A DNA stretch of 64,000 nucleotides from Algisphaera agarilytica (lineage in GTDB: Bacteria > Planctomycetota > Phycisphaerae > Phycisphaerales > Phycisphaeraceae), in assembly GCF_014207595.1 (NCBI RefSeq), contig NZ_JACHGY010000001.1, forward strand, positions 3,416,836 through 3,480,835, read 5' to 3'. Positions 1 to 64,000 of the stretch are shown piece by piece. How positions within the stretch are numbered: position 1 is the first letter of the stretch; every line of letters begins with the position of its first letter. The translations under genes and the position numbers were made by a program. The notes under the pieces were generated by a model. It worked only from the letters and a program-made list of their open reading frames with translations, was not told where the DNA came from and searched no databases.

Positions 1-291
1 CGTGTGCTTCGGCCCGGCGGCCGGCTGATCGTGTTGGAGTTCACCGTGCCGGCGAACCCGGTTATGCGGATGGGCTACAACTTCTACTGCGGCTGGCTGA
101 TGCCCAAGACCGCCACGCTGATCTCCGGCGACAAGAGCGGGGCCTACAAATACCTGCCCCGCAGCGTCAGCACGTTTACGGGCAAGGCCGAGCTGATCGA
201 CGCGATGCAGCAGACGGGGTTCGGAGACGTGTCCGCCAAGAGCCTGACCATGGGCATCGCCGCGTGCTACCGCGGCGTGAAGCCCGGCTGA
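1..291 (+). CDS. ubiE: UbiE/MenG-type quinone methyltransferase, C-terminal part
   Basis: The open frame enters from the left edge, so the N-terminal SAM-binding half lies outside the window. The visible 96 codons run from RVLRPGGRLIVLEF, the motif after the Rossmann core in UbiE/MenG enzymes, through GYNFYCGWLMPKTATLISGD and YKYLPRSVSTF to a TGA stop. This family C-methylates the demethylmenaquinone or ubiquinone ring precursor in the last steps of quinone synthesis at the cytoplasmic membrane. Which quinone is made cannot be told from this fragment. It converges on the antiporter gene with only a 2-bp gap. Confidence 0.9.
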   Translation, partial: RVLRPGGRLIVLEFTVPANPVMRMGYNFYCGWLMPKTATLISGDKSGAYKYLPRSVSTFTGKAELIDAMQQTGFGDVSAKSLTMGIAACYRGVKPG

Positions 292-293
292 AT

Positions 294-2147
<1,854 letters not shown>

Positions 2148-2150
2148 GGG

Positions 2151-2759
2151 TTACTGCCCTTTGATGGCCTGGTTGAGGTCGCTGTTGAGGGTTTCGCTGC
2201 GGAGGACGTGTTCGAGATCGAGGCGGTCGTCGCGCAACGCCGTGACCACGCGGTGGTAATCGTTGGCGTGTGCCTGGACCTGTTCCTTGGGCAGCCCGCG
2301 GTGGACACCGGCCACAACGAACGGCGGCAGCCAGGTCATCTTGCAGAGGTTGGCGGTGGCTCGCATAGGCGAGGTGAGCTCGGCGAAGGTGAATCCGTTG
2401 TAGCCGTCCTTGGTGTAGGTGGAGGCATCGCCCCCCGCGGACATGGCTTGGAGAAACAGCTTCCCGCTCAAGGCGTCGCCGGTCGACCCGTAGGCCCAGC
2501 CGTGCTGGAGGACCAGGTCGAGCCACTCCTTTACGATCGAGGGCGTGGAGTACCAGTAGAAGGGGTGTTGGAAGATGATGACGTCGTGTTCTTCGCAGAG
2601 CCGCTGTTCGCGTTCGACGTCGATCATGAAGTCGGGGTAATGGTCGTAGAGATCGTTGACCGTCACCTGGTCGAGGTCCTGGATCACGCTGAGCAGCGCG
2701 CGGTTGATCGTCGACCGAGATTTCATCGGGTGCGCAAAGTTGATAAGGATTCTTGCCAT
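2151..2759 (-). CDS. KefF-like NAD(P)H oxidoreductase, flavodoxin fold
   Basis: The protein is about 202 residues of the NQO1/MdaB/KefF family. The start [16 protein letters not shown] gives the first flavodoxin-fold strand and the phosphate-binding region. [29 protein letters not shown] is the conserved flavin and dimer region of this family. E. coli KefF is the ancillary subunit needed for full KefC activity and also reduces quinones, and the 3-bp spacing to the antiporter gene supports the same role here. The ATG at 2759 is preferred over an ATG at 2819, because homology begins there and the extra 20 residues look non-coding. The putative left attachment repeat lies about 70 bp upstream of the start. 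Confidence 0.9.
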
Positions 2760-2827
2760 GCTGTTCGGTCCGGCTGTCGATCCGGTGGTACCGGCGTGGG
2801 GATGATTTAAGATCGCCATTTACCGGC

Positions 2828-2864
2828 AGGCGATAGGCGATCGCAGAAATACCCTCGACAAGAT
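2828..2864. repeat. Left attachment-site copy of the integrated element (putative)
   Basis: This 37-bp stretch matches 17623-17659 with about six mismatches. The core AATACCCTCGACA (2848-2860 and 17643-17655) is identical. In the right copy the core runs into the 3' end of tRNA-Arg, while here only the last few tRNA bases are present. That is the arrangement left by tyrosine recombinases that use a tRNA 3' end. The divergence between the copies suggests an old insertion or an imperfect attP. Confidence 0.72.
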
Positions 2865-2977
2865 ACAAGCCATTCAAGGGAAAAGCGAAAAGGGGCGTTT
2901 TTACTTGTATATAAGGGGTTTTGAGGTGATCGTCGATATGGGCTAAGTCGGTCTTTGAGGGTCTTTTCAGGCGTTTG

Positions 2978-2993
2978 GGTTGTCGCGACAACC
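2978..2993. repeat. 16-bp perfect palindrome, possible recombinase arm site
   Basis: GGTTGTCGCGACAACC is a perfect palindrome about 115 bp inside the left attachment repeat. Its half-site GGTTGTCG occurs twice more at the other end of the element, at 17567-17574 and 17579-17586, just inside the right repeat. The shared motif at both ends suggests binding sites for the integrase or excisionase. That role is inference. Confidence 0.45.
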
Positions 2994-3006
2994 GTCCCTG
3001 CGCAAG

Positions 3007-3029
3007 AAAAACCCCGCCGAATGACGGGG
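3007..3029 (-). terminator. Rho-independent terminator on the minus strand
   Basis: Read on the minus strand, GCCCCG and CGGGG arms enclose a short loop and are followed at once by TTTTT (3011 down to 3007). It would end transcription of the HNH-like gene and the hairpin-rich region downstream of it. Confidence 0.7.
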
Positions 3030-3471
3030 CTGTAAGGGGCAAAGACTGGGCAGTTACCACGCCACCCTCCTCCGCTCCTAGGTTAGTTTATGCCCGACCT
3101 GACGGGCCAATACGGTAAGCGGGCTTTCGCCCGACTCGCCGCGTTCCGGGGGCACAAAGAAGCTGGTAACCACACCGCCCCTCCAAGCACCTGGGTTTAA
3201 TTCAATGGGGTCGCTAGGCCGTCCCATGAATCCCGCCTCAGCCATCTCAGAATGAGGCGAGTGTTCGCTCGGGCAATACATTTTGGCGGTAGGTCGCCAC
3301 CCTATCTCACAGCCACCCGCTCCATAGGTTCGAGGGTTGTTTAGTTGTGCCAAGCGAACAGCCACAGAGTACCCGTGTGCCAACCCGCGTCTACCCCGGA
3401 TAAATTCGGGGTTACATTCTGGCGGCTGCGTCGGGACAATGGCGGCGGCAGGAGGAGGGTTGGATCTGGGC
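3030..3471 (-). other. Hairpin-rich stretch without a convincing gene
   Basis: No ORF here looks like a protein family. A 152-codon frame (3536-3078) overlaps the end of the HNH-like gene and has atypical composition. On the minus strand the region holds many complementary arms, for example CGCCTCA with TGAGGCG near 3234-3259, CCCCG with CGGGG near 3396-3411, and GCGGGC with GCCCGC near 3118-3132. It ends in the terminator at 3007-3029. It may be a structured RNA transcribed with, or after, the HNH-like gene, but no known RNA family could be assigned by eye. Confidence 0.3.
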
Positions 3472-4224
3472 TTAGGTTCCCCGGCTGTCGTAACGCAGTT
3501 CATCAACATACTCGGGCCCGTAGTACATGGGGCCATGTTCGCGTTGGTCGTACGCCGCAGCTATGAAGTCAAAGCCGTCAAAGAACCGCATGGACCATAT
3601 GTGGCCCACGCTTTCGTCGATTGACTTTCTGGCAAACTTAAAGCACCCGCCCGCCCTTGAATGGAAATCCGAGCCAGCGAATTTCCCCGCGATCCGCTCA
3701 ACTGCCTCACGCTCTGTCTTTGGCGACCTATTAATCGACATGCCATCAAGGACGCTTACGGCAAGCTCCGACGGCATTGGCTGTTCGAACTCCCAGAAAT
3801 ACAAGCCAAGCGTGATTCGCTCAACCACGGAGTGAATACGACGGTAATCCACGTCATAGCTGGGGGCGCGGCCTGTGTATATCCCCTTTGGGGATACTAC
3901 ATCCCTGACCTTGACCGCCCGCAGGAATGCATCGCGGAAACCCTTCGCCTCCGGTCGCCAGAGCGACTTGGCAGCGATACTGGCCGCTCTAGCGGCCTCA
4001 GGGTGTTCGCCCACCTTGCTTTCTGCGCACAGCACCAACCTGAAGTATTCGTCGTCTTGCGACGCCCGCTTGTTCAGGCCGTCACAACACGGAACCGTGA
4101 TCGGGTTGCTCCGCTCTGTTGGAAACAGGCATTTCGGCGGTACATGATCTCGAGACAGGTTGTCCGACCACCTTCCGGTATATGCACAAACGCCTGATCT
4201 TTTTTTACCCTTAGGTCGGGACAT
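3472..4224 (-). CDS. HNH-endonuclease-like protein
   Basis: This is a 250-residue protein. Near the N-terminus CAYTGRWSDNLSRDHVPPKC and then VPCCDGLNKRASQDDEYFR (about residues 13-64) match the HNH fold, with the D-H pair of the beta-beta-alpha-metal site and a cysteine pair that could bind zinc. The usual CxxC spacing is altered and the second Cys pair reads CC, so activity is uncertain. The remaining 185 residues are not recognised. The gene lies inside the integrated element, is visibly less GC-rich than the chromosomal genes, and is followed by a hairpin-rich region and a terminator. It is shorter than IsrB and has no RuvC motifs, so it is not an RNA-guided nickase that I can recognise. 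Confidence 0.65.
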   Translation of the reverse strand: MSRPKGKKRSGVCAYTGRWSDNLSRDHVPPKCLFPTERSNPITVPCCDGLNKRASQDDEYFRLVLCAESKVGEHPEAARAASIAAKSLWRPEAKGFRDAFLRAVKVRDVVSPKGIYTGRAPSYDVDYRRIHSVVERITLGLYFWEFEQPMPSELAVSVLDGMSINRSPKTEREAVERIAGKFAGSDFHSRAGGCFKFARKSIDESVGHIWSMRFFDGFDFIAAAYDQREHGPMYYGPEYVDELRYDSRGT

Positions 4225-4368
4225 ATGCTTCCACCCGGTTGGTATCGCTGACTAATTCTCCTTCCGCTACTCCCAAGCCGGTCAAGTGCGACTAGGATAG
4301 GTTAGCGGGGTGACGACTGTTTCGTGCAGTCAGCCGACAGCTGGCCATTAACGTTAGGCGACAAGGTT

Positions 4369-4596
4369 ATGCCGCTCAGCACCGGTTTATACGTTGGGGT
4401 GTTTGGTCTCGGTTTGTTTCTCCTAGGCTGGTTTTTCTTCCGCAAGCCGGGAATCGCACTCGGGACATTCGCTCCAGTATGGCGAGCCAACCACTATCTG
4501 AAGCCTACCGGGGCAGTGCTTTGGGTATGTGGCTCTGTGATAGCGCTTGCAGGCGGGGCTTTGTACATAGCGAGTCTCATTTCTCGCAATAGCTGA
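4369..4596 (+). CDS. Small two-helix membrane protein
   Basis: The 75-residue product starts MPLSTGLYVGVFGLGLFLLG. It has one hydrophobic helix at about residues 5-24 and a second at about 50-70 (GAVLWVCGSVIALAGGALYIASLI), joined by a basic loop. No family is recognised. The ATG at 4369 is preferred over 4324 because GGCGACAAGG lies just upstream and the membrane segment follows directly. It sits alone between the divergent HNH-like gene and the long surface protein, within the integrated element. Confidence 0.5.
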   Translation: MPLSTGLYVGVFGLGLFLLGWFFFRKPGIALGTFAPVWRANHYLKPTGAVLWVCGSVIALAGGALYIASLISRNS

Positions 4597-5037
4597 CGCG
4601 GCATAACTACCGGCTGCAGTTGGCTGGCTACACACTCACCCAAACCTCGCCCCCGGCCGCCGGGCGACCTCAATCCATGTCCCACCCCAGCGCCTCAGAC
4701 AACGCAACTGCGGCCGTATAGCGGTCCCGCCTTGGACCTCCCATGTCTTGGGCCCCTGGTTGTAGACGGCTTAGTCTTGGGGGCCAGCGGGGCCGCCGAC
4801 CCTTCGGTCATCTCCGCCCGCTCGCTGCGCAAGCGGTAACATCCACTCGATCGATCTGGTGATGAGGGGGGCTGGCCGATCGATAGTCAGTAGAATGTAT
4901 AGGATAGGGGCGACCAAGAAGGCCGTAGGCGCTAAATCGTTCCTGCGATATGCTGCGGCTCTATCACATCTTCTTTGGCCGTATGGCGTAAGTAGCGTGG
5001 AGCGGGGTTATTGGGGGTTGGGCAGAAAGGGCTGGTT
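4597..5037. other. Intergenic region upstream of the PEP-CTERM surface protein
   Basis: These 441 bp contain no ORF that I support. The last part ends in AGAAAGG, a Shine-Dalgarno sequence for the ATG at 5038. Around 4890-4900 there are TAGAAT and TATAGG hexamers that could serve as a -10 element, but I see no matching -35, so no promoter is called. Confidence 0.4.
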
Positions 5038-7404
5038 ATGGCTATGGATCGTGTTATGCGGAAGACTTGGGTGGCGGGCGTTTGGGCTTCGGCGTCACTC
5101 GCAGTGGCGGGTGCCAGCCACGCGGTCGACTGGGTCGGGACGTTCGGCGACAACTGGGGCGACGGGATCAACTGGTCCGGGTTGGCGGGGCCCGGGCTCA
5201 CCGACACCGCTACGTTCGATCGGCTGACGCCGCTGGGCGTGGTTTCGCCGCGCAAAACCGTCGTACTGAGTACACCCAAGTCGATCGCGCAACTTGATAT
5301 TTTTGACCCCGACGGGGTAGGCGGATACACATTTGTGCGGGGCCTTAACGGTTTTCTTTCGGTGTCGGGTGATGCCACTATTTTCGGGGAAGACGGCGGG
5401 GCTGATGTCACCACGTTTGATGGATTCCAAGTATTGGCCGGGAATTTGATTGTTCGGCCTGAAGCGGCTTTGGCTTTGGAAAACGCCGCGGCCGTAACTT
5501 CCCTCGGCAGTTTCAATGTGCTGGAATCAAGCTCCGCGTCGGTGACCGGTTCGACGGTCACGGCCACAAATGTGTATGTGCAAGGCGGCCAACTCGATAT
5601 TCATGACGGATCGACCGTCACATCGCTGCGGACCACGCCCGGCGCGATTCTGGCAAACAATGGTTCGCTGACCATTAATGACGGCGGGACATTAAGCCTC
5701 TCTGCGGAGAGAGTAGAGATTCTGTCGGGGACGCTTACGCTGAACGATGGGGGCGAGCTTAACCTCGCCGAAAGCGCTTGGCTGCGAGCGTCGGGGGCGA
5801 ATTCCAAGATCGACTTCAAAGAGTCCTACAACATTGTGAGCAGCAATGAGTTCATCGTGAGCTTCGGGGGTAGCTTTACGAGCACGACGTATTTGGATGT
5901 GGGCAACAGCGGGGCGGGGGTCCTGTTTGTGACCAACGAGGGCACGGTTTCGATGCAATCGCTGGCCGAGTGGGGGCGTGGAATAGAAGGTAACGCAGAG
6001 GTGGTGATTAATTCAAACAGCGTCGCGACCGCCCGCGATTTGGGGCTGGGCGTCGACAACGGCACTGCCAGCCTGCGCGTCACCGACTCCAGTTTGACCA
6101 CCTCGGGGACGTTCGAGATGGGCGGCGGCAGCGTAGATCGAGCGGTCGATTTTGTGGTGGGCAACGACAGCGTGTTCACTGCCAACGGTTTGGCGACGCT
6201 GAATAATGAGGCTAATCTCGACCTCGTCGGCGGCGAGGTGAACTTCAACGCCGGGGCTGAGATCAATGAGGGCGCCCTGCTCGACTGGAACGGTGGCAGT
6301 CTTAATTTCGCCGAGCAGACGTTGGCGATCAACGGCGGAACGATCGATGTCACCGCTGGCGGGCGGCAGCTCAGCAACAACGCGACGCTGAACATCACCC
6401 GCAGCGGCACGGTGGGCGGGACGTTCACGTCGGACGCGTTTTTCGATCTGGGTAACGGCACGATGAACATCACTGGCGAAGACTCGATTTATCGGATTTT
6501 GAGCGGGGCCAGCACCACCGACTGGGCAAGAATCAACGGAGAGGAAGCGGTCGTTACTGTGCGTGACATGGGCGAGATCGATGTGCAGTCTTCGCTGCGG
6601 CTGGGTAGCAGTGGCCGGGCGACGGTGAACGTGATCAGCGATGGCGTATTGCGGGCCGGGGTGTTGAACGCCGGCGGCAACGCCACCTCGGATGTATTTC
6701 TCGGGGTGGCGACCGGCGGGTTGGTGGAAGTCGGCTCGGCCATGCTGGGTCAAGGCACCGACTTGCTGCTGGTCAACGACGGCACGTTGACGACAACCGG
6801 CGATCTGACACTGACCTCGGGCACCGTGGCTCAGCTCAACACCGGCGGCAAGTTAAATGTCGGCGGTAACCTCACCGCCTCGGGCCGGATCGAGGTGGAG
6901 TTGTCAGCCCCCAGCACGTTTGAATCCATCAATGTGACCGGGGAGGCGGCTTTGGGTGGGACGTTGGCTTTGTCGTTGGCCCCGGACTTTACGCCTGTGG
7001 ATCAGCAGATATTCGAGGTTTTGAGCATCGGCGTGGAGCCGACGTCGGGTTTTCAGGCCATCGAGTTCCCCGAGCTCCAAGGGTTTTCGTTTCAGGTGAT
7101 CTACGACCAGTTTTTCGTGCAGATTCAAGCCATCGCCGACCCGGCGTTGTTGGGCGACTACAACGGCAACGGCGTGGTGGATGCAGCGGATTACACGGTG
7201 TGGCAAGACAGCTTCGGTTCGATGGTGGACCTGGCTGCAGACGGTAACGGTAATGGTGTGGTTGATGCTGCCGACTATACGGTGTGGCAGGACAACTTTG
7301 GGATTACTGCCCCAGCAGGCGGAGCGTCAGTTGTGATACCTGAGCCAAGCGTGCTTGCACTTACAGTTCTTGGAATGATTTGTGCGTCGCATCGTAGGCG
7401 CTAG
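5038..7404 (+). CDS. Long repetitive beta-strand surface protein with dockerin-like repeats and PEP-CTERM tail
   Basis: The product is about 788 residues. A signal peptide ends near ASHA at about residue 29. A mature region follows of short glycine/asparagine-rich repeats of the type NGGTLTLNDGG, like autotransporter-associated or right-handed beta-solenoid strands (about residues 80-640). A globular segment follows. Then come two dockerin-type calcium repeats, DYNGNGVVDAADYTVWQDSF and DGNGNGVVDAADYTVWQDNF (about 710-765). The tail VIPEPSVLALTVLGMICASHRRR is a PEP-CTERM sorting signal. Such proteins are exported and probably processed by an exosortase. The Shine-Dalgarno AGAAAGG at 5024-5030 fixes the ATG at 5038. 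The gene lies inside the integrated element next to phage tail genes, which is unusual cargo. Confidence 0.85.
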   Translation: MAMDRVMRKTWVAGVWASASLAVAGASHAVDWVGTFGDNWGDGINWSGLAGPGLTDTATFDRLTPLGVVSPRKTVVLSTPKSIAQLDIFDPDGVGGYTFVRGLNGFLSVSGDATIFGEDGGADVTTFDGFQVLAGNLIVRPEAALALENAAAVTSLGSFNVLESSSASVTGSTVTATNVYVQGGQLDIHDGSTVTSLRTTPGAILANNGSLTINDGGTLSLSAERVEILSGTLTLNDGGELNLAESAWLRASGANSKIDFKESYNIVSSNEFIVSFGGSFTSTTYLDVGNSGAGVLFVTNEGTVSMQSLAEWGRGIEGNAEVVINSNSVATARDLGLGVDNGTASLRVTDSSLTTSGTFEMGGGSVDRAVDFVVGNDSVFTANGLATLNNEANLDLVGGEVNFNAGAEINEGALLDWNGGSLNFAEQTLAINGGTIDVTAGGRQLSNNATLNITRSGTVGGTFTSDAFFDLGNGTMNITGEDSIYRILSGASTTDWARINGEEAVVTVRDMGEIDVQSSLRLGSSGRATVNVISDGVLRAGVLNAGGNATSDVFLGVATGGLVEVGSAMLGQGTDLLLVNDGTLTTTGDLTLTSGTVAQLNTGGKLNVGGNLTASGRIEVELSAPSTFESINVTGEAALGGTLALSLAPDFTPVDQQIFEVLSIGVEPTSGFQAIEFPELQGFSFQVIYDQFFVQIQAIADPALLGDYNGNGVVDAADYTVWQDSFGSMVDLAADGNGNGVVDAADYTVWQDNFGITAPAGGASVVIPEPSVLALTVLGMICASHRRR

Positions 7405-7744
7405 ACGTAGTTACGAATTAGATCAGGGGCGACCAATCCAACAAATGCGACATCGCATATCGCCGCCGCCGGTTCGTCTACTCGTCCGGTGTATGCAGAT
7501 TCACCGCTTCCGGCACTCCCGTAACTCCCGCCCCAAAACCTCCGCGGCTTACGCCGAACTTCAGTGGGATCTCAATTTCTGGAGATCGTTTTTTCTTTCA
7601 CTTAACCGGCCTGGATGTTAATATAGGTGTTCGATCGATGTGAATCATGATTCTCGGGCAATCTGTATCCTGCCATTTGTACTGCTTCCGGACTTGATAG
7701 CACAATTCATCGGTTTAGAAGCTACCTGCAAAGGAGTTTTTGTG
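7405..7744. other. Intergenic region between the two exported-protein genes
   Basis: The stretch is 340 bp. A 79-codon frame that begins inside the end of the previous gene (7382-7621) is basic and family-less and is judged a shadow. The useful content is a candidate promoter at 7597-7624 and a strong Shine-Dalgarno sequence before 7745. Confidence 0.4.
7597..7624 (+). promoter_or_regulatory. Candidate promoter for the secreted protein
   Basis: TTCACT at 7597-7602 and TAATAT at 7619-7624 are separated by 16 bp. The resulting leader to the ATG at 7745 would be about 115 nt. The call rests on hexamer similarity only. Confidence 0.35.
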
Positions 7745-8512
7745 ATGCTACGTCATGATTTTCGTGCACCATTCATCGGTGTTGCTCTTCTCGCGTGTTT
7801 GAGTGTATTGGCCAGTCATGCGGCCTCTCAACCTGTATTCAGCCAAGAGTTGAACTCAAGCGAAGGATTAGGGTTTACCAATTCCAGTTCTACGCCCCTC
7901 AGTTTGACGAACGTGGTTCGTCTAGTCGAGCCGTTTAACCCACCGTTTAACTTTGATAATTTCGAGGGATATATCGAAGAGTTCACTGTGGTGCACTCTG
8001 CTGACGGAACGCCAGGTAATACAGCTTCTACTTACTCGTTAGACGCGCATGTCAATAACAGTTTTGAGTTTGTTACAGGGAACATGGTTTTTCCGTTTGT
8101 GAAAGAAGCATTCAGCCGTAGTGAGGTGACTTTAACCCTTGATGCGCCCTCTACCGTAACATTGGATGCGACATACTCATCTACCCTTTCAGGTGGGTAT
8201 CAAGATCTTTACTCCCTAAACGAAGGGATGATTATTCGGGCTGATCTGTACTTTGGTGTAACAGGTGTTGCGCCCATAGTGAAACCGCTGGGAATAGTAC
8301 AGCCAGCAGATGTGGGGAATGGTATTAGCGAAGTGACGAGTAACTTTAGCGATTCAGACTCTGTCGCTTTAAGTCTTCCCGCTGGCGTCTATACCATTTA
8401 TGTGGAAGTTGTGGGTAAGAACGAAAACCCTTTCCCGTACAACCATGCACCGGCTTATGTGGGAAGTTCTATTGCCACGGCTGGCCTTGATATTTCAGTT
8501 ACATCTGACTAG
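7745..8512 (+). CDS. Secreted protein of unknown function
   Basis: The 255-residue product begins MLRHDFRAPFIGVALLACLSVLASHAAS, a clear signal peptide, followed by a soluble region rich in Ser, Thr and beta-strand-like patches. No family and no sorting tail are recognised. AAAGGAG at 7730-7736 fixes the ATG at 7745 rather than the in-frame ATG at 7640. The coding sequence is visibly more AT-rich than all neighbours, which suggests acquisition from another source. It ends just before a strong terminator and converges on the tape measure gene, so it probably forms a separate cargo unit within the element. Confidence 0.7.
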   Translation: MLRHDFRAPFIGVALLACLSVLASHAASQPVFSQELNSSEGLGFTNSSSTPLSLTNVVRLVEPFNPPFNFDNFEGYIEEFTVVHSADGTPGNTASTYSLDAHVNNSFEFVTGNMVFPFVKEAFSRSEVTLTLDAPSTVTLDATYSSTLSGGYQDLYSLNEGMIIRADLYFGVTGVAPIVKPLGIVQPADVGNGISEVTSNFSDSDSVALSLPAGVYTIYVEVVGKNENPFPYNHAPAYVGSSIATAGLDISVTSD

Positions 8513-8553
8513 CAAGCCCTGTAATTACTGATAATCTCAGTGCTATAGCTAAT

Positions 8554-8592
8554 GTGCGCGGCGGAGTGCCTGGTGGCTCCCGCCGTGCTTTT
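8554..8592 (+). terminator. Rho-independent terminator after the secreted protein
   Basis: GCGCGGCGG and GTGCC pair with GGC and CCCGCCGTGC across a short loop and are followed by TTTT (8589-8592). It lies 40 bp beyond the stop codon of the secreted protein gene. Confidence 0.75.
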
Positions 8593-8666
8593 CATAGGTG
8601 TCGCCTCTGGCACGCGGATTCGTCATGCTTCACGCTCTTCACCCGCGTACTCACTGTCGGACAATT

Positions 8667-10724
8667 TTATCTAAGCAGAACTACCTCTTCGCCACCACGA
8701 TACTGATCCGCGACGACCTTAGTCTGCTCCTTGATCGCCGCAACAATCGCCTGCTCGCCCCTTGTCAGCGCGGTTGACTTCAACGCCTGGATCGCTCCTG
8801 AGTTCGTCACGCCCCGCGTGATGTCGCGTCGGACCCCGATGTCATTTAGGCCTTCTTGTAGCTTCGCAAACCGCAACCGGAACAGCTCCCGAATCTTGTT
8901 CGGGTCTTCGCCGTTCTGCCGGGCGTCACGCAGACGCTGTGACTGTTCGAGCTTCAACAGCTCGCGTTGTCGATCCACGCCGGTGGTGCCCAGCTCCACG
9001 CGCAGGCGGTCGATCTCGTCTTGCAGCGACCGGTTGCCGCCGCCGGTGATCTGGCCGACTTCCCGCTTGACCGCATCGTCGATCTGGCGGGATAGCTCAG
9101 CCGACAGCAGCCCCAGCTTGTCGGCCTGTCGCTTGAGCAGGTCAGCCGAGCGATTGATGTCTCCGATCTGCGCGTCTTGGGCGTCGCCCAGGAACTGGCC
9201 AAGCTCGAAGTCGAACTCGTCGCGCGCCGCCACATAGTTCGCGGCGGCCTTGCGCAGCGTGTCGGCGATCTGGTCGGCAAACTTAGCCAACGGCGAGGTC
9301 GTGACACTGCGGGCTTCTGCGGGTGCCTCGGTGACCTTCTTCAACAGCTCCTGCTCTTTGGCGAGCTGCTTTTCAAGCTTGCGGATGGTGCGGTCGCGGA
9401 TGGTCCCGGCGAATAGCGGTTGAGCGCCCTCACGCGGGATGATGGCGTCGGTCGATCCGATGCCCAGGCGTTCCTCGGCCTTCCTTAGCCGCCGCATGGC
9501 CGCGATCTGGTCCTCGATGGCTCGTATGGCCTCGCGCCGGGCTTCCTGCTCTGCGTCCGTCCCAGCGGCCTCCTGTAGCTTCTGCGCGGCCCTGATGGCC
9601 TCGGTCGTCGTCCGCTTCACCGCATCGGCGGCGTCTTCCAGCTTGAGGGATTGCGATGTCTCCTTGGCCACCTTGTCGAGTATGCGCAGGTTGTCGGCGA
9701 TGCCGAGTACAGCGCCGCCGAAGTCGATGCCCGCGACCTTGCCGTCGTTGAAGTAACCCACGATGCCCGCCAGGCCTGCGGTCAGCCCGGCGGGGATCAG
9801 CAGCGCCGGGTTCAACGCCAGTCGCAGGCCTCCCAGGGCGAACGACAAGCCGCGCGCTGCGATACCCACGCCCAGTATGGTGCCGCCCAGGCCGGTGAGC
9901 GTTGCGCCGAGCTTGAGGTTTCCGCGTGCGAGGTCTTCGTTGTCCCGCACGACGTTCTGCAAGCCCTTGCTGGCCTCAGCGGCCCGCTCAGCAAACTTCC
10001 GAATCTCTGGCGACACCGCTTCACCCAGCGCGAACGCGACGCGTTGCAGGCTGGTGGTCAGGATGTTCATCGTGTCAGTGAGCTTCGCCGCTTCCTTGGC
10101 CGAGCTACGCCCGATAGTGAACCCAAGCTCGCGGGCCTGACGCTGTAGCTTCTCCATGCCCTGAGCGCCATCGGCGAACAGGGGGAGTAGCCGCTGGCCT
10201 GCACGACCAAACACCTGCATTGCCGTCGCTGCTCGCTTAGTCGGGTCGGGGATCGCCGCCAGCCCGTCAGCCACGGCCTTGAGCTGATCCTCGGGCGATA
10301 GGCTTTGCAGGTCGGCGAAGCTCAAGCCCAGGTCGGAGAACGCCTGAACGGGCGTCGATAGCCCCTTGCCCAGGTCGTTGATGGAGCGCTGTAACCGACG
10401 CACACCGCTCTCAAGCTCAGTGAAGTTGCTGCCCGACTGCTCAGCCGCAAAACCAAGCTCGGACAACGCCTCCACGGTCACACCGGTACGTGATGCGGCC
10501 TTGTCGAGCGAGTCGCCGAAGCTGGCGAACACCTTGGCCGATGCAATGAACGGTGCGGTGATCGAAGTGCCCAGCCCGGCCAGTCGTGTGCCGATCTCGG
10601 TGGCCTTGCGACCGAAGCGGTTTAGCTCGGCCTCGACGGTGCGCAGCCCTTTCATCAACGCCGATTTCTCTAGGGAGAACTCGACGAACGCGCCGCCTGC
10701 TCGGATGTCTCTTGCACCTGCCAT
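8667..10724 (-). CDS. Phage tail tape measure protein
   Basis: The 685-residue protein has the features of tape measure proteins. The N-terminal start FVEFSLEKSALMKGLRTVEAELNRFGRKA leads into the conserved segment FASFGDSLDKAASRTGVTVEALSELGFAAEQSG. A hydrophobic segment lies at about residues 270-330, and a long charged, probably coiled-coil, C-terminal half follows. These proteins set the length of the tail tube and help eject the genome. A chaperone-like gene lies directly upstream with a 3-bp gap, as in siphophages. No tail tip, fibre or baseplate gene follows; the next gene is on the opposite strand and unrelated. Confidence 0.88.
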   Translation of the reverse strand: MAGARDIRAGGAFVEFSLEKSALMKGLRTVEAELNRFGRKATEIGTRLAGLGTSITAPFIASAKVFASFGDSLDKAASRTGVTVEALSELGFAAEQSGSNFTELESGVRRLQRSINDLGKGLSTPVQAFSDLGLSFADLQSLSPEDQLKAVADGLAAIPDPTKRAATAMQVFGRAGQRLLPLFADGAQGMEKLQRQARELGFTIGRSSAKEAAKLTDTMNILTTSLQRVAFALGEAVSPEIRKFAERAAEASKGLQNVVRDNEDLARGNLKLGATLTGLGGTILGVGIAARGLSFALGGLRLALNPALLIPAGLTAGLAGIVGYFNDGKVAGIDFGGAVLGIADNLRILDKVAKETSQSLKLEDAADAVKRTTTEAIRAAQKLQEAAGTDAEQEARREAIRAIEDQIAAMRRLRKAEERLGIGSTDAIIPREGAQPLFAGTIRDRTIRKLEKQLAKEQELLKKVTEAPAEARSVTTSPLAKFADQIADTLRKAAANYVAARDEFDFELGQFLGDAQDAQIGDINRSADLLKRQADKLGLLSAELSRQIDDAVKREVGQITGGGNRSLQDEIDRLRVELGTTGVDRQRELLKLEQSQRLRDARQNGEDPNKIRELFRLRFAKLQEGLNDIGVRRDITRGVTNSGAIQALKSTALTRGEQAIVAAIKEQTKVVADQYRGGEEVVLLR

Positions 10725-10727
10725 GAC

Positions 10728-11192
10728 TTACCCCCTCGCGCCCTTAATCAGTTCGTCGGTCAGCTTGTCCACGTCGATGGCCGCGATCTGCTTCTGTGCC
10801 AGCTTGGCAAGTGCGGCGTCGGCATCCTGGAGCTGGCGGACCATGTTGTGCATCGCCTTACGCTGATCGGGGTGCGGGTAGAACTCGCAGATCGCATCGG
10901 TCAGGGCGATCTGTGCCCTCGCCAGCGCATCGCCGGTGACGCGGTAGCCAAACTCGGCGTCGGTCATTCCCTTAGCCTCGAACTGCTCGCGGCAGGCGAT
11001 GATTACGCAGAGGCCACAGAACACCCAATCGGTGAGTATCCGCATGAGCGCCGGTGTTTCGGTCGTTGACGCGAAGCCGACGCCCAGCTCGCTTTCGACT
11101 GTCTGAAAGAACTTGTAGCCGGTTTGGATAGACCACTTCGTACCGGCATTGTCTTTGAACGCGAACGACTTTGTTGTTTTAGTCTTCTTCAT
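10728..11192 (-). CDS. Putative phage tail assembly chaperone
   Basis: The 154-residue soluble protein starts MKKTKTTKSFAFKDNAGTKWSIQTGY. Its position immediately upstream of the tape measure gene is that of the G-type tail assembly chaperone. Sequence similarity to a named family could not be established by eye, so the call is positional. AGCAGGAC before the ATG serves as the ribosome-binding site. No slippery heptamer for a G/GT-type frameshift was seen at its 3' end. Confidence 0.5.
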   Translation of the reverse strand: MKKTKTTKSFAFKDNAGTKWSIQTGYKFFQTVESELGVGFASTTETPALMRILTDWVFCGLCVIIACREQFEAKGMTDAEFGYRVTGDALARAQIALTDAICEFYPHPDQRKAMHNMVRQLQDADAALAKLAQKQIAAIDVDKLTDELIKGARG

Positions 11193-11265
11193 GTCCTGCT
11201 TTCATAAAAACCGGCCAGGGCACCAACTCGCCCCGTCCGGCTGTTAGCGATAACGTGTCGCCTGT

Positions 11266-11301
11266 AAAACCCACCGCCCCGACCAGATTTGAGGCGGTGG
11301 G
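11266..11301 (-). terminator. Rho-independent terminator within the phage gene row
   Basis: On the minus strand CCCACCGCC and GGCGGTGGG (11301-11293 and 11278-11270) form a perfect 9-bp stem followed by TTTT. It separates the small-gene block (11341 and up) from the chaperone and tape measure genes. Confidence 0.65.
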
Positions 11302-11340
11302 CAGGAGTCCGCACTATCACAGTGCGGCCGTTATGAAATC

Positions 11341-11613
11341 TCATTTGACACGGGCCTTTGCGCCATACCGTGAACCGAACCGGCGGCGATTGAGCCTCTC
11401 GGTCTCGTCGGACAGCCGGTTCCACTCGGTAAGCGTGTGGCCGTCGCCCCCGAAATCGTCGAGTGATAGTTCGGAGCCTCTCTCCCCATATCCACAGACG
11501 CCCACGACCTTGTAACGTGGTTCACGCTTTGGCTTGACTGCTAAGCGCGGGGCAGCGGCGTTGGATTGGACGCGGATGAGTTCTGCGAATGTCTTTCGGG
11601 TGGAGCTTGTCAT
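11341..11613 (-). CDS. Small hypothetical phage protein
   Basis: The product is 90 residues, basic at the N-terminus (STRKTFAELIRVQ) and C-terminus, with a central acidic patch (ERGSELSLDDFGGDG). No family is recognised. AGGAA lies about 9 nt before the ATG. It is the last gene of the block upstream of the terminator at 11266-11301. The overlapping 78-codon frame at 11189-11425 is rejected. Confidence 0.55.
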   Translation of the reverse strand: MTSSTRKTFAELIRVQSNAAAPRLAVKPKREPRYKVVGVCGYGERGSELSLDDFGGDGHTLTEWNRLSDETERLNRRRFGSRYGAKARVK

Positions 11614-11640
11614 GGTGGGTTCCTAGATATGGGGTACGGA

Positions 11641-12303
11641 TTAGAACGACGCCAGCGCTGCGCGGGAGTCACGGATCGCCGTTGCGTTGTGATCGCGGCC
11701 AGATTCGGCATCGCGATGTTTCTCGGTTAATGAGCCGATGGTGATGGTGGAGTTGCCCAGGTCGCCGAGCGCGGCTGTGATGAGTTTTGAGTTGCGGGCT
11801 TTGCCTTGCCAGTTGATGCAGCCTCCCGCGTTCTGGCTGTCGTATGGCCTCGCCTCGTAGTGGCCGCTCGCCACCATCTTTTCGATCCAGTCGGCATCCA
11901 ATCGCTCGACCTCGGCCCTGCAGTGCTCGCGGTAAGCTTCGGCGTCCTTCCGTACAAGCTTGACCACATCGATTACCGTCGAGCAGGCTCGCATCGCGTC
12001 TCGAAACAGCGTGATAGCCCGCTCGTGGATTGTGCCGTTGGACTTGATCGCCTTGTCGGTGAGCTCCACCGGGTCGGCGCATTTGAACGCGTGGTTCTCG
12101 TCCTCCAACTTGGTCTTGGTCGCGGCGAGTTTGGCCAGGGTTGAGTTGATTTCCACTACAGCCGACTCGGTTTCGTCGCTGAACCAGTCATACACCTGGA
12201 ACGGTGATGGGATGGCGACGCCCAGGCGGGTTCGTAGCCGCGTGTTGGGGTCTTGGGGCGGGCGGTGGCCTCGGGTGGGGGTAAATGGTCGATCGATGCT
12301 CAT
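11641..12303 (-). CDS. Hypothetical phage protein, partly coiled coil
   Basis: The 220-residue product starts MSIDRPFTPTRGHRPP. Residues about 45-110 contain a helical, charged segment (SAVVEINSTLAKLAATKTKLEDENHAF) that looks coiled coil. The rest is helical and soluble. No family is assigned. AAGGA lies about 9 nt before the ATG at 12303, so the longer frame to 12414 is not used. Confidence 0.6.
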   Translation of the reverse strand: MSIDRPFTPTRGHRPPQDPNTRLRTRLGVAIPSPFQVYDWFSDETESAVVEINSTLAKLAATKTKLEDENHAFKCADPVELTDKAIKSNGTIHERAITLFRDAMRACSTVIDVVKLVRKDAEAYREHCRAEVERLDADWIEKMVASGHYEARPYDSQNAGGCINWQGKARNSKLITAALGDLGNSTITIGSLTEKHRDAESGRDHNATAIRDSRAALASF

Positions 12304-12420
12304 GGTTCGCGTCCTTGCGAGGGGGGGGGAGAGATAACAATCCGTTTTGATCATTTTCTCAGGATAAAAACAACAAACAACAAAACTTTGAACGGTTTTG
12401 TGTTGAGGGAACAAAAACTT

Positions 12421-12600
12421 TCACCTTCGGATGACCACATAGCGCGTCGGGTCGCCGAATTCATTAGTGCAGGTCAGACATTCGCATCTCAGCTCGCGCG
12501 ACTCGCCACCCAGCTGGCGGCTGTGCGTGATCTTTCGCTCAATCGACCCGCACTTAGGGCAACGGGCGGCGGTTTCGGTGACGGCGGGGATTTTGCTCAT
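12421..12600 (-). CDS. Small zinc-ribbon protein, Ogr/Com-like
   Basis: The 59-residue product carries RCPKCGS and, after about 20 residues, LRCECLTCTNEF, an arrangement like the zinc-binding regulators Ogr/Delta of P2-type phages or Com of Mu. In those phages the protein activates late genes or regulates translation. Here the role is inference from the cysteine pattern. Its ATG overlaps the TGA of the upstream gene as ATGA, so the two are translationally coupled, which also fixes the start at 12600. Confidence 0.6.
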   Translation of the reverse strand: MSKIPAVTETAARCPKCGSIERKITHSRQLGGESRELRCECLTCTNEFGDPTRYVVIRR

Positions 12601-12932
12601 TGCTCCGCCTCCACCAACTGCACCGCGCGGGTGCTGCCCGTCTTGACCACGCGCCACAGCCCCGCAGCTTCGCCAGACTTCAACGCACGGCTGAACGCAA
12701 CCGCCTCGCGATTGGTCGGAGAATGGCCCAGGATGGCCGCAGCGCTTGCGGGGGCGACACCGGCCTCGGCATCTGTCTGCATGGCGTCATACGCCGTTCT
12801 AGCGGCTGTATATCGCTGCCACGCATCCACGGTGATGGGGTCGGGTCTTGCAGGCGGTTCGGTATCCTTGGCCTGCTCAAACCAGCGGCGTGCGTGGGCC
12901 AAAATGGCGGCTTGTAAGTTGCTTTCGATCAT
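12597..12932 (-). CDS. Hypothetical phage protein with possible winged-helix region
   Basis: The product is 111 residues. The C-terminal half, PASAAAILGHSPTNREAVAFSRALKSGEAAGLWRVVKTG, has the spacing of a helix-turn-helix followed by a wing, so it may bind DNA. No family is recognised. GAGGG lies upstream of the ATG, and the stop overlaps the start of the zinc-ribbon gene by 4 bp. Confidence 0.6.
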   Translation of the reverse strand: MIESNLQAAILAHARRWFEQAKDTEPPARPDPITVDAWQRYTAARTAYDAMQTDAEAGVAPASAAAILGHSPTNREAVAFSRALKSGEAAGLWRVVKTGSTRAVQLVEAEQ

Positions 12933-13019
12933 GGGGTTGCCCTCGGTGTAAGTCAGGGATTAACAAAGTCGGATTTGTGCGAGCTTCCGTTGGTGTCGGG
13001 GGGTTGGGCTTTCGGCTTA

Positions 13020-13046
13020 AGGACCCGTTGGGGGGGTACGGGTCCT
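13020..13046. terminator. Terminator-like inverted repeat
   Basis: AGGACCCGT and ACGGGTCCT form a perfect 9-bp stem around a 9-nt G-rich loop. It lies 55 bp beyond the stop of the minus-strand gene 13102-13293. There is no T-run on that strand, so termination is only possible. Confidence 0.35.
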
Positions 13047-13101
13047 CTTTCGCTTCCGGTGTGATGGCACACTTCGGGAACGTGTCACAACACATAACTC
13101 C

Positions 13102-13293
13102 CTACCTCCCGCACCTCGATTCGCGCAGTTCGGTCGATACGTTCAGCGCTAACGCCTCAGTGACGACCAACAAGCCGACCTGCTCACGTCGATCTTCACC
13201 GGCTTCTGCTGCCTCAGCGGCTTCCGTCAGTGTGTTTGCGAGCTTTCGCCAGCGTTCACGGGTTACGGGGCTCACAGGGTGCTTAGTGCTCAT
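13102..13293 (-). CDS. Small hypothetical phage protein
   Basis: The 63-residue product is helical and charged (TRERWRKLANTLTEAAEAAEAGEDRREQVGLLVV), with no recognised family. Its ATG overlaps the TGA of the initiator-like gene as ATGA, the same coupling as other gene pairs in this row, which is the main reason to accept it. Confidence 0.55.
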   Translation of the reverse strand: MSTKHPVSPVTRERWRKLANTLTEAAEAAEAGEDRREQVGLLVVTEALALNVSTELRESRCGR

Positions 13294-14486
13294 TGATTTT
13301 CTCCCGTGGTGCCCACGCCACGACCGGCACCCACCGACGCGTTAGCGTCGGAAGTGTTCGTTGGGTTTTCCTTCGTTGGGTTTGCTTCTATGGGTCTACT
13401 TCTATGGTGCACGCTGGAGCGGACACCCCCTGCACGTTTATCGTGCACCGGGTGCACGTTTTCTGTTGGGGGAGGTGTCCGTTTATCGTGCACCCCCTGC
13501 ACGTTGAGCGTGCACCCTTGGCGGTCAGATTCGGCCGTCTCAAGCTGGCGAAGTGCGGCGTGGGCGACCTCGCGGGGGCCGACTTCGAGCTGTTCCGAGA
13601 TATCCGCAATCTTGGGTGCCGAGCTTCGCCAGGCGTCCAGGTTGTCCAGCCCAAGCCGGTCCTCGCTCGTGTACGTGGCGTTGAGCTGGTCGCACTCGCC
13701 AACGATGATCTGCATGCGTGTGCTTACCGCCTCGGCAACAGCGTCGTCGTCAATCCACCCAGACCCTGCGCGACCTTCATCCTCAAGCGATGGCCCGGCT
13801 GGGTTCTGCAACCCGAACTCGGCTACAGGCGGCTTATCATCGACGTTGAAGGCCCGCTCAAGGGTCGTGGACATGGCGACCACACCCGCTATCACAATGT
13901 CTTCCCAAGCGAAGGGGGCGGCCTTGTGGTCGGGTACCTCTGCCGTCCAGCAAGGGTTGAATTCTGCGAGCACGGGATAGGCATCAAGCATCACGCGCTG
14001 GGTCGTACTGGCCGGTAGGCCCTGCCTGTAGGCCCGTACGGCCTTGCCTGTGGTTTGGCGCTGCCCTTCAAGTGCGGCCATTACATCGGCTGGACCGGGC
14101 CGCTGCTGCTCTGCTCGGTGCATCCCGTTCTCGTCCACATGCGTGAGGCAGTAGACGTTGGGGCGTCCCGAGGTGCCGCCACCGCCAAGCGTTCGCATCT
14201 GCTTCGCCCCGATGTCGGTGTACATGGGCCAGTCAATCACCGCGATCAGGCCAGCTCGTTCAAGCCCGCGTGTCGCCTCGCTCATGGATTGGCGGCGTGT
14301 GATCCCGGTGATCTTCGTAAGCGTCTTATGTGAAGGCCACACCAGCCCCGAGTTGCCGGGTGCGAAGTGTTCGGCCAGGGCGATGTACACCCGTAGCTCG
14401 TTGCCTGTGAGCTCTGAGAGCCAGTGGCGGGTAAAGCCGTTGGTCAGGGCGATGAACCGGTCTAGGCGATCGAGTTTTGGGCTCAT
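13290..14486 (-). CDS. Winged-helix replication-initiator-like protein
   Basis: The 398-residue product starts MSPKLDRLDRFIALTNGFTR. Residues about 25-85 (LTGNELRVYIALAEHFAPG, LVWPSHKTLTKITGITRRQSMSEATRGLERAGLIAV) form a winged-helix domain like those of plasmid and phage initiators (HTH_36, lambda O type). The C-terminal third is hydrophilic and repetitive (VHDKR twice). The DNA coding that third holds a cluster of TGCAC repeats, as expected if the origin lies in the initiator gene. The ATG at 14486 overlaps the upstream TGA as ATGA and is chosen over 14498. The initiator function is inference. Confidence 0.6.
   Translation of the reverse strand: MSPKLDRLDRFIALTNGFTRHWLSELTGNELRVYIALAEHFAPGNSGLVWPSHKTLTKITGITRRQSMSEATRGLERAGLIAVIDWPMYTDIGAKQMRTLGGGGTSGRPNVYCLTHVDENGMHRAEQQRPGPADVMAALEGQRQTTGKAVRAYRQGLPASTTQRVMLDAYPVLAEFNPCWTAEVPDHKAAPFAWEDIVIAGVVAMSTTLERAFNVDDKPPVAEFGLQNPAGPSLEDEGRAGSGWIDDDAVAEAVSTRMQIIVGECDQLNATYTSEDRLGLDNLDAWRSSAPKIADISEQLEVGPREVAHAALRQLETAESDRQGCTLNVQGVHDKRTPPPTENVHPVHDKRAGGVRSSVHHRSRPIEANPTKENPTNTSDANASVGAGRGVGTTGENQ
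13407..13515. repeat. Iteron-like cluster of TGCAC repeats inside the initiator-like gene
   Basis: Seven TGCAC cores fall in 109 bp, at 13408, 13431, 13444, 13453, 13489, 13498 and 13511, most inside the palindrome GTGCAC. Two longer units are exact direct repeats: CACCCCCTGCACGTT (13424 and 13491) and GTTTATCGTGCACC (13436 and 13481). The spacing is mirror-like (23, 13, 9, 36, 9, 13). This suits a replication origin bound by the encoded protein, but coding repeats in a low-complexity tail are an alternative. Confidence 0.5.
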
Positions 14487-14704
14487 CCTCGCCCCCAAGC
14501 GCCGCGCAACAGGCCTTCAGAGGCAAAGCGGTAGGCGTCGATGCGGTGATACCGCTCGCCGTCGATTTCGTGATCCGCTTGTTCGATGTGAGCCATGAAC
14601 GTTTGCCCTCCAGACTTGCCACCGATGGCGGTGCAAAGTTGGTATCCGGGGCTTTGTTCGTGGTCGTGGGTGGGTACGATGTGGGTGTTCGGGGAATCTT
14701 CCAT
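14483..14704 (-). CDS. Small hypothetical phage protein
   Basis: The 73-residue product begins MEDSPNTHIVPTHDHEQSPG and has no recognised family. GGAG lies 9 nt before the ATG at 14704, which is preferred over an upstream GTG at 14725. Its TGA overlaps the ATG of the initiator-like gene. Confidence 0.5.
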   Translation of the reverse strand: MEDSPNTHIVPTHDHEQSPGYQLCTAIGGKSGGQTFMAHIEQADHEIDGERYHRIDAYRFASEGLLRGAWGRG

Positions 14705-14780
14705 GTCTTTGATCTCCGCCGACACCCGCTTTAGCTGGGCTTGGTGTCGGCTAGGCGCGCGGCGTCCGTGCCGCGCTGGG

Positions 14781-15038
14781 TTAGGCGATGTATTGGGTGC
14801 GGCCAGGCGTCACTCGACGGCGGTGCCTCCGTTTGGGCTGGGGCGTCGATGCGGCCTTGGCGTCGGCGATGTACTGAGCGAGCGATTCAGGCTCGACTCG
14901 CCACTCGCGCCGCTTGGCGGTCGGGTCGAGATACCAGGCTTCGATGAGGCCGCGCTCGAACAGCGACACTGCGGCGTCGTAGCCGCAGTTCAATGCCTCG
15001 CACACGTCACGGGTCTTAAGGGGCTTTGCGTTCTTCAT
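14781..15038 (-). CDS. Excisionase-like small DNA-binding protein
   Basis: The 85-residue product has a helix-turn-helix/MerR-like region at residues about 7-58 (LKTRDVCEALNCGYDAAVSLFERGLIEAWYLD, then EWRVEPESLAQYIADAK), followed by an arginine-rich tail. Size, fold and location in an integrase-containing element suit an excisionase or recombination directionality factor, though a regulator is equally possible. It is the first gene after a terminator, so it probably has its own promoter in 15039-15057. Confidence 0.55.
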   Translation of the reverse strand: MKNAKPLKTRDVCEALNCGYDAAVSLFERGLIEAWYLDPTAKRREWRVEPESLAQYIADAKAASTPQPKRRHRRRVTPGRTQYIA

Positions 15039-15057
15039 GGGTTCATAAATACCCACG

Positions 15058-15083
15058 AAAAAACCACCCTCAATTGGGTGGTT
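15058..15083 (-). terminator. Rho-independent terminator after gene 15117-15683
   Basis: On the minus strand AACCACCC and GGGTGGTT form a perfect 8-bp stem around a 6-nt loop, and the T-run begins inside the second arm and extends to 15058. It separates the integrase-side genes from the excisionase-like gene. Confidence 0.8.
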
Positions 15084-15116
15084 AGCGCTTCATGTTCGAT
15101 AGCGTACGATCGCGCG

Positions 15117-15683
15117 CTATCCGGTTCGATCCGGCCTCAAAATGTCGGCGGCATCAGGGTTTCTGGACTCAATGGCATCCAGGTCAAAGACATATTTCTT
15201 GCCTTTCGGCGGGCTGAGCTGCCGGTGCGGGATGGTGCTGTCACTCAGAAGCGTGCGCTTGTCCATACCCAGCAGCTCTGCAACCCGCTTGGGGTATTCG
15301 GGGCGAGTGTAGTTCTCGATAGAAACCCCCTCTGATGCTGGCGGTGTCTTGATCTTCCAAAACTTCGGGCGAGGGATTAGAGAGGGGGGCTTCGCTTTGC
15401 TTGACCGCTTCAGACAGCGACGGGCTAGGTCTAGCCACAAATCTTCGTTGGCCGCATCGGGCTTGCTATCGATTTCAGCGCAGAGGCTGGCAAACGATTG
15501 CCTCAGCAGCTCGCCCGCGCTGTCCCAGTCGCTCCTGATGCTTGCTGAGGGCTTATAGTGATTCGTTAGTTCCGCACGAAACTGCCCCCATTCAGCCTCA
15601 GCGAAAAGCTCTTCGGTCCTAGCGATAGAGTCTGCTCGGACAGCGATCTCAACGCGGCGCTTCAGCATCTCTTGTTCAAGCAT
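15117..15683 (-). CDS. Hypothetical phage-element protein
   Basis: The 188-residue product starts MLEQEMLKRRVEIAVRADSIARTEELFAEAEW, probably helical. A basic proline-rich middle follows, and the C-terminus (YPKRVAELLGMDKRTLLSDSTIPHRQLSPPKGKKYVFDLDAIES) reads like a DNA-binding helix-turn-helix of the excisionase or Cro type. No family is recognised. It is followed by a clear terminator. Confidence 0.55.
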   Translation of the reverse strand: MLEQEMLKRRVEIAVRADSIARTEELFAEAEWGQFRAELTNHYKPSASIRSDWDSAGELLRQSFASLCAEIDSKPDAANEDLWLDLARRCLKRSSKAKPPSLIPRPKFWKIKTPPASEGVSIENYTRPEYPKRVAELLGMDKRTLLSDSTIPHRQLSPPKGKKYVFDLDAIESRNPDAADILRPDRTG

Positions 15684-15812
15684 GTGTTTTCACCTTTCAA
15701 CCGGCTGCACCGCCCCCGCCGCCAAGGTGATGGACGGCAGGGGCGGAGCGTTGTGGGAGCTACCCACACCGGCATTGATATTGTAAACGGCTGTTGGTCG
15801 GGGCCGGGTAGT
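15684..15812. repeat. Intergenic region with an inverted repeat
   Basis: CCGCCCC-GCCG near 15709 pairs with CGGC-GGGGCGG near 15747, giving an 11-bp stem with one bulge on each side. There is no T-run, so it is recorded as a hairpin of unknown role between two minus-strand genes. Confidence 0.4.
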
Positions 15813-16241
15813 TCATTTCACCCACGGTAAATCATCCACGCTTCGCCCCAAGTCGTGGTCGTGGCCATCGTCGTGACGGCTTTGCTCGGATTCACGCCAA
15901 TGCTCGAACGCCTCGGCGAATCGGGGATCAAACTCCACGCCCGCCCGCCCCATGACGTCGTACAAGGCAAACAGCGGCGCTGCGGCTTCTAGCTCCATGC
16001 CCTCGGCCACATCATCCCAACACCACGTCCACAGCTCCCACGCTCGCCGCAAGGCGTCTGGCGTCTTTCCAGGCGGATCGGGGAAGCGCGGAGGATCGAA
16101 GTTGACGGGCCATGGCGGTGGGTAGTCTTTAGGGGCTGGCCGGTCCCGGCGTCGGCTGTTCTGTGAGATGTCGTATCGGGCCTGATGGAGAGGGTCGTTA
16201 AAGCGTCTGCGTTCAGCAGGTAGAATCGGGGTAGCTGTCAT
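15813..16241 (-). CDS. Hypothetical phage-element protein
   Basis: The 142-residue soluble product has a proline- and arginine-rich N-terminal third, a central segment RRAWELWTWCWDDVAEGMELEAAAPLFALYDVMGRAGVEFDPRFAEAFEHW, and an acidic histidine-rich tail (HDDGHDHDLG). No family is recognised. It precedes the integrase on the same strand with about 90 bp between. That gap contains GGTCCGA with TCGGACC, possibly the integrase terminator. Confidence 0.5.
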   Translation of the reverse strand: MTATPILPAERRRFNDPLHQARYDISQNSRRRDRPAPKDYPPPWPVNFDPPRFPDPPGKTPDALRRAWELWTWCWDDVAEGMELEAAAPLFALYDVMGRAGVEFDPRFAEAFEHWRESEQSRHDDGHDHDLGRSVDDLPWVK

Positions 16242-16333
16242 CGGTGGTTACCTCATCGATGGTGGTCAGAGCCGCTTTGGTGTCCTACCACCGTTGCGGC
16301 TCGCTTATTTGGCGGGTCCGACGCTCGGACCGC

Positions 16334-17554
16334 TCACTTGTCATACAACCAGCGATAAACGTGGTCGCTCACCGCGCGTAGGGCGGTGTAGTCTTCTTCC
16401 TCGACGTAGTGTTCGAGCATCTCGCCGTCGGCGTGACCCATAATGACTTTGACGGCGTCGCTGTTGCCGCTGCGCTTGCCGATGGTGGCGAACGTCGTGC
16501 GGAACACGCGGAAGCCCCAACCCTTCGGGCGGTCGATCTCGGCCATACGGCAAAGCACCAGGAACCGCTGGAACACGTCGTCGTAGTGGACCACGGCTTT
16601 TATTTCACCCCGGTCGCCGCGCCGTACCTCGCCCGCACTGGTCAGCGGTCGCCCTGTAGGCGACAGGAGCAGCTTGTCGGCGTCCCTTGGGTTGGTGGGG
16701 GTGGGGCGGTCGGCCTGTGCCTCGTCAATGGCGTCGAGCGTCTCCTGCCATACGGGGCAGATACGCGGCACCATCGTCTTGGGGCGGGGCATATCGATCA
16801 GCATAAGGTCGCGGTCGATGTGGGCTTCCTCCAGGTCGCCGCAGTCGGTCGCGCCGAAACCGCAGTTGATGGCCAGCAGGATGCAAGCACGGTCCAGGGG
16901 GGTGCCGACGGCGAGTAGCTTGTGAATCTGTTCGGGCGTGAATAGCCGCTTGCGTCCCTGCTCACGCGACTGGCGCAGGGATCGTTTCAGGCTCTTGACT
17001 GCGAAGTTGTTGCCGAAGCGGGGGGCGTTGGTAAGTAGCTCGGCGTCCTCATACGCCCAGCGGAACACGGTCTTGATGGCGTTCGTGTAGTTCGCCATCG
17101 TCTCGGGCCGGTAGTTCGCCTTGAGCCGGTTCCTGAGCCGTGCGAAGTCTGCGGGCTTCAGGTCGTCGGCGTCCGTCTGAGCGCCCAGCACATCGGCCAC
17201 AATGGCCCCTGCGCGGCGGTAGCGGTTGAATGTCGCCGCACCGATGCCGCCCTCGGTCACTTGGTCTAGGTCGCGTCGCGTCTCCCTCACGTCGGCCTCG
17301 CGGTCGGCGAGATATTCGTTGAAGATGCCCGCAACGGTCACGCTGCCAGACGACGGCGAAGTGTTGGCCGGTCGCCCGGCGTGTAGATCGGCGGCGACAG
17401 CGAGATAGCGGTCGAGCGCCCCGTCGGGGGCGTCCCAGCCCCCGAAGTAGTGAATCTTGCCGAGTATTTTCTTACACCACTGCCCATTCTTGTGGGCGGT
17501 CATCTTTGTGACCTTGGTGTGGGGCCATTTGGGCTTCCGTGCCTGATTTGCCAT
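16334..17554 (-). CDS. Tyrosine recombinase (integrase) of the element
   Basis: The 406-residue product has an N-terminal arm region, a SAM-like core-binding domain (about residues 75-190) and a catalytic domain (about 205-400). MGHADGEMLEHYVEE gives the second His and the nucleophilic Tyr, and FRTTFATIG gives the second Arg. The first catalytic Arg, normally in a GLR motif, is replaced in NCGFGATDCGDL, and the His that precedes the second Arg by three residues is Arg. I recall GFG-type motifs in planctomycete integrases, but cannot check here. It lies just 3' of tRNA-Arg, its likely target. GGAG lies 8 nt before the ATG. Confidence 0.88.
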   Translation of the reverse strand: MANQARKPKWPHTKVTKMTAHKNGQWCKKILGKIHYFGGWDAPDGALDRYLAVAADLHAGRPANTSPSSGSVTVAGIFNEYLADREADVRETRRDLDQVTEGGIGAATFNRYRRAGAIVADVLGAQTDADDLKPADFARLRNRLKANYRPETMANYTNAIKTVFRWAYEDAELLTNAPRFGNNFAVKSLKRSLRQSREQGRKRLFTPEQIHKLLAVGTPLDRACILLAINCGFGATDCGDLEEAHIDRDLMLIDMPRPKTMVPRICPVWQETLDAIDEAQADRPTPTNPRDADKLLLSPTGRPLTSAGEVRRGDRGEIKAVVHYDDVFQRFLVLCRMAEIDRPKGWGFRVFRTTFATIGKRSGNSDAVKVIMGHADGEMLEHYVEEEDYTALRAVSDHVYRWLYDK

Positions 17555-17566
17555 CTTGGTCGCTCC

Positions 17567-17586
17567 GGTTGTCGTTCCGGTTGTCG
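17567..17586. repeat. Tandem GGTTGTCG motifs near the right end
   Basis: GGTTGTCG occurs at 17567-17574 and 17579-17586, between the integrase start and the right attachment repeat, and in palindromic form at the left end (2978-2993). An inverted GCAATC/GATTGC pair follows at 17586-17605. These are candidate arm-type or excisionase sites. Confidence 0.45.
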
Positions 17587-17622
17587 CAATCTGAGTTTGG
17601 ATTGCGAATCGCCTTGTTTTGT

Positions 17623-17659
17623 AGGCGATATGCGATTATAGCAATACCCTCGACAGGAT
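17623..17659. repeat. Right attachment-site copy, overlapping tRNA-Arg
   Basis: This is the partner of the repeat at 2828-2864. The part from 17645 onward is the 3' end of the tRNA gene and the part before it is element-derived. The intact tRNA lies on this side, next to the integrase, as is usual for tRNA-targeting elements. Confidence 0.72.
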
Positions 17660-17718
17660 TCGAACCTGTGACCGTCGGCTTAGAAGGCCGGTGCTCTATC
17701 CAGCTGAGCTACGAGGGC
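17645..17718 (-). tRNA. tRNA-Arg(UCU)
   Basis: Read on the minus strand the 74-nt gene folds as a cloverleaf: acceptor GCCCTCG with CGAGGGT, D arm GCTC/GAGC, anticodon stem-loop with loop CTTCTAA (anticodon TCT), and T arm ACAGG-TTCGAAT-CCTGT. CCA is not encoded. The outermost anticodon-stem pair is C-A, and pair 1-72 is G-T. The 3' end is part of the attachment repeat of the integrated element. Confidence 0.95.
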
Positions 17719-17727
17719 GTGGCCCCC

Positions 17728-17733
17728 ATGATA
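17728..17733 (-). promoter_or_regulatory. Putative -10 element of tRNA-Arg
   Basis: TATCAT on the minus strand lies 9 nt before the 5' end of the tRNA gene and fits the TANNNT pattern found before many genes here. Confidence 0.4.
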
Positions 17734-17811
17734 TCGACCGGCGGGATCGGGATGGCGGTGGTTAGCCACAGCACCCCGGGACATGGAACCGGGGCGAAAG
17801 GTGGGGCGGAT

Positions 17812-18270
17812 TTACCCGTCTTCGGGCATCACGACGCCGATGGTCAGTAGCAGGTTGGCGTAGATCGCCTGCTCGCCGGTGGCGATGACCAGGGCGAGGT
17901 CGGGCTTCTCGGCCAGCGCGTTGAACTCGGGCTTCTGCAGCTGGACGAGGTCTTTGTGGAAGTCGGCCCGGTCGGCGAGCGTTTTCTTGTACGTCTCCCA
18001 GATCGGCGGGTCGTGGTCCATGGTGAACTCGCCCTCGAGGTTGGGCGCCATGACGGTGGCCTCCTCGATCGGGATGAGGTCACAGAGCATCTCAAGGACC
18101 GTGTTGCCGTCGAGCAGGCCCGGGCGGTAGTTGGCCCAGACGACGTCCACGCCGGGGAGGGGCTTGGTCGTGTGGGGGTAGTTGCCGTCGCTGATGAGCA
18201 CCGTCGAGAGGTGGCCCGCCCGGCCGAGGCTGGACAGGAGTTCGGGGTGCAGCACGGGGAGCTTGAGCAT
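17812..18270 (-). CDS. fucU: RbsD/FucU family sugar mutarotase
   Basis: The 152-residue product begins MLKLPVLHPELLSSLGRAGHLSTVLISDGNYP, the signature start of RbsD/FucU with the catalytic His-Gly-Asp region. It ends in the conserved aromatic and acidic patch (ATGEQAIYANLLLTIGVV). FucU interconverts the anomers of L-fucose, or RbsD those of ribose. The neighbouring dehydrogenase and lactonase favour fucose. It lies downstream of the aldo/keto reductase on the same strand with a 58-bp gap, so it is probably co-transcribed. The ATG at 18270 is chosen because homology begins there. Confidence 0.88.
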   Translation of the reverse strand: MLKLPVLHPELLSSLGRAGHLSTVLISDGNYPHTTKPLPGVDVVWANYRPGLLDGNTVLEMLCDLIPIEEATVMAPNLEGEFTMDHDPPIWETYKKTLADRADFHKDLVQLQKPEFNALAEKPDLALVIATGEQAIYANLLLTIGVVMPEDG

Positions 18271-18328
18271 GGGCGGTCTCGATGGATAGAGCGGTTGGCG
18301 AAAACTGGATGCAGCGAAACGCCTGGGC

Positions 18329-19282
18329 TTAGCAGACGATCGCATCCTGGTTCTCCGGGAAGCCGCGGGTGAAGTTGAAGTTGTGCACGGGCTTGAGCAT
18401 CTCCAGCACGGCGTCGACTTTCTCGGCGTCGTAAGGGGCTTCGACGGCTTCGATGTTGGCGATCATGTTGTCGGGGTTGGCTGAGCCCACGAGGGTGCTG
18501 GCGATGCGGGGCTCGCGGCAGGAAAACTGCATCGCGATCTGGGTGATGTCCCAGCCCTTGTCCTGGCACTCCTTGATGACCTTCTCGCAGTGGCGGGCGA
18601 GCTGCACCGAAGCGGGGTGCCAGTCGGGGCAGCCACGCGGGGTGAGCAGGCCCATGCTGGTGGGCGCCGAGTTGATCACGCCGATGCCGCGGCTCTCACA
18701 GAGGTCAAACATCTCGGCCAGGGCGTGGTCGTTGAGGCAGTACCGGCTGAACGACAGGATCGTGTCGATCATGCCCGGCTCCGAGCGGTTGATCGTCTCA
18801 CGCAGCACCTTGAGCGGCAGGCCCGTGATGCCGACGTAACGCACCAAACCCTCGGCTTTGAGCTCGTGCAGCGCGGGCAGGGTTTCGTTGACGATCTGAT
18901 CGACATCCGCAAACTCGATGTCGTGGCACTGGATCAGGTCGATGACATCGACCCGGCAGCGTTCGAGGCTTTCGTGGACGCTCTTCTTCACACGCTCGGC
19001 AGAGAAGTCGAACACGCCGTGGTCGTACTGGCCGACCTTGGTGGCGAGGTAGAACTTGTCGCGGTCCAGGGTTTCCAGGGCCTTGCCCAGCACGGTCTCG
19101 GCCTTGGTCACGCCGTAGTACGGCGAGCAGTCGATGAAGTTGATCCCCCGCTCGACGCTGACGTGGACCGCCTCGATGCCGCGGGCCTCGTTGATGTCGC
19201 GGAACACGCTGCCCAGCGACGAGGCGCCGTAGCTGAGGATCGAGACTTTCATGTCGGTGTTGCCGAGCTGGCGGTATTCCAT
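18329..19282 (-). CDS. Aldo/keto reductase, probably L-fucose (or L-galactose) dehydrogenase
   Basis: The 317-residue TIM-barrel protein has the AKR tetrad: Asp and Tyr in FIDCSPYYG, Lys in LATKVG and His in LIQCHDIEF. The closest remembered relatives are L-galactose/L-fucose dehydrogenases, which oxidise the sugar to its 1,5-lactone with NAD(P). Linkage to FucU and to a divergent lactonase supports that substrate, but specificity is inferred. AGGA lies 8 nt before the ATG. A TATACT hexamer about 35 nt upstream could be the -10 element. Confidence 0.85.
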   Translation of the reverse strand: MEYRQLGNTDMKVSILSYGASSLGSVFRDINEARGIEAVHVSVERGINFIDCSPYYGVTKAETVLGKALETLDRDKFYLATKVGQYDHGVFDFSAERVKKSVHESLERCRVDVIDLIQCHDIEFADVDQIVNETLPALHELKAEGLVRYVGITGLPLKVLRETINRSEPGMIDTILSFSRYCLNDHALAEMFDLCESRGIGVINSAPTSMGLLTPRGCPDWHPASVQLARHCEKVIKECQDKGWDITQIAMQFSCREPRIASTLVGSANPDNMIANIEAVEAPYDAEKVDAVLEMLKPVHNFNFTRGFPENQDAIVC

Positions 19283-19591
19283 GGCGGAGGTCCTGGGGGG
19301 TTGAAAAGCTTGGGTTAAGTATATAACTTGGGCGGAATGTATCGTTCAGGGCGAGCCGAGGCAAGCCCAGGCGGAGCCCACCTCATGCCGTCGGAGAACG
19401 GTGGAGTCAAAGCCCGCGCGGCCGAGGCACAACTGTACTTCAAGTTGAAGAAGTTGGCCGAAATTGACGCCGCGGATTAAATCCTTCACGCCCGATTTTG
19501 ATTATCCTGCCCCGGCGATCGCGGCCTTCCTGGCCCGCACGAAACACGGTCAACGCCTGACCCGCGCACCGCGATCCCCAGCGACTTAACC
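19283..19591. promoter_or_regulatory. Divergent control region of the fucose-acid genes
   Basis: This 309-bp region separates the minus-strand dehydrogenase/FucU unit from the plus-strand lactonase/epimerase unit. It contains the palindrome CTTCAAGTTGAAG (19438-19450), a fair candidate operator, and a TATACT hexamer on the minus strand near 19318-19323. No regulator gene is adjacent in the window, so the operator role is inference. Confidence 0.4.
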
Positions 19592-20437
19592 ATGCGAATC
19601 ATCGACGCCCACCACCATTTCTGGAAGTACACCGCCGAGGAGTTCGGCTGGATCGACGACTCGATGAGCGCGATCCGCCGCGACTTCCTGCCCGCCGACC
19701 TGAAGTCCGCGATGGACGCGGCGGGGGTCGATGGCGTGATCAGCGTCGAGGCCCGCTCGATCCTCGGCGAGACCGGCTTCCTGCTCGAACACGCCCGCCA
19801 GAACCCCTGGGTCTACGGCGTCGTCGGCAAGGCCCCGCTCTCCCAAGGCAAGTCCGCCGTTGAGGAATACCTCGCCAAGACCCTGCCCGGAGCCGACAAG
19901 CTCGTCGGCGTCCGCGACGTGCTCCAGGGCTCGCCGATCGAGGTGTTTTCCGATGCAACGTTCAACGACGGCCTCTCGGCCCTCGCCCCCCACAACCTCG
20001 TCTTCGACCTGTGCATCTACCACAACCAGATGCAGGCCACGATCGAACTCGTCGACCGACACCCCGAGCAGCGCTTCGTGCTCGACCACATCGGCAAGCC
20101 CAACATCAAGGACAACGTGCTCGAGCCCTGGGCGACGCAGTTCCGCTCGCTCGCCGAGCGGGACAACGTGTTCTGCAAACTGTCGGGCATGGTCACCGAG
20201 GCCGACCCGACAAACTGGACCGCCGAACAACTCCAGCCCTACTTCGACACCGCGCTCGACGCCTTCGGACCCAAGCGCTTGATGTTCGGCTCGGATTGGC
20301 CGGTGTGCCTGGTCGGCGTCGAGTACCCCGATTGGCTGTCGACCGTGAAGACGCTGGCCGACGGGCTCAGCGAATCCGAGCAGGCCGACTTCTACGGCAA
20401 CACCGTGCTCAAGGCCTACCGCATCGACGCCGACTGA
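19592..20437 (+). CDS. Amidohydrolase, probable L-fuconolactonase
   Basis: The 281-residue product belongs to the COG3618 amidohydrolase family. MRIIDAHHHFWKY is the metal-binding DxHxH start. LDHIGKPNI and GSDWPVC carry the later His and Asp ligands. Members hydrolyse sugar-acid lactones such as L-fucono-1,5-lactone or L-rhamnono-lactone. With the divergent dehydrogenase and mutarotase it would convert L-fucose to L-fuconate. The matching dehydratase and aldolase are not in the window. The epimerase-like gene follows 64 bp downstream. Confidence 0.88.
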   Translation: MRIIDAHHHFWKYTAEEFGWIDDSMSAIRRDFLPADLKSAMDAAGVDGVISVEARSILGETGFLLEHARQNPWVYGVVGKAPLSQGKSAVEEYLAKTLPGADKLVGVRDVLQGSPIEVFSDATFNDGLSALAPHNLVFDLCIYHNQMQATIELVDRHPEQRFVLDHIGKPNIKDNVLEPWATQFRSLAERDNVFCKLSGMVTEADPTNWTAEQLQPYFDTALDAFGPKRLMFGSDWPVCLVGVEYPDWLSTVKTLADGLSESEQADFYGNTVLKAYRIDAD

Positions 20438-20501
20438 ACGAACCAAACCATCGCCCCCAAGCAACGGCCGTGACCGCGGCCCGCCTCCACTCACCCCAAG
20501 A

Positions 20502-21782
20502 ATGGCAACCATGACTGACTCGAACTCCAAAGCAATCAACCTCGGCCTGGCTCCCTCCTTCGGTTTCGGCGACCGCCTCGGCTCCGCCACGCCCGGCCAC
20601 CTCGCCGCACTCAAACGCACCGGCGGCCACATCCGCGGCATCTTTGCCCAGCAGTCCATCCGCGAGATGGCCCGCACCGACCGCCAGCCCGACCAGGTCA
20701 TGACCGCTGCTTCCGAAGCACTCGTTGCCGCCGGTTTCGATGAGCCCTGGGGCAGCGACGCCGACCACCTCAAGACCCCCGAAGACGTCGAGCGGATGGC
20801 CGAGGCGAAGTTCACCTTCTTCACCATCGACCCGTCGGACCAAGTCGACCAGAAGGCTGACAACTACTCCGCCGAGGAAGTCGAAGCCAAGTACGAAGCC
20901 CAGCCGTGGGTCGACCAATACCTGGGCAAGACCATCCAGGTGCCGGGCGGCCCCGAGATCGTCTTCGACGAGCTCACCGTCAAACGCGCTGCCGTGAAGT
21001 ACGGCAAAGCGATCCAGCACTCCGTTGAACTTGCCGCCGTGATCAAAGCCGCCGCCGAGAAACGCAGCCAGGACCACGAGATCGAGATCAGCGTCGACGA
21101 AACCGACCAGCCCACGACCTTGGCCGAGCACTACATCATCGCCGACCAACTCATTCAGGCGAAGATGAACCTGGTCAGCCTCGCCCCGCGTTTCGTGGGC
21201 GAGATGGAAAAAGGCGTCGACTACATCGGCGACCTCGATGTGCTCGAGAAATCCCTCGCCGACCACGCCGCGATCGCCGAGCATCTGGGCCCGTACAAGC
21301 TCAGCCTCCACTCGGGCAGCGACAAGATCTCGATGTACCCCGCCTTCGCCCGCGCCACGAAAGGGCGGTTCCACGTCAAGACCGCGGGCACCAGCTATCT
21401 TGAAGCGCTGCGCGTCATCGCCCGCCACGACGAGCGTTTGTTCCGCGACATCGTGACCTTCAGCCGTGATCGCTACGACACCGACAAGGCGACCTACCAC
21501 GTCCACGCCACGCTCGACAGCGCTCCGCCGGAAGATCAGGTCGAGTCGCTGGAAGAACTCGAGCGTGAGTACCTCGAACACTGGTCCGAGGTCCCCGCGG
21601 GCAAGGGCTTCACCAAGGCCGGACGCCAGATCCTGCACTGCACCTTCGGCTCGGTCGTCACCGACCCCAAGCTCGGCCCGGCGTTTTTCGCCTGCCTCGA
21701 AGCCCACCCCGACACCTACACCGAGATCCTCGACGACCACTTCGGCCGTCACCTCGAAGCACTGCACGCGGGTCTGTCGTAA
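20502..21782 (+). CDS. uxaE: Tagaturonate epimerase (UxaE) family protein
   Basis: The 426-residue product starts LGLAPSFGFGDRLGSATPGHL, which matches the N-terminal pattern I recall for UxaE, the enzyme that interconverts D-tagaturonate and D-fructuronate in hexuronate breakdown. Later segments (GPYKLSLHSGSDKISMYPAF, GRFHVKTAGTSYLEALRVIA) suit its metal-dependent barrel. Pairing with fucose-acid genes suggests a locus for algal or plant uronic and deoxy-sugars, but the exact substrate is not proven. An ATG nine bases into the frame is an equally good start. The gene is followed by a long inverted repeat. Confidence 0.75.
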   Translation: MATMTDSNSKAINLGLAPSFGFGDRLGSATPGHLAALKRTGGHIRGIFAQQSIREMARTDRQPDQVMTAASEALVAAGFDEPWGSDADHLKTPEDVERMAEAKFTFFTIDPSDQVDQKADNYSAEEVEAKYEAQPWVDQYLGKTIQVPGGPEIVFDELTVKRAAVKYGKAIQHSVELAAVIKAAAEKRSQDHEIEISVDETDQPTTLAEHYIIADQLIQAKMNLVSLAPRFVGEMEKGVDYIGDLDVLEKSLADHAAIAEHLGPYKLSLHSGSDKISMYPAFARATKGRFHVKTAGTSYLEALRVIARHDERLFRDIVTFSRDRYDTDKATYHVHATLDSAPPEDQVESLEELEREYLEHWSEVPAGKGFTKAGRQILHCTFGSVVTDPKLGPAFFACLEAHPDTYTEILDDHFGRHLEALHAGLS

Positions 21783-21796
21783 GACGTATCCGCCCA

Positions 21797-21877
21797 ACGT
21801 TTAGCGGGCGGCACGAAGTGCCCCGCGGTTGGGTATTTCCAACGGCCGCGGGACGCTGCGCGTCGCCCGCTAAACGT
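21797..21877. repeat. Palindromic intergenic repeat, copy 1
   Basis: ACGTTTAGCGGGCG (21797-21810) and its exact complement (21864-21877) enclose a second nested hairpin (CCGCGG-TTGG with CCAAC-GG-CCGCGG). The outer 12 bases GTTTAGCGGGCG recur at 25819. The right arm contains the TAG stop codon of cinA, so the element reaches into the end of that gene. Confidence 0.75.
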
Positions 21878-23165
21878 CATGCTTCGCCAACCAACGGATA
21901 TGTCCAAGCTCCTCGCCCATCAGCGTGAGCCGGACCATCTGCAACGCGCACTTAGCCGCACGGTCCCGGACGCTGGTGCGGTTGCCGATCAGCCGTGCGA
22001 GGCGGGCGGTGGTGCCGTTTGGTGTCGCCAAGCCCAGCCACACCGTGCCGACCGGTTTTTCTTCCGTCCCCCCGCCGGGACCCGCGACGCCCGACACCGA
22101 CACGGCGTAGTCCACGCCGCTGCGCTGCTTAGCGCTCTCAGCCATCGCGATGACGACTTCTTTGCTGACTGCGCCGTGGGCCTCGATGACGCCGGGGCGT
22201 ACGCCGAGTTGGCTGGTCTTGAGTGCGTTGGAGTAGGTCACCCATCCGCCGAGGTACGCAGCGCTGCTGCCGGGAACGTCGGTCAGCATCGAGCCGATCA
22301 TCCCGCCGGTGCACGACTCGGCCGTGGCGACGGTTTTGTCTTCCTTGAGCAGGAGCTTGACCAGTGCGGTCTGCAGCGAGGTGTCGTCTCGGCCGAAGAC
22401 GGTGGGGCCCATCACGTCTTGGACTTTCGTTACGGTGTCTTCGAGTTGTTGCTGCGCTTCGTCCACGTTGGGGAACTCGGCCCGGACGCGGACCGAGCAG
22501 ATGCCATCCGAGACCGTCGTGCCCACCACCGGGTTGCGGTCGCGTTGCATAAGGTCGCCCAGCCGCGTGGCCACGTCGGATTCGCCATAGCCGAACGTGT
22601 TGATCTTCGTCGCCAGGATGACCTTGCTCTCGGCTGCGCCCGCCTCGGCCAGCTTCGTCTGCACCGCGGGGATTACGTCCGCTTCGATCATCGCTTTCAT
22701 CTCACGCGGCACGCCCGGCGTGACAAACACCTCCGCCCGGTTCAGCGTCGCGCGGATGCCCGGTGCCGTGCCGCACGAGTTAGCGATCATCGTTGCGCCC
22801 GCCGGGCAAAACGCCTGCACCCGGTTGCGGTCGGCCATGGTGTAGCCCCGCTTGGCGAAAAACGCTTCGAGGTCCGCCATGCTCTCGGCGTCCTCCACCA
22901 GTTCCACGCCCATCGCTTGGGCCAGGGCTTGGCGGGTCAGGTCGTCGTCGGTCGGGCCGAGTCCGCCGGAGATCACGATGAGGTCTGCCTTGGTCGACGC
23001 CCAGCCAATGCTCGCGGCGATGAGGTCCTGGTCGTCACTCACCGTCTCATGCAGCACGGTCGAGATACCCAGCGTCGCCAGCTTGGCGGCCGCCCAGGCG
23101 GAGTTGGTGTCGACGGTCTGACCCAGGGCGAGCTCGTCGCCGATCGAAAGAAGAATCGCTTGCAT
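21870..23165 (-). CDS. cinA: CinA: damage-inducible protein / NMN deamidase
   Basis: The 431-residue product has an N-terminal MoaB-like domain (MQAILLSIGDELALGQTVDTNS, then ISGGLGPTDDDLTRQALAQAMG) and a C-terminal CinA/PncC domain (VATAESCTGGMIGSMLTDVPGSSAAYLGGWVTYSN, VSGVAGPGGGTEEKPVGTVW). The family converts NMN to nicotinate mononucleotide and hydrolyses ADP-ribose in pyridine-nucleotide recycling. The start is set at 23165 because homology begins there and TACACT lies exactly 7 nt upstream, pointing to a leaderless mRNA. The stop codon lies inside a palindromic repeat. Confidence 0.93.
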   Translation of the reverse strand: MQAILLSIGDELALGQTVDTNSAWAAAKLATLGISTVLHETVSDDQDLIAASIGWASTKADLIVISGGLGPTDDDLTRQALAQAMGVELVEDAESMADLEAFFAKRGYTMADRNRVQAFCPAGATMIANSCGTAPGIRATLNRAEVFVTPGVPREMKAMIEADVIPAVQTKLAEAGAAESKVILATKINTFGYGESDVATRLGDLMQRDRNPVVGTTVSDGICSVRVRAEFPNVDEAQQQLEDTVTKVQDVMGPTVFGRDDTSLQTALVKLLLKEDKTVATAESCTGGMIGSMLTDVPGSSAAYLGGWVTYSNALKTSQLGVRPGVIEAHGAVSKEVVIAMAESAKQRSGVDYAVSVSGVAGPGGGTEEKPVGTVWLGLATPNGTTARLARLIGNRTSVRDRAAKCALQMVRLTLMGEELGHIRWLAKHDV

Positions 23166-23172
23166 GGGGGAG

Positions 23173-23178
23173 AGTGTA
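23173..23178 (-). promoter_or_regulatory. -10 element of cinA (leaderless type)
   Basis: TACACT on the minus strand ends 7 nt before the ATG at 23165. Confidence 0.6.
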
Positions 23179-23238
23179 GTCGCCGCGAGAGCGGCGGGGC
23201 GGGGGTGTAGTGTGGCTAGATGCAAAGCGGGGCCGCGA

Positions 23239-23339
23239 AGGCGCTAGGCGCTAGTGGTTAGGCGCTAGGAGAGAGTTCGGACTGTTGACCGAGATGCAAA
23301 GTTTCTCCTAACGCCTAGCGCCTAATCCCTAGCGCCTAC
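23239..23339. repeat. Inverted array of AGGCGCTAG units
   Basis: AGGCGCTAG occurs at 23239, 23246 and 23260. The complementary units CTAGCGCCT and TAACGCCTAG lie in 23305-23339, so the region can fold into a long imperfect hairpin between the divergent cinA and folD genes. A 3-nt step at each unit is variable, as in small intergenic repeat families. Confidence 0.6.
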
Positions 23340-23392
23340 CCAACCCCGCTCTTAGCCTAACGCTCCCAAGCGGCGCACCCCCGCTCACGTGC

Positions 23393-23398
23393 TAAACT
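23393..23398 (+). promoter_or_regulatory. -10 element of folD (leaderless type)
   Basis: TAAACT ends 6 nt before the ATG at 23405. Confidence 0.6.
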
Positions 23399-23404
23399 AC
23401 CCCC

Positions 23405-24250
23405 ATGACAGCGACTCTCATGGACGGGAAACGGGTGGCCAGCGAGACCCTCGCCGCGGCCGAGAAGCGGGTGGCGAAGATCAAGGAAGACACCGGTGTC
23501 ACGCCGTGCCTCGCCACGATCCTCGTCGGCGCGGACCCCGCCTCCATCACCTACACCCAGATGAAACGCCGACGCTGCGAAGGCATCGGCATGATCTCCC
23601 GCAAGGTCGAGCTCCCCGAGGACACCACCACCCAGGGCCTGCTCGACGTGGTGAACGAACTCGGCAGCGACCCGTCGGTCCACGGCATACTCCTGCAACA
23701 CCCCTCGCCGCCGCAGGTTGACGAACGCGCCGCGTTCGAGGCCATCCCCGTGGGCAAGGATGTCGACGGCGTGACCTACGGCAGCTTCGCCCACATGTGG
23801 TTCGGCGAAGGCGGCTTCGCCAGCTGTACGCCCGGCGGCATCGTGCGTCTGCTCGATGCGTACGACGTGCCGATCGAAGGCAAGCACGCCGTGGTCATCG
23901 GCCGCAGCGCCATCCTCGGCAAACCCATGGCCGGGCTGCTGCTCGACCGCAACGCCACGGTCACCATCTGCCACAGCCGCACGCAGAACCTCGCCGAGAT
24001 CGTGAAGCAGGCCGACATCGTCGTGGCCGCGGTGGGGCGGGCCGAGTTCGTGAAGGGCGACTGGATCAAACCCGGTGCCGTGGTCATGGACGCGGGCTAC
24101 AGCGACAACAAAGGCGATGTCGAGTTCGAGACCGCCAAGGAAGTGGCCTCGCTCATCACGCCCGTGCCCGGCGGTGTGGGCCCGATGACCATCGCCACGC
24201 TGATCGACCAGACTGTCGACGCGGCTGCCAAGCAATTGGGGGTGGCGTGA
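23405..24250 (+). CDS. folD: FolD: methylenetetrahydrofolate dehydrogenase / cyclohydrolase
   Basis: The 281-residue length is standard. ASITYTQMKRRRCEGIGM carries the catalytic Tyr-x3-Lys. GILLQHPSPPQVDE and KDVDGVTYGSFAHMWFGE give the substrate region, and VIGRSAILGKPMAGLLL the NADP-binding loop. VTPVPGGVGPMT near the C-terminus is diagnostic (here ITPVPGGVGPMT). The enzyme interconverts methylene-, methenyl- and formyl-tetrahydrofolate in the cytosol, feeding purine synthesis. The stop overlaps the next start as TGATG, so the following unknown gene is translationally coupled. Confidence 0.96.
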   Translation: MTATLMDGKRVASETLAAAEKRVAKIKEDTGVTPCLATILVGADPASITYTQMKRRRCEGIGMISRKVELPEDTTTQGLLDVVNELGSDPSVHGILLQHPSPPQVDERAAFEAIPVGKDVDGVTYGSFAHMWFGEGGFASCTPGGIVRLLDAYDVPIEGKHAVVIGRSAILGKPMAGLLLDRNATVTICHSRTQNLAEIVKQADIVVAAVGRAEFVKGDWIKPGAVVMDAGYSDNKGDVEFETAKEVASLITPVPGGVGPMTIATLIDQTVDAAAKQLGVA

Positions 24251-24840
24251 TGTCGCAGTTCAGCTCATCCAACTACGAAGTGCAGAAAACCTCCGGCGTG
24301 TGTGCGTCCACGGGCGAAACCCTCGAGCCCGGCGACGGCTGCTACTCGGCCCTGGTCGACATCCCCGCCGAGGAGCGCGAAGCGGGCGACCAGCTCGGCA
24401 TGAAACGCCTGGACATCTCGATCCCCGCGTGGGAAGAAGGCTTCCGCCCGCCGCACCTGTTCAGCTACTGGAAGACCACGATCCCGGAATCCAACGCGAA
24501 GAAGAAGACCTTCGTTGATGATTCGGTGCTGCTGAACCTGCTGCGTCGTCTCGAAGACGCGACCGAGCCGCAGCGGCTGGCGTTCCGCTTTGTCGTGGCC
24601 CTCATCCTGATGCGCAAAAAACTGCTGCGCTACGACGCGACCGAACGCCGCGACGATCCCGAAGGCGACGGCCCGGTCCAGGAGTGGTGGCAGTTCACCC
24701 CCAAGCTCGACGTGACCAAGGGGCACTTCGGCAAGTGGAACGAAGACGAGCAGATCAACGTGCTCGACCCGCGTCTCGACGAGTCGCAGATCGAACAGGT
24801 CACGTCGCAGCTCGGCGAGATCCTCGAAGCGGAGTTGTGA
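24250..24840 (+). CDS. Conserved-type hypothetical protein coupled to folD
   Basis: The 196-residue soluble product begins MSQFSSSNYEVQKTSGVCASTGETLEPGDGCYSAL. The early Cys-x-x-Thr-Gly and Gly-x-Gly-Cys-Tyr spacing resembles the short zinc or rubredoxin-like start of a family that I associate with planctomycete genomes but cannot name. The C-terminal half is acidic and helical (LDESQIEQVTSQLGEILEAEL). The start is set by the TGATG overlap with folD. The function is unknown; coupling suggests steady co-expression with folD. Confidence 0.75.
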   Translation: MSQFSSSNYEVQKTSGVCASTGETLEPGDGCYSALVDIPAEEREAGDQLGMKRLDISIPAWEEGFRPPHLFSYWKTTIPESNAKKKTFVDDSVLLNLLRRLEDATEPQRLAFRFVVALILMRKKLLRYDATERRDDPEGDGPVQEWWQFTPKLDVTKGHFGKWNEDEQINVLDPRLDESQIEQVTSQLGEILEAEL

Positions 24841-24854
24841 GACTGAGCGGTTTT

Positions 24855-24967
24855 GCCGCAGATTCCGCAGATGTCGCCGATTCCAAACGATCAGGGAAGG
24901 CAAGGATGCTCCAAAACCCAATCCAATTTCCGGTCTTGAATCTGCGTGCATCCGCGAAATCTGCGGC
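24855..24967. repeat. Palindromic repeat reaching into the lipoprotein gene
   Basis: The arm GCCGCAGATTCCGC-AGATG (24855 on) is matched, with few mismatches, by the complement of 24939-24967 (AATCTGCGTGCATCCGCG and onward). This GCCGCAGATT...AATCTGCGGC type is a common intergenic repeat in several phyla. The right arm lies within the coding region of the next gene and encodes part of its signal peptide. Confidence 0.7.
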
Positions 24968-25808
24968 GACATGCTGTCTTGTGGCTGTTTCTTTGTTTTT
25001 GGTCGGTTGTAACCCGGGGCAGATTGTTCCGGACGATCTGAACCCTCCGCCGATCGAGACTGAAGATTTAGAGTTGCCGAACTACGCCGAGTTGGTGGGG
25101 CGGTACAACCAGAACGCGACTGCGTTGGAGCGGGTGTGGGCGCGGACCAAGGTCGAGATGCGTTGGCGGGACGGGAAGAACCGCAAACGCCGAGAATCCG
25201 GGGATGGGCGGCTGATTTTCGAGCGTCCGCTGAATACAGCCTGGACCGTGGAGTTGTTGGGGGACGTGAAGTTGTGGGCGGGGTCGGATGTCAACGGGTT
25301 CTGGATGTTCGACTTGCTCGACGAACGCCGGGCGTACTACGGACGATACGGCCAACCGTTGGTCCAGCCCCTGCCGCTGCCCGTGCAGCCCGAAGCGGTG
25401 CCCTTTCTCCTGGGGCTGATGCCGATCGATGCGTCGCGTCGACCCTCTGCCCCCGAGGTCGAGGTGTTTAACGGCTACTTCGTCATCGAACCCCCGGCGC
25501 TCAACCTCCGGTTGATGCTCGACCCCGTCACGGCTCGGCCCGTGCGTATCGACTTGACCGACACGACGGGGGGCAGTGTGCTCACCTGTATCCTCACCGG
25601 TGAGATCGCCGTGACCAACGAGGCGGAGTTGGAGGTGTATCTCCCCGAGACCGCCGAGCTCTACCCGCAGGGCGACGAGTCGCGTCTGACCGTGACCTTC
25701 AAGAGCGCGACGTCCAACGAAGACAAGATCAAACGCAAGTGGTTCGACTTCGACGGGTTGGCCAAAGCGCTCAAGCCCAAAGAGGTGATTGATCTGAATC
25801 AGCCGTGA
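24906..25808 (+). CDS. Lipoprotein of unknown function, possibly LolB-like fold
   Basis: The 300-residue product has a lipoprotein signal peptide ending in the lipobox LVGC (Cys at about residue 38). A charged segment follows (YNQNATALERVWARTKVEMRWRDGKNRKRRESG), then a strand-rich domain (LIFERPLNTAWTVELLGDVKLWAGSDVNGFWMF), which reminds me of LolA/LolB-type barrels that carry lipoproteins. That fold is a guess. GGAAGGCAAGG precedes the ATG. The n-region of the signal peptide (LNLRASAKSAATC) is encoded by the right arm of an intergenic repeat, so the N-terminus may be a recent acquisition. Confidence 0.75.
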   Translation: MLQNPIQFPVLNLRASAKSAATCCLVAVSLFLVGCNPGQIVPDDLNPPPIETEDLELPNYAELVGRYNQNATALERVWARTKVEMRWRDGKNRKRRESGDGRLIFERPLNTAWTVELLGDVKLWAGSDVNGFWMFDLLDERRAYYGRYGQPLVQPLPLPVQPEAVPFLLGLMPIDASRRPSAPEVEVFNGYFVIEPPALNLRLMLDPVTARPVRIDLTDTTGGSVLTCILTGEIAVTNEAELEVYLPETAELYPQGDESRLTVTFKSATSNEDKIKRKWFDFDGLAKALKPKEVIDLNQP

Positions 25809-25818
25809 GTTGTTCTCT

Positions 25819-25882
25819 GTTTAGCGGGCGATCGCAGATCGCCGGGGGAATAATCACGGCGATCTGCGATCGCCCGCTAAAC
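25819..25882. repeat. Palindromic intergenic repeat, copy 2 (26-bp perfect stem)
   Basis: The arms 25819-25844 and 25857-25882 are exact complements over 26 bp, with a 12-nt loop. They start with GTTTAGCGGGCG, as does copy 1 at 21798. It lies between convergent genes, where it could block transcription from both sides, though it lacks T-runs. Confidence 0.8.
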
Positions 25883-25896
25883 GGCAACGTCGATGA

Positions 25897-26844
25897 TTAA
25901 GCCTGCGACATCTCGTGCTTGAGCACGCGCAACTGCACCGGTAGAGCGAACTTCATGTCCTCTTCGATGATGTACGACTCGTCGATGTGGCCGTCGTGTT
26001 TCTCGACGAGCGTTTCGATGACACCCTTGACCAGGTCTTCCGGCGCGGAGGCGCCCGCGGTGATGAGCACGGTATCGACCCCTTCGAACCATTCGTCGCG
26101 CAGCTCGGACGCATCGTCGATGAGGTGTGAAGGTGTGCCGTCGGTGATGCTGATCTCGGTCAGACGGACGGAGTTGGACGAGTTCTTGCTGCCCACCACG
26201 ATTGTCAGGTCGGCACACGGCGCGAGTTGACGCACCGCGTGCTGGCGGTTGGTCGTGGCGTAGCAGATATCTTCCTTCGGCGGGGCGGTGCACCAGTGGA
26301 ACTTCTTCTTGATGGCCGCGATGATCACGTTGGCGTCGTCGACACTGAGCGTGGTCTGGGTGAGGTAGATCAGGCCCTGCGATTCGGGGAAGTCGAGCTT
26401 GTCGACGTCTTCGGGGGTCTCGACGATGTGCATGACCTCGGGCGCCTCGCCGTAGGTGCCGATGATCTCCTGGTGGTCGGCGTGGCCGATGAGCAGGATC
26501 TGTTTGCCCATCTTGGCGTAGCGGCGGGCTTCGACGTGGACCTTGGTCACCAGGGGGCAGGTCGCGTCGATCATGCGGAGGTTGCGGGCTTCGGCATCGA
26601 CGCGGACCTGTGGGCTGACGCCGTGGGCGCTGAACACCACGGTGTTGTCCGGCGGGACCTCGTCGATGGATTCAACAAACGTCACGCCCTGCTGCACGAA
26701 GCGGTCGACCACGTGCTTGTTGTGCACGATCTCGTGGTAGACGTACAGCGGTGTGCCGATGAGGTCGACCAGTTCCTGGACGGTATCGATGGCCATGTGG
26801 ACGCCGGCACAGAAGCCGCGTGGGTTGGCGAGGATGATCTGCAT
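25897..26844 (-). CDS. ispH: IspH: HMBPP reductase of the MEP isoprenoid pathway
   Basis: The 315-residue product has the three iron-sulfur cysteines in GFCAGVHMA, DATCPLVTKVH and DICYATTNRQ, plus the conserved FSAHGVSP, GHADHQE and SKNSSNS segments. It reduces 4-hydroxy-3-methylbut-2-enyl diphosphate to IPP and DMAPP in the cytosol, the last step of the MEP pathway. IspG, the preceding enzyme, is encoded at 62487-63740. TAAAAT ends 6 nt before the ATG with no Shine-Dalgarno sequence, so a leaderless mRNA is likely. Confidence 0.97.
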   Translation of the reverse strand: MQIILANPRGFCAGVHMAIDTVQELVDLIGTPLYVYHEIVHNKHVVDRFVQQGVTFVESIDEVPPDNTVVFSAHGVSPQVRVDAEARNLRMIDATCPLVTKVHVEARRYAKMGKQILLIGHADHQEIIGTYGEAPEVMHIVETPEDVDKLDFPESQGLIYLTQTTLSVDDANVIIAAIKKKFHWCTAPPKEDICYATTNRQHAVRQLAPCADLTIVVGSKNSSNSVRLTEISITDGTPSHLIDDASELRDEWFEGVDTVLITAGASAPEDLVKGVIETLVEKHDGHIDESYIIEEDMKFALPVQLRVLKHEMSQA

Positions 26845-26850
26845 GCTCTG

Positions 26851-26856
26851 ATTTTA
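26851..26856 (-). promoter_or_regulatory. -10 element of ispH (leaderless type)
   Basis: TAAAAT on the minus strand ends 6 nt before the ATG at 26844. Confidence 0.65.
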
Positions 26857-26865
26857 GCCGGTTCT

Positions 26866-26934
26866 GTAGGTCAGGCATGTCTGCCTGACATCGGTTTGCT
26901 TTGAGGCCGCGTCAGGCAAGCATGCCTGACCTAC
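26866..26934. repeat. Palindromic intergenic repeat of the GTAGGTCAGGCATG type
   Basis: GTAGGTCAGGCATG-CTGCCTGAC (26866-26889) and its near-exact complement (26911-26934; two adjacent mismatches) form a 24-bp stem. It lies between the GT9 gene and ispH, upstream of the ispH -10 element. The sequence family differs from the GTTTAGCGGGCG repeats. Confidence 0.75.
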
Positions 26935-26946
26935 GAAACGACGAAG

Positions 26947-27819
26947 TCATTGCAGCACCAGTTCGGTAACTCGTTCGATCGTGAGCCAATCCATGCCCGT
27001 CGGTTCGTCGGGGGCCACTACGGTCACCTCCGGGCCACGCGGTGCCCAGACCTCGGGGTCGGTCGGGCCGAACAGGGCGGTGGTGGGCAGCCCGAGCTGC
27101 GCCGCCAGATGCGTCGGGCCCGCGTCGTTGCCGAGGAATGCAGATGCTCCCAGCAGCTGCTCGACCAGGTGCTCGATCGAGGCGCAGCCCACCGCGTGGT
27201 AGCGTTCGTGCCACTGCTCAACCACCTCCTGCTGCCAACGCGAAGCCTCGGCCTCGCCGAAGATCACACGCACCGAACGGTGCTGCTCGTGGCAGCGATC
27301 CAGCAACGCCTCGAACCGCTCGCGGTGCCAACATTTTTCACGCGTCCCGCTCCCGGGGTGGATCACCAAAGGCCCATACGGATCACTCCGCCGCGGCACC
27401 TCGATCTCGGCGAGGGCGATGCCGTGGCTCAGCAGTTTTTCGCGGTGCCAATCCGCAAGGTGCCCGTACCACTCCTTCGGCGGGCGGGTATCCAGACACA
27501 CCAAATTGCACTGCGGGGCCAGCCGAACCACGTGCTCCGCCCAGGGATCGTCGTCGCGGCTGACAAAACTGATGACGGTCTTTGCGTCCTCGAACAACTC
27601 CGCCACCGCCGGGCTCAGCGTGTGCGGCCCGTCTTCGCTGTGCAGGCGGGTGAACTCGAACAGCTCGATGTCCATCGCCGAGACGTCTTCGATCAGAGCC
27701 GAGGCCAGCCGCCCGCGTGACCACGGCGCGACGAGCGTCGTTGGCCCCTCAAGCCCGCGCAAGAGCGGCAGGATAAGGGCAAAGTCCCCCAGTGCGGCTT
27801 GATGGAATACCAGATTCAT
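26947..27819 (-). CDS. Glycosyltransferase family 9 (heptosyltransferase-like)
   Basis: The 290-residue product has the ADP-heptose:LPS heptosyltransferase pattern. HQAALGDFALILPLLRGL is the N-terminal acceptor loop, VIHPGSGTREKCWHRERFEALL the nucleotide-sugar region, and FLGNDAGPTHLAAQLGLPTTALFGPTDP the diagnostic GT9 motif. It probably adds a sugar to an outer-membrane glycolipid at the inner face of the membrane. The SulP gene ends 18 bp upstream on the same strand, so the two may be co-transcribed. Donor and acceptor are unknown. Confidence 0.88.
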   Translation of the reverse strand: MNLVFHQAALGDFALILPLLRGLEGPTTLVAPWSRGRLASALIEDVSAMDIELFEFTRLHSEDGPHTLSPAVAELFEDAKTVISFVSRDDDPWAEHVVRLAPQCNLVCLDTRPPKEWYGHLADWHREKLLSHGIALAEIEVPRRSDPYGPLVIHPGSGTREKCWHRERFEALLDRCHEQHRSVRVIFGEAEASRWQQEVVEQWHERYHAVGCASIEHLVEQLLGASAFLGNDAGPTHLAAQLGLPTTALFGPTDPEVWAPRGPEVTVVAPDEPTGMDWLTIERVTELVLQ

Positions 27820-27837
27820 TCGGTGCTCGGGTAACGT

Positions 27838-29682
27838 TCAAGACGCGGGCTCGGGCGTTTCGTCCGCCTTCGGCCCCACCAGCAATCTCGCCCGCTCCAC
27901 GGCCGCCTTCGCGGCGCTGAACGGCTCGTTGTCCGACACGATCACGTTCTCCTCGCCCAGATCGTCAACGAGCCCGTACTCACGCATACGATCGTACATC
28001 CGAGGCCGCAATCCACAAAGGATCAGATGACGATCGGCCTTCTTCATCTGCCGGTTGAACTGCTCGATCACGTGCATGATCGTGGCGTCGACCATGTGGG
28101 TCCGCTTCAGCCGCAGGATCACCGCCCGGGCGTCGGACGCCAACAAGTCGTTGAAACGGTCCTGGAGGTCGTCTGCCGCGGCGAAAAACAGGTTGCCCTC
28201 GACCTGGAGGAAGACGATATCGGGGTCGGCGTCGTGGTCGGCATCGCCCTCGCCGCAGATGCTCTGGGGCTTGTCGCCCTTGAGCGGCCGTTCGATGAAA
28301 CCCGAGGCCACGCCGGGCGTCCGCACCATCTCGGTGATGTAGAGTTGGCGGGCGCGTTGCAGGTACAGGGCGATGGTCAGGAAGATCCCGACGAACACGG
28401 CGATCTCCAGCGACAGAATCAGCGTCGCGACGAACGTCCCGATACAGACCAAATGGTCGGCCGGGTTGCTCTTGGCGATGCGGCGCACGTAGTCCAGGTC
28501 GATCAGGCCGTAGGCGATCACGAAGAGGATCGCGGCGATGCTGGTCATGGGGATGTACCGCGCCGCGGGGGCGAGCGCGATGAAGATGACGGCGACAAAC
28601 ACCCCGGTCATCAGCCCGGCGAAGCGGGTCCGGGCCCCCGCCGCCTCGTTGAGCGCGCTGCGGGAGTAGCTGCCGGTGGAGGGGATGCAGCTGAAGAAGC
28701 CGCCGACGACGTTGGTCGTGCCGACGCAGAGGAACTCCTGGTTGGCGTCGATGCGGTCGCCCGAGCGGGCGGCGAGTTTCTTGCCGATGCCGTAGGCGTC
28801 GAGCATGCCCACCAGCGCGATCGCCAACGCCGGGGCAAACATCGGGCGGTACGCGTGCCAGTCCAGCTCCGGCAACGCCAGCTTCGGCAGCCCGCGGTCC
28901 AGGTCGCCAACCAGCGCCAGGTCCGCCTCAGTCCAGTTCATCAGATACACCACCACGCCCCCCGCGACGGTCGCCAACAGGTACGACGGCAGCCACTTGC
29001 TGATGCGCTTGCAGACCAGCACGATCGCCAGGCTGAACAAGCCCACCGCGATCGGCTCCCAGCTGATGTGCTGCGCGTTCAGCCGGATCGCCTGAAACAG
29101 CCGGTCGATCTTCTCGCCGACGCCCTGGAAGTTGCTCGAGGTGTCCTGCAGGCTCACGCCGATGAACGCGGGCACCTGCCCGACCGCGATCAGCACGCCC
29201 GCCCCGGCACTGAACCCCACGATGACCGAGTGGCTGACGAACCGCACCAGCTCGCCCATCCGCGCCAGCGCAAACAAAATCTGGATCAGCCCCGCGAAGA
29301 CCGTCAGCATGATCGCGACCTGCAACACCTGCCCCTCGGTCACGGCCAACGCCACGAACCCGCTGCTCACCAGCAGGCTCATCGTGTTGGTCGGGCCCAG
29401 CGAGAGGTGCGGGCTGGAGGTCAGAAACGCCCCAACGATGGCGCCGACGATCGCGGTGTAGACCCCGTAGATCGGCGGCACCCCGGCGATCGTCGCGAAC
29501 GCCATCGACTGCGGGATCGCGACCATCGCCACGGTCAGCCCCGCGATGGCGTCGCCGCGAAATTGGGTCGGGTTGTATTGGCGGGTCGTGCGGGCCAGGG
29601 ACGTCCCGGCCGACAACACCGGCGAAGCGGCGAATCGGCAGCCGGCCACGCAGGTCTTGGATGTACGACCGAAGAATCCCAT
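27838..29682 (-). CDS. SulP family anion transporter with STAS domain
   Basis: The 614-residue product begins with QYNPTQFRGDAIAGLTVAMVAIPQSMAFATIAGVPPIYGVYTAIVG, the hallmark start of SulP/SLC26 carriers. About twelve membrane segments follow (residues 40-445), with NVVGGFFSCIPSTGSYSRSALNEAAGARTRFAG in the centre. A C-terminal STAS domain (about 480-600) contains LKRTHMVDATIMHVIEQFNRQM. SulP proteins move sulfate, bicarbonate or other anions. In a sulfatase-rich genome sulfate is plausible but unproven. TAGTCT ends 6 nt before the ATG. Confidence 0.92.
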   Translation of the reverse strand: MGFFGRTSKTCVAGCRFAASPVLSAGTSLARTTRQYNPTQFRGDAIAGLTVAMVAIPQSMAFATIAGVPPIYGVYTAIVGAIVGAFLTSSPHLSLGPTNTMSLLVSSGFVALAVTEGQVLQVAIMLTVFAGLIQILFALARMGELVRFVSHSVIVGFSAGAGVLIAVGQVPAFIGVSLQDTSSNFQGVGEKIDRLFQAIRLNAQHISWEPIAVGLFSLAIVLVCKRISKWLPSYLLATVAGGVVVYLMNWTEADLALVGDLDRGLPKLALPELDWHAYRPMFAPALAIALVGMLDAYGIGKKLAARSGDRIDANQEFLCVGTTNVVGGFFSCIPSTGSYSRSALNEAAGARTRFAGLMTGVFVAVIFIALAPAARYIPMTSIAAILFVIAYGLIDLDYVRRIAKSNPADHLVCIGTFVATLILSLEIAVFVGIFLTIALYLQRARQLYITEMVRTPGVASGFIERPLKGDKPQSICGEGDADHDADPDIVFLQVEGNLFFAAADDLQDRFNDLLASDARAVILRLKRTHMVDATIMHVIEQFNRQMKKADRHLILCGLRPRMYDRMREYGLVDDLGEENVIVSDNEPFSAAKAAVERARLLVGPKADETPEPAS

Positions 29683-29688
29683 GCCCTC

Positions 29689-29694
29689 AGACTA
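29689..29694 (-). promoter_or_regulatory. -10 element of the SulP gene (leaderless type)
   Basis: TAGTCT on the minus strand ends 6 nt before the ATG at 29682. Confidence 0.45.
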
Positions 29695-29760
29695 GCAACT
29701 CCGCGCAAACGGTGCCCCTCGCGGCTGTTGTGGGTGCGACGCGTCCGCTCGACCTCGCGG

Positions 29761-29899
29761 TGAATCACGGCCGATAACGCAAAACGCCCTCGGATTCCGT
29801 GATTCAAATCAACGGGTTTGTCCTCGCGGTCGCCTTAAGCGGCCCCTCCCATTCGCCGATCCACCTGAAGAGGCCCGTCGTCCCGAAGACGACCCCTCT
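29761..29899. promoter_or_regulatory. Control region upstream of the sigma factor gene
   Basis: TGAATCACGG (29761-29770) and CCGTGATTCA (29797-29806) are a perfect 10-bp inverted pair 26 bp apart, a possible regulator site. Nearer the gene, AGAGG-GTCGTC pairs with GACGAC-CCTCT (29869-29899) around a small loop and could form a leader hairpin ending about 55 nt before the Shine-Dalgarno sequence. Both roles are inferred. Confidence 0.4.
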
Positions 29900-29971
29900 C
29901 GCCGTGCGGGACCCCATCAATCCGGGGGTTTCGAAATGCACGGCGAAGCACTGGAGAGGAATCTGCCGCCG

Positions 29972-30856
29972 ATGGCCAAATCGACCCGCGTGAAAACCGA
30001 TCTTGAGTTGTATCTCAAGCAGATCGACGAGTCTCCGTTGCTCACCGCTGACGAGGAGAAGTACCTCGCCCGCAAGATCATCAACGAGGGCTGCATGGAG
30101 TCGCGCGAACGCATGATCCGCAGCAACCTGCGTCTCGTCGTCGCTATGGCCAAACGCTACATGAACCGCGGCCTGCCCCTGCAGGACCTCATCGAAGAAG
30201 GCAACGTCGGCCTGATGAAAGCCGTCGAGGGCTTCAACCCCGACATGGGGGCCCGCTTCTCGACCTACGGCTGCTGGTGGATTAAGCAGGCGATCAAACG
30301 CGCCCTGATCAACGCCGTGCAGCCCATCCACATCCCCGCCTACATGGTTGAGCTGATCGCCAAGTGGAAGAAGGCGTCGCGCGACCTCGAAGAAAAGCTC
30401 GGCCGCCAGCCCACCATCCAGGAGCTCGCCGAGGAGATGGACCTGCCCGCCAAAAAGGTCCGTATCATCCGCAAGGCGGTCAAGGCCAGCCAACGTCCCA
30501 GCCAGACCGGCAGCGGCGAAGACGGCGAAGGCCCGTCGCTCGACGAGATCGTCCGCGACGAACGCAACCTCCGCCCGGACGAACAGGTCCTGCTCGACGA
30601 CGATCTGCAGACCATCAGCGCTCTGCTCGACGCGATCGATCAGCGTGAAGCGACCATCCTCCGCCTCCGCTACGGCCTGGACGGCAACGAACCGCTCACC
30701 CTCAAAGAGATCGGCACCCACGTCGGCCTCACCCGCGAACGCGTCCGTCAGATCGAGATCGAAGCGCTCAAGAAACTCAACCAACGCCTCGAATCCGATC
30801 GCCCCCTCGCCGCCGTCCGCGCCAAGGCGGACATGGAAGCCCGCAAGTCGGCTTGA
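29972..30856 (+). CDS. Primary-type sigma-70 factor (short RpoD/SigA)
   Basis: The 294-residue product has region 1.2 (TDLELYLKQIDESPLLTADEEKYLARKI), region 2 (RSNLRLVVAMAKRYMNRGLPLQDLIEEGNVGLMKAVEGF, FSTYGCWWIKQAIKRAL), region 3 and region 4 with the -35-binding helix-turn-helix (LTLKEIGTHVGLTRERVRQIEIEALKKLNQRL). It lacks the long non-conserved region 1.1 part of E. coli RpoD, so it may be the housekeeping factor in short form or an RpoS-like paralogue. GGAGAGGA at 29953-29960 fixes the ATG at 29972 rather than 29936. Unlike many neighbours it has a leader. Confidence 0.92.
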   Translation: MAKSTRVKTDLELYLKQIDESPLLTADEEKYLARKIINEGCMESRERMIRSNLRLVVAMAKRYMNRGLPLQDLIEEGNVGLMKAVEGFNPDMGARFSTYGCWWIKQAIKRALINAVQPIHIPAYMVELIAKWKKASRDLEEKLGRQPTIQELAEEMDLPAKKVRIIRKAVKASQRPSQTGSGEDGEGPSLDEIVRDERNLRPDEQVLLDDDLQTISALLDAIDQREATILRLRYGLDGNEPLTLKEIGTHVGLTRERVRQIEIEALKKLNQRLESDRPLAAVRAKADMEARKSA

Positions 30857-30871
30857 TTCTTTTGCCTTACC

Positions 30872-30892
30872 CCCTCTCCCTCCGGGAGAGGG
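30872..30892. repeat. CCCTCTCCC/GGGAGAGGG hairpin
   Basis: CCCTCTCCC (30872-30880) and GGGAGAGGG (30884-30892) form a 9-bp stem with a 3-nt loop, 16 bp after the sigma factor stop codon. The same type occurs at 32766-32795 and 32849-32872. It is a widespread intergenic repeat in GC-rich bacteria and may act as a terminator. Confidence 0.6.
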
Positions 30893-30943
30893 TTGGGGTG
30901 AGGGCGCTTGCCGTAGTGTTATTGATGCGGCTTGTCTTGAGCG

Positions 30944-31264
30944 TTACAAACCACCGGCTTGCTGCCGCAAGGTCTTCCATGCCTGCTTTTTAGCCGCATC
31001 CTTCTCATCTTTCGTCCGGGTGAACCCGACAACCAAGATTCCGATTACCGTAAGAGGGATGCCGACGATCGCACCTATACGAGCTTGCTTTGCAAGCCAA
31101 TTCAGGATGGGCGTGATGTCGTGATTTGAGTTTTGGGGAAGCATGGCCAGCATGAGTGCGGCTGCGACAGGTACCCCGAGAACAACAACACCCGTAACCA
31201 GTGTGATTGCGCCGTAGCGCTGCCCTGGGCGGCGAAATCTGGCTCGCGTTTGCGAAGTGAACAT
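30944..31264 (-). CDS. Hypothetical two-helix membrane protein
   Basis: The 106-residue product has membrane segments at about residues 20-42 (ITLVTGVVVLGVPVAAALMLAML) and 63-83 (RIGAIVGIPLTVIGILVVGF), and a basic C-terminal tail (TKDEKDAAKKQAWKTLRQQ). No family is recognised. The base composition is less GC-rich than its neighbours. It lies between the convergent sigma factor gene and gcvT. Confidence 0.5.
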   Translation of the reverse strand: MFTSQTRARFRRPGQRYGAITLVTGVVVLGVPVAAALMLAMLPQNSNHDITPILNWLAKQARIGAIVGIPLTVIGILVVGFTRTKDEKDAAKKQAWKTLRQQAGGL

Positions 31265-31353
31265 ACCGGTGTTATCGACCAGGATCGCTACAGGCCGAAC
31301 CTAGATTCACGATGAAGTTGAATCAGGCCACCTTGGTAGCCAATCATCGACGC

Positions 31354-32481
31354 TCAGCGTCCGCGCTTGTAGAACGGCAGCGGCACCAACTCCGCCTCCG
31401 CTTCCGACGATCCCACCGCCACGGTCACGGTATCGCCGGTGGTGGCGGTGTTGGGTTGGAGGTAAGCCATCGCGATGGGGCAGCCCAGCGTGGGGGAGAG
31501 GCAGCCGCTGGTGACCGTGCCTATGACCTGGCCGTCGCGTTTGATCTCGGCGCCTTGGCGGGGGGTGCGTTGGCCGTCGATCTTCATTCCCACGAGGGTC
31601 TTGGGCGTGCCCTCGGCGTTGATCTTTTCCAACGCGTCCTGGCCGATGAAACGCGGGATCTCGACGTCGTCCTCGTCGGTGACGTGTTTTTCCAGCGAGA
31701 CCGCGAAGCCGAGCCCAGCACTCAGCGGGTCGGTTTCTTCGTCGAGCTCGTGGCCGTAGAGCGGCATGCCCGCTTCCAGACGCAGCGAGTCGCGGGCACC
31801 CAGGCCCGCGGGTTTGATCGCGGCGGCCTCGCCCTTCTCTTTGAGCAGCAGCTTCATCGCCATGCCCGCCATGTTCGCGCCGAGGATCACCTCGACGCCG
31901 TCTTCGCCCGTGTAGCCCGTCCGGCTGACGGTCATCTTCAGGATGAGCAGGTTCTTCAGGGCGAAGGTGTAGTTCTTGAGGGTGGGGATTTCTTTGGAGA
32001 ACTCGCCGATCTTTTCGATGACTTCGGGCCCTTGCACGGCAAGCATCGCGGTGCCTTCGGTGATGTCTACGAGTTTGATAGCGAAGCTGCCCGATTCTTT
32101 CACCGCATCGAAGTGGGCGAGCAGCTTGGTGCGGTTCGACGCGTTGACCACGAGCATCCAGTGGTCGTCGTAGCGGTAGACCAGCACGTCGTCCTTCACG
32201 CCGCCTTGCTCGTTGCAGACCAGCGCGTAGCGGCAGGTCTTGGTCTTCATGTTCGAGATCTTGCGGGTGAGCACGGTCTCGAGGAACTTGCGGGCGTGGC
32301 GGCCGGTGATCTTGAATCGGCCCATGTGCGAGACGTCGAAGATCGAGCCGGAGTTCCGGGTGTGGTTGTGCTCGTCGATGATCGAGCCGTAGTGCAGCGG
32401 CATCTCCCAGCCGGCAAAGTCAACGAGCTTCGCGCCGTTCTCGGCGTGGAATTTTTTGAACGGGGTGTCAAGCAGGGCCAA
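31354..32481 (-). CDS. gcvT: GcvT: aminomethyltransferase of the glycine cleavage system
   Basis: The product is about 375 residues. TPFKKFHAENGAKLVDFAGWEMPLHYGSIIDEHNHTRNSGSIFDVSHMGR is the T-protein N-terminus, RTGYTGEDGVEV the folate-binding region and LEAGMPLYGHELDEETDPLSAGLGFAV the later signature. It transfers the aminomethyl carbon from lipoylated H-protein to tetrahydrofolate. No ATG fits the homology start. TTG at 32481 is proposed because GGAG lies 7 nt upstream and LLDTPFKKFH follows at once. No gcvH or gcvP is adjacent. The small lipoprotein gene lies 59 bp upstream. Confidence 0.9.
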   Translation of the reverse strand: MALLDTPFKKFHAENGAKLVDFAGWEMPLHYGSIIDEHNHTRNSGSIFDVSHMGRFKITGRHARKFLETVLTRKISNMKTKTCRYALVCNEQGGVKDDVLVYRYDDHWMLVVNASNRTKLLAHFDAVKESGSFAIKLVDITEGTAMLAVQGPEVIEKIGEFSKEIPTLKNYTFALKNLLILKMTVSRTGYTGEDGVEVILGANMAGMAMKLLLKEKGEAAAIKPAGLGARDSLRLEAGMPLYGHELDEETDPLSAGLGFAVSLEKHVTDEDDVEIPRFIGQDALEKINAEGTPKTLVGMKIDGQRTPRQGAEIKRDGQVIGTVTSGCLSPTLGCPIAMAYLQPNTATTGDTVTVAVGSSEAEAELVPLPFYKRGR

Positions 32482-32540
32482 GGGCAAACTCCATGGGCCG
32501 TTGCAGCGGAGCCGCAACGAACGGTGGGGCGGGGTACGAG

Positions 32541-32696
32541 TCAGATAAGCGTCAGCAGTAGCGAAGCGAGACGCATCGATCCGCGGAAGATCGGGTCCCA
32601 CGACACACAGCCGGAGCCGATCACGAGCAAGGCCCCGCAGAGCAGCGTGGTAAACAGACGCGAACGCAGAGCTTTGGTGCGGGGACGGATCATCAT
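32541..32696 (-). CDS. Very small lipoprotein upstream of gcvT
   Basis: The 51-residue product has a basic start (MMIRPRTKALRSRL), a hydrophobic stretch (FTTLLCGALLVIGSGC) ending in a lipobox Cys at about residue 30, and then only about 21 residues (VSWDPIFRGSMRLASLLLTLI). The start at 32696 is chosen because TATCAT ends 7 nt upstream, so the ATG at 32705 would fall inside the -10 element. No family is recognised. Its evidence is the lipobox plus the promoter spacing. Confidence 0.5.
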   Translation of the reverse strand: MMIRPRTKALRSRLFTTLLCGALLVIGSGCVSWDPIFRGSMRLASLLLTLI

Positions 32697-32703
32697 GCCG
32701 TGC

Positions 32704-32709
32704 ATGATA
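32704..32709 (-). promoter_or_regulatory. -10 element of the small lipoprotein gene (leaderless type)
   Basis: TATCAT on the minus strand ends 7 nt before the ATG at 32696. It may also drive gcvT. Confidence 0.45.
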
Positions 32710-32765
32710 ACGATGCGGGGGTGCGTGTGGGGGCGTTCAACGTGCCGACGTGAAGCTTGCCTTAA

Positions 32766-32872
32766 CCCCCTCTCCTACCGGGAGAGGGCTGGGGAGAGGG
32801 CGGGTTGAATACTTTGTGTGTTGGCTTCGTGAAGACAGAAGCGCGAGTGCCCTCTCCTGTGGGGAGAGGGGA
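32766..32872. repeat. Two CCCTCTCC/GGAGAGGG hairpins
   Basis: One hairpin lies at about 32766-32795 and a second at about 32849-32872, in the gap before the end of ftsI. They are the same type as the repeat at 30872. The second could end the ftsI transcript on the minus strand. Confidence 0.55.
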
Positions 32873-32884
32873 CCAAGGCATTAT

Positions 32885-34759
32885 TCAGCGTGAACGATCG
32901 GCGACGGTGTCGGTCGTGACTTCGGTGTCTTCTTTGGTCGGCACGCCCAGGTAAATGAGGCTGCGTTCCATGACGCGTTTCACCGCCGGTCCGCTGACCA
33001 CGCCGCCGTAGTGCGTGTATTGGCCGTCGACGATGCGCTTGGTCGTCTTGTGGACGAAGCAGCCGACCACCAGTCGCGGCTGGTCGACGGGGGCCCCGGC
33101 GATGAACGAGGAGCTGTAGAGGTTGTCGTGGTAGCCGCCGTTTTTCAGGTCGGGCAGCTCAGCGGTGCCGGTCTTGCCGAACAGGTCGTACAGGTCCGAT
33201 CGGGCGCGTCGGCCGGTGCCCTCGGTGACCACGCGGGCCAACACCTCACGCACGTTCTCAGCCACGCGGGGCGACAACACGCGGGCCGTGATGTTGGTCC
33301 GCCTTTCATCTTCCGTGTCGTCGGCGCGGGCTTCGATGGTGGGGTTGACCAGCACGCCATCGTTGGCCAGCGCGCAGAACGCACGGGTGACCTGTAGAGG
33401 CGTGACGGCTATGCCGTGGCCCATGGGCATGCGGGTCAGGTCGGTCCAGCTCCATTTGGACACGGGGCGGAACATCCCTTTGATCTCGCCGGGCAACTCC
33501 GAGCCGGTGACCTTGCCGAAGCCGTAGCTGTCGAGAATCTTGTGCAGCGCATCCATGCCCATGCGTTCGGCGACGACGGCCATGCCGATGTTCGACGACT
33601 GCACGAGGACCTCTTCGTAGGTGATCTCGCCGTGGCCCTTCCCGGGGCCGTAGCTCGAGTCTTTGAGCAGCGGCCCGCGCTGGGGTTTCCACATGCCGTC
33701 GTCGGTGGTGTCGATCATCTCACTGGCTGTGGCGTAGCCGCCCTCGATCGACGCGGCCCAGACCAAGGGCTTGACGATCGACCCGGGCTCAAACACGTCC
33801 GTGACCGAGCGGTTGCGCTGCGCGAGCTTGGCGTCTTCACGGAACCGGCCCTTCTCGTCGCGGAAGTCGGCGGGGTTGAAGAACGGGTAGTTCGCCAACG
33901 CCAGCACCTCGCCGGTGCGCGGGTCCATGATGATGAGCTGGCCCGATTCACCCTCGAACTTAGTGACGGTGGCTTCGAGCTCTTCCTCGGCGATGGCCTG
34001 CAGATTCAGGTCGATGCTTAGCCGGATGGGCTTGCCGTCGGCCTGGAGCTTGTAGTTCTGGTTGGCCAGCCAGAGCCGGTTGCGGCCGCGGTCGTAGACG
34101 AAGGCGTGCTGCCCGGGGTCGGGGGCGAGGCGGTCGTCGTAGGCGCGCTCGAGGCCGTCCAGGCCCTTGCCCTCGTGGCCGATGAAGCCGACGAGCTGCC
34201 CGGCAAGCTGGGCCTGCGGGTAGTCGCGGACAAGGATCGGGTGCGACGAGAGCCCGCGCAGCTCTAGCAGCTCCGGCGTCTGCTGGTACAGCTCGTAGGT
34301 CTCCTCGGGCATCTGCTTGTCGATCACGATGTACCGGCTGCCGCGGCGTTTGAAGAGCTGCTGCTCGATCCACGCGGGGTCGTAGCCGAGCGTGTAGCCG
34401 ACGGTCTCGGAGAAGGTGTTGGGGTCTTCGACGATGTCGGGGTCGATGAACAGCCGGTGGGCGACGCGCGTCGTAGCGAGCACACGCTGACGGCGGTCGA
34501 CGAGGCTGCCGCGACGGGCGTCGAGGTCGCGTGTGCTGATCTGGGTGTCGATCATCGCGGCGATGCGCGGGCTGGGGTGTTGCTGGAGCTGGTACACCCG
34601 GCCGAGCAGGGCGAGCAGGGCGATCGTCACCAGCACCATCGCCACACGGCCAACGCTCAACGCTCGGCGGTTGTTGCGTTCCAGCGCCGCGGTGTCCGGG
34701 ACCACACGGGTCGGACTCTCGGCGGGGTCGCGGGGGCTAGGGGGCGTGGGGTCAGTCAC
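32885..34759 (-). CDS. ftsI: FtsI/PBP2-type peptidoglycan D,D-transpeptidase
   Basis: The 624-residue product has one membrane anchor (about residues 36-57), a PBP dimerisation region and a transpeptidase domain. The active-site motifs are intact: SIVK (Ser327, Lys330), SSN (388-390) and KTGT (529-532). Class B PBPs of this kind cross-link septal or elongation peptidoglycan outside the membrane. GTG at 34759 overlaps the end of the FtsL-like gene by 8 bp, which fixes the start. With rsmH, the LysM protein and the FtsL-like gene it keeps the order of the bacterial dcw cluster. Confidence 0.93.
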   Translation of the reverse strand: MTDPTPPSPRDPAESPTRVVPDTAALERNNRRALSVGRVAMVLVTIALLALLGRVYQLQQHPSPRIAAMIDTQISTRDLDARRGSLVDRRQRVLATTRVAHRLFIDPDIVEDPNTFSETVGYTLGYDPAWIEQQLFKRRGSRYIVIDKQMPEETYELYQQTPELLELRGLSSHPILVRDYPQAQLAGQLVGFIGHEGKGLDGLERAYDDRLAPDPGQHAFVYDRGRNRLWLANQNYKLQADGKPIRLSIDLNLQAIAEEELEATVTKFEGESGQLIIMDPRTGEVLALANYPFFNPADFRDEKGRFREDAKLAQRNRSVTDVFEPGSIVKPLVWAASIEGGYATASEMIDTTDDGMWKPQRGPLLKDSSYGPGKGHGEITYEEVLVQSSNIGMAVVAERMGMDALHKILDSYGFGKVTGSELPGEIKGMFRPVSKWSWTDLTRMPMGHGIAVTPLQVTRAFCALANDGVLVNPTIEARADDTEDERRTNITARVLSPRVAENVREVLARVVTEGTGRRARSDLYDLFGKTGTAELPDLKNGGYHDNLYSSSFIAGAPVDQPRLVVGCFVHKTTKRIVDGQYTHYGGVVSGPAVKRVMERSLIYLGVPTKEDTEVTTDTVADRSR

Positions 34760-35075
34760 GGCTGGGCGCGTGTTCCGGGGCGTGGGCGAAGTGCGTCGGG
34801 TCGGGCCAGGGCGTGGGGATGGCCCCGTCGTCGGCGGGGAGTTTGAGCGGCTCGAGGTCCAGCCCGATACGCTCGACCGCCTCGTCCAACGCCACGGGGT
34901 GCGAGCCCTCGGCGATCTCGGCCTGGGCGTCCCACGTCGCCTTGCGGTCGGCGTCCATCTGCACGTGCAGGTCCGACATCGCGTGCAGCGTCTGCAGGCG
35001 CTGCTGGTGCAACCCGAGCAGCGCCCCGGCGATCAGCGCGATGCTGGCGATACTGAAAAAAAGCTTGGGGAGCAT
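34752..35075 (-). CDS. FtsL-like membrane protein
   Basis: The 107-residue product has an N-terminal membrane helix (LFFSIASIALIAGALLGL) followed by a short predicted coiled coil (HQQRLQTLHAMSDLHVQMDADRKATWDAQAEIAEG). This topology, the size and the position directly before ftsI are those of FtsL. FtsL sequences are poorly conserved, so the call is by position and shape. GGAGGG lies 7 nt before the ATG. The 8-bp overlap with ftsI implies coupled translation. Confidence 0.6.
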   Translation of the reverse strand: MLPKLFFSIASIALIAGALLGLHQQRLQTLHAMSDLHVQMDADRKATWDAQAEIAEGSHPVALDEAVERIGLDLEPLKLPADDGAIPTPWPDPTHFAHAPEHAPSRD

Positions 35076-35117
35076 GGCGTGGCCCTCCGCAACCGCGGCC
35101 TCGTCAACTGAACGTGA

Positions 35118-36611
35118 TTACGGGAGACGCAGCGTCTGGCCCGCGAACAAATCGTTGGGGCTGTCGAGTTGGTCGGCGTTGGCTTCGAAGAGTTCACGCC
35201 AACGATCGCCGTCGCCGAGCTCGCGGGCGGCGATGCGGGTGAGGTTGTCGCCCGATTGCACGGTGTAGGTCTTGGGGGTTTCGGCTTTCGGCTTACGGAT
35301 TTCGGAAGTCGCAGTAGGCTTGGCCGACTCGGCGGGGCGGACCGAAGCGGTGGGCAGCTTCAGCACCATGCCGACCTGCAGGAGCTCGGGGCTTTCCAGC
35401 TGATCGCGGTTGGCTTCGAGCAGGTCGTCCCAGCGTTCGCCGTCGCCCAGTTCACGGGCCGCGATACGGGTGAGGTTGTCGCCGGCTTGCACGGTGTACG
35501 TCGTGCGAGGCGTTGCCTTCTTCTGCGACACGGTGGGCGTCACCGCACGGCTCGGCGTGTCCGTCTTCGTTTGCGTTGCCGCCACCGAAGCAGATCCCTC
35601 CGGCAGCCGAAGCGTCATCCCCGAACGCAGGTCCGCGGCGGTTTCCAGTTGATCACGGTTGGCCTCGATCAGCTCACGCCAACGCTTGGACGTGCCCAGG
35701 TGTTCCGACGCCAGCTCGCTGAGCGTGTCGCCGGGCTGGACTTCGATTTCCTTCACGTTCGAAGACGCCACCTCAACGGTGGGGCCCGCCGGACGATCGG
35801 GCAACGCCGGGATGACTCCGTCCACCTTGATCGCGTGCTCTTCGTGCACCGGCTGGAACAGCCGGCTGAACACCGGCGAACCCAGCGGCGGGATTTCCAA
35901 ACGAGCACCCGCACGCACTTGGCCTTCGCGGTCGACCTTGGTCGGGTTGGTCTGGGCGATGGCGGCGGCAAACTCGGGGTTGCCGTAGTGCTGCCGGGCG
36001 ATCTCGGCGAGGGTTTGGCCCGCCTGGACGTAGTGGATGTAGGTCGTTCCGCCCGCCACCGCCGACGGCACCGCAGGAATAGGTTCAATCTGGGCTGGCA
36101 ATTGCGACATGCGCGAAAGCTCTTGATTGAACGCTGTCGGGTCCGACTCGGGCTGGTCGGGGTTCTGCACCGCCAGACGCATCGCCTCGAATGATCGCTG
36201 GAACTGGGCGACGGCATCGTTGTTCGCTTCGAGCGTGTCGAGGTCGGGCAGCGGCGGCTCGTGGGTCAGGCCGGGCAGCGACGGCGAAGCCGGGCCGGGC
36301 GTGCTCGGCTTCGGCGGCGACCAGCTTTCCACCGGCGGGTTGGTCGAGGGCGTGTGGTAGTCCTGGGCGGGCTCGGCGGCGAAGCCGGGCATGCGGTCGA
36401 ACTCGCTCTGGCGGATCGCGGGGCGGATCGGCGATTGTTCTTGGGCGTCGTAGATGCCCGCCTGCGCTTCCCGGCCGAACTCGGTCGCCGCGTTGCTGCT
36501 GGCCTCGGCCGACTCGGGCGAGCCGGTGGTGAACAGATCAGAAAGCACCAGCCCGACCAGAAGGATCAGGGCGAGACCGATGAGGAGTCCGACTTTGGTT
36601 TCTTGAGCCAT
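35118..36611 (-). CDS. Membrane-anchored protein with four LysM domains
   Basis: The 497-residue product has an N-terminal membrane anchor (residues about 7-26), a proline-rich linker to about 185, and four LysM repeats at about 191-242, 287-336, 371-420 and 448-497 (for example YTVQAGDNLTRIAARELGDG). LysM binds N-acetylglucosamine in peptidoglycan. No catalytic domain is present. Its position between rsmH and the FtsL-like gene suggests a structural or recruiting role at the division wall. The last two LysM copies are nearly identical and point to recent duplication. Confidence 0.88.
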   Translation of the reverse strand: MAQETKVGLLIGLALILLVGLVLSDLFTTGSPESAEASSNAATEFGREAQAGIYDAQEQSPIRPAIRQSEFDRMPGFAAEPAQDYHTPSTNPPVESWSPPKPSTPGPASPSLPGLTHEPPLPDLDTLEANNDAVAQFQRSFEAMRLAVQNPDQPESDPTAFNQELSRMSQLPAQIEPIPAVPSAVAGGTTYIHYVQAGQTLAEIARQHYGNPEFAAAIAQTNPTKVDREGQVRAGARLEIPPLGSPVFSRLFQPVHEEHAIKVDGVIPALPDRPAGPTVEVASSNVKEIEVQPGDTLSELASEHLGTSKRWRELIEANRDQLETAADLRSGMTLRLPEGSASVAATQTKTDTPSRAVTPTVSQKKATPRTTYTVQAGDNLTRIAARELGDGERWDDLLEANRDQLESPELLQVGMVLKLPTASVRPAESAKPTATSEIRKPKAETPKTYTVQSGDNLTRIAARELGDGDRWRELFEANADQLDSPNDLFAGQTLRLP

Positions 36612-36734
36612 GGAACCGTTTCGTCCGTGGGGTCCAAAAGGGGGGCCGCCTTCCTTGGCGGGACACGCATTTTAACGGCTGCGTGCTCACTGTGCCTTGA
36701 CCGAATCGCAACCGTGAGCGTTCCGGGTTGCCCG

Positions 36735-37745
36735 TCACGCGGGCGGAGTCTTGCGGATGCCGCGGAGCTTCGCGGATCGGCTGCGCGGGTTGCGGGCCAG
36801 CTCTTCGGGGCCCGCGGTGAGCGGCTTGCGGGTCAGCCGTTCTGCTTGACCGTCCTGCTGAAACTTCAGAAACGCCTGCTTCACCGGCCGGTCTTCCAAC
36901 GAGTGGAAGCTGATGATCCCGGCCCGTCCCCCGGGATTCAGCAAACCCATCATTCCTCGCAGCAATCCATCGAGCGCATCCAGCTCACCGTTCACCGCGA
37001 TCCGCAGCCCCTGGAAGGTCCGCGTCGCGGGGTGAATCTTCGATTTCCCCGCTGCCGGGCCGTACGCCCGACGGCAGATCTCCGCGAGTTCACCAGTAGT
37101 CAAAATCGGTGATTCCGCTCGCTTTTCGACAATCTTTCGGGCGATCCGGCGGGAGAGCCGTTCTTCGCCGAAGCGGTAGATCACATCCGCCAAGTCCTGC
37201 TCGGGCAACGTGTTGACCAGTTCCGCCGCCGTGCCGCGCGGATAGCCGCCGTCCGCCCACTCGCCCGCAGCGCTTTCAGGGCTATTTCCCGAGGCGGTAG
37301 CGCTTCCGGCGGCACTTCCGGGGGCGGGGGAGGTTCCGGGGGAAAGCCGCATGTCGAGCGGCCCGTCGCCCATGAACGACAGCCCCCGCGCCGGGTTGTC
37401 CATCTGGTTCGAGGCAAACCCCAGGTCCGCCAGCAAGCCGTCCGCCCCCGCGATCCCGTGGGTGTCCATCGCCGACCTCATCCCCGCAAAGTTGCCTTGA
37501 ACCGCGATCAGCCGCACGCCGTGCGCCTCGGCGATTGGCCCGAGCCGTTCCCGCGCGAAGTTCAGGTTTCCCCCATCCAGGTCCATCCCCAGATACGTCC
37601 CCCCGCTCATCAACGGAATCATCGCCGCCGCGTGCCCCCCACGCCCCAGCGTCCCGTCACACACCACCTCCCCGGGCTGCGGCGCAAGCAACCCCAACAC
37701 CTCATCCAACAACACCGAGACATGGCCGACTTCCGATTCATCCAT
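36735..37745 (-). CDS. rsmH: RsmH (MraW): 16S rRNA m4C1402 methyltransferase
   Basis: The 336-residue product starts HVSVLLDEVLGLLAPQPGEVVCDGTLGRGGHA, the conserved SAM-binding start. DLGFASNQMDNPARGLSFMGDGPLDMR and TRTFQGLRIAVNGELDAL follow, ending in FHSLEDRPVKQAF. It N4-methylates C1402 of 16S rRNA. An insertion of about 35 residues rich in Ala, Gly, Ser and Pro follows the DMR motif, where most homologues have a short loop. TATAAC ends 7 nt before the ATG, one base off the leaderless pattern. No mraZ is visible upstream. Confidence 0.95.
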   Translation of the reverse strand: MDESEVGHVSVLLDEVLGLLAPQPGEVVCDGTLGRGGHAAAMIPLMSGGTYLGMDLDGGNLNFARERLGPIAEAHGVRLIAVQGNFAGMRSAMDTHGIAGADGLLADLGFASNQMDNPARGLSFMGDGPLDMRLSPGTSPAPGSAAGSATASGNSPESAAGEWADGGYPRGTAAELVNTLPEQDLADVIYRFGEERLSRRIARKIVEKRAESPILTTGELAEICRRAYGPAAGKSKIHPATRTFQGLRIAVNGELDALDGLLRGMMGLLNPGGRAGIISFHSLEDRPVKQAFLKFQQDGQAERLTRKPLTAGPEELARNPRSRSAKLRGIRKTPPA

Positions 37746-37811
37746 GCAGGTGGTTATATCCGCAAGTTTGAGGAGGTGTGTTTCTTCCCGATAAGCGCTG
37801 GTGAGCCGTCA

Positions 37812-39392
37812 TCAGGGCATCCAATCCAATTCCGGCCAGGTCGCTGGGCCATCGTTCCGCTGGGGTTGGCCCGGCGTGCTCCGCCCCTCATTCACGTATT
37901 GGACGAGCAACGCCTTCATCGCCTCAACGCGATCGGGGTGCTTGTCCACGAGGTTTGAGGTTTCGCCCGGGTCCGATGTCAGGTTGTAAAGCTGAAACCG
38001 AGGCAACCCTTCCATGTCTTCGGCAGAAGCAGGGTATGCCCAGCCGCCTGAACCAGGCCAAAGGATGAGTTTCCATTCAGCTTGGCGGATCGCGAATCGG
38101 CCGTCGCTGGAATGATGGACGGTAGCTTCACGGATGGGCCTGGTTTCATGCTGCTGCAGCAAAGCGGGGAGGATACTGTAGCTGTCCTCGCCCGTCTCAT
38201 CGCCAAGCGGAACCCCCAATAGTTCCGCCGCGGTTGCCATGAAATCGGTGGTGCAGATGACTTCATCCGACCAATCACCTTCATCGATTTTCCCGGGCCA
38301 ACTCGCGATAAACGGGACTCGGTGGCCGCCCTCGAAAATATCGAACTTCCGGCCTCGGTAGATGTAGCTCCCCTGATGGCCCGCCAGAGGTAACTCGTCG
38401 TTTTCGAAGTCCGCACGAGGCGATTGGCCGTTGTCGCTGGTGAAGAAAATCAGTGTGTTTTGTAATCGATCATCCTCAACAACCGCATCCACGATCTGGC
38501 CTACGCCGTGGTCGACTTGCAGCACAAAATCCCCGTAGGCCGAGGCATTGCTTTTCCCGATCCACTCCGAGGTCGGAACGATGGGGGCGTGTGGCGCGGT
38601 CAACGCAATGTAAAGGAAGAAGGGCGTCTGGCCGTCTGCCTTCTCTTCAATCAAGCCGACGGATCGATTGATGATGCGATCCAGAGTGCGGGCGTGATCA
38701 AAATCAGGGGCAATCGGCCCTTTGCGCCAAAACGCCTTCTCGTCGTAATTCACGGACACCCGGTCCGGTATCTGAGTTGCTCGGCTGTTTTCGACCCACA
38801 CGAACGGCGGAGACGACAGCGATGCCGCGGTGACGTAGCTGTACGCGAATCCGTGGTCTTGAGGACCGTTTTCGATGCGCTTGCTGAAGTCAATTCTTTG
38901 GCGTGTCTTGACGTCGAACTGATCCGTTGCCCCTTCGACGTATCTCCAGTCCCACCCCAGGTGCCACTTCCCCACCATCGCGGTGTCGTACCCGGCATCC
39001 GAAAAAAGCTCGGCGATCGTCAGCCGCTCGCCCTCGATCAGCGGGGGGGAATAGCCATTTAATCCAGCTTTTTTGAGGGTTGATCGCCAGTTGTAGCGCC
39101 CTGTCATGATGCTGTAGCGTGTGGGGGTGCAGATGGATGAACTCGTGTGGGCATCGGAAAAACTCATCCCGCGGGCCGCCAGTCGATCGATGTGCGGGGT
39201 TTGCCAGGCCGAGTTCTTGTTGTAAGCGGAAACGTCGCCGATGCCGAGGTCGTCGGCAAGGATGATGATGACATTGGGCCGGGTTTCCTTCGGAGCACCA
39301 GGCGTCTCGACGCTACGGAGGCTGCAGCCCCCCAACGCAATGGCGACTGCCGCCAAGCAGCAACTCAACAAAGCCAGGCGTTGGTGCATCAT
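37812..39392 (-). CDS. Lipoprotein sulfatase (formylglycine type)
   Basis: The 526-residue product has a lipobox (LGGC, Cys23) and the sulfatase fold from RPNVIIILADDLGIGDVSAY. CTPTR at 88-92 gives the Cys that a maturase converts to formylglycine, and MVGKWHLG is the second signature. It would remove sulfate esters from a sulfated glycan at the outer membrane or in the periplasm. The substrate is unknown; marine algal galactans are likely given the GH16 enzyme elsewhere in the window. The maturase gene is not in the window. Confidence 0.92.
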   Translation of the reverse strand: MMHQRLALLSCCLAAVAIALGGCSLRSVETPGAPKETRPNVIIILADDLGIGDVSAYNKNSAWQTPHIDRLAARGMSFSDAHTSSSICTPTRYSIMTGRYNWRSTLKKAGLNGYSPPLIEGERLTIAELFSDAGYDTAMVGKWHLGWDWRYVEGATDQFDVKTRQRIDFSKRIENGPQDHGFAYSYVTAASLSSPPFVWVENSRATQIPDRVSVNYDEKAFWRKGPIAPDFDHARTLDRIINRSVGLIEEKADGQTPFFLYIALTAPHAPIVPTSEWIGKSNASAYGDFVLQVDHGVGQIVDAVVEDDRLQNTLIFFTSDNGQSPRADFENDELPLAGHQGSYIYRGRKFDIFEGGHRVPFIASWPGKIDEGDWSDEVICTTDFMATAAELLGVPLGDETGEDSYSILPALLQQHETRPIREATVHHSSDGRFAIRQAEWKLILWPGSGGWAYPASAEDMEGLPRFQLYNLTSDPGETSNLVDKHPDRVEAMKALLVQYVNEGRSTPGQPQRNDGPATWPELDWMP

Positions 39393-39437
39393 GATCCGGT
39401 TTCGAAAAGGTATTGGACGTGCCTGATGGACATGTTC

Positions 39438-40757
39438 CTACAGCGGCTTCACAACGGTCTTGTCCGGGAACAACAACTCGACGCGGTAGTGCCCCTGGGG
39501 CTGCTTGGGCAGGTCCACCGGGTTGCGCCACTGCTTGAACTCGCCTTCGAGCAGGACCTCGCCGTCGGGCGAGAGGATGCGGTAGGGCACCGCGGCGGGG
39601 ACGTAAACCGCGTAGTGGCCCCAGCGGTAGTAGGCGTAGGTGAAGTAATCGGCGACGAACGAATCGGGAAACGGCTCGGCCTCCGACGCTTGGGCGCGGT
39701 CAAGCAAGTTGTCCATGACCGCGGGAGCCAACGCCTTGAACTTTTCGATCCGCTGTTCTTCCATCGCCCGGGTCAGGTCGCCGTTGGTCGGGTAGCGCTT
39801 GAGGTCAAAACCAAGGTCCGAAGCAAAAACCCAATACGTGGCGGCGTCGCTTTGGTCTTGTTTGTTGTTGTAGCTCTTGGCGCTCATGAAGATCTGGCCG
39901 AGCGGGTTCTCGGCAAACGCCTGGATACGCGGGTAGTTGATCGAGCCGTCGACGATGCCCGTCTGGCCGACCGAACCCAGCTGGACCAGCTTGACATTGC
40001 CCTGGGCCGCCTGCTCGTGCACGTACATGCAGGCGTCGCGGTCCATCCGGCAGTTCGTCACCGCGAACGGGTCGGTCTTGAGCTCTTCCTGGTGCATGGA
40101 CATGACATAAGACTTGCTCCAGTGCGAGACGATGGTGATGTTGTCGAGCGCCGCGCGGTTCCCGGTGGTTTGGAGGTGCTTCACCAAAATGGCGGGCTCG
40201 GTCAACGCGCCCCAGACCAGAACGTACACCTCGTGGTCGGTTGCATATTCAACCAGCGACGACACCGTCTCGAAATCGCTGAGGTCTTCGTAGCTCCGAC
40301 TCTTCTGGAACTTGTTGACTCGGCCCGCGCTGGTGACCGAGGACCACTGGAATTGGATTTCCGGTTGGTATGGGTGGTCGGGATCAGCCAGTCCCTGGAG
40401 GTGCGCCTCGTATGCCGGGACGAAGATGTCCTCGATCATCTCGACGGGGTTGCTGATCTCGGGGAACGAGCCCGACCCGACCACGATCGACTCGATGTGG
40501 AACCGGTCGGCCGAGAGCAGGAGGCTCGCCAGCGAGGCGAGGTCGTCCGGGTCGCCCTTCGGGTGCCCGCCGTCCCGCTGGTTCCTCGGGTCGGTGAGGT
40601 CGGAGTACACCCAGATGTTGGGCTTGATGGGCTGTGCATCGGTCCACCCGCTGGTCAACGCCGACAGCACCAGTGCGGCAAGAAGAGATGGCAGCAGAAG
40701 AAAACGGCGAGGCCTCCGCGAGCGCGGGGCGAGCATGATGTCATCCATTGTCGGCAT
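39438..40757 (-). CDS. Secreted DUF1593 protein (nucleoside-hydrolase-like fold)
   Basis: The 439-residue product has a twin-arginine-like, basic start and a hydrophobic segment (about residues 18-40). A DUF1593 domain follows, from KPNIWVYSDLTDPRNQRDGGHPKGDPDDLASLASLLLSADRFHIESIVVG, which resembles the Asp-rich site of nucleoside hydrolases. A C-terminal beta domain (about 360-439) follows. These proteins recur in polysaccharide loci of marine bacteria with unclear function. AGGGAA before the ATG at 40757 fixes the start. It is downstream of no promoter that I can see in the preceding 440 bp. Confidence 0.8.
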   Translation of the reverse strand: MPTMDDIMLAPRSRRPRRFLLLPSLLAALVLSALTSGWTDAQPIKPNIWVYSDLTDPRNQRDGGHPKGDPDDLASLASLLLSADRFHIESIVVGSGSFPEISNPVEMIEDIFVPAYEAHLQGLADPDHPYQPEIQFQWSSVTSAGRVNKFQKSRSYEDLSDFETVSSLVEYATDHEVYVLVWGALTEPAILVKHLQTTGNRAALDNITIVSHWSKSYVMSMHQEELKTDPFAVTNCRMDRDACMYVHEQAAQGNVKLVQLGSVGQTGIVDGSINYPRIQAFAENPLGQIFMSAKSYNNKQDQSDAATYWVFASDLGFDLKRYPTNGDLTRAMEEQRIEKFKALAPAVMDNLLDRAQASEAEPFPDSFVADYFTYAYYRWGHYAVYVPAAVPYRILSPDGEVLLEGEFKQWRNPVDLPKQPQGHYRVELLFPDKTVVKPL

Positions 40758-41201
40758 GGTGATTCCCTGAAACTGCTTGAATCGAAAGCGATGAAATCCA
40801 TTCATCGATCGGCGGCATGGAGGCCGGCTGGCACGCGGCGATGGATCGGTGGGCCCGGGCCACGGTCGTCTAGAGAGGGGGCGGCACAGTTTAATCTGTG
40901 AATGGGGTGCGGATGAGGTTGGATTACATTGACATTTGCTAACAAATACCTAAAATATAGGCTTTGAGAGTGAAGTCTGTCGCCGAGTTAGAACAGAATG
41001 CCGGTTAACTTTCCCATGGTCAGATTGACCCGCTCGAACACCGCAACTGGTCTGGTTTTGGTCTAAAGGTGGTCTGCCACCAGACCAGCAGACCAGACCA
41101 CCACCCCTGCCCCTCGGAATTCCTTCTCCCAACCCCCAACCCCCAACCCCCAACCCCCAACTCCTAACGCCCCACTCCCCGCCCCCGATACACTGGCCCG
41201 C
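40758..41201. other. Non-coding region with a short tandem repeat
   Basis: These 444 bp between divergent genes hold no ORF that I accept. Around 41050-41100 several GGTCTGG/CCAGACC units form imperfect palindromes. Around 41130-41162 the unit CCCCCAA is repeated about five times. The region ends with the hslV -10 element at 41189. Confidence 0.5.
41189..41194 (+). promoter_or_regulatory. -10 element of hslV (leaderless type)
   Basis: TACACT ends 7 nt before the ATG at 41202. Confidence 0.6.
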
Positions 41202-41798
41202 ATGAGCAAGAAACGAAACAGCGAGACCCGGCCCGAGATCCGATCGACGACGGTGTTGTCCGTCCGCCGGGCGACCCCTTCCGGGGGGATGGGCGTTGCG
41301 ATCGCGGGGGACGGGCAGGTGACGATGCAGAACGTGGTCGCCAAGGCGGACGCGGTGAAGGTGCGCAAGCTCGCGGGCCTGGGGGCCGAGGGGGCGGGCG
41401 TGCTGGTGGGCTTTGCCGGGGCGGCGGCCGACGCGTTTGCCTTGCTCGAGCGGTTCGAAGCGACGCTGAAGGAGACGCCGGCGAACGTGAAGAAGGCGGC
41501 GGTGGAGTTGGCCAAGCAGTGGCGGACGGATCGGGCGCTGCGTCGGCTGGAGAGCCTGCTGGTCGTGGCGGACCTGGAGGTGAGTCTGTTGGTATCGGGC
41601 ACGGGAGACGTGATCGAGCCGAGCGACGGCGTCATCGGCATCGGGTCCGGCGGGGCCTACGCCACCGCGGCGGCGAGGGCGCTGCTGACGCATACCGAGC
41701 AATCGGCAGCGGATATTTGCCTTCATGGCCTCCAGACCGCCGGAGAATTGTGCATCTATTCGAACACGAACATCACCCTCTTGGAGTTGGGCGGATGA
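41202..41798 (+). CDS. hslV: HslV: peptidase subunit of the HslUV protease
   Basis: The 198-residue product has the N-terminal-nucleophile protease pattern TTVLSVRR, then [42 protein letters not shown] and [17 protein letters not shown]. In most HslV the catalytic Thr follows the initiator Met; here it is Thr16, behind a 15-residue basic extension. The -10 element 7 nt upstream supports translation from 41202, so the extension must be removed for activity. No hslU is in the window. The stop overlaps the start of the GrpB-like gene. Confidence 0.93.
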
Positions 41799-42343
41799 GC
41801 CGGATTGAGGTTGTGCCATACGACCCAGACTGGCCATCGGTTTTCCAGCGTCTGCACGATTCGATGTGGCCGGCGTTGGCTCCTCACGCTTTGCGAATCG
41901 AGCATGTCGGCAGCACCTCGGTGCCGGGGCTGGCCGCGAAGCCGATTATCGATATGACCATCGTGGTGCCCAGCGTGGACGAGTTAGAGCGGGTGATCGA
42001 AGCGTTGGCGGGACTGGGCTATGAGCATCGCGGCGATCTCGGGGTAGTGGGGCGTGAGGCATTTCGTTCCCCCGAAGGCTTACCCGTCCACCACCTTTAT
42101 GCCTGTATCGAGGGGGCTTTGGCCCTGCGCAATCACGTTGCGGTTCGTGACCATTTGCGGGCCCACCCCGAGGCGGCCCGCCAATACGGCGAGCTCAAGT
42201 TGGCGTTGGCGGAGGAGCATCCCAACGATATCGATGCCTATGTCGCGGGCAAGACGCAGATGCTGCTGTGGATCCTTGATGCCGCTGGACTTGATGAACG
42301 GGAGCGGAAGGAGATCGCGTCGATCAACGGCGGGGCGGCGTGA
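41795..42343 (+). CDS. GrpB family (UPF0157) protein
   Basis: The 182-residue product contains [31 protein letters not shown] and [11 protein letters not shown], the three conserved blocks of the GrpB/UPF0157 family, which has a nucleotidyltransferase-like fold with a GS-x-D-type site. The biochemical role is not established. The ATG overlaps the hslV TGA as ATGA, so the two are translationally coupled. The pairing with hslV may be incidental. Confidence 0.88.
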
Positions 42344-42382
42344 GTTCAGAGGCTAAGGGCAGAGGGGCGCGGGACGCGCATG

Positions 42383-42404
42383 AAAAAACTCCGCCGAAGC
42401 GGAG
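42383..42404 (-). terminator. Rho-independent terminator after tRNA-Leu
   Basis: On the minus strand CTCCGC-TTCG-GCGGAG forms a perfect 6-bp stem with a stable tetraloop, followed by TTTTTT (42388-42383). It starts 6 bp beyond the tRNA 3' end. Confidence 0.85.
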
Positions 42405-42410
42405 ATGAAA

Positions 42411-42494
42411 TGCCCATAGCAGGAGTCGAACCTGCACTCCCTTGCGGGAACCGCCACCTGAAGACGGCGCGTCTGCCAATTCCGCCATATGGGC
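42411..42494 (-). tRNA. tRNA-Leu(CAG)
   Basis: The 84-nt class II tRNA has acceptor GCCCATA with TATGGGC, a D arm GGCGGAATTGGCAGAC, an anticodon stem CCGTC/GGCGG with loop TTCAGGT (anticodon CAG), a long variable arm (TTCCCGCAAGGGAGT) and T arm GCAGG-TTCGACT-CCTGC. CCA is not encoded. A TAAACT hexamer 17 nt upstream is a possible -10 element, and a terminator follows directly. Confidence 0.95.
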
Positions 42495-42612
42495 TCGATT
42501 GCGAGTCGGGGAGTTTAACCCATCTCCGCCGACGTCGCAAAGTCTCGGTGCCATCGCGATCCGGGACGGGGCGGACGGCGTGGAAAGCCTGGTTTTGCAG
42601 GGGGCCGGAGGG

Positions 42613-43935
42613 TTAGTCGAGCGTGATGACCTTGCCGCCCACGATCACATCGCGGGCTTTGCCTTTGACCGCCCAGCCATCAAAGGGGCAGTTGCGGGCC
42701 TTGGAGGCGAAGGCGTCGACGTCGATGGTCCATTCGTGATCCGGGTCGATGATCGTCACGTCTGCGTCGCTGCCCACGGCCAGGGTGCCCTTGCCGTCGA
42801 GGTTGCAGAGCTTGGCGGGGTTGATGGTGAGCAGTTCGATGAGCTTGGGCCAATCGATAACGCCGGGCTCAACGAGGGCCTTGATGTAGAGCGGCAGGGC
42901 ACAGTCGAGGCCGACGATGCCGTAGGGCGCCGCGACGAACTCGAGCGATTTTTCCTCAGCCGTGTGCGGGGCGTGGTCGGTCGCGAGGACGGTGATCGTG
43001 CCGTCGGCGATGCCGGCCTTGAGCGCATCGATGTCCGACTGCTGCCGCAGCGGGGGGTTCATCTTCGCGTTGGTGTTGTAGCCCTCGCAGGCGTCTTCGG
43101 TGAGCAGCAGGTGGTGCGGGCTGGCCTCGCCGGTGAGCACATCCTCGTGGCCCGCGGCCTTGGCATCGGCGCGGGCGCGGCGGAGGATCTCGACGCCCCA
43201 AGCGGTGGTCATGTGCTGGGCGTGGTAACGGCAGGCGTAGTTCTGCGCTTTGCACAGCTGGATGTCACGCTGCAGCGTCAGCTCTTCGGCGACACGTGGC
43301 CAACCCGGCAGGCCCATCTTGGTGGCGAGGGTGCCGGCGTTCATCGCGCCGCCGCCGAGCTCGGGGTCTTCGCAGTGCTGCATGAACACCTTGCCGGTCA
43401 TCGCGACGTAGGTCAGCGCCTTGGCCATCACGCCCGCCGAAGCCACGGCACAGCCGTCATCGGAAAACGCCACGGCCCCGGCCTTGGACATCAGCCCGAT
43501 CTCCGCGAGCTCCTTGCCGTCTCGGCCCTTGGTCGCGGCACCGACGACAAACACGTTGCACAGCCCGGCCCGCTCGGCCTGACGATGCACGAACTCCACC
43601 CGGCCGTCGTCGTCGAGCGTGGGGGTGGTGTTGGGCATGACGCAGACGGTGGTGAACCCGCCGTTGATCGCCGAGGCTGCGCCGGTCGCGATGGTTTCCT
43701 TGTGCTCGCCGCCGGGCTCCCGGAAGTGGACGTGGGGGTCGATCAGGCCGGGCGAGACGATCATGCCCGAGGCGTCGATGACTTCGCCTTCGGGCGAGTC
43801 GACTTTGCCGACCGAGATGACTTTGCCGTGTTCGAGGACGAGGTCGGTGACCTGGTCGATGCCCGCGGCGGGGTCGATGAGTCGGCCGTTTTGAATCGTG
43901 AGTCGGGGGGCGTTGGCGGAAGAATCTTGTGACAT
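42613..43935 (-). CDS. pyrC: Dihydroorotase
   Basis: The 440-residue product is a class I (PyrC/AllB-like) dihydroorotase. VSPGLIDPHVHFREPGGEHKETI gives the metal-binding HxH, and further His ligands lie in FMQHCEDPEL and GEASPHHLLLTED. LATDHAPHTAEEK carries the catalytic Asp. It cyclises carbamoyl aspartate to dihydroorotate in pyrimidine synthesis. The ATG at 43935 has TACGCT 6 nt upstream. A GTG two codons earlier would lie against that element. No pyrB is adjacent. Confidence 0.93.
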   Translation of the reverse strand: MSQDSSANAPRLTIQNGRLIDPAAGIDQVTDLVLEHGKVISVGKVDSPEGEVIDASGMIVSPGLIDPHVHFREPGGEHKETIATGAASAINGGFTTVCVMPNTTPTLDDDGRVEFVHRQAERAGLCNVFVVGAATKGRDGKELAEIGLMSKAGAVAFSDDGCAVASAGVMAKALTYVAMTGKVFMQHCEDPELGGGAMNAGTLATKMGLPGWPRVAEELTLQRDIQLCKAQNYACRYHAQHMTTAWGVEILRRARADAKAAGHEDVLTGEASPHHLLLTEDACEGYNTNAKMNPPLRQQSDIDALKAGIADGTITVLATDHAPHTAEEKSLEFVAAPYGIVGLDCALPLYIKALVEPGVIDWPKLIELLTINPAKLCNLDGKGTLAVGSDADVTIIDPDHEWTIDVDAFASKARNCPFDGWAVKGKARDVIVGGKVITLD

Positions 43936-43941
43936 CGCCAC

Positions 43942-43947
43942 AGCGTA
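43942..43947 (-). promoter_or_regulatory. -10 element of pyrC (leaderless type)
   Basis: TACGCT on the minus strand ends 6 nt before the ATG at 43935. Confidence 0.5.
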
Positions 43948-44021
43948 TCACAGGACGCCCCGCGGGAATTTGGCATGCTCGATGGACGGGGGGTGAGCGA
44001 GAAAACCGCTCAAAGAGCGGG

Positions 44022-44306
44022 TTACGCCGCCTGACGGAGAGGGGGCTCGTCTTCGATGATGTCGACGTTGTATTCGTCTTCGATCTCTGCCTCGTCGTCC
44101 TGGCTGCCGTAGTCGGCGTTGGCCTTGCGGCGTCGCTCTTCGACGCTGCGGAGGTAGGCCTGCTGCTGCATGCGGGCAGCACGGATGAGGTCGTGGCGGT
44201 CGATCGCCGAGCCGAGCTGATGGGCGAGGGTGTACAGCACCAGCGTCACCAGCGTGAACGCGAGCCCGCCGAATACCGTGGTGTAGAACATGACTTGGGC
44301 TGACAT
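44022..44306 (-). CDS. Small membrane protein with acidic tail
   Basis: The 94-residue product has an N-terminal membrane helix (VMFYTTVFGGLAFTLVTLVLYTLAHQLG). A charged helix follows (RMQQQAYLRSVEERRRKANADYG), then an acidic C-terminus (DDEAEIEDEYNVDIIEDEPP). No family is recognised. ATG at 44306 is used, with a GTG directly before it. It is transcribed toward pyrC, whose promoter lies 75 bp downstream of its stop. Confidence 0.55.
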   Translation of the reverse strand: MSAQVMFYTTVFGGLAFTLVTLVLYTLAHQLGSAIDRHDLIRAARMQQQAYLRSVEERRRKANADYGSQDDEAEIEDEYNVDIIEDEPPLRQAA

Positions 44307-44430
44307 CACCGGTGATATCGGGAGGGCGTGCCGGGGACTGACAGCGTGTGCGACGTTCGGAGGTTATCGGCGTCGCCATTATTGGGACCTTTCGACTCCC
44401 CGCATCCGTCACGACGGTGCGATGCGACGC

Positions 44431-44436
44431 TAAACT
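44431..44436 (+). promoter_or_regulatory. -10 element of the large membrane protein gene (leaderless type)
   Basis: TAAACT ends 7 nt before the ATG at 44444. Confidence 0.6.
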
Positions 44437-44443
44437 ATTTGCG

Positions 44444-46804
44444 ATGTCACGAGTTCTGTGTTTTGTCTTGGGGTGTTGGTTGATCGCGGGGGCGGCGTTG
44501 GCGCAGCTCGACGAGGTCCGCCTGGACATCGAGCAGGGCTACCTCGGCCTCGATGGCTACGTCCGCCCTGGGACCTGGACCCCGATCCGGCTCAGCGTCG
44601 ACAACCTCGCCGCGGACGACCGCGATGTGATCTTCCGCTGGGAGCACCGTGACGAAGACGGCGACCGGGTCTCGGCCGAGCGTCTCGCCACGCTCACCCG
44701 CCAACGCGACGATCAGCCGGTGTGGCTCTACGCCGCGGTGCCGATGACGGTGGACCGAGACACGCGTTGGAACCTGCGGGCGGTGGATGCCGAGTCGGGC
44801 GAGCTCTTGGCCGCCGCCTCGGTGCAGCCCAACGACGAATTCCTGCTGCGCAACAGCGAGCAGCTCATCGCCGTCACCAGCACCGCCGACCTCGGGCTCA
44901 ACGACTATCAACGCCACACCACCCAGCAGGCCCCGGTCAAGCTGGTGCGCGGGCTCTCGCTGCCTCGACTGCCCGATCGCTGGCAAGGGCTCGAAGCGCT
45001 GTCGGCCTTCGTCTGGACCCAGGACCTAGGCGGCGACCCGGCCGACCCGTTGCAGGTCTCCGAAGCCGCGCTGCTTTCGCTGCGGGAATGGGTGATGCGC
45101 GGCGGTCACCTGGTGGTCATGTTGCCCGAAGTGGGGCAGACCTGGACGAGCAGCCCGCTGGCGGACATGCTGCCGGTGACAACAGGGCAACTGCGTCAGC
45201 GTGAGAGCACCGATTGGCCTTTTCAGGATTGGATCGGGACCGGGCGGGACTCGGTCCAGCCGTTGACGATCACCAACTTCAACGTCGGCCAGGACGATCC
45301 CCGCGCGACGGTGGTCTTGCGTGACGACGCGGGCGAGCCGGTCGTGGTGGCAGGCAGGTACGGGTTCGGCCGGGTCACGGTGATTGGGATGGACCTCACA
45401 TCCGCCTCGGCACGGTCGAGCGCGGTGTTCAGCAGCCAACAGCGCTTATGGAACCATGTTTTTAACTGGCGTTTCCCGGTGCTGACCGAGGCGGTGACCG
45501 AGGGCGAGATCAGAGCGAATCGGCTGTTCGAGGCCTCGCGGGTCAGCGCCTCGGTGAACCTGATCGGCTTCGTGCCCGAACGGATCGCGATGTCCGGCAC
45601 CGTCGGGGCACTGCTGCTCGGGGCGATTTTTCTCTTCGGTCTGTATTGGCTGGTTGCGGGTTGGTTGATCCAGCCGATCCTCAAGAGCAAAGGGCTGTCG
45701 CGGTTCAGTTGGGTGGGGTTCGTCGCGTTGGTGGCGGTGTTTGCTGGGATCGCGTGGGCGGGGGCCGCGGTGCTCAGGCCCGGCGGCGAGAACGTGTCCC
45801 ACGTCACGGTTCTGGATTACGACGGCAACTCGGGCGTGGCCCGCGGCCGGGCGTTTGTGTCGATCTTTGTGCCGGACTTCGGCACCAGCGAAGTGGCGAC
45901 CGATTCGCCTCGGATCAACGCGTTGGCGACGCCGGTGCACAACCTCATTTCGAGCCCGGGCTTCAGTCCCGAAGCGGCGGAGACGGGGTTTGTTGATACG
46001 CAGCGGTATTCGCTCGATGCGGCGCAGCCGGACGCGGTGGATGTGCCGGTGCGTTCGACCTCGAAGCAGTTCATGCTGGACTATCTGGGCCCGGTGGACG
46101 GGGACATGCCCGGCTTGGCTAAGCCGTTTTCGATCGGGGTGTCGGATCCGATCGTGGCGGACGACGTGGGATGGCCGACGGGCGAGGTGCGTCACACCCT
46201 GCCGGGCACGCTGAGCAATGTGCGGGTGATCTATTGCCCGGGCGAGCGGGTCGATCAGTTCGGTAATGTTCGGCAGCTGCCGCCACAGGTTTGGAGCTAC
46301 GTGAACGCGGCGGGTGAGAACCGCTGGTCACCCGATGAGCCGCTGGTGCTGGCGGGCCGGCCCGACGCGAAGGACCGCGAGGTGCTCTACGCCCCGTTCC
46401 GTCGTTGGCCCCAGATCAACAGCGAACGGGACTGGAAGGGCGAGGGCTTCCTCGGCCGACGCCTGGGCGAGCAGAAAGGCCCGGGGCTCGGGAACCTGGG
46501 GGGAGGCGGGACCGCCCCCGCCGACGAGAGCGTGATTGCCCGGCACTTCGAGTTGTTGACGTTCTTCGACGCCCTGCCCCCGCCGGACGTCAAACGCGAT
46601 CCCGACAAAGCGCAGCTCAAGCAGGGCTACGTGCTGACGCGGCTATTGGGGCAGCGGATGGACCTGACCCCGCTCACCCAGGGCCGCCGTGTGATCATCC
46701 TCGCCCACCTGCGTGATTCGCCGTTGCCCGTGCCGTTGACCCTGGACGGCCAAACGCCGTCGAGCCAGGGGTGGACGGTGGTGCGTTGGGTGTATGATTT
46801 TTAG
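44444..46804 (+). CDS. Large exported membrane protein, probable partner of an ABC ATPase
   Basis: The 786-residue product has a signal peptide (MSRVLCFVLGCWLIAGAALAQ), a long periplasmic N-terminal part, and a GldG/glutamine-amidotransferase-like segment (LREWVMRGGHLVVMLPEVG, GRYGFGRVTVIGMDLTSAS). Two membrane helices lie near the middle (GTVGALLLGAIFLFGLYWLVAGWL and WVGFVALVAVFAGIAWAGAAV), and a second soluble domain follows. This layout resembles the large proteins next to BatA/MoxR or GldA-type loci. The ABC ATPase gene follows 167 bp downstream. The start is supported by the TAAACT element at 44431. Confidence 0.7.
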   Translation: MSRVLCFVLGCWLIAGAALAQLDEVRLDIEQGYLGLDGYVRPGTWTPIRLSVDNLAADDRDVIFRWEHRDEDGDRVSAERLATLTRQRDDQPVWLYAAVPMTVDRDTRWNLRAVDAESGELLAAASVQPNDEFLLRNSEQLIAVTSTADLGLNDYQRHTTQQAPVKLVRGLSLPRLPDRWQGLEALSAFVWTQDLGGDPADPLQVSEAALLSLREWVMRGGHLVVMLPEVGQTWTSSPLADMLPVTTGQLRQRESTDWPFQDWIGTGRDSVQPLTITNFNVGQDDPRATVVLRDDAGEPVVVAGRYGFGRVTVIGMDLTSASARSSAVFSSQQRLWNHVFNWRFPVLTEAVTEGEIRANRLFEASRVSASVNLIGFVPERIAMSGTVGALLLGAIFLFGLYWLVAGWLIQPILKSKGLSRFSWVGFVALVAVFAGIAWAGAAVLRPGGENVSHVTVLDYDGNSGVARGRAFVSIFVPDFGTSEVATDSPRINALATPVHNLISSPGFSPEAAETGFVDTQRYSLDAAQPDAVDVPVRSTSKQFMLDYLGPVDGDMPGLAKPFSIGVSDPIVADDVGWPTGEVRHTLPGTLSNVRVIYCPGERVDQFGNVRQLPPQVWSYVNAAGENRWSPDEPLVLAGRPDAKDREVLYAPFRRWPQINSERDWKGEGFLGRRLGEQKGPGLGNLGGGGTAPADESVIARHFELLTFFDALPPPDVKRDPDKAQLKQGYVLTRLLGQRMDLTPLTQGRRVIILAHLRDSPLPVPLTLDGQTPSSQGWTVVRWVYDF

Positions 46805-46971
46805 GTTGGGGGCTTGGGTGTTGGGGGCTTAGGGGCTTGGATCGAAACGCTGAGCCCCCATGCATGGTCCCAAGTCGCAAGTTCCGAGTCGCAGGTCGCA
46901 AGCCCGAAATCCGAAATCTAAAATCCGAAATCTGAATTCCTAAGCCCCTAACCCCTAAGCCCCCAACGCCC
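46805..46971. repeat. Intergenic repeat region with long inverted arms
   Basis: GGGGGCTTGGGTGTTGGGGG at the left is complemented by CCTAAGCCCC and TAAGCCCCCAAC units at the right. Between them CGAAATC units are repeated (four copies within 46907-46935) and AAGTCGCAAG/GAGTCGCAGG copies occur. It could form a long hairpin between the two genes and may reduce read-through into the ABC ATPase gene. Confidence 0.55.
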
Positions 46972-47931
46972 ATGAGTATGATCCAAACCATCAACCTGAC
47001 CAAGCGCTACGGCGAGTTGATGGCGCTGTCGAACCTCAACCTCACGATCGAGCAGGGCCAGTGCTTTGGGTTCATCGGGCCCAACGGCGCGGGCAAGACC
47101 ACGACGATCAAGATCCTCGCCACGCTGCTCAAGCCCACCTGGGGCGAGGCCCGCGTGGACGGGTTGTCCGTCGGCCCGGTCAACGCCCGGCAGGTCCGCT
47201 CGATGATCGGCTACGTGCCCGACTTCTTCGGCAGCTACGACGACATGGTCGTCAAGGAATACCTCTCGTTCTTCGCGGCGAGCTACGGCATCACCGGCGA
47301 CCACCGCAAACAAGTCATCGGCGACGTGCTCGACCTGACCGACCTGGCGTACAAAGCCGACGCCGAGGTCAACTCGCTGTCGCGCGGCATGCAGCAGCGG
47401 TTGTCGGTCGCCCGTGTGCTGCTGCACGACCCGAAGGTGCTCTTGCTCGACGAGCCTGCGTCCGGTCTGGACCCACGGGCGCGGATCGAGATGCGTGAGC
47501 TGCTCAAAGAGCTACACCTCATGGGCAAGACGATTTTGATCAGCTCGCACATCCTGCTGGAGATGGCCGACCTGTGTAACGTCGTGGGCATCATCGAGCA
47601 GGGCGAGCTCAAATTCACCGGCACGATGGACGAGATCATCGAGCGGGCCCGCACCATGGGCGGCGGCGGCCGGGTGCTGACCGTGGCGGTGGCGAGCAAG
47701 ACGGCTCAGGCCGCGGCACTGCTGCAGCAAGCGCCAGGGATCGAGAAGGTTGAAGCGGTGAACAGTCACCTGCGGGTGAGCTTGTCGCCCGATGCGCCCA
47801 ACGCCCACGACGCGGCGCCGCGTATCGCTTCGGCGCTGGTGCAGCAGGGCTTTGCCCTGACTCGTCTCGAAGAAGAACAGGTCAACCTCGAGACCGCGTT
47901 CATGCGGCTGACCAAGGGCCTGGTGCAGTAG
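46972..47931 (+). CDS. ABC transporter ATP-binding protein (ABC-2 / GldA type)
   Basis: The 319-residue product has Walker A (GPNGAGKTT), a signature (LSRGMQQRL), Walker B (VLLLDEPASGLDP) and the H-loop (ISSHILLEM). A C-terminal extension of about 90 residues is typical of ABC-2 export ATPases. No permease gene is adjacent; the large membrane protein upstream is a possible partner, but it has only two membrane helices. The substrate is unknown. The ATG has neither a Shine-Dalgarno sequence nor a -10 element directly upstream. Confidence 0.9.
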   Translation: MSMIQTINLTKRYGELMALSNLNLTIEQGQCFGFIGPNGAGKTTTIKILATLLKPTWGEARVDGLSVGPVNARQVRSMIGYVPDFFGSYDDMVVKEYLSFFAASYGITGDHRKQVIGDVLDLTDLAYKADAEVNSLSRGMQQRLSVARVLLHDPKVLLLDEPASGLDPRARIEMRELLKELHLMGKTILISSHILLEMADLCNVVGIIEQGELKFTGTMDEIIERARTMGGGGRVLTVAVASKTAQAAALLQQAPGIEKVEAVNSHLRVSLSPDAPNAHDAAPRIASALVQQGFALTRLEEEQVNLETAFMRLTKGLVQ

Positions 47932-48021
47932 TTCAAACCCGACTTGATCTACCAACGTTCTAGCTGCGACGCCACGCGTCGCTGTTTGTCGTGACAAATG
48001 CGGCCGCGACTACGTTCCAAC

Positions 48022-48056
48022 AAAAAGCCCCGACTGTTTTGAAAACAAGTCGGGGC
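48022..48056 (-). terminator. Rho-independent terminator after the GER-repeat protein
   Basis: On the minus strand GCCCCGACT and AGTCGGGGC form a 9-bp stem, with an inner GTTTT/AAAAC stem, followed by TTTTT (48026-48022). Confidence 0.85.
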
Positions 48057-48088
48057 CTGAGCTTGGGGGTAGGGTTGTGGGGTGGGGG

Positions 48089-48724
48089 TCAGACCTTGTC
48101 TTCGCCGCCGTCGTTGCCGCCGCGTTTCTTCCCGTTCTTGCCTTCGGGGCCGCCTTCGCCGCCTTTCTTGCCATTCTTGCCTTCGGCACCGCCTTTGCCC
48201 TTGCCTTTGCGTTCGGCGGCTTTTTCTTTCAGCTTGGCGAGGTTCTCATCGAACGTCGCTTGTTGCTCGGCGTTGAGTTCACCGCGGACGGCTTCGTGCA
48301 TCTCGTCACGCATGGCTTGGATTTTTTCCATGGCGGCCTTCATGGCTTCCTGGTCGCCAGACTCGCGGGCTTCCTTCATCTCTTCGCGGATCGCCCGGCC
48401 TTCTTCCTGCTTGCCTTTCAGGATGCCCTTGATGGCTTCTTTTTGGTCGTCGGAGAGGTCGAGGCCCTTGAGGACTTCCTGGCCGCCGCGTTGGCCACGC
48501 TTGCCGCGTTCGCCTTTCTCGCCGCGTTCTCCGCGTTCGCCACGCTCGGCTCGTTCGCCGCGCTCGCCCCGTTCACCGCGTTCGGCTCGCTCGCCGCGTT
48601 CACGTTGACGTTCTTTGGGGCCGTTGTCGTCGTCGCCGCCAGCCGGTTGGGCGTTGGCCAATCCGGCACACATCACCACGGCCAGTACCGCGATCAGGCT
48701 GAATTTGAGGTTTTTGCGTTCCAT
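48089..48724 (-). CDS. Exported protein with GER triplet repeat and Spy/CpxP-like region
   Basis: The 211-residue product has a signal peptide (MERKNLKFSLIAVLAVVMCAGLANAQ). A run of about thirteen Gly-x-Arg-type triplets follows (GER, AER, GEK, GKR, GQR) at about residues 42-80. Then comes a helical segment with two LTxxQ-like parts (LDLSDDQKEAIKGIL, LNAEQQATFDENLAKL), as in Spy/CpxP periplasmic chaperones, and a Lys/Gly-rich tail. GGAGATC before the ATG at 48724 sets the start. The triplet run is collagen-like in periodicity but lacks proline. Confidence 0.8.
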   Translation of the reverse strand: MERKNLKFSLIAVLAVVMCAGLANAQPAGGDDDNGPKERQRERGERAERGERGERGERAERGERGERGEKGERGKRGQRGGQEVLKGLDLSDDQKEAIKGILKGKQEEGRAIREEMKEARESGDQEAMKAAMEKIQAMRDEMHEAVRGELNAEQQATFDENLAKLKEKAAERKGKGKGGAEGKNGKKGGEGGPEGKNGKKRGGNDGGEDKV

Positions 48725-48857
48725 GTTGATCTCCAGTGTTTGGGTCACTTTTTGAGGTTGATTGGGGGTATTAACCGGTTCTGATGGGTCCAACGCGGGT
48801 GCGGCGGAGTTATTGCAGCCCTTTTTTGGGCCGTTGGCTCGGGGGCGGCGGGTGGTC

Positions 48858-48863
48858 TATGAT
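48858..48863 (+). promoter_or_regulatory. -10 element of mrp (leaderless type)
   Basis: TATGAT ends 7 nt before the ATG at 48871. TTGGCT 18 bp further upstream is a possible -35. Confidence 0.6.
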
Positions 48864-48870
48864 CGCCCGT

Positions 48871-49968
48871 ATGGCCGGAACCAAAGAACAAGTCGTCAGT
48901 GCCCTGCGTGAGATCGAAGACCCAGAACTCCGTCGGGATATCGTAGGGCTGAATATGGTCCAGAGCGTCGAGGTCGAGACCGGCCGGGCGACGGTGGGGA
49001 TCAAGCTGCCGCGGCGGGCGGGGCGGTTCAAGGAGCAGTTCCGGGCCGAGGCGGTGGAGAAGATCACGGCATTGGGGCTGGAGCCGGAGGTGTCGTTTTC
49101 GATCGAATTGGCCGGGGGCGCGACGCCTGAGGCAGGCGGCACCGATGCGTCGGCGAGCAACAACCCGCTGCCGAACGTGAAGCACATCATCGCCGTGGGG
49201 GCGGGCAAGGGCGGGGTGGGCAAATCCACGGTGTCGGTGAATCTGGCGGTCGGGTTGGCCCGGGCTGGTGCGAAGGTGGGGCTGATGGACGGGGACATCT
49301 ACGGCCCGTCGCTGCCGACCATGCTGGGCACCGATCGGTATCAGGTGAAGACGATCAGCAAGATGATCGTGCCCTTCGAGTTGCACGGCATCAAGGCGAT
49401 GACCATCGGGGCGCTGGTCGAAGACGACAAGCCGCTGATCTGGCGTGGCCCGATGGCGCACGGCGCGTTCCAACAGCTCGCGACCCAGACCGACTGGGGC
49501 GAGCTGGACTACCTGATCATCGACCTGCCGCCCGGCACCGGCGACGTGCCGCTGACCATGTCGCAGCTGCTGCCGCTGACCGGGGCGATCGTGGTCTGCA
49601 CCCCGCAGAAGGTCGCACAGGACGACGCGAAGCGGGCGATCCAGATGTTCCGCCAGCTCAACGTCGAGGTGCTCGGGCTGGTGGAGAACATGAGCTACTT
49701 CATCGGGGACGATGGCAAGGAATACGACCTGTTCGGCAAGGGCGGGGCGGAGATGCTGGCCCAGCAGGCGGGCGTGCCGTTCCTCGGGGCGGTGCCGATC
49801 AACATGAACCTGCGCCGCAACGGCGACGCGGGCGACCCCACCGCCAACTACACCGGCGACGACCAGCTCGCCAAGGAGCTCGACGCCCTGACCCGGGCTG
49901 CGGTGCACCACGTCAGCGTCCACGTCATGAGCGGCGCGGCGGCGGGCCCGACGTTGACCATTTCCTGA
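48871..49968 (+). CDS. mrp: Mrp/ApbC family iron-sulfur cluster carrier ATPase
   Basis: The 365-residue product has an N-terminal MIP18/DUF59-like domain (VSALREIEDPELRRDIVGLNMVQSVEV, residues 1-80). A P-loop NTPase with the deviant Walker A GKGGVGKST (about 111-119), LMDGDIYGPSLP and DYLIIDLPPGTGD follows. Mrp proteins bind and hand over 4Fe-4S clusters in the cytosol. The CxxC pair present in many homologues near the C-terminus is not evident here. An ATG at 48859 lies inside the -10 element, so 48871 is preferred. Confidence 0.92.
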   Translation: MAGTKEQVVSALREIEDPELRRDIVGLNMVQSVEVETGRATVGIKLPRRAGRFKEQFRAEAVEKITALGLEPEVSFSIELAGGATPEAGGTDASASNNPLPNVKHIIAVGAGKGGVGKSTVSVNLAVGLARAGAKVGLMDGDIYGPSLPTMLGTDRYQVKTISKMIVPFELHGIKAMTIGALVEDDKPLIWRGPMAHGAFQQLATQTDWGELDYLIIDLPPGTGDVPLTMSQLLPLTGAIVVCTPQKVAQDDAKRAIQMFRQLNVEVLGLVENMSYFIGDDGKEYDLFGKGGAEMLAQQAGVPFLGAVPINMNLRRNGDAGDPTANYTGDDQLAKELDALTRAAVHHVSVHVMSGAAAGPTLTIS

Positions 49969-50002
49969 TGAAGCCGGGGCTTGGAATACGCGGGCGCGGC
50001 AG

Positions 50003-50008
50003 TATGAT
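50003..50008 (+). promoter_or_regulatory. -10 element of the algH gene (leaderless type)
   Basis: TATGAT ends 7 nt before the ATG at 50016, and TTGGAA lies 16 bp further upstream, a better -35 than elsewhere. Confidence 0.6.
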
Positions 50009-50015
50009 CGGGGTC

Positions 50016-50597
50016 ATGCAGAATCTGCGGGGCAAGTTGTTGTTGGCGTCGCCGGAGATGGGAGACCCGAATTTCGCTCGGTCGGTGATCCTGATCGTCC
50101 AGCACGGCCCGGACGGTGCGCTGGGGCTGGTCCTCAACCAACCCACGGGTGCGGCGGTCGGCGATGTGCTCAGCGCGATGGGGGACGACGCGGAGGTCGA
50201 TTGCGGCGTGGACGAGCCGCTGTACCGGGGCGGGCCGTGCGATGGCCCGTTGATGGTGTTGCACCAGGACCCGGTCCACGCGCAGGAATTGGTGACCGAT
50301 GGTGTGTACTTCGCCAGCGAGCGCGAGTATGTCGAGCCCGCGTTGTCCGGCGCGGTCAGCCCGGTGCGTTTCTACGCGGGCTACTCCGGCTGGGGTGCGG
50401 GCCAACTCGAAGGCGAACTCGCCCAGTCGGCCTGGTCGGTGATGGACGCCAGCCTCGACGCGGTGTTCCCCGCCAGCGGCGACACGCCGGTGAGCGATGA
50501 GGGCGTCTGGAAATCGCTGATCCGGGTGAAGACGACCAGCGAACTGCTCAAGGGATACAACCCCAACATCCTGCCACGCGACCCGTCGATGAATTGA
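50016..50597 (+). CDS. algH: YqgE/AlgH family protein (UPF0301)
   Basis: The 193-residue product has LRGKLLLASPEMGDPNFARSVILIVQHGPDGALGLVLNQPTG at the start and a central YRGGPCDGPLMVLHQD, then RFYAGYSGWGAGQLEGELAQSAW. All are hallmarks of the AlgH/YqgE family. The family is linked to alginate gene regulation in Pseudomonas, but its molecular function is uncertain. The ATG at 50016 is chosen by homology and by the TATGAT element 7 nt upstream. It follows mrp by 47 bp with its own apparent promoter. Confidence 0.93.
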   Translation: MQNLRGKLLLASPEMGDPNFARSVILIVQHGPDGALGLVLNQPTGAAVGDVLSAMGDDAEVDCGVDEPLYRGGPCDGPLMVLHQDPVHAQELVTDGVYFASEREYVEPALSGAVSPVRFYAGYSGWGAGQLEGELAQSAWSVMDASLDAVFPASGDTPVSDEGVWKSLIRVKTTSELLKGYNPNILPRDPSMN

Positions 50598-50628
50598 CGA
50601 GTCCTGGCGCTCCGCGCGGTGTGTGCGT

Positions 50629-50634
50629 TACACT
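50629..50634 (+). promoter_or_regulatory. -10 element of the serine hydrolase gene (leaderless type)
   Basis: TACACT ends 8 nt before the ATG at 50643. Confidence 0.5.
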
Positions 50635-50642
50635 GAACGCGC

Positions 50643-51761
50643 ATGGATGCACTCCCCCAAACCGACAAACTGATCCGAGAGGGCATCGCCCAGGGACTCC
50701 ACCCCGGGGCGCAGGTCTGTGTGTGGCGTGGGGAGGAATGTGTCGCCAACGCCGCGATCGGTGAGGCACGCCCCGGCGTGGCGATGGCCCCGGACACGAT
50801 GACGCTTTGGCTGAGCTCGTGTAAGCCGATCACCGCGATCGCGTTGGCCCAGCAAGTCGAAGCGGGCGTGGTCCATCTCGACGATCCCGTGGCGGAATAC
50901 GTCGAGGGTTTCGAACAGAACGGCAAGCAGGACATCACGCTCCAACACGTCCTGACCCATACCGGCGGGTTCCGCTCGGTCGTGTTCCGCTACCCCGGAC
51001 AGACCTGGGACGAGGCGATCGAGGCGATCTGTGGCGCACGCCTCGAGACCGGCTGGGTGCTCGGCGAAACCGCGGGCTACCATCCGCACTCGGGCTGGAA
51101 CATCTTGGGCAAGGTCCTAGAAGTCTGCACCGGCCAAACCCTCCGCGACCACCTGCGTGAAGCCGTGCTCCTACCCCTGGGTATGAACGACAGCTACGTC
51201 GGCCTCCCGCCGGAAGGTTACGACGCCCTCGAACCTCGCCTGGCTGCGACGCTCAACACCTCGGGCTCGGCCCCGGTCGACCAGAACTTCCACACCCCCG
51301 AATGGAGCACCGGCCAGCGCCCCGGCGGCAACGCCTTCGGCCCGGCTCACGAACTCGCCCGCTTCTACCGGGCCATGCTCAACGGCGGCTCGCTCGACGG
51401 CACCTCACTCGTCACCCCCGACACCGTCCGCCACTTCACCGCTCGACACCGCCGCGACACCATGGACCGCACGTTCCGGGCCGTGATGGATTGGGGGCTG
51501 GGTTTCATGGTGAACAACCAGCGGCACGACGCCGCCAACGCCGAGACGCACAAGATCGCCACGCCCTACAACTTCGGCCCCCACGCCTCAGACGACGCCT
51601 TCGGCCACTGCGGCAACCAATCGTCCGCCGCATTCGCCGACCCGGCGCACAACCTGGCGGTGGTCGTCGTGTTCAACGGCATGCCCGGCGAGCCGAAGCA
51701 TCAACAGCGGATGCACGCCGTGCTCGGCGCGATCTATGAAGACCTGAATCTTGTGGGTTGA
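50643..51761 (+). CDS. Serine hydrolase of the class C beta-lactamase family
   Basis: The 372-residue product lacks a signal peptide. SSCK (about residues 58-61) matches the SxxK nucleophile motif, and HTGGFR and YHPHSGWNILGKVLE give the downstream region with the YxN-like motif. GHCGNQSSAAFADP is the KTG/HxG-like element. Such proteins act as esterases or D,D-peptidases rather than true lactamases. Cytosolic location and unknown substrate make its role open. Confidence 0.87.
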   Translation: MDALPQTDKLIREGIAQGLHPGAQVCVWRGEECVANAAIGEARPGVAMAPDTMTLWLSSCKPITAIALAQQVEAGVVHLDDPVAEYVEGFEQNGKQDITLQHVLTHTGGFRSVVFRYPGQTWDEAIEAICGARLETGWVLGETAGYHPHSGWNILGKVLEVCTGQTLRDHLREAVLLPLGMNDSYVGLPPEGYDALEPRLAATLNTSGSAPVDQNFHTPEWSTGQRPGGNAFGPAHELARFYRAMLNGGSLDGTSLVTPDTVRHFTARHRRDTMDRTFRAVMDWGLGFMVNNQRHDAANAETHKIATPYNFGPHASDDAFGHCGNQSSAAFADPAHNLAVVVVFNGMPGEPKHQQRMHAVLGAIYEDLNLVG

Positions 51762-51784
51762 GTTGCCCGGAAGACGTGGAACGA

Positions 51785-52060
51785 TTACGCCGCGTCGACG
51801 TTGTCCGGTGACCCCGCCGACTGCATCTTCGCCAAACGCAGCAGGCACACCGCGGCGGTGGTCATCAGTTCCTGTTCGCTCAGGTCCAGGATCATCGATT
51901 CCAATTCGGCGGGCGTCGGCTGATGGCACCAGCCCTCGAACACGGGCAGCCCGGCGAGGGCGCGGGCGACCTTGGCCTCGGGTGAGGCGTGTTGCTCAAA
52001 CGACACGGCAAAGGCCGATCGGGCAAGGGGGATCAGATTGGGCTGTTGGGCCTGGCTCAC
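51785..52060 (-). CDS. Hypothetical protein, coupled to upstream membrane protein
   Basis: The product is about 91 residues, soluble and helical (PEAKVARALAGLPVFEGWCHQPTPAELESMILDLSEQELMTTAAVCLLRLAKM). No family is recognised. GTG at 52060 starts 2 nt after the stop of the preceding gene, so translation is probably coupled. The longer frame upstream (to 52603) is a shadow of that gene. Confidence 0.5.
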   Translation of the reverse strand: MSQAQQPNLIPLARSAFAVSFEQHASPEAKVARALAGLPVFEGWCHQPTPAELESMILDLSEQELMTTAAVCLLRLAKMQSAGSPDNVDAA

Positions 52061-52062
52061 TC

Positions 52063-52677
52063 TTATGACATCGGGTGGGGGCGGCTCACGCTTAACCGAG
52101 AGGCCGATCGAATCCGGCGGGGGGCAGGGGGCGATAACCGAACCGTCCGCGGGTTGAACAGCACGCCCGCCACCAGGCACAGCAGGCCCACCAGCAGCAG
52201 GGCCACACGCCCGGGCCCGGTAACCAGACGGGTCAGCCGGTTGTTGGGGGCAAAGTAGTGGGGCACGTCGCGGCCGATCACCGGCTGCCGCACCGCCAGC
52301 CAGTCGCCGACGTTGCCGGTCTCTTGATCGACCGGCGGCACCCACAGCGGGGTCTTGCCCGCCACGGTCTTGCGCAGGTGAGTCAACGCTAGCCGTTCGA
52401 GCACCACCGGATCGTCGTCGGCGATCGCCGCGGCGAAGGATTCGTAACGCTCGGTCTGCTCGGCCAAGGCACTGGCCTGGGCCTGCATGGCCCGCAGCCG
52501 CCAGGCCGCCTCGTGTTGGTCCAGCCAGGGCGGCGTGAGCACCACCACGGCCAGGATCGCGGCCCCGCAGATGCAGAACACCCAGCCCGGCAGAGTATCG
52601 CAACGGCGTTCAAACCAGTTGCCCGGCTGAGCCGGGACGGGTCTGGGTTCTGCCGATGGGGGACGGGTGGACGACAT
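52063..52677 (-). CDS. Hypothetical protein with two membrane helices
   Basis: The 204-residue product has a proline-rich N-terminus, a membrane helix at about residues 33-52 (GWVFCICGAAILAVVVLTPP), a coiled-coil-like external segment (DQHEAAWRLRAMQAQASALAEQTERYESFAAAI), and a second helix near 155-175 (GRVALLLVGLLCLVAGVLF). The topology resembles septum-type or regulator membrane proteins but no family is recognised. TATCTT ends 5 nt before the ATG. Confidence 0.6.
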   Translation of the reverse strand: MSSTRPPSAEPRPVPAQPGNWFERRCDTLPGWVFCICGAAILAVVVLTPPWLDQHEAAWRLRAMQAQASALAEQTERYESFAAAIADDDPVVLERLALTHLRKTVAGKTPLWVPPVDQETGNVGDWLAVRQPVIGRDVPHYFAPNNRLTRLVTGPGRVALLLVGLLCLVAGVLFNPRTVRLSPPAPRRIRSASRLSVSRPHPMS

Positions 52678-52682
52678 CGTGA

Positions 52683-52688
52683 AAGATA
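52683..52688 (-). promoter_or_regulatory. -10 element of gene 52063-52677 (leaderless type)
   Basis: TATCTT on the minus strand ends 5 nt before the ATG at 52677. Confidence 0.4.
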
Positions 52689-52751
52689 AATCGTCCAGAT
52701 GGCCCGGATGGCGTGAAAGTTGCGGGTTTCGGCTACAATTTGCGGCTCGCC

Positions 52752-54431
52752 ATGCCCGAAATCCCCCTGAACCAACTCGATGCCCCTTCCGAGACCGCGT
52801 GCAGCACCGACTCGACCGTCGAGCGGGCCGACGCCTCGCTGGAACAGGGCGGCGGCCCGTCGGTCTACCTCGAGACCTTCGGCTGCCAGATGAACGTGCT
52901 CGACAGCCAGCTCGTCACCGGGCAGCTCCGGGCGCTGGGTTACCGGTTCATCGACGACTGGAAGTCGGCGGATGTGGTGCTCTACAACACCTGCTCGGTC
53001 CGCGAGGTCGCGGAGAACAAGGTCTGGTCGCGTGTCGGGAAGTACGGCAAGTATCAGAACGCGCTGGCGAAAGAGGGCCGGGCAGACGAGGGGCCGAGCG
53101 TGTTGGGCGTGATTGGCTGCATGGCCGAGCGCGACGGCGAGGACATGGTCCGCAAGCACCCGCAGGTCGACCTGCTCTGCGGGCCCGGCGAGCTCGACAA
53201 GGTGCCGATGCTCATCGACAACGTGCTCAAGACCCGCATCGAAGACCGCGGCGGATTGGCCTCGGCGCAGATCGCGCTGCAGGGCAACACCCACCGCCGA
53301 TCCGGCACGCTCGCCGCGGCGGAAGATCAACTCGAACTGGTCGACCTCTCGCGCAGCTTCGCGCCCGATGAATCGCTTGCCGGGGGCAAGTCGGCGTACG
53401 TCCGCATCACGCGCGGCTGCAACAAGCTGTGCACCTACTGCGTCGTCCCGCACACGCGCGGGGCCGAGGTGCACCGTCCGCCGCAGCACATCCTGGATGA
53501 GTGCAAGAAGCTCGTTGATGCCGGGGTGCGTGAGATCACACTGCTCGGCCAGACCGTGAACCACTACCACTACGACAGCGTCGCGGCGGTGGAAGTCAAC
53601 GGCGTCCTGCAGCCACAGGTCGGCACGGTGATCTCGCCCAACCAGGGCACGGGCGGGCCTTCGCCGGTGTTCAACGACACGACCACCAGTTTTGCCGAGC
53701 TGCTGCACCGCATCCACGAGGAAGTGACCGGCCTCGAACGGCTGCGTTTCGTCACCAACTTCCCCCGCGACTTCGGCAACGACATCCTTCAGGTCATCCG
53801 CGACAGCCCACGTATCTGCCGATACCTGCACCTGCCGGTGCAGTCCGGCAGCAACCGCATCCTCAAGCTCATGAACCGTGGCTACAAGGTCGAACACTTC
53901 TACGACCTGATTGACCGGGTGCGCGAATACCTGCCGGACGCGGAACTGGCGACCGACATCATCTGCGGCTTCCCGACCGAGACCGAGGAAGACCACCAGC
54001 AGACGGCCGAGCTCTTGCGGCGCTGCCGATTCAAGAACAGCTTCATCTTCAAATACTCGCCGCGTCCGGGCACGACCGCGATCGATCGGTTTGAAGACAA
54101 CGTGACCGACGCGGAAAAGAAGCGTCGCAACAACGAGCTGCTGGCGATCCAGAGCGAGGTGAGCGCTTCGATCCACGAGGGCTACGTCGGCAAGACCGTG
54201 AAGGTGTTCGTCGAGCAGATCAGCGCCAAGTCGCAGAAGTCCGCTAACGCGGCCGACCCGGCGGTGACGCTGGGGTGGCAGGGGGCTCAGACGGTGACCC
54301 AACTCTCGGGCCGAACCGATGGCGACCTGATCGTCATGTTTGACGCCGACCCCTCGCTCATCGGGCAGCTCGTCGAGGTCGAGGTGACGTCCGCGGCCGC
54401 CTTGGCGTTGTTTGGGCAAGTGAAAAGCTAA
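52752..54431 (+). CDS. miaB: MiaB: tRNA 2-methylthio-N6-isopentenyladenosine methylthiotransferase
   Basis: The 559-residue product has the N-terminal MTTase domain with its three Cys (ETFGCQMNVLDSQ, NTCSVREVAENK, GCMAERDGEDM). The radical-SAM motif CNKLCTYC follows (CxxxCxxC), and a C-terminal TRAM domain runs from about residue 460. It is longer than typical MiaB (about 440-480), with insertions after the radical-SAM start (QPQVGTVISPNQGTGGPSP) and in the TRAM linker. ATG 52752 is used; TACAAT ends 12 nt upstream, so the leader would be only about 5 nt. Confidence 0.95.
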   Translation: MPEIPLNQLDAPSETACSTDSTVERADASLEQGGGPSVYLETFGCQMNVLDSQLVTGQLRALGYRFIDDWKSADVVLYNTCSVREVAENKVWSRVGKYGKYQNALAKEGRADEGPSVLGVIGCMAERDGEDMVRKHPQVDLLCGPGELDKVPMLIDNVLKTRIEDRGGLASAQIALQGNTHRRSGTLAAAEDQLELVDLSRSFAPDESLAGGKSAYVRITRGCNKLCTYCVVPHTRGAEVHRPPQHILDECKKLVDAGVREITLLGQTVNHYHYDSVAAVEVNGVLQPQVGTVISPNQGTGGPSPVFNDTTTSFAELLHRIHEEVTGLERLRFVTNFPRDFGNDILQVIRDSPRICRYLHLPVQSGSNRILKLMNRGYKVEHFYDLIDRVREYLPDAELATDIICGFPTETEEDHQQTAELLRRCRFKNSFIFKYSPRPGTTAIDRFEDNVTDAEKKRRNNELLAIQSEVSASIHEGYVGKTVKVFVEQISAKSQKSANAADPAVTLGWQGAQTVTQLSGRTDGDLIVMFDADPSLIGQLVEVEVTSAAALALFGQVKS

Positions 54432-54455
54432 TCCCCTTTTTTGAAGGTACATCTC

Positions 54456-56042
54456 GTGAAATTTGAATTGCCGCAGGTTCGCTTGAGAAGGCCGCTGGTT
54501 GCTTGTGATGCGCGTTGTCTCCTGGCCGTGTTGGTGATGGTCGTGCTTCAAGGGGCTTGTGCCCGGGGCGAGGTGGCTCGGCCCAACGTCGTTTTGATCT
54601 ACGGCGACGACGTGGGGTACGCCGACATCGGCGTCAACGGCGCGACGGTGATTCCGACACCTCACATCGACCGCTTGGCGTCTCGCAGCCTCAACTTCAC
54701 CGACGGCCACGCGCCGTCGGCCACGTGTACCCCTTCGCGTTTCTCGATGCTGACCGGCGTCCATGCGTTCCGCCAAGGCGTGCGCATCGCTCCGCCCAAC
54801 GCGTCGCTGCTGATCGATCCGGATGCGATGACCTTGCCCCGTCTGTTTCAGGACGCCGGGTACAACACAGGTCTCGTGGGCAAATGGCACCTCGGGCTCG
54901 GCGACAAAGAAGCCGGCCCGCAATGGAATGGCGAACTCAAGCCCGGGCCGATCGAGCTCGGTTTCGATGATGTCTTCATGATGCCCACCACCAACGACCG
55001 GGTGCCCTGCGTCTACGTGGAAGGGCACCGCGTGGTCGGCCTCGACCCGGACGACCCGATCCATGTGGGCAAAAAGTACGAGGACGTCGACCTGCCCGGC
55101 TCGACGCAGTATCCGACCTGGGACAAGGGGCCGGTCTACCACAGCGTGATCAACGGCATCGGCCGGATCGGCTACATGTCCGGCGGAAAAAGCGCGCTCT
55201 GGGACGACCGCACCATGGCTGACGTTTTCGTCAAGCAGGCCAAGGAGTTTCTATCGAAGCAAAGCACCGAAGAGCCGTTCTTCCTTTACTTCTCGTCGCA
55301 AGACATCCACGTCCCCAACACGCCTCACCAACGCTTCCAAGGCAAGACCAAGTACGGCGTCCGCGGTGATGCGATGGTGCAGTTCGATTGGTCGGTCGGC
55401 CAGATCGTGGGCGAGCTCGAACGCTTGGGCCTCTCCGACAACACGATCATTATCCTGACCAGCGACAACGGCCCGACCCAGCACGACGACAGCTACCCGA
55501 GTACGCCGCAGGTGCAGCGTTATTCGCACCGCCACAACAAGGGCCACGACGCCTCGGGCCCGTGGCGTGGCGGCAAGTACGAGATATACGAAGGCGGCAC
55601 CCGTATCCCGTTCATGGTTTCCTGGCCGGGGGTGATCGAGCCCGGTAGAAGCGATGCGATGGTGAACCAGATCGACTTCGTGGCGTCTTTCGCGTCACTG
55701 CTCGAGATCGAGCTGGCCGACGATCAGGCGATCGACAGCCGCGACACATGGGACGCATTCGCGGGCAGTGACCCCGTGGGCTTGTCGCTCATACTCGAGG
55801 AAGGCCGGAGCGTGGCGCTGCGGATGAACCAGTGGAAGTACATCCCCGCGATGGACCCGAAGTGGGGGCAAGGTTTTTGGCCCGAAGAGGATCAGCTGTT
55901 CAACCTCGAAAACGATCGGGGAGAGCAGGCCAACCTGATCGCCTCGGAGCACGAAAAGGCCGAGTCGATGCGTGAGGTGCTGGAAGCCTTGCGTGGCGAC
56001 CAGGGGGTGCGTGCGGCGGTGACGAACTTCGACGCGAATTGA
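54456..56042 (+). CDS. Secreted sulfatase (formylglycine type)
   Basis: The 528-residue product starts at a GTG; AAGGT lies 8 nt upstream. A signal-like hydrophobic stretch (CLLAVLVMVVLQGAC) precedes RPNVVLIYGDDVGYADIGVNG. CTPSR at about 91-95 carries the Cys for formylglycine, and LVGKWHLGLGD the second signature. TSDNGPTQHDDSYPS and GGKYEIYEGGTRIPFMVSWPG complete the S1 family pattern. It would desulfate a glycan outside the cytoplasm. The gene follows miaB by 24 bp and precedes the GH16 gene, with which it may work on one polysaccharide. Confidence 0.92.
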   Translation: MKFELPQVRLRRPLVACDARCLLAVLVMVVLQGACARGEVARPNVVLIYGDDVGYADIGVNGATVIPTPHIDRLASRSLNFTDGHAPSATCTPSRFSMLTGVHAFRQGVRIAPPNASLLIDPDAMTLPRLFQDAGYNTGLVGKWHLGLGDKEAGPQWNGELKPGPIELGFDDVFMMPTTNDRVPCVYVEGHRVVGLDPDDPIHVGKKYEDVDLPGSTQYPTWDKGPVYHSVINGIGRIGYMSGGKSALWDDRTMADVFVKQAKEFLSKQSTEEPFFLYFSSQDIHVPNTPHQRFQGKTKYGVRGDAMVQFDWSVGQIVGELERLGLSDNTIIILTSDNGPTQHDDSYPSTPQVQRYSHRHNKGHDASGPWRGGKYEIYEGGTRIPFMVSWPGVIEPGRSDAMVNQIDFVASFASLLEIELADDQAIDSRDTWDAFAGSDPVGLSLILEEGRSVALRMNQWKYIPAMDPKWGQGFWPEEDQLFNLENDRGEQANLIASEHEKAESMREVLEALRGDQGVRAAVTNFDAN

Positions 56043-56114
56043 AGCGGCGGCGGGCCGCGTTCGACAGGCAAGCTGAATAGGGGAGCCTGGGCCGCATGAG
56101 CGATCGTGCGTGGC

Positions 56115-56120
56115 TATAAT
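56115..56120 (+). promoter_or_regulatory. -10 element of the GH16 gene
   Basis: TATAAT lies 35 nt before the ATG at 56156, giving a leader of about 28 nt. No clear -35 is seen 17 bp upstream. Confidence 0.45.
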
Positions 56121-56155
56121 GACTTGAATCTATTCTTTTATTTGAGATCACGTCA

Positions 56156-57424
56156 ATGCGGTTTTTGATTCTGTCTGTTGTAGCGTTGTGTTGTGTGTTC
56201 GGCGGCCGACCCCTATCGGCCGGGGATGCGGCTGCAGAATCGGGCAGCACGATTGATCTGTCTGAATGGAAGATCGTGTGGGAAGACGACTTCGATTACC
56301 CCGACGCGCAGCTCGACGAGAAGTGGGTGTCGCAGAACGGCCCGAACGGGCACATCCTCTCCAGCCGGTGGCGGGAGAACGCGGTGGTGGAGGATGGCAT
56401 CCTGCACCTGGTCAACCGCAAGGAAAACCGCGGCGGGCAGGAGTGGACATCCGGCAACATCTGGACCAAGGAGAAGTTCAAGTACGGCTACTTCGAATGC
56501 CGGTACCGCTACGCCGAGGCCTCGGGTACGAACAACTCGTTCTGGCTGATGACCTTGTGGGACCAGCCCGATCCCGAAGAGGGGAAGCGCTTCGAGATCG
56601 ACATCAACGAAGGTCACTACCCCAACGAGGTCAACACCAACATCCACAACTGGACCGACATCACCACGCTGCCCAACGGCAAGCAGACCCACCCTTCGGA
56701 CTCCAAGAGCTTCACCTACGGCACCCAGGCGGGGTACTCGCTGCCTTTGGAGATCGCCGTTACCACCCGGAAGCTGCGCCTGACCTTCGATTCACTGAAA
56801 AGTCACCACATCCACGAGTTCCGCGTCTACGGCGAGAACGACCGGACCTTCCCCGACGCGATGTCGGACTCGGCCGACCAGGACCTGCCGGGCCTGGTGA
56901 ATCACGCACGGGACGCCAAAGTGAAGATCACTTCCACCGGCGACCACAGCGAGAACAATCCGACCGCGAATCTGGTGGACGGGAAGATTGGTAGCAGTTG
57001 GATCAACCAAGCGGGGGAAGGCGAGAAAACGCTGACCTTTGAATGGCCCGAAGACATCACCATCGGGTGCATCCAGTTCGTCAACGGCTGGAAGTACAAA
57101 GGTACGTGGGTGGGCATGCTGCCCAACTACCGGATCGAGTACCACGACGGCAACGGGTGGAACGAGGTGTCTTCGCTGGACGTGAGTGAGGTCGCCAACT
57201 TCGGCAAGAACTACCACGTCTTCGGTCTGGAGTGGGACGAAGAGAAAATCGTTTTCTACAAAGACGGCAAGGAAATCCGCCGAGAGAAGAACGAATTTGC
57301 CTACAGCGAGGCGCCGATCTGGCTGAGCCTGGCGATCATCAAATGGGACGGCCCGGTGACCGAGGCGATCGACGGCACGAGCATGAAAGTCGATTGGGTG
57401 CGTTACTACCAGCGAAAAGAGTAG
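56156..57424 (+). CDS. GH16 glycanase interrupted by a discoidin-like domain
   Basis: The 422-residue product has a signal peptide (residues 1-22) and a GH16 beta-jelly-roll: WKIVWEDDFDYPDAQLDEKWV, SGNIWTKEKFKYGYFECRYRYAE, and the catalytic EIDINE with Glu147, Asp149 and Glu152. After IHNWTD the fold breaks off and resumes at YHVFGLEWDEEKIVFYKDGKEI (353-375) to the end. The 165-residue insert resembles a galactose-binding discoidin domain. Its last strand (RKLRLTF...HIHEFRVYG, 205-226) comes before its first part (NLVDGKIGSSWIN, 272-284), as in a circular permutation. The fold suggests a beta-agarase, porphyranase or carrageenase for sulfated galactans. Confidence 0.85.
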   Translation: MRFLILSVVALCCVFGGRPLSAGDAAAESGSTIDLSEWKIVWEDDFDYPDAQLDEKWVSQNGPNGHILSSRWRENAVVEDGILHLVNRKENRGGQEWTSGNIWTKEKFKYGYFECRYRYAEASGTNNSFWLMTLWDQPDPEEGKRFEIDINEGHYPNEVNTNIHNWTDITTLPNGKQTHPSDSKSFTYGTQAGYSLPLEIAVTTRKLRLTFDSLKSHHIHEFRVYGENDRTFPDAMSDSADQDLPGLVNHARDAKVKITSTGDHSENNPTANLVDGKIGSSWINQAGEGEKTLTFEWPEDITIGCIQFVNGWKYKGTWVGMLPNYRIEYHDGNGWNEVSSLDVSEVANFGKNYHVFGLEWDEEKIVFYKDGKEIRREKNEFAYSEAPIWLSLAIIKWDGPVTEAIDGTSMKVDWVRYYQRKE

Positions 57425-57444
57425 CCCGCGAAAAAACAGGAAGC

Positions 57445-58344
57445 CTACTCCGAAGCGGGGTGGTCTTTCGGAGCCGAATCCTCTGCCTCATGAGGCGGGG
57501 GCGTCGGCTCGGTTTCCGTTGTTGGATGTTCGGCCGGGGCGGAGGGCTCGGGCGGATCGATCACTGCGGTCGCTTGATCCGCCGAGGAGTCCGCTTCTGT
57601 CGACTCGGGTTGGTGCTGAGGCGGGCCTTGCTCGGTGTTTGCAGGCGGGTGCGGTTTGTCTTTCGACTGCTTCTTGTCTTTGTGCTTGGCCCGGGCCTCG
57701 TCGCGGAGTTGGGACTCGGGCTTGACGATCCGGCCGGTGACCCAGGTGCCGCCGAACTCGTAGTGCGGGTTGTCGACACAGCGGGAGGGCCAGCAGATGT
57801 CGCAGATGAAGACCCACTGCTTGCGGTGGTCCAGGCGGACGCGGTGGATGGTGGTGCAGGGGGTGTAGCAGTTCACGCACTGCTTGGTGCGCGGCTTACG
57901 GCGTTTCTTCTTTTTCTTCTTTTCGGGCGGGCCGGCTTTGCTGCCCGGGCGGTCGGGCGATGAGCCTCGGCCGGATTTTGGGCCGCCGGACTTTTCTCGA
58001 TCGCCCTGATCGTCGCGTCCGCGCTGGCCGCGCGATTTCTTGCCTTCGGGGCCGCCGTCTTTCTTGCCGCGGTAACCCTGGCCGGAGCCACCCGATCGAC
58101 CGGATTTCATCTTCTTGTTCTTGGCGGGGCGTTGAGACTCGTTGCCGGTTTCGCTGCCCGAGTCGTTGGCGGCCGCCTGGGCCTCGGGTGCGGCCCCCTC
58201 GGCCTGGTTGGGTTTATTCTTGCCACGCCGACGCCGACGTCGCCGCTTCTTGGGGGCGTCGCCGTTCGGTTTGGCGTTTGGGTTTTCCGCGTTCTCAGGC
58301 CCACGGTTTTCCGGGGCGGGGCGGGGGGTGGGCTCGTCGCTCAT
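57445..58344 (-). CDS. Highly basic low-complexity protein with Cys-rich core
   Basis: The 299-residue product has a Lys/Arg/Gly-rich N-terminal half (KKRRRRRRRGKNKP and RGRDDQGDREK type repeats). A compact core follows at about residues 153-202: CVNCYTPC, then CDIC and SRCVDNPHYEFGGTWVTG, with cysteines spaced to bind zinc. The C-terminus is acidic and Pro-rich. It looks like a nucleic-acid-binding protein of the planctomycete-specific kind, but no family is recognised. TAGAAT ends 8 nt before the ATG. Confidence 0.7.
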   Translation of the reverse strand: MSDEPTPRPAPENRGPENAENPNAKPNGDAPKKRRRRRRRGKNKPNQAEGAAPEAQAAANDSGSETGNESQRPAKNKKMKSGRSGGSGQGYRGKKDGGPEGKKSRGQRGRDDQGDREKSGGPKSGRGSSPDRPGSKAGPPEKKKKKKRRKPRTKQCVNCYTPCTTIHRVRLDHRKQWVFICDICWPSRCVDNPHYEFGGTWVTGRIVKPESQLRDEARAKHKDKKQSKDKPHPPANTEQGPPQHQPESTEADSSADQATAVIDPPEPSAPAEHPTTETEPTPPPHEAEDSAPKDHPASE

Positions 58345-58352
58345 AACCCGTC

Positions 58353-58358
58353 ATTCTA
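58353..58358 (-). promoter_or_regulatory. -10 element of the basic protein gene (leaderless type)
   Basis: TAGAAT on the minus strand ends 8 nt before the ATG at 58344. Confidence 0.5.
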
Positions 58359-58392
58359 GCCGATCATACGCCGGGCCACAGCGGCGCTGGGG

Positions 58393-58398
58393 TATACT
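58393..58398 (+). promoter_or_regulatory. -10 element of the esterase gene (leaderless type)
   Basis: TATACT ends 7 nt before the ATG at 58406. Confidence 0.6.
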
Positions 58399-58405
58399 CC
58401 GGCCC

Positions 58406-59194
58406 ATGTCGTTGATCCGTATCCCGTTGTGGCATCGTGAATCTGCACGCCCCGATTTGACGCTCTACCCCACCGAGTCCGCGGAGCCGCGGGGCGCGGT
58501 GATGGTGTGCCCGGGCGGGGGGTATCAGGTCTTGTCGGACCATGAAGGCTGGGACGTGGCGGAGCGTTTGGCCGAGGCGGGGTTCGACGCGGCGGTGCTG
58601 CGGTATCGCCTGGGCCCGCACAACCATCACCCGGCGATGCTCCACGACGCCCAGCGCGGGCTGCGGCTGATGCGACAGCGCCCCGAGATCCGCGCGGAGA
58701 AAATCGCGGTGCTCGGCTTCTCCGCGGGCGGGCATCTCGCTTCGTCCCTGGCGGTTCACGCCGAGCGATGGGCGTCAGATAAAGACGACCTGGCTGGTGA
58801 AGTCTCGGCCCGGCCCGATGCGGCGGTCTTGTGCTATCCGGTGATCGACATGGCCGGTGCCCACACCCACGAGGGCTCCCGCAACGCGCTGCTGGGGGAA
58901 GACGCCGACCCCGCGGTGGCCGAGATGATGAGCACGCATCTTCAAGTCAACGCCGACACGCCGCCGACGTTCCTCTGGCATACCGCGGACGACGAACCGG
59001 TGCCGATGCAGAACAGCCTGATGTTTGCGACGGCATGCCGTGAGGCGGGCGTCCCGGTGGAACTGCACGTCTACGAGTCGGGCGTCCACGGCCTGGGCCT
59101 GGCGCCCGGCCATCCCGCCGGGGCGTGGTTCGACGCTTGCACGGCGTTTCTCGATCGTCAGTTCCCTTCGCAATCGTTCACCACCCCTTCGTGA
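58406..59194 (+). CDS. Alpha/beta hydrolase, acetylxylan-esterase-like (BD-FAE type)
   Basis: The 262-residue product has VMVCPGGGYQVLSDHEGWDVAERL (oxyanion loop), VLGFSAGGHLASSLA (nucleophile Ser in GFSAGG), WHTADDEPVPMQNSLMFA (Asp) and HVYESGVHGLGL (His). This order fits small carbohydrate esterases that remove acetyl or feruloyl groups from glycans. No signal peptide is present, so it acts on imported sugars if so. The dipeptidase gene follows after 6 bp and is probably co-transcribed. Confidence 0.88.
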   Translation: MSLIRIPLWHRESARPDLTLYPTESAEPRGAVMVCPGGGYQVLSDHEGWDVAERLAEAGFDAAVLRYRLGPHNHHPAMLHDAQRGLRLMRQRPEIRAEKIAVLGFSAGGHLASSLAVHAERWASDKDDLAGEVSARPDAAVLCYPVIDMAGAHTHEGSRNALLGEDADPAVAEMMSTHLQVNADTPPTFLWHTADDEPVPMQNSLMFATACREAGVPVELHVYESGVHGLGLAPGHPAGAWFDACTAFLDRQFPSQSFTTPS

Positions 59195-59200
59195 GGCTTC

Positions 59201-60337
59201 ATGCTTATTTTCGACGGTCACCTCGACATCGCCTACAACGCTTTGGTACACGAGCGCGACCCGCGTTGGAGCGTGGACGAGACGCGTCAACGTGAACTCG
59301 ACCCGCCGTGCGACGACGGGCGGGGCGAGTGCACGACCAGTTTTGTCGAGATGCGCGAAGCGGGCGTGGCGGTTGCGCTGACCACTTTGCTTGGCCGTGC
59401 CAAGCCGTGGGTGAAGCCCGGCCGGCCCCACGCTTTCCGTGGCGGTGACTGGCCCACGCAAGAGATGGTCCACGCCTGGGCCCACGGGCAACTCGCCTAC
59501 TACCGCGAGATGGAGCGGCAGGGCGAGGTGCGCATCCTCGAAACAGCGCCGCAGCTCCGTAACCACTGGGCACAATGGCAACAAGCCGTGGCGGATGGAA
59601 GCGATACCTCCAAACTGCCCATCGGCCTGATCATCACCATGGAGTGTGCCGACCCGACCGTCGCCCCGGATCGGCTTTACGATTGGCACAAGCTGGGCCT
59701 GCGGACGTTATTGCTCACGCACTTCGGGCAGGGGCAGTATGCTGCCGGGAATCCCTCGGAAGACGCCGGCAACCCCCACGACCTCGACGGCCCGATCACG
59801 CCGCGCGGGCGCGAACTGCTTCGCGAGATGGTCAAGCTCGGCATGCCGCTTGACCTGACCCACCTCAGCGATACTTCGTTCTGGGACGCGATCGAGTACT
59901 TCCCCGGCCAGGTGTATTCCAGCCACAGCAACTGCCGAGCGATCAGCGACCAACAGCGGCAGTTCAGCGACGACATGATCCGCGCGGTCCTCGAGCGTGA
60001 TGGGGTGTTGGGGGTGGCGCTGCCGATCAACATGATCCGGCTCGATCTGATCGAAGGCCCGCCGTGGACGCCGCTCAAACACGAAGTCAAGCTCGAGCAT
60101 CTGGCCGACCACATCGATCACATCTGCCAACTCGCGGGGAGTGCCGAGCATGTTGCGTTGGGCACCGACACCGACGGCGGGTTCGGCAGCGAGACCTGCC
60201 CCCACGGCTACGACCGCCACCGCGACATCCACGTGTTGTCTGAGATTCTGGGCCAACGGGGATACCCCCAGTCAGCCGTCACGGATATTTTCTACGGCAA
60301 CTGGCTGCGCTTCTATCAGCGGGTGCTTCCGACGTAA
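59201..60337 (+). CDS. Membrane dipeptidase family (peptidase M19)
   Basis: The 378-residue product has DGHLDIAY, the HxD metal motif; ITMECADPTV with the bridging Glu; LTHLSDTSFWD and YSSHSNCRAISDQQRQFSD with further His; and LGTDTDGGFG. These are the conserved features of renal-dipeptidase-like zinc enzymes, which cleave dipeptides or related amides. There is no signal peptide, so it is probably cytosolic. The TAA stop overlaps the A-run of the following terminator. Confidence 0.9.
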   Translation: MLIFDGHLDIAYNALVHERDPRWSVDETRQRELDPPCDDGRGECTTSFVEMREAGVAVALTTLLGRAKPWVKPGRPHAFRGGDWPTQEMVHAWAHGQLAYYREMERQGEVRILETAPQLRNHWAQWQQAVADGSDTSKLPIGLIITMECADPTVAPDRLYDWHKLGLRTLLLTHFGQGQYAAGNPSEDAGNPHDLDGPITPRGRELLREMVKLGMPLDLTHLSDTSFWDAIEYFPGQVYSSHSNCRAISDQQRQFSDDMIRAVLERDGVLGVALPINMIRLDLIEGPPWTPLKHEVKLEHLADHIDHICQLAGSAEHVALGTDTDGGFGSETCPHGYDRHRDIHVLSEILGQRGYPQSAVTDIFYGNWLRFYQRVLPT

Positions 60338-60365
60338 AAAAGCCCCGGTCGAAACCGGGGCTTTC
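60336..60365. terminator. Bidirectional rho-independent terminator
   Basis: AGCCCCGGT-CGAA-ACCGGGGCT forms a perfect 9-bp stem with a GNRA-like loop. A-run 60336-60341 gives the T-run for the minus strand, and TTTC follows on the plus strand. It separates the convergent dipeptidase and PEP-CTERM genes. Confidence 0.85.
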
Positions 60366-60391
60366 ATATTCATTATGTGTTTTCGTTGGGG

Positions 60392-61153
60392 TTAGGCCGC
60401 TTCGGCTTTGCGCCGGCGGTGCAGGGCGATCGCGATGCCCACGATGCCCGCCGCCGCGGCGCTCGGAGTCGGTACGGCCTTGGCAGTCCCGAAGCCATCG
60501 GTGTCGACCCAGCCGTGCTTCTTGTAGTCCCAATCCACTAGGCCGCCGTCCTTGCCGTAGACCGCACCGTTTTTGCCGCGACGGTCGAAGACGTGCATCC
60601 AGACGCCGATGGTTTCACCGTAGGCCAAGCCGATGCCGTCGTCGCCAAAGGCCTTGTTGATCGCCGAGACGTCGAGGGTGAATTCGCCCGTACGCTTGTT
60701 CTTGTCTTTCGTGAAGCCCATCGACTTGATGAAGCTGTCATCGTTTTTCGAGCTCGCGATGAGTTCCTGGGTTTTGTAGCTGTTGGCGTTTTGATACTTG
60801 TAGATGGACAGGTTGTTGCCGTTCTCGCGGCTGAAGTAGATCATCCCGATCTTGCCTTGCTGACCAGCGGTCTTCGGATTCCCACCGGAGTTGACCACGA
60901 GCCAAAGGCTGTCCCAACGCTTGTTCGCCGTCACCGACCAGGAGAACGTCTGGGCCTTCTCGTTGTATTCGCCGGAGAAGCTGTGGACCTTGCCGGCCTT
61001 GTCGTTAATCCCTGCCGAGATCTTTTCCCCGTCTTGGTTGTAAAACGCCTTGCCGATCCGGTTGGCTTCGAACGAGTAGGAAGACCCCGCCTGAGCGACG
61101 CCAGCGATCGAAGAAAGGGTGAGTGCCGCCACGAAAGTCATTGATTTGAACAT
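60392..61153 (-). CDS. Secreted protein with PEP-CTERM-type tail
   Basis: The 253-residue product has a signal peptide ending near GVAQA (residue 22). A beta-rich body has WDSLWLVVNSGGNP and GIGLAYGETIGVWMHVFD segments. The tail VPTPSAAAAGIVGIAIALHRRRK is a variant of the PEP-CTERM sorting signal (VPxPSA, hydrophobic helix, Arg/Lys cluster) and is probably cut by an exosortase. Its function is unknown. Expression seems to use a conventional promoter 20-50 nt upstream. Confidence 0.82.
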   Translation of the reverse strand: MFKSMTFVAALTLSSIAGVAQAGSSYSFEANRIGKAFYNQDGEKISAGINDKAGKVHSFSGEYNEKAQTFSWSVTANKRWDSLWLVVNSGGNPKTAGQQGKIGMIYFSRENGNNLSIYKYQNANSYKTQELIASSKNDDSFIKSMGFTKDKNKRTGEFTLDVSAINKAFGDDGIGLAYGETIGVWMHVFDRRGKNGAVYGKDGGLVDWDYKKHGWVDTDGFGTAKAVPTPSAAAAGIVGIAIALHRRRKAEAA

Positions 61154-61176
61154 GGTTGAGTGCTACGCTTTTGAAT

Positions 61177-61205
61177 CAGATACAATGGGTCTGGTTGGTG
61201 ATCAA
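61177..61205 (-). promoter_or_regulatory. Promoter of the PEP-CTERM protein gene
   Basis: On the minus strand TTGATC (61205-61200) and TATCTG (61182-61177) are 17 bp apart. The leader to the ATG at 61153 would be about 16-18 nt and has no clear Shine-Dalgarno sequence. Confidence 0.45.
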
Positions 61206-61255
61206 CCATGCCTCATGTTTCTTTCGTGGCGAGCACTTTGATGCGGGCGCGCATG

Positions 61256-61281
61256 AAAAACCGCCTCCAACGGAGGTGTAT
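61256..61281 (-). terminator. Terminator-like hairpin after manA
   Basis: On the minus strand CACCTCC-GTT-GGAGGCGG, with a 5-bp perfect centre, is followed by TTTTT. It lies about 90 bp beyond the manA stop. Confidence 0.55.
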
Positions 61282-61367
61282 CTGCCTTAAGTCGCATAGA
61301 CGTTACAGCCGGCCCCTATCCAGCGGCCCGATAACCGAATCGCGATATCCAGAAATACCCGAGCGTT

Positions 61368-62417
61368 CTACGCAAGCTGGCTGGCGGCCGCTTGGGGGAA
61401 GCCGACTTCCAGCCACTGCGCATCGCTGGTTACGCTCACCCTGCCGCCGGTCATGCCGGGGGGCAGCAGGACCGTGTCGCCCGGGCCGAAGGGCACGGGT
61501 TCGGCGCCGTCGCAGGTCAGTTCGCCGCTTCCATCCAGCACCATCCAGACCGTGGGTTGGTTCTCGCCCGCGACGTCTTCGAAGCCAGCGACCGCGGTGA
61601 CTTTGTCGATGGTGAAGAACTCGCAGACGACCAGACGCTCGACCGTCGCGCCGTCGGACTTCGACGGTAGGGCGGTGAACAGTTCGTAGGAACTCACGTC
61701 CGGCGGGCCGAAGTGGATGCACTCGATGGCTTGATCCACGTGCAGCTCACGGCCGGTACGTCCCCAGTCGTACACGCGGTAGGTCGTGTCGCTAGGCGTC
61801 TGCACCTCGGCGACGAGGATGCCCGCGCCCAAAGCGTGGCAGGTGCCCGAGGGGACGTAGTGGCAGTCGCCGGGTTTCACCGGGACTTCGATCATCAGCG
61901 GGACGACCGCTTCGTCGGTGTTGGTTTCGATGGCGGCGCGGAGTTGCTCGGGCGTGACGCCTTCCTTGATGCCTTTGTAAATGACCGCGCCCGGCTCGGT
62001 CGAGACGATGTACCACGACTCGCTCTTGAGAAACGCGTCGTCGTGCGCCTCGGCGTAGGCGGGCGAGGGGTGGACCTGGACCGAGAGGTTTTCGTTGGCG
62101 TCCAGATACTTGAGCAGGATCGGGAACCCGCCGTCGTCCGAGAGCGGCAGGTTGCCCAGGACGTCGCTTCCGTGATCGGCGATCACCTGGGCGAGCGTTT
62201 GCCCGGCGAGGGGGCCGTTGGTGATGACCGACCGCTCGGACCCGCCGCCGCCGCCGGAGACCGAGGTCGTGGCGAGGTCGACCAGCTCCCACGATTCGCC
62301 CACCATGGCCTCCGGGGTGGGAAGGCTGCGGCCCAGGTTTTCGAGGGTGCGTCCGCCCCAGACTTTTTCTTTGTAAACGGGGGTGAACAAAAGCGGGTAC
62401 ATAGGCGTCTTAGTCAT
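61368..62417 (-). CDS. manA: Class I mannose-6-phosphate isomerase
   Basis: The 349-residue product begins YPLLFTPVYKEKVWGGRTLENLGR, then GESWELVD and LLKYLDANENLSVQVHPSPAYA (metal-binding His). GDCHYVPSGTCHALGAGILVAEVQTPSDTTYRVYDW completes the type I PMI signature. It interconverts mannose-6-phosphate and fructose-6-phosphate. An antisense-frame extension to 63527 is a shadow of ispG. TATGAT ends 9 nt before the ATG. The gene is divergent from ispG, with only 69 bp between the two starts. Confidence 0.94.
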   Translation of the reverse strand: MTKTPMYPLLFTPVYKEKVWGGRTLENLGRSLPTPEAMVGESWELVDLATTSVSGGGGGSERSVITNGPLAGQTLAQVIADHGSDVLGNLPLSDDGGFPILLKYLDANENLSVQVHPSPAYAEAHDDAFLKSESWYIVSTEPGAVIYKGIKEGVTPEQLRAAIETNTDEAVVPLMIEVPVKPGDCHYVPSGTCHALGAGILVAEVQTPSDTTYRVYDWGRTGRELHVDQAIECIHFGPPDVSSYELFTALPSKSDGATVERLVVCEFFTIDKVTAVAGFEDVAGENQPTVWMVLDGSGELTCDGAEPVPFGPGDTVLLPPGMTGGRVSVTSDAQWLEVGFPQAAASQLA

Positions 62418-62426
62418 GGTCAGGGC

Positions 62427-62432
62427 ATCATA
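62427..62432 (-). promoter_or_regulatory. -10 element of manA
   Basis: TATGAT on the minus strand ends 9 nt before the ATG at 62417, so the leader would be 0-3 nt. Confidence 0.45.
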
Positions 62433-62474
62433 TCGATTTGTCCGTGGCGAGCGGTCGCCCGGGTGGGTGGCCCT

Positions 62475-62480
62475 TATAAT
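62475..62480 (+). promoter_or_regulatory. -10 element of ispG (leaderless type)
   Basis: TATAAT ends 6 nt before the ATG at 62487. Confidence 0.7.
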
Positions 62481-62486
62481 CTGAGC

Positions 62487-63740
62487 ATGATTGAGCGACG
62501 TAAAACCCGGCAGGTCCAGCTCGGCGACGAACGCGTGGGCATCGTGAAGATCGGTGGCGACGCCCCGGTGTCTGTGCAGACCATGACCTCGGGGTACACC
62601 TACGAGATCAATTCCTGCGTGGCCGAGATCAACCGCATGGCCGCGGCCGGGGCCGACATCGTCCGGGTCGCGGTGCCCGGCAAGAAGGACACCGCCGCGC
62701 TCAAAGAGATCATCCCGCAGGTCAGCGTGCCGCTGGTCGCAGACGTGCACTTCCACTTCGGCCGGGCCCTCGAATCCGTCGAAGCGGGCATCCACAAGAT
62801 CCGCCTGAACCCCGGCAACATCAACGACCGCAAGCAGGTCGAAGAGGTCATCGCCGCCTGCAAAGAAAAGAAGCTGCCCATCCGCATCGGCGTGAACGAA
62901 GGCTCGATCATCGAACGCAAGGACAAGCAGAAACGCCTCAAAGAGCTCGGCGGCGTCTTCTCCGACAACAAGCACGGCCACTTCCTCGCGATCATGATCA
63001 CCAAGCTCGAGGAATACCTCGACATCTTCTACGAGAACGATTTCTACGACATCACCATCAGCGCCAAGTCGCCCGACCCGACGCTGGTCATCGCCGCTTA
63101 CACCGAGATCAGCAAACGCTTCGACCACCCGCTGCACCTGGGCGTGACCCACGCCGGGCCGAAAGAGACCGGCACGATCCGCAGCGTGGTCCCGCTCGGG
63201 CACCTGCTCGCGGCGGGCATCGGCGACACGGTGCGCATCAGCTACGCCAACGACCCGGTGTACGAAGTCGAGGACGCGCTGGAGATGCTCTATTGCCTGG
63301 GCCTGCGGGAACGCAAAGGGGTGGACCTGATCGCTTGTCCCACATGTGGGAGGATCGAGGTGGACTTGTTCACCCTCGTTCAGCAGGTCCGTGAGATCAT
63401 GGCGGACGAAATCGAGTTGCCGATCAAGGTCGCGGTGATGGGCTGCATCGTCAACGGTCCCGGCGAGGCCGAGGGGGCGGATGTCGCGGTCTTTGCGGGC
63501 AAGCAGCGAGGAATCATCTATGTCCAAGGCGAAAAAGTCGCGACGGTGCCCGAGGCCGAGATCCTCACCGCCTTGCTCGAAGAGTGCAAGAAGTTCGAGG
63601 CCCGGGTGAAGGCTGGAGAGGCGAGCCTGGGCGAAAAGGTTGTCGATATCGTCCCGCCGGACCCCATCGGGGAGCTGGGCAGCGGGATCGAAAAGATCGC
63701 GGCGGGCCAGGTCGCCACGCTGACGGTCGAAGGAAAATAG
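62487..63740 (+). CDS. ispG: IspG: 4-hydroxy-3-methylbut-2-enyl-diphosphate synthase
   Basis: The 417-residue product begins RRKTRQVQLGDERVGIVKIGGDAPVSVQTMTSGYT, with the TIM barrel to about residue 270. CPTCGR and GCIVNGPGEA give the iron-sulfur cysteines and the conserved Glu of the C-terminal domain. It reduces MEcPP to HMBPP in the MEP pathway, one step before IspH (25897-26844). A C-terminal stretch of about 40 residues beyond the usual end (VVDIVPPDPIGELGSGIEKIAAGQV) is extra. The TATAAT element 6 nt upstream supports this ATG. Confidence 0.97.
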   Translation: MIERRKTRQVQLGDERVGIVKIGGDAPVSVQTMTSGYTYEINSCVAEINRMAAAGADIVRVAVPGKKDTAALKEIIPQVSVPLVADVHFHFGRALESVEAGIHKIRLNPGNINDRKQVEEVIAACKEKKLPIRIGVNEGSIIERKDKQKRLKELGGVFSDNKHGHFLAIMITKLEEYLDIFYENDFYDITISAKSPDPTLVIAAYTEISKRFDHPLHLGVTHAGPKETGTIRSVVPLGHLLAAGIGDTVRISYANDPVYEVEDALEMLYCLGLRERKGVDLIACPTCGRIEVDLFTLVQQVREIMADEIELPIKVAVMGCIVNGPGEAEGADVAVFAGKQRGIIYVQGEKVATVPEAEILTALLEECKKFEARVKAGEASLGEKVVDIVPPDPIGELGSGIEKIAAGQVATLTVEGK

Positions 63741-63860
63741 ACCGATTGGTCGCTAAATCTTGTAAACTGTTCCAAGATGATTGGGTTGACGTAATTCTTT
63801 TTGGGGGCGCTTTTTCGGGCTCGTCTGGCTTGGAAGTACTTTTTTTGGGGTATCGGTTAA

Positions 63861-64000
63861 ATGATTACATTCGATTGCCAGGGTTGCGGACGCACCATGT
63901 CGGTGCCGGATAAGTACGCGGGTAAGCGGGTGCGTTGTCCCGCGTGTCAGACCGCGCAGCGTGTGCCGATTTCCGAGCCCTCGCTGGACGGGGACGACGA
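63861..64000 (+). CDS. Start of a zinc-ribbon protein, cut by the window edge
   Basis: The 46 visible codons read MITFDCQGCGRTMSVPDKYAGKRVRCPACQTAQRVPI and then an acidic stretch. The two CxxC pairs form a zinc ribbon that I associate with the N-termini of many planctomycete proteins, often ahead of membrane or protein-kinase regions. The rest of the gene is outside the window, so its function cannot be told. Confidence 0.75.
   Translation, partial: MITFDCQGCGRTMSVPDKYAGKRVRCPACQTAQRVPISEPSLDGDD

Follow-up and report, generated by a model that had tools for sequence, protein, structure and literature searches.

P4-like satellites and classical PICIs carry an integrase at a tRNA and a replication gene, as does the element described here, and depend on a helper. 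Neither group is known to depend on a self-encoded tape measure.

The PLE satellites of Vibrio, in contrast, encode a tape-measure protein (TMP) and a tail-assembly chaperone (TAC) and build chimeric tails, as shown by microscopy, proteomics, and transduction, and Rta acts through the TMP of ICP1 (PMC12987554). According to a figure legend in the same report (Extended Data Fig. 10), a sampling of cf-PICIs carries putative tmp genes. Tail assembly is also targeted by the Tai systems, which are present in prophages, PICIs, and P4-like satellites (PMC11364771).

Here, we analyzed a window of 64,000 nucleotides from Algisphaera agarilytica, which contains a 14.8-kb element at tRNA-Arg. When 17 ORFs of this element were scanned against Pfam and 16 against PHROGs, the sole significant virion match was a TMP; the preceding gene, o154, probably encodes a TAC. 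A TMP and a likely helper gene as the only recognisable virion parts suggest a parasite of viruses with its own tail ruler. We therefore favour, with a probability of roughly 55%, a phage satellite-like integrative element that would supply its own tape measure to the tails of a helper. When a helper siphovirus of a type common in the order infects the cell, the element would excise and replicate; capsid, terminase, and most of the tail would come from the helper, and the element's TMP, with its own chaperone, would be built into that tail. The TMP would thereby determine how long the chimeric tail is and possibly what it is compatible with.

Like the PLEs of Vibrio cholerae (PMC12987554), the element is integrated, lacks a complete virion of its own, and has its own tape measure and tail-assembly chaperone, the latter here being probable. 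However, the two belong to different phyla, and the likeness drawn here is one of logic. The TMP of the window has its relatives in HK97/lambda-type virion clusters of the same order, and the element has no recognised baseplate-hub gene and carries extra surface-protein cargo. cf-PICIs are likewise integrative satellites, but the capsid and packaging genes typical of them were not recognised in the ORFs scanned; a related element of the order, L088, does have a capsid/protease gene. The HK97-like prophages of the order, the source family of TMP and o154, differ in carrying terL, portal, capsid/protease, tail tube, and more, none of which was recognised in the window element.

Borders of the element

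The borders are formed by three features:

17645..17718, minus strand: tRNA-Arg (TCT), the integration target, intact (ARAGORN)
17623..17666, minus strand: attL-like repeat copy, comprising the tRNA 3' end and 22 nt downstream (repeat comparison)
2828..2871, minus strand: attR-like repeat copy, identical at 35/44 positions, about 70 bp upstream of the likely kefF start (a start codon chosen among in-frame candidates)

The earlier note had described 37-bp stretches (2828-2864 and 17623-17659) with about six mismatches and an identical 13-nt core at the tRNA 3' end. Direct counting gave exactly six mismatches and placed the core over the last 11 nt of tRNA-Arg and 2 nt past it, and the repeat was found to reach 44 bp (2828-2871 and 17623-17666). 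When the tRNA-Arg 3' end was scanned against the 17.6 kb to its left, the left copy scored 26, with next-best scores of 11 in the same and 13 in the opposite orientation; the best score was 14 in the remaining 46 kb of the window and 15 in 200 dinucleotide shuffles. The tyrosine recombinase, which had been placed just inside the tRNA-proximal copy, indeed lies there (16334-17554, minus strand), with its start about 90 bp inside the tRNA end; it is on the 3' side of tRNA-Arg and both read in one direction.

The same note had concluded that the borders are exact and that everything from the HNH-like gene to the integrase moved as one unit. Integration of a 14.8-kb element at the tRNA-Arg 3' end, with both borders visible, is well supported; joint movement is only partly supported, because the two repeats now differ and the search for an empty site found none. 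The copies in the window are only 80% alike, and the element may therefore no longer move. Relatives were searched via kefF (detected in 3 of 41 genomes, own included), FucU (24 of 51 family genomes, own included), and tRNA-Arg, and neither a syntenic locus nor an empty tRNA-Arg site was present among the loci inspected; no tRNA lay near either of the two non-own kefF matches or near the two, out of 23, non-own FucU matches that were inspected. Nothing homologous to the left 5.8 kb (2872-8666) turned up in a comparison with 11 related loci, a weak test because only INT, TMP, and o154 of the 15 element proteins found homologues. A point in favour of one unit is that the repeat scan found no third copy inside the interval.

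Gene content

From the tRNA end, the element carries the following genes:

16334..17554, minus strand: tyrosine recombinase (INT), 406 aa (Pfam PF00589 above cut-off; PHROG integrase, E 1.3e-26)
15813..16241, minus strand: ORF of 142 aa, no Pfam or PHROGs family
15117..15683, minus strand: ORF of 188 aa, no Pfam or PHROGs family
14781..15056, minus strand: small helix-turn-helix protein, weakly excisionase-like (HTH_17, E 2e-4, below cut-off; PHROG excisionase, E 0.04)
14483..14725, minus strand: small ORF of 80 aa, no Pfam family and no significant PHROG
13290..14498, minus strand: replication-initiator-like protein (REP), 402 aa (HTH_36 above cut-off; PHROG replication initiation, E 1e-5)
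12597..12932, minus strand: ORF of 111 aa (PHROG of unknown function, E 0.001)
11641..12414, minus strand: ORF of 257 aa, no significant family
11341..11613, minus strand: ORF of 90 aa, no Pfam or PHROGs family
10728..11192, minus strand: probable tail-assembly chaperone (o154), 154 aa (position of homologues in virion clusters; fold matches, none significant)
8667..10724, minus strand: tail tape-measure protein (TMP), 685 aa, intact (PHROG TMP, E 1e-31; TIGR01760 above cut-off; Pfam PhageMin_Tail below)
7640..8512, plus strand: ORF of 290 aa in a low-GC stretch, no family in Pfam, NCBIfam, PHROGs, or PADLOC
5011..7404, plus strand: predicted surface protein, 797 aa, possibly cargo (dockerin-like below cut-off; PEP_CTERM above its cut-off)
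4324..4596, plus strand: small protein, 90 aa, unassigned after Pfam, NCBIfam, and PHROGs scans
3472..4224, minus strand: HNH-like protein, 250 aa, possibly cargo (HNH read by eye from the motif; PHROG HNH only at E 0.52)

Integration and replication genes are present without a full virion set, as in phage satellites. REP is of the HTH_36 type, not an alpha-type primase like that of P4. Portal, capsid, and terminase genes were recognised neither in the scanned ORFs nor by tblastn with prophage queries, and an unassigned ORF (12421-12657) gave PHROG tail-category matches at E 0.25 and 0.48. None of 17 proteins scanned had a Pfam match to the relaxase or type IV secretion genes of an integrative conjugative element. 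Searches of the host genome revealed no PF05136 portal, no match to the prophage portal of the order, and no resident helper of the siphovirus type common in the order. The HNH-like protein had no Pfam or NCBIfam family and no match in the phages searched; two weak relatives were found on plasmids. The earlier note had named the HNH-like gene and the integrase; the tape-measure gene, for which the element is chiefly of interest, did not appear in it.

The tape measure and its probable chaperone

Relatives of TMP are usually found within virion gene clusters. At least two other virion genes stood beside them in 40 of 40 class-level loci (chosen by hand) and in the best 80 of 510 viral contigs, and no TMP-only element occurred among those 80. 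The viral-contig relatives were found with an alignment as query; REP, INT, and TMP used as single-protein queries against viral contigs found none.

The o154 gene ends 3 bp before the TMP gene; in 17 of 39 other loci of the order, a homologue follows the tail-tube gene. It is this position of its homologues in virion clusters that makes o154 a probable TAC. The best viral fold match of its predicted model was named tail assembly chaperone (probability 0.97, E 0.038), and the HK97 chaperone 2ob9, with 82 positions aligned (Z 3.4, rmsd 6.2), ranked level with unrelated chains; against PDB and the viral library the model had no significant match, only middling ones on a second look, and profile and family searches gave nothing convincing. 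In the comparison of related loci, o154 homologues occurred only in L055 and L195, both with larger tail modules.

The homology of TMP and o154 to virion-cluster genes also fits a decayed prophage, that is, an integrated siphovirus in which deletions removed the head and packaging genes and most of the tail genes, leaving o154 and TMP behind. The diverged att copies point the same way, as do partial portal genes in the order, which possibly reflect decay or contig ends. We nevertheless consider such an origin rather unlikely. The TMP reading frame is unbroken and remains under constraint: it retains 47 of the 53 positions that prophage TMPs conserve, compared with 28 of 111 variable positions. 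Moreover, gp10 lies between the o154 homologue and TMP in the 17 clusters, whereas in the window the two genes are adjacent. In the TMP tree, from which rows L156, L157, L158, and L160 were left out before building, the window TMP grouped with that of L143 (100/97), then L088 (95/78), and not inside prophage clades; its nearest relative is thus the TMP of another such element.

Other tape-measure elements in the order

In total, 40 TMP loci of the order, window included, were examined. In the window, L143, L144, and L155, TMP is, o154 apart, the only clearly recognised tail or head gene of a tRNA-bounded integrase element, the last three measuring 9-11 kb. TMP is joined by one other virion gene in L088 (capsid/protease, tRNA-bounded) and L056 (one post-TMP gene, no tRNA, and no att repeat found); these assignments rest on family scans that covered part of the ORFs in L143, L056, and L088. 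One L155 ORF weakly matched a terminase small subunit (E 0.0018) but matched an excisionase better (E 6.5e-6). The repeats of the other four tRNA-bounded TMP elements are 46/46, 42/42, 48/49, and a short one of 19/20. L156, a candidate portal-less TMP locus, was by eye a full, different phage and was not counted as a satellite. L145, L146, L151, L152, L157-L160, and L162, on contigs too short to judge, were not counted either, nor was L147, the TMP frame of which stops early, near the contig end.

Three integrase types occur among the six elements (window, L143, L144, L155, L088, and L056), one of them shared by the window and L143, and the replication genes differ. INT and TMP were the only window proteins for which the other TMP-only elements yielded homologues; these elements thus have a plan in common, not a gene set. 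Decay would have to have spared TMP repeatedly, in four elements that have three integrase types between them and differ in their replication genes, which argues against it; the frameshifted TMP of L143 argues for it, and so does the primase type of L088 and L143, since in L055 and L195 it is found next to larger virion modules.

Alternative functions and significance

It is improbable that the element is a defence-type island, not itself packaged, in which TMP and o154 would be decoys that poison the tail assembly of an infecting phage. Although tail assembly is a known target of defence (PMC11364771; PMC12987554), PADLOC found no known defence family in 10 element proteins (TMP, o154, and INT not among them), genes for excision and replication would be superfluous in a decoy, and a full-length TMP with a likely chaperone suits assembly better than inhibition. 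Least credible is an ordinary genomic island with TMP as incidental cargo: the surface protein and HNH-like gene in the left 5.8 kb would befit a gene-accreting island, but TMP is found repeatedly in small elements that otherwise differ in composition.

Extending the favoured reading, a satellite that brings its own tape measure, to the whole group is more tentative. At slightly less than even odds, Phycisphaera-like planctomycetes may host a set of small, module-shuffled, tRNA-integrated satellites whose shared defining virion gene is the tape measure; tail remodelling would then be a primary satellite strategy with an origin independent of the Vibrio PLEs. If so, elements with one or two recognised virion genes, always including TMP, in a distant phylum would make tail-assembly control a recurrent satellite strategy. 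They would also provide simple systems for asking how having a tail ruler benefits a satellite, be it through length, escape from tail-targeting defence, or exclusion of helper genomes. A literature search for satellites, planctomycetes, and PICIs together returned no title that appeared related.

At the level of single genes, REP was present in 3 of 301 genomes of the order (own included; two of them weak). INT matches, many of them partial, occurred in 17 of 61 genomes (own included), and a search of genome contigs with INT identified one locus, in a Planctomycetota bin.

Borders of the element at tRNA-Arg

In the 4.17-Mb host genome (G000), the element occupies 14.8 kb at the 3' end of tRNA-Arg(TCT), and its main features are placed as follows.

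2828-2871: tRNA-distal copy of a 44-nt repeat
2872-8666: left 5.8 kb
8667-10724, minus strand: tail tape-measure protein (TMP), 685 aa
10728-11192, minus strand: o154, 154-aa probable tail-assembly chaperone
16334-17554, minus strand: integrase (tyrosine recombinase)
17623-17666: tRNA-proximal copy of the repeat
17645-17718, minus strand: tRNA-Arg(TCT), called by ARAGORN

The repeat comprises the last 22 nt of the tRNA and the following 22 nt, and its two copies match at 35 positions. The pair scored 26, against a maximum of 15 across 200 dinucleotide shuffles, and the runner-up site in the same orientation within the interval scored 11. The earlier note had reported a 37-nt version differing at about six positions; a direct count gave six mismatches. 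Its placing of the recombinase just inside the tRNA-proximal copy was likewise confirmed, the gene starting about 90 bp inward from the tRNA end.

Because a scan of the interval revealed no third att-like copy between the borders, a single insertion is favored. The copies are 80% alike, which means that the insertion happened long ago or that attP and attB differed from the start. The claim that everything between the borders moved as one unit is only partly supported; we call the left 5.8 kb cargo of uncertain age. This part encodes an HNH-like protein, a protein of 797 aa bearing dockerin-like and PEP-CTERM signals, and two unknowns, and none of its genes had a homologue across 11 related loci compared (E 0.01). 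As only the integrase, TMP, and o154 among 15 element proteins had homologues in those loci, this absence is not peculiar to the left part. The GC content at 7000-9000, around a 290-aa gene, is 47-52%, versus about 62-65% in the host flanks.

An empty site was sought through the flanking genes kefF (present in 3 of 41 genomes, own included) and FucU (24 of 51 family genomes, own included). None was found; no tRNA lay near either non-own kefF match or near 2 of the 23 non-own FucU matches. When 20 window proteins (15 element, 5 flanking) were compared by tblastn with 12 tRNA-Arg neighborhoods, the integrase alone matched, in two.

TMP is the only significant virion match among the element's scanned ORFs

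From the tRNA inward, the gene order is integrase, two unknowns, a small HTH/excisionase-like protein, a small ORF, an HTH_36 replication-initiator-like protein, three unknowns, o154, and TMP. In family scans (17 ORFs against Pfam, 16 against PHROGs), TMP alone matched a head, packaging, or tail family significantly; the unassigned ORF at 12421-12657 had tail-category PHROGs matches at E 0.25 and 0.48. Neither PF05136 (portal) nor the order's prophage portal, used as a query, had a match in the host genome.

At the order level 64 of 251 genomes had a TMP homologue, usually of about 665 aa, and at the class level 117 of 397 did; since each genome contributed only its top 4 to 6 candidates to the scoring, copy numbers are lower bounds. 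In 20 of the 22 neighborhoods examined first, TMP was accompanied by four or more further genes of a single virion cluster (terL, portal, capsid/protease, decoration, tail completion, tail tube, gp10, TMP, and two post-TMP genes), and 14 of the 22 had an o154 homologue. Each of the 40 loci selected from the class carried two or more virion genes beside TMP. Among the best 80 of 510 matching viral contigs, 76 carried more than two other virion genes and four short ones exactly two. Judged from sequence, phages with this tape measure are common, because its relatives recur in virion clusters of genomes and viral contigs.

At 17 of the 39 other order loci, the gene that follows the tail tube encodes a homologue of o154 (21-27% identity), and this is the usual position of a tail-assembly chaperone. 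Its end lies 3 bp from TMP in the element; gp10 stands between the two in those 17 clusters. The top BFVD match of its predicted model (pLDDT 83.8) is named tail assembly chaperone (probability 0.97, E 0.038), with no match reaching 0.001, and the HK97 chaperone 2ob9 gave Z 3.4, tied with unrelated entries. As neither PDB fold nor sequence-family searches returned a significant match, the assignment of o154 as a probable tail-assembly chaperone rests mainly on gene position.

Portal-less TMP elements recur in the order

Forty order TMP loci were inspected: the window, 22 of a first set, and 17 of a second; the latter were picked largely for having no listed portal nearby, and the portal-less fraction is therefore not a frequency. 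Family scans covered many, but not all, ORFs of the portal-less elements. TMP was the only clearly recognized head or tail gene (the window's o154 apart) in four tRNA-bounded integrase elements: the window and loci L144, L155, and L143 of other genomes. L088 and L056 carry TMP plus one virion gene.

Portal-less TMP elements in other genomes
L144: tRNA-Pro(TGG); repeat 48/49; 11.2 kb; two integrases, replication initiator, TMP last
L155: tRNA-Phe; repeat 19/20; 9.2 kb; primase, two excisionase-like proteins (one also a weak terminase small subunit match, E 0.0018)
L143: tRNA-Thr(TGT); repeat 46/46; 9.2 kb; primase, frameshifted TMP
L088 (G221:C12): tRNA-Pro(GGG); repeat 42/42; 10.3 kb; primase, capsid/protease, TMP; no portal or terminase recognized, family scans covering many of its ORFs
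L056: integrase away from a tRNA; primase homologous to that of L155; one post-TMP gene

Together with the window, these elements have three integrase types (window and L143; L144 and L088; L056 and L155), and primase types are shuffled among them. A primase of the L088 type is also found next to bigger virion modules, in L055 and L195. In L195 (G383:C4), capsid/protease, tail genes, and TMP adjoin a primase and an HTH gene like those of L088, and tblastn gave no portal or terminase match. In L153 and L055 (G138:C2:1-26990), an integrase/primase set is followed by a tail module of tail tube, o154 homologue, gp10, TMP, and post-TMP genes; no head or packaging gene was found by tblastn with prophage queries or by eye, and this may be a tail-carrying satellite or a tailocin-like element.

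In a tree of 35 TMP N-terminal regions, the window paired with L143 (100/97), and this pair joined L088 (95/78); the TMPs of L144, L056, and L155 lay elsewhere on long branches. The label of the six elements changes three times on this tree, but strongly supported branches demand just a single change, and the elements may have arisen once or several times; the branch of L155 meets another long one, and L143 covers just 49% of the columns. None of the six TMPs fell inside well-supported prophage clades. Of the columns that are conserved across 28 prophage-type rows, the window TMP agrees at 47 of 53, and of the variable columns at 28 of 111; divergent prophage rows show a like pattern (e.g., L105: 38/52 and 21/117). 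The window gene is intact and looks constrained.

The element as a proposed satellite with its own tape measure

We favor, with a probability of about 0.55, the reading that the element is a satellite that brings a tape measure of its own. One study shows that Vibrio PLEs encode a TMP and a chaperone, incorporate their own TMP, and build chimeric tails whose length is altered, and it lists putative tmp genes in PLE-like elements and a sampling of cf-PICIs (Mathur, Boyd and colleagues, PMC12987554). Such a pair also appears to be present in the element, together with integrase and replication genes. Its anatomy, homology, and recurrence are observed; as a satellite it would excise, use a helper, be packaged, and remodel tails. 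A prophage remnant is less likely, and a tail-assembly decoy, comparable to Tai (PMC11364771), is less likely still. Among the matches listed for satellite/tape-measure and planctomycete satellite/prophage topics, in mainly open-access literature with few preprints, no report of tape-measure satellites in Planctomycetota was found.

Integrase lineage

A relative of the window integrase is present in a Planctomycetota bin, which together with the gene content suggests that the host is planctomycete-like. K259, R264, R352, and Y383 were invariant in a nine-row integrase alignment (A3). Neither the usual first catalytic arginine nor the first box-II histidine is present in the window-type integrase or in its L049, L051, L143, and L119 relatives; this is a trait of the lineage, not decay of the window copy. 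Relatives in L051, L052, L053, and L117 (a part only) sit 5' of a tRNA, and the window integrase sits 3'. In L116 (G028:C43:1-20000), an integrase at tRNA-Arg(TCT) adjoins a repeat array together with a gene of 1353 aa whose product, by motif, is presumably Cas9-like. On a same-genus contig (L113, G001:C137), tRNA-Arg(TCT) lies amid genes that, by eye, resemble phage structural genes.
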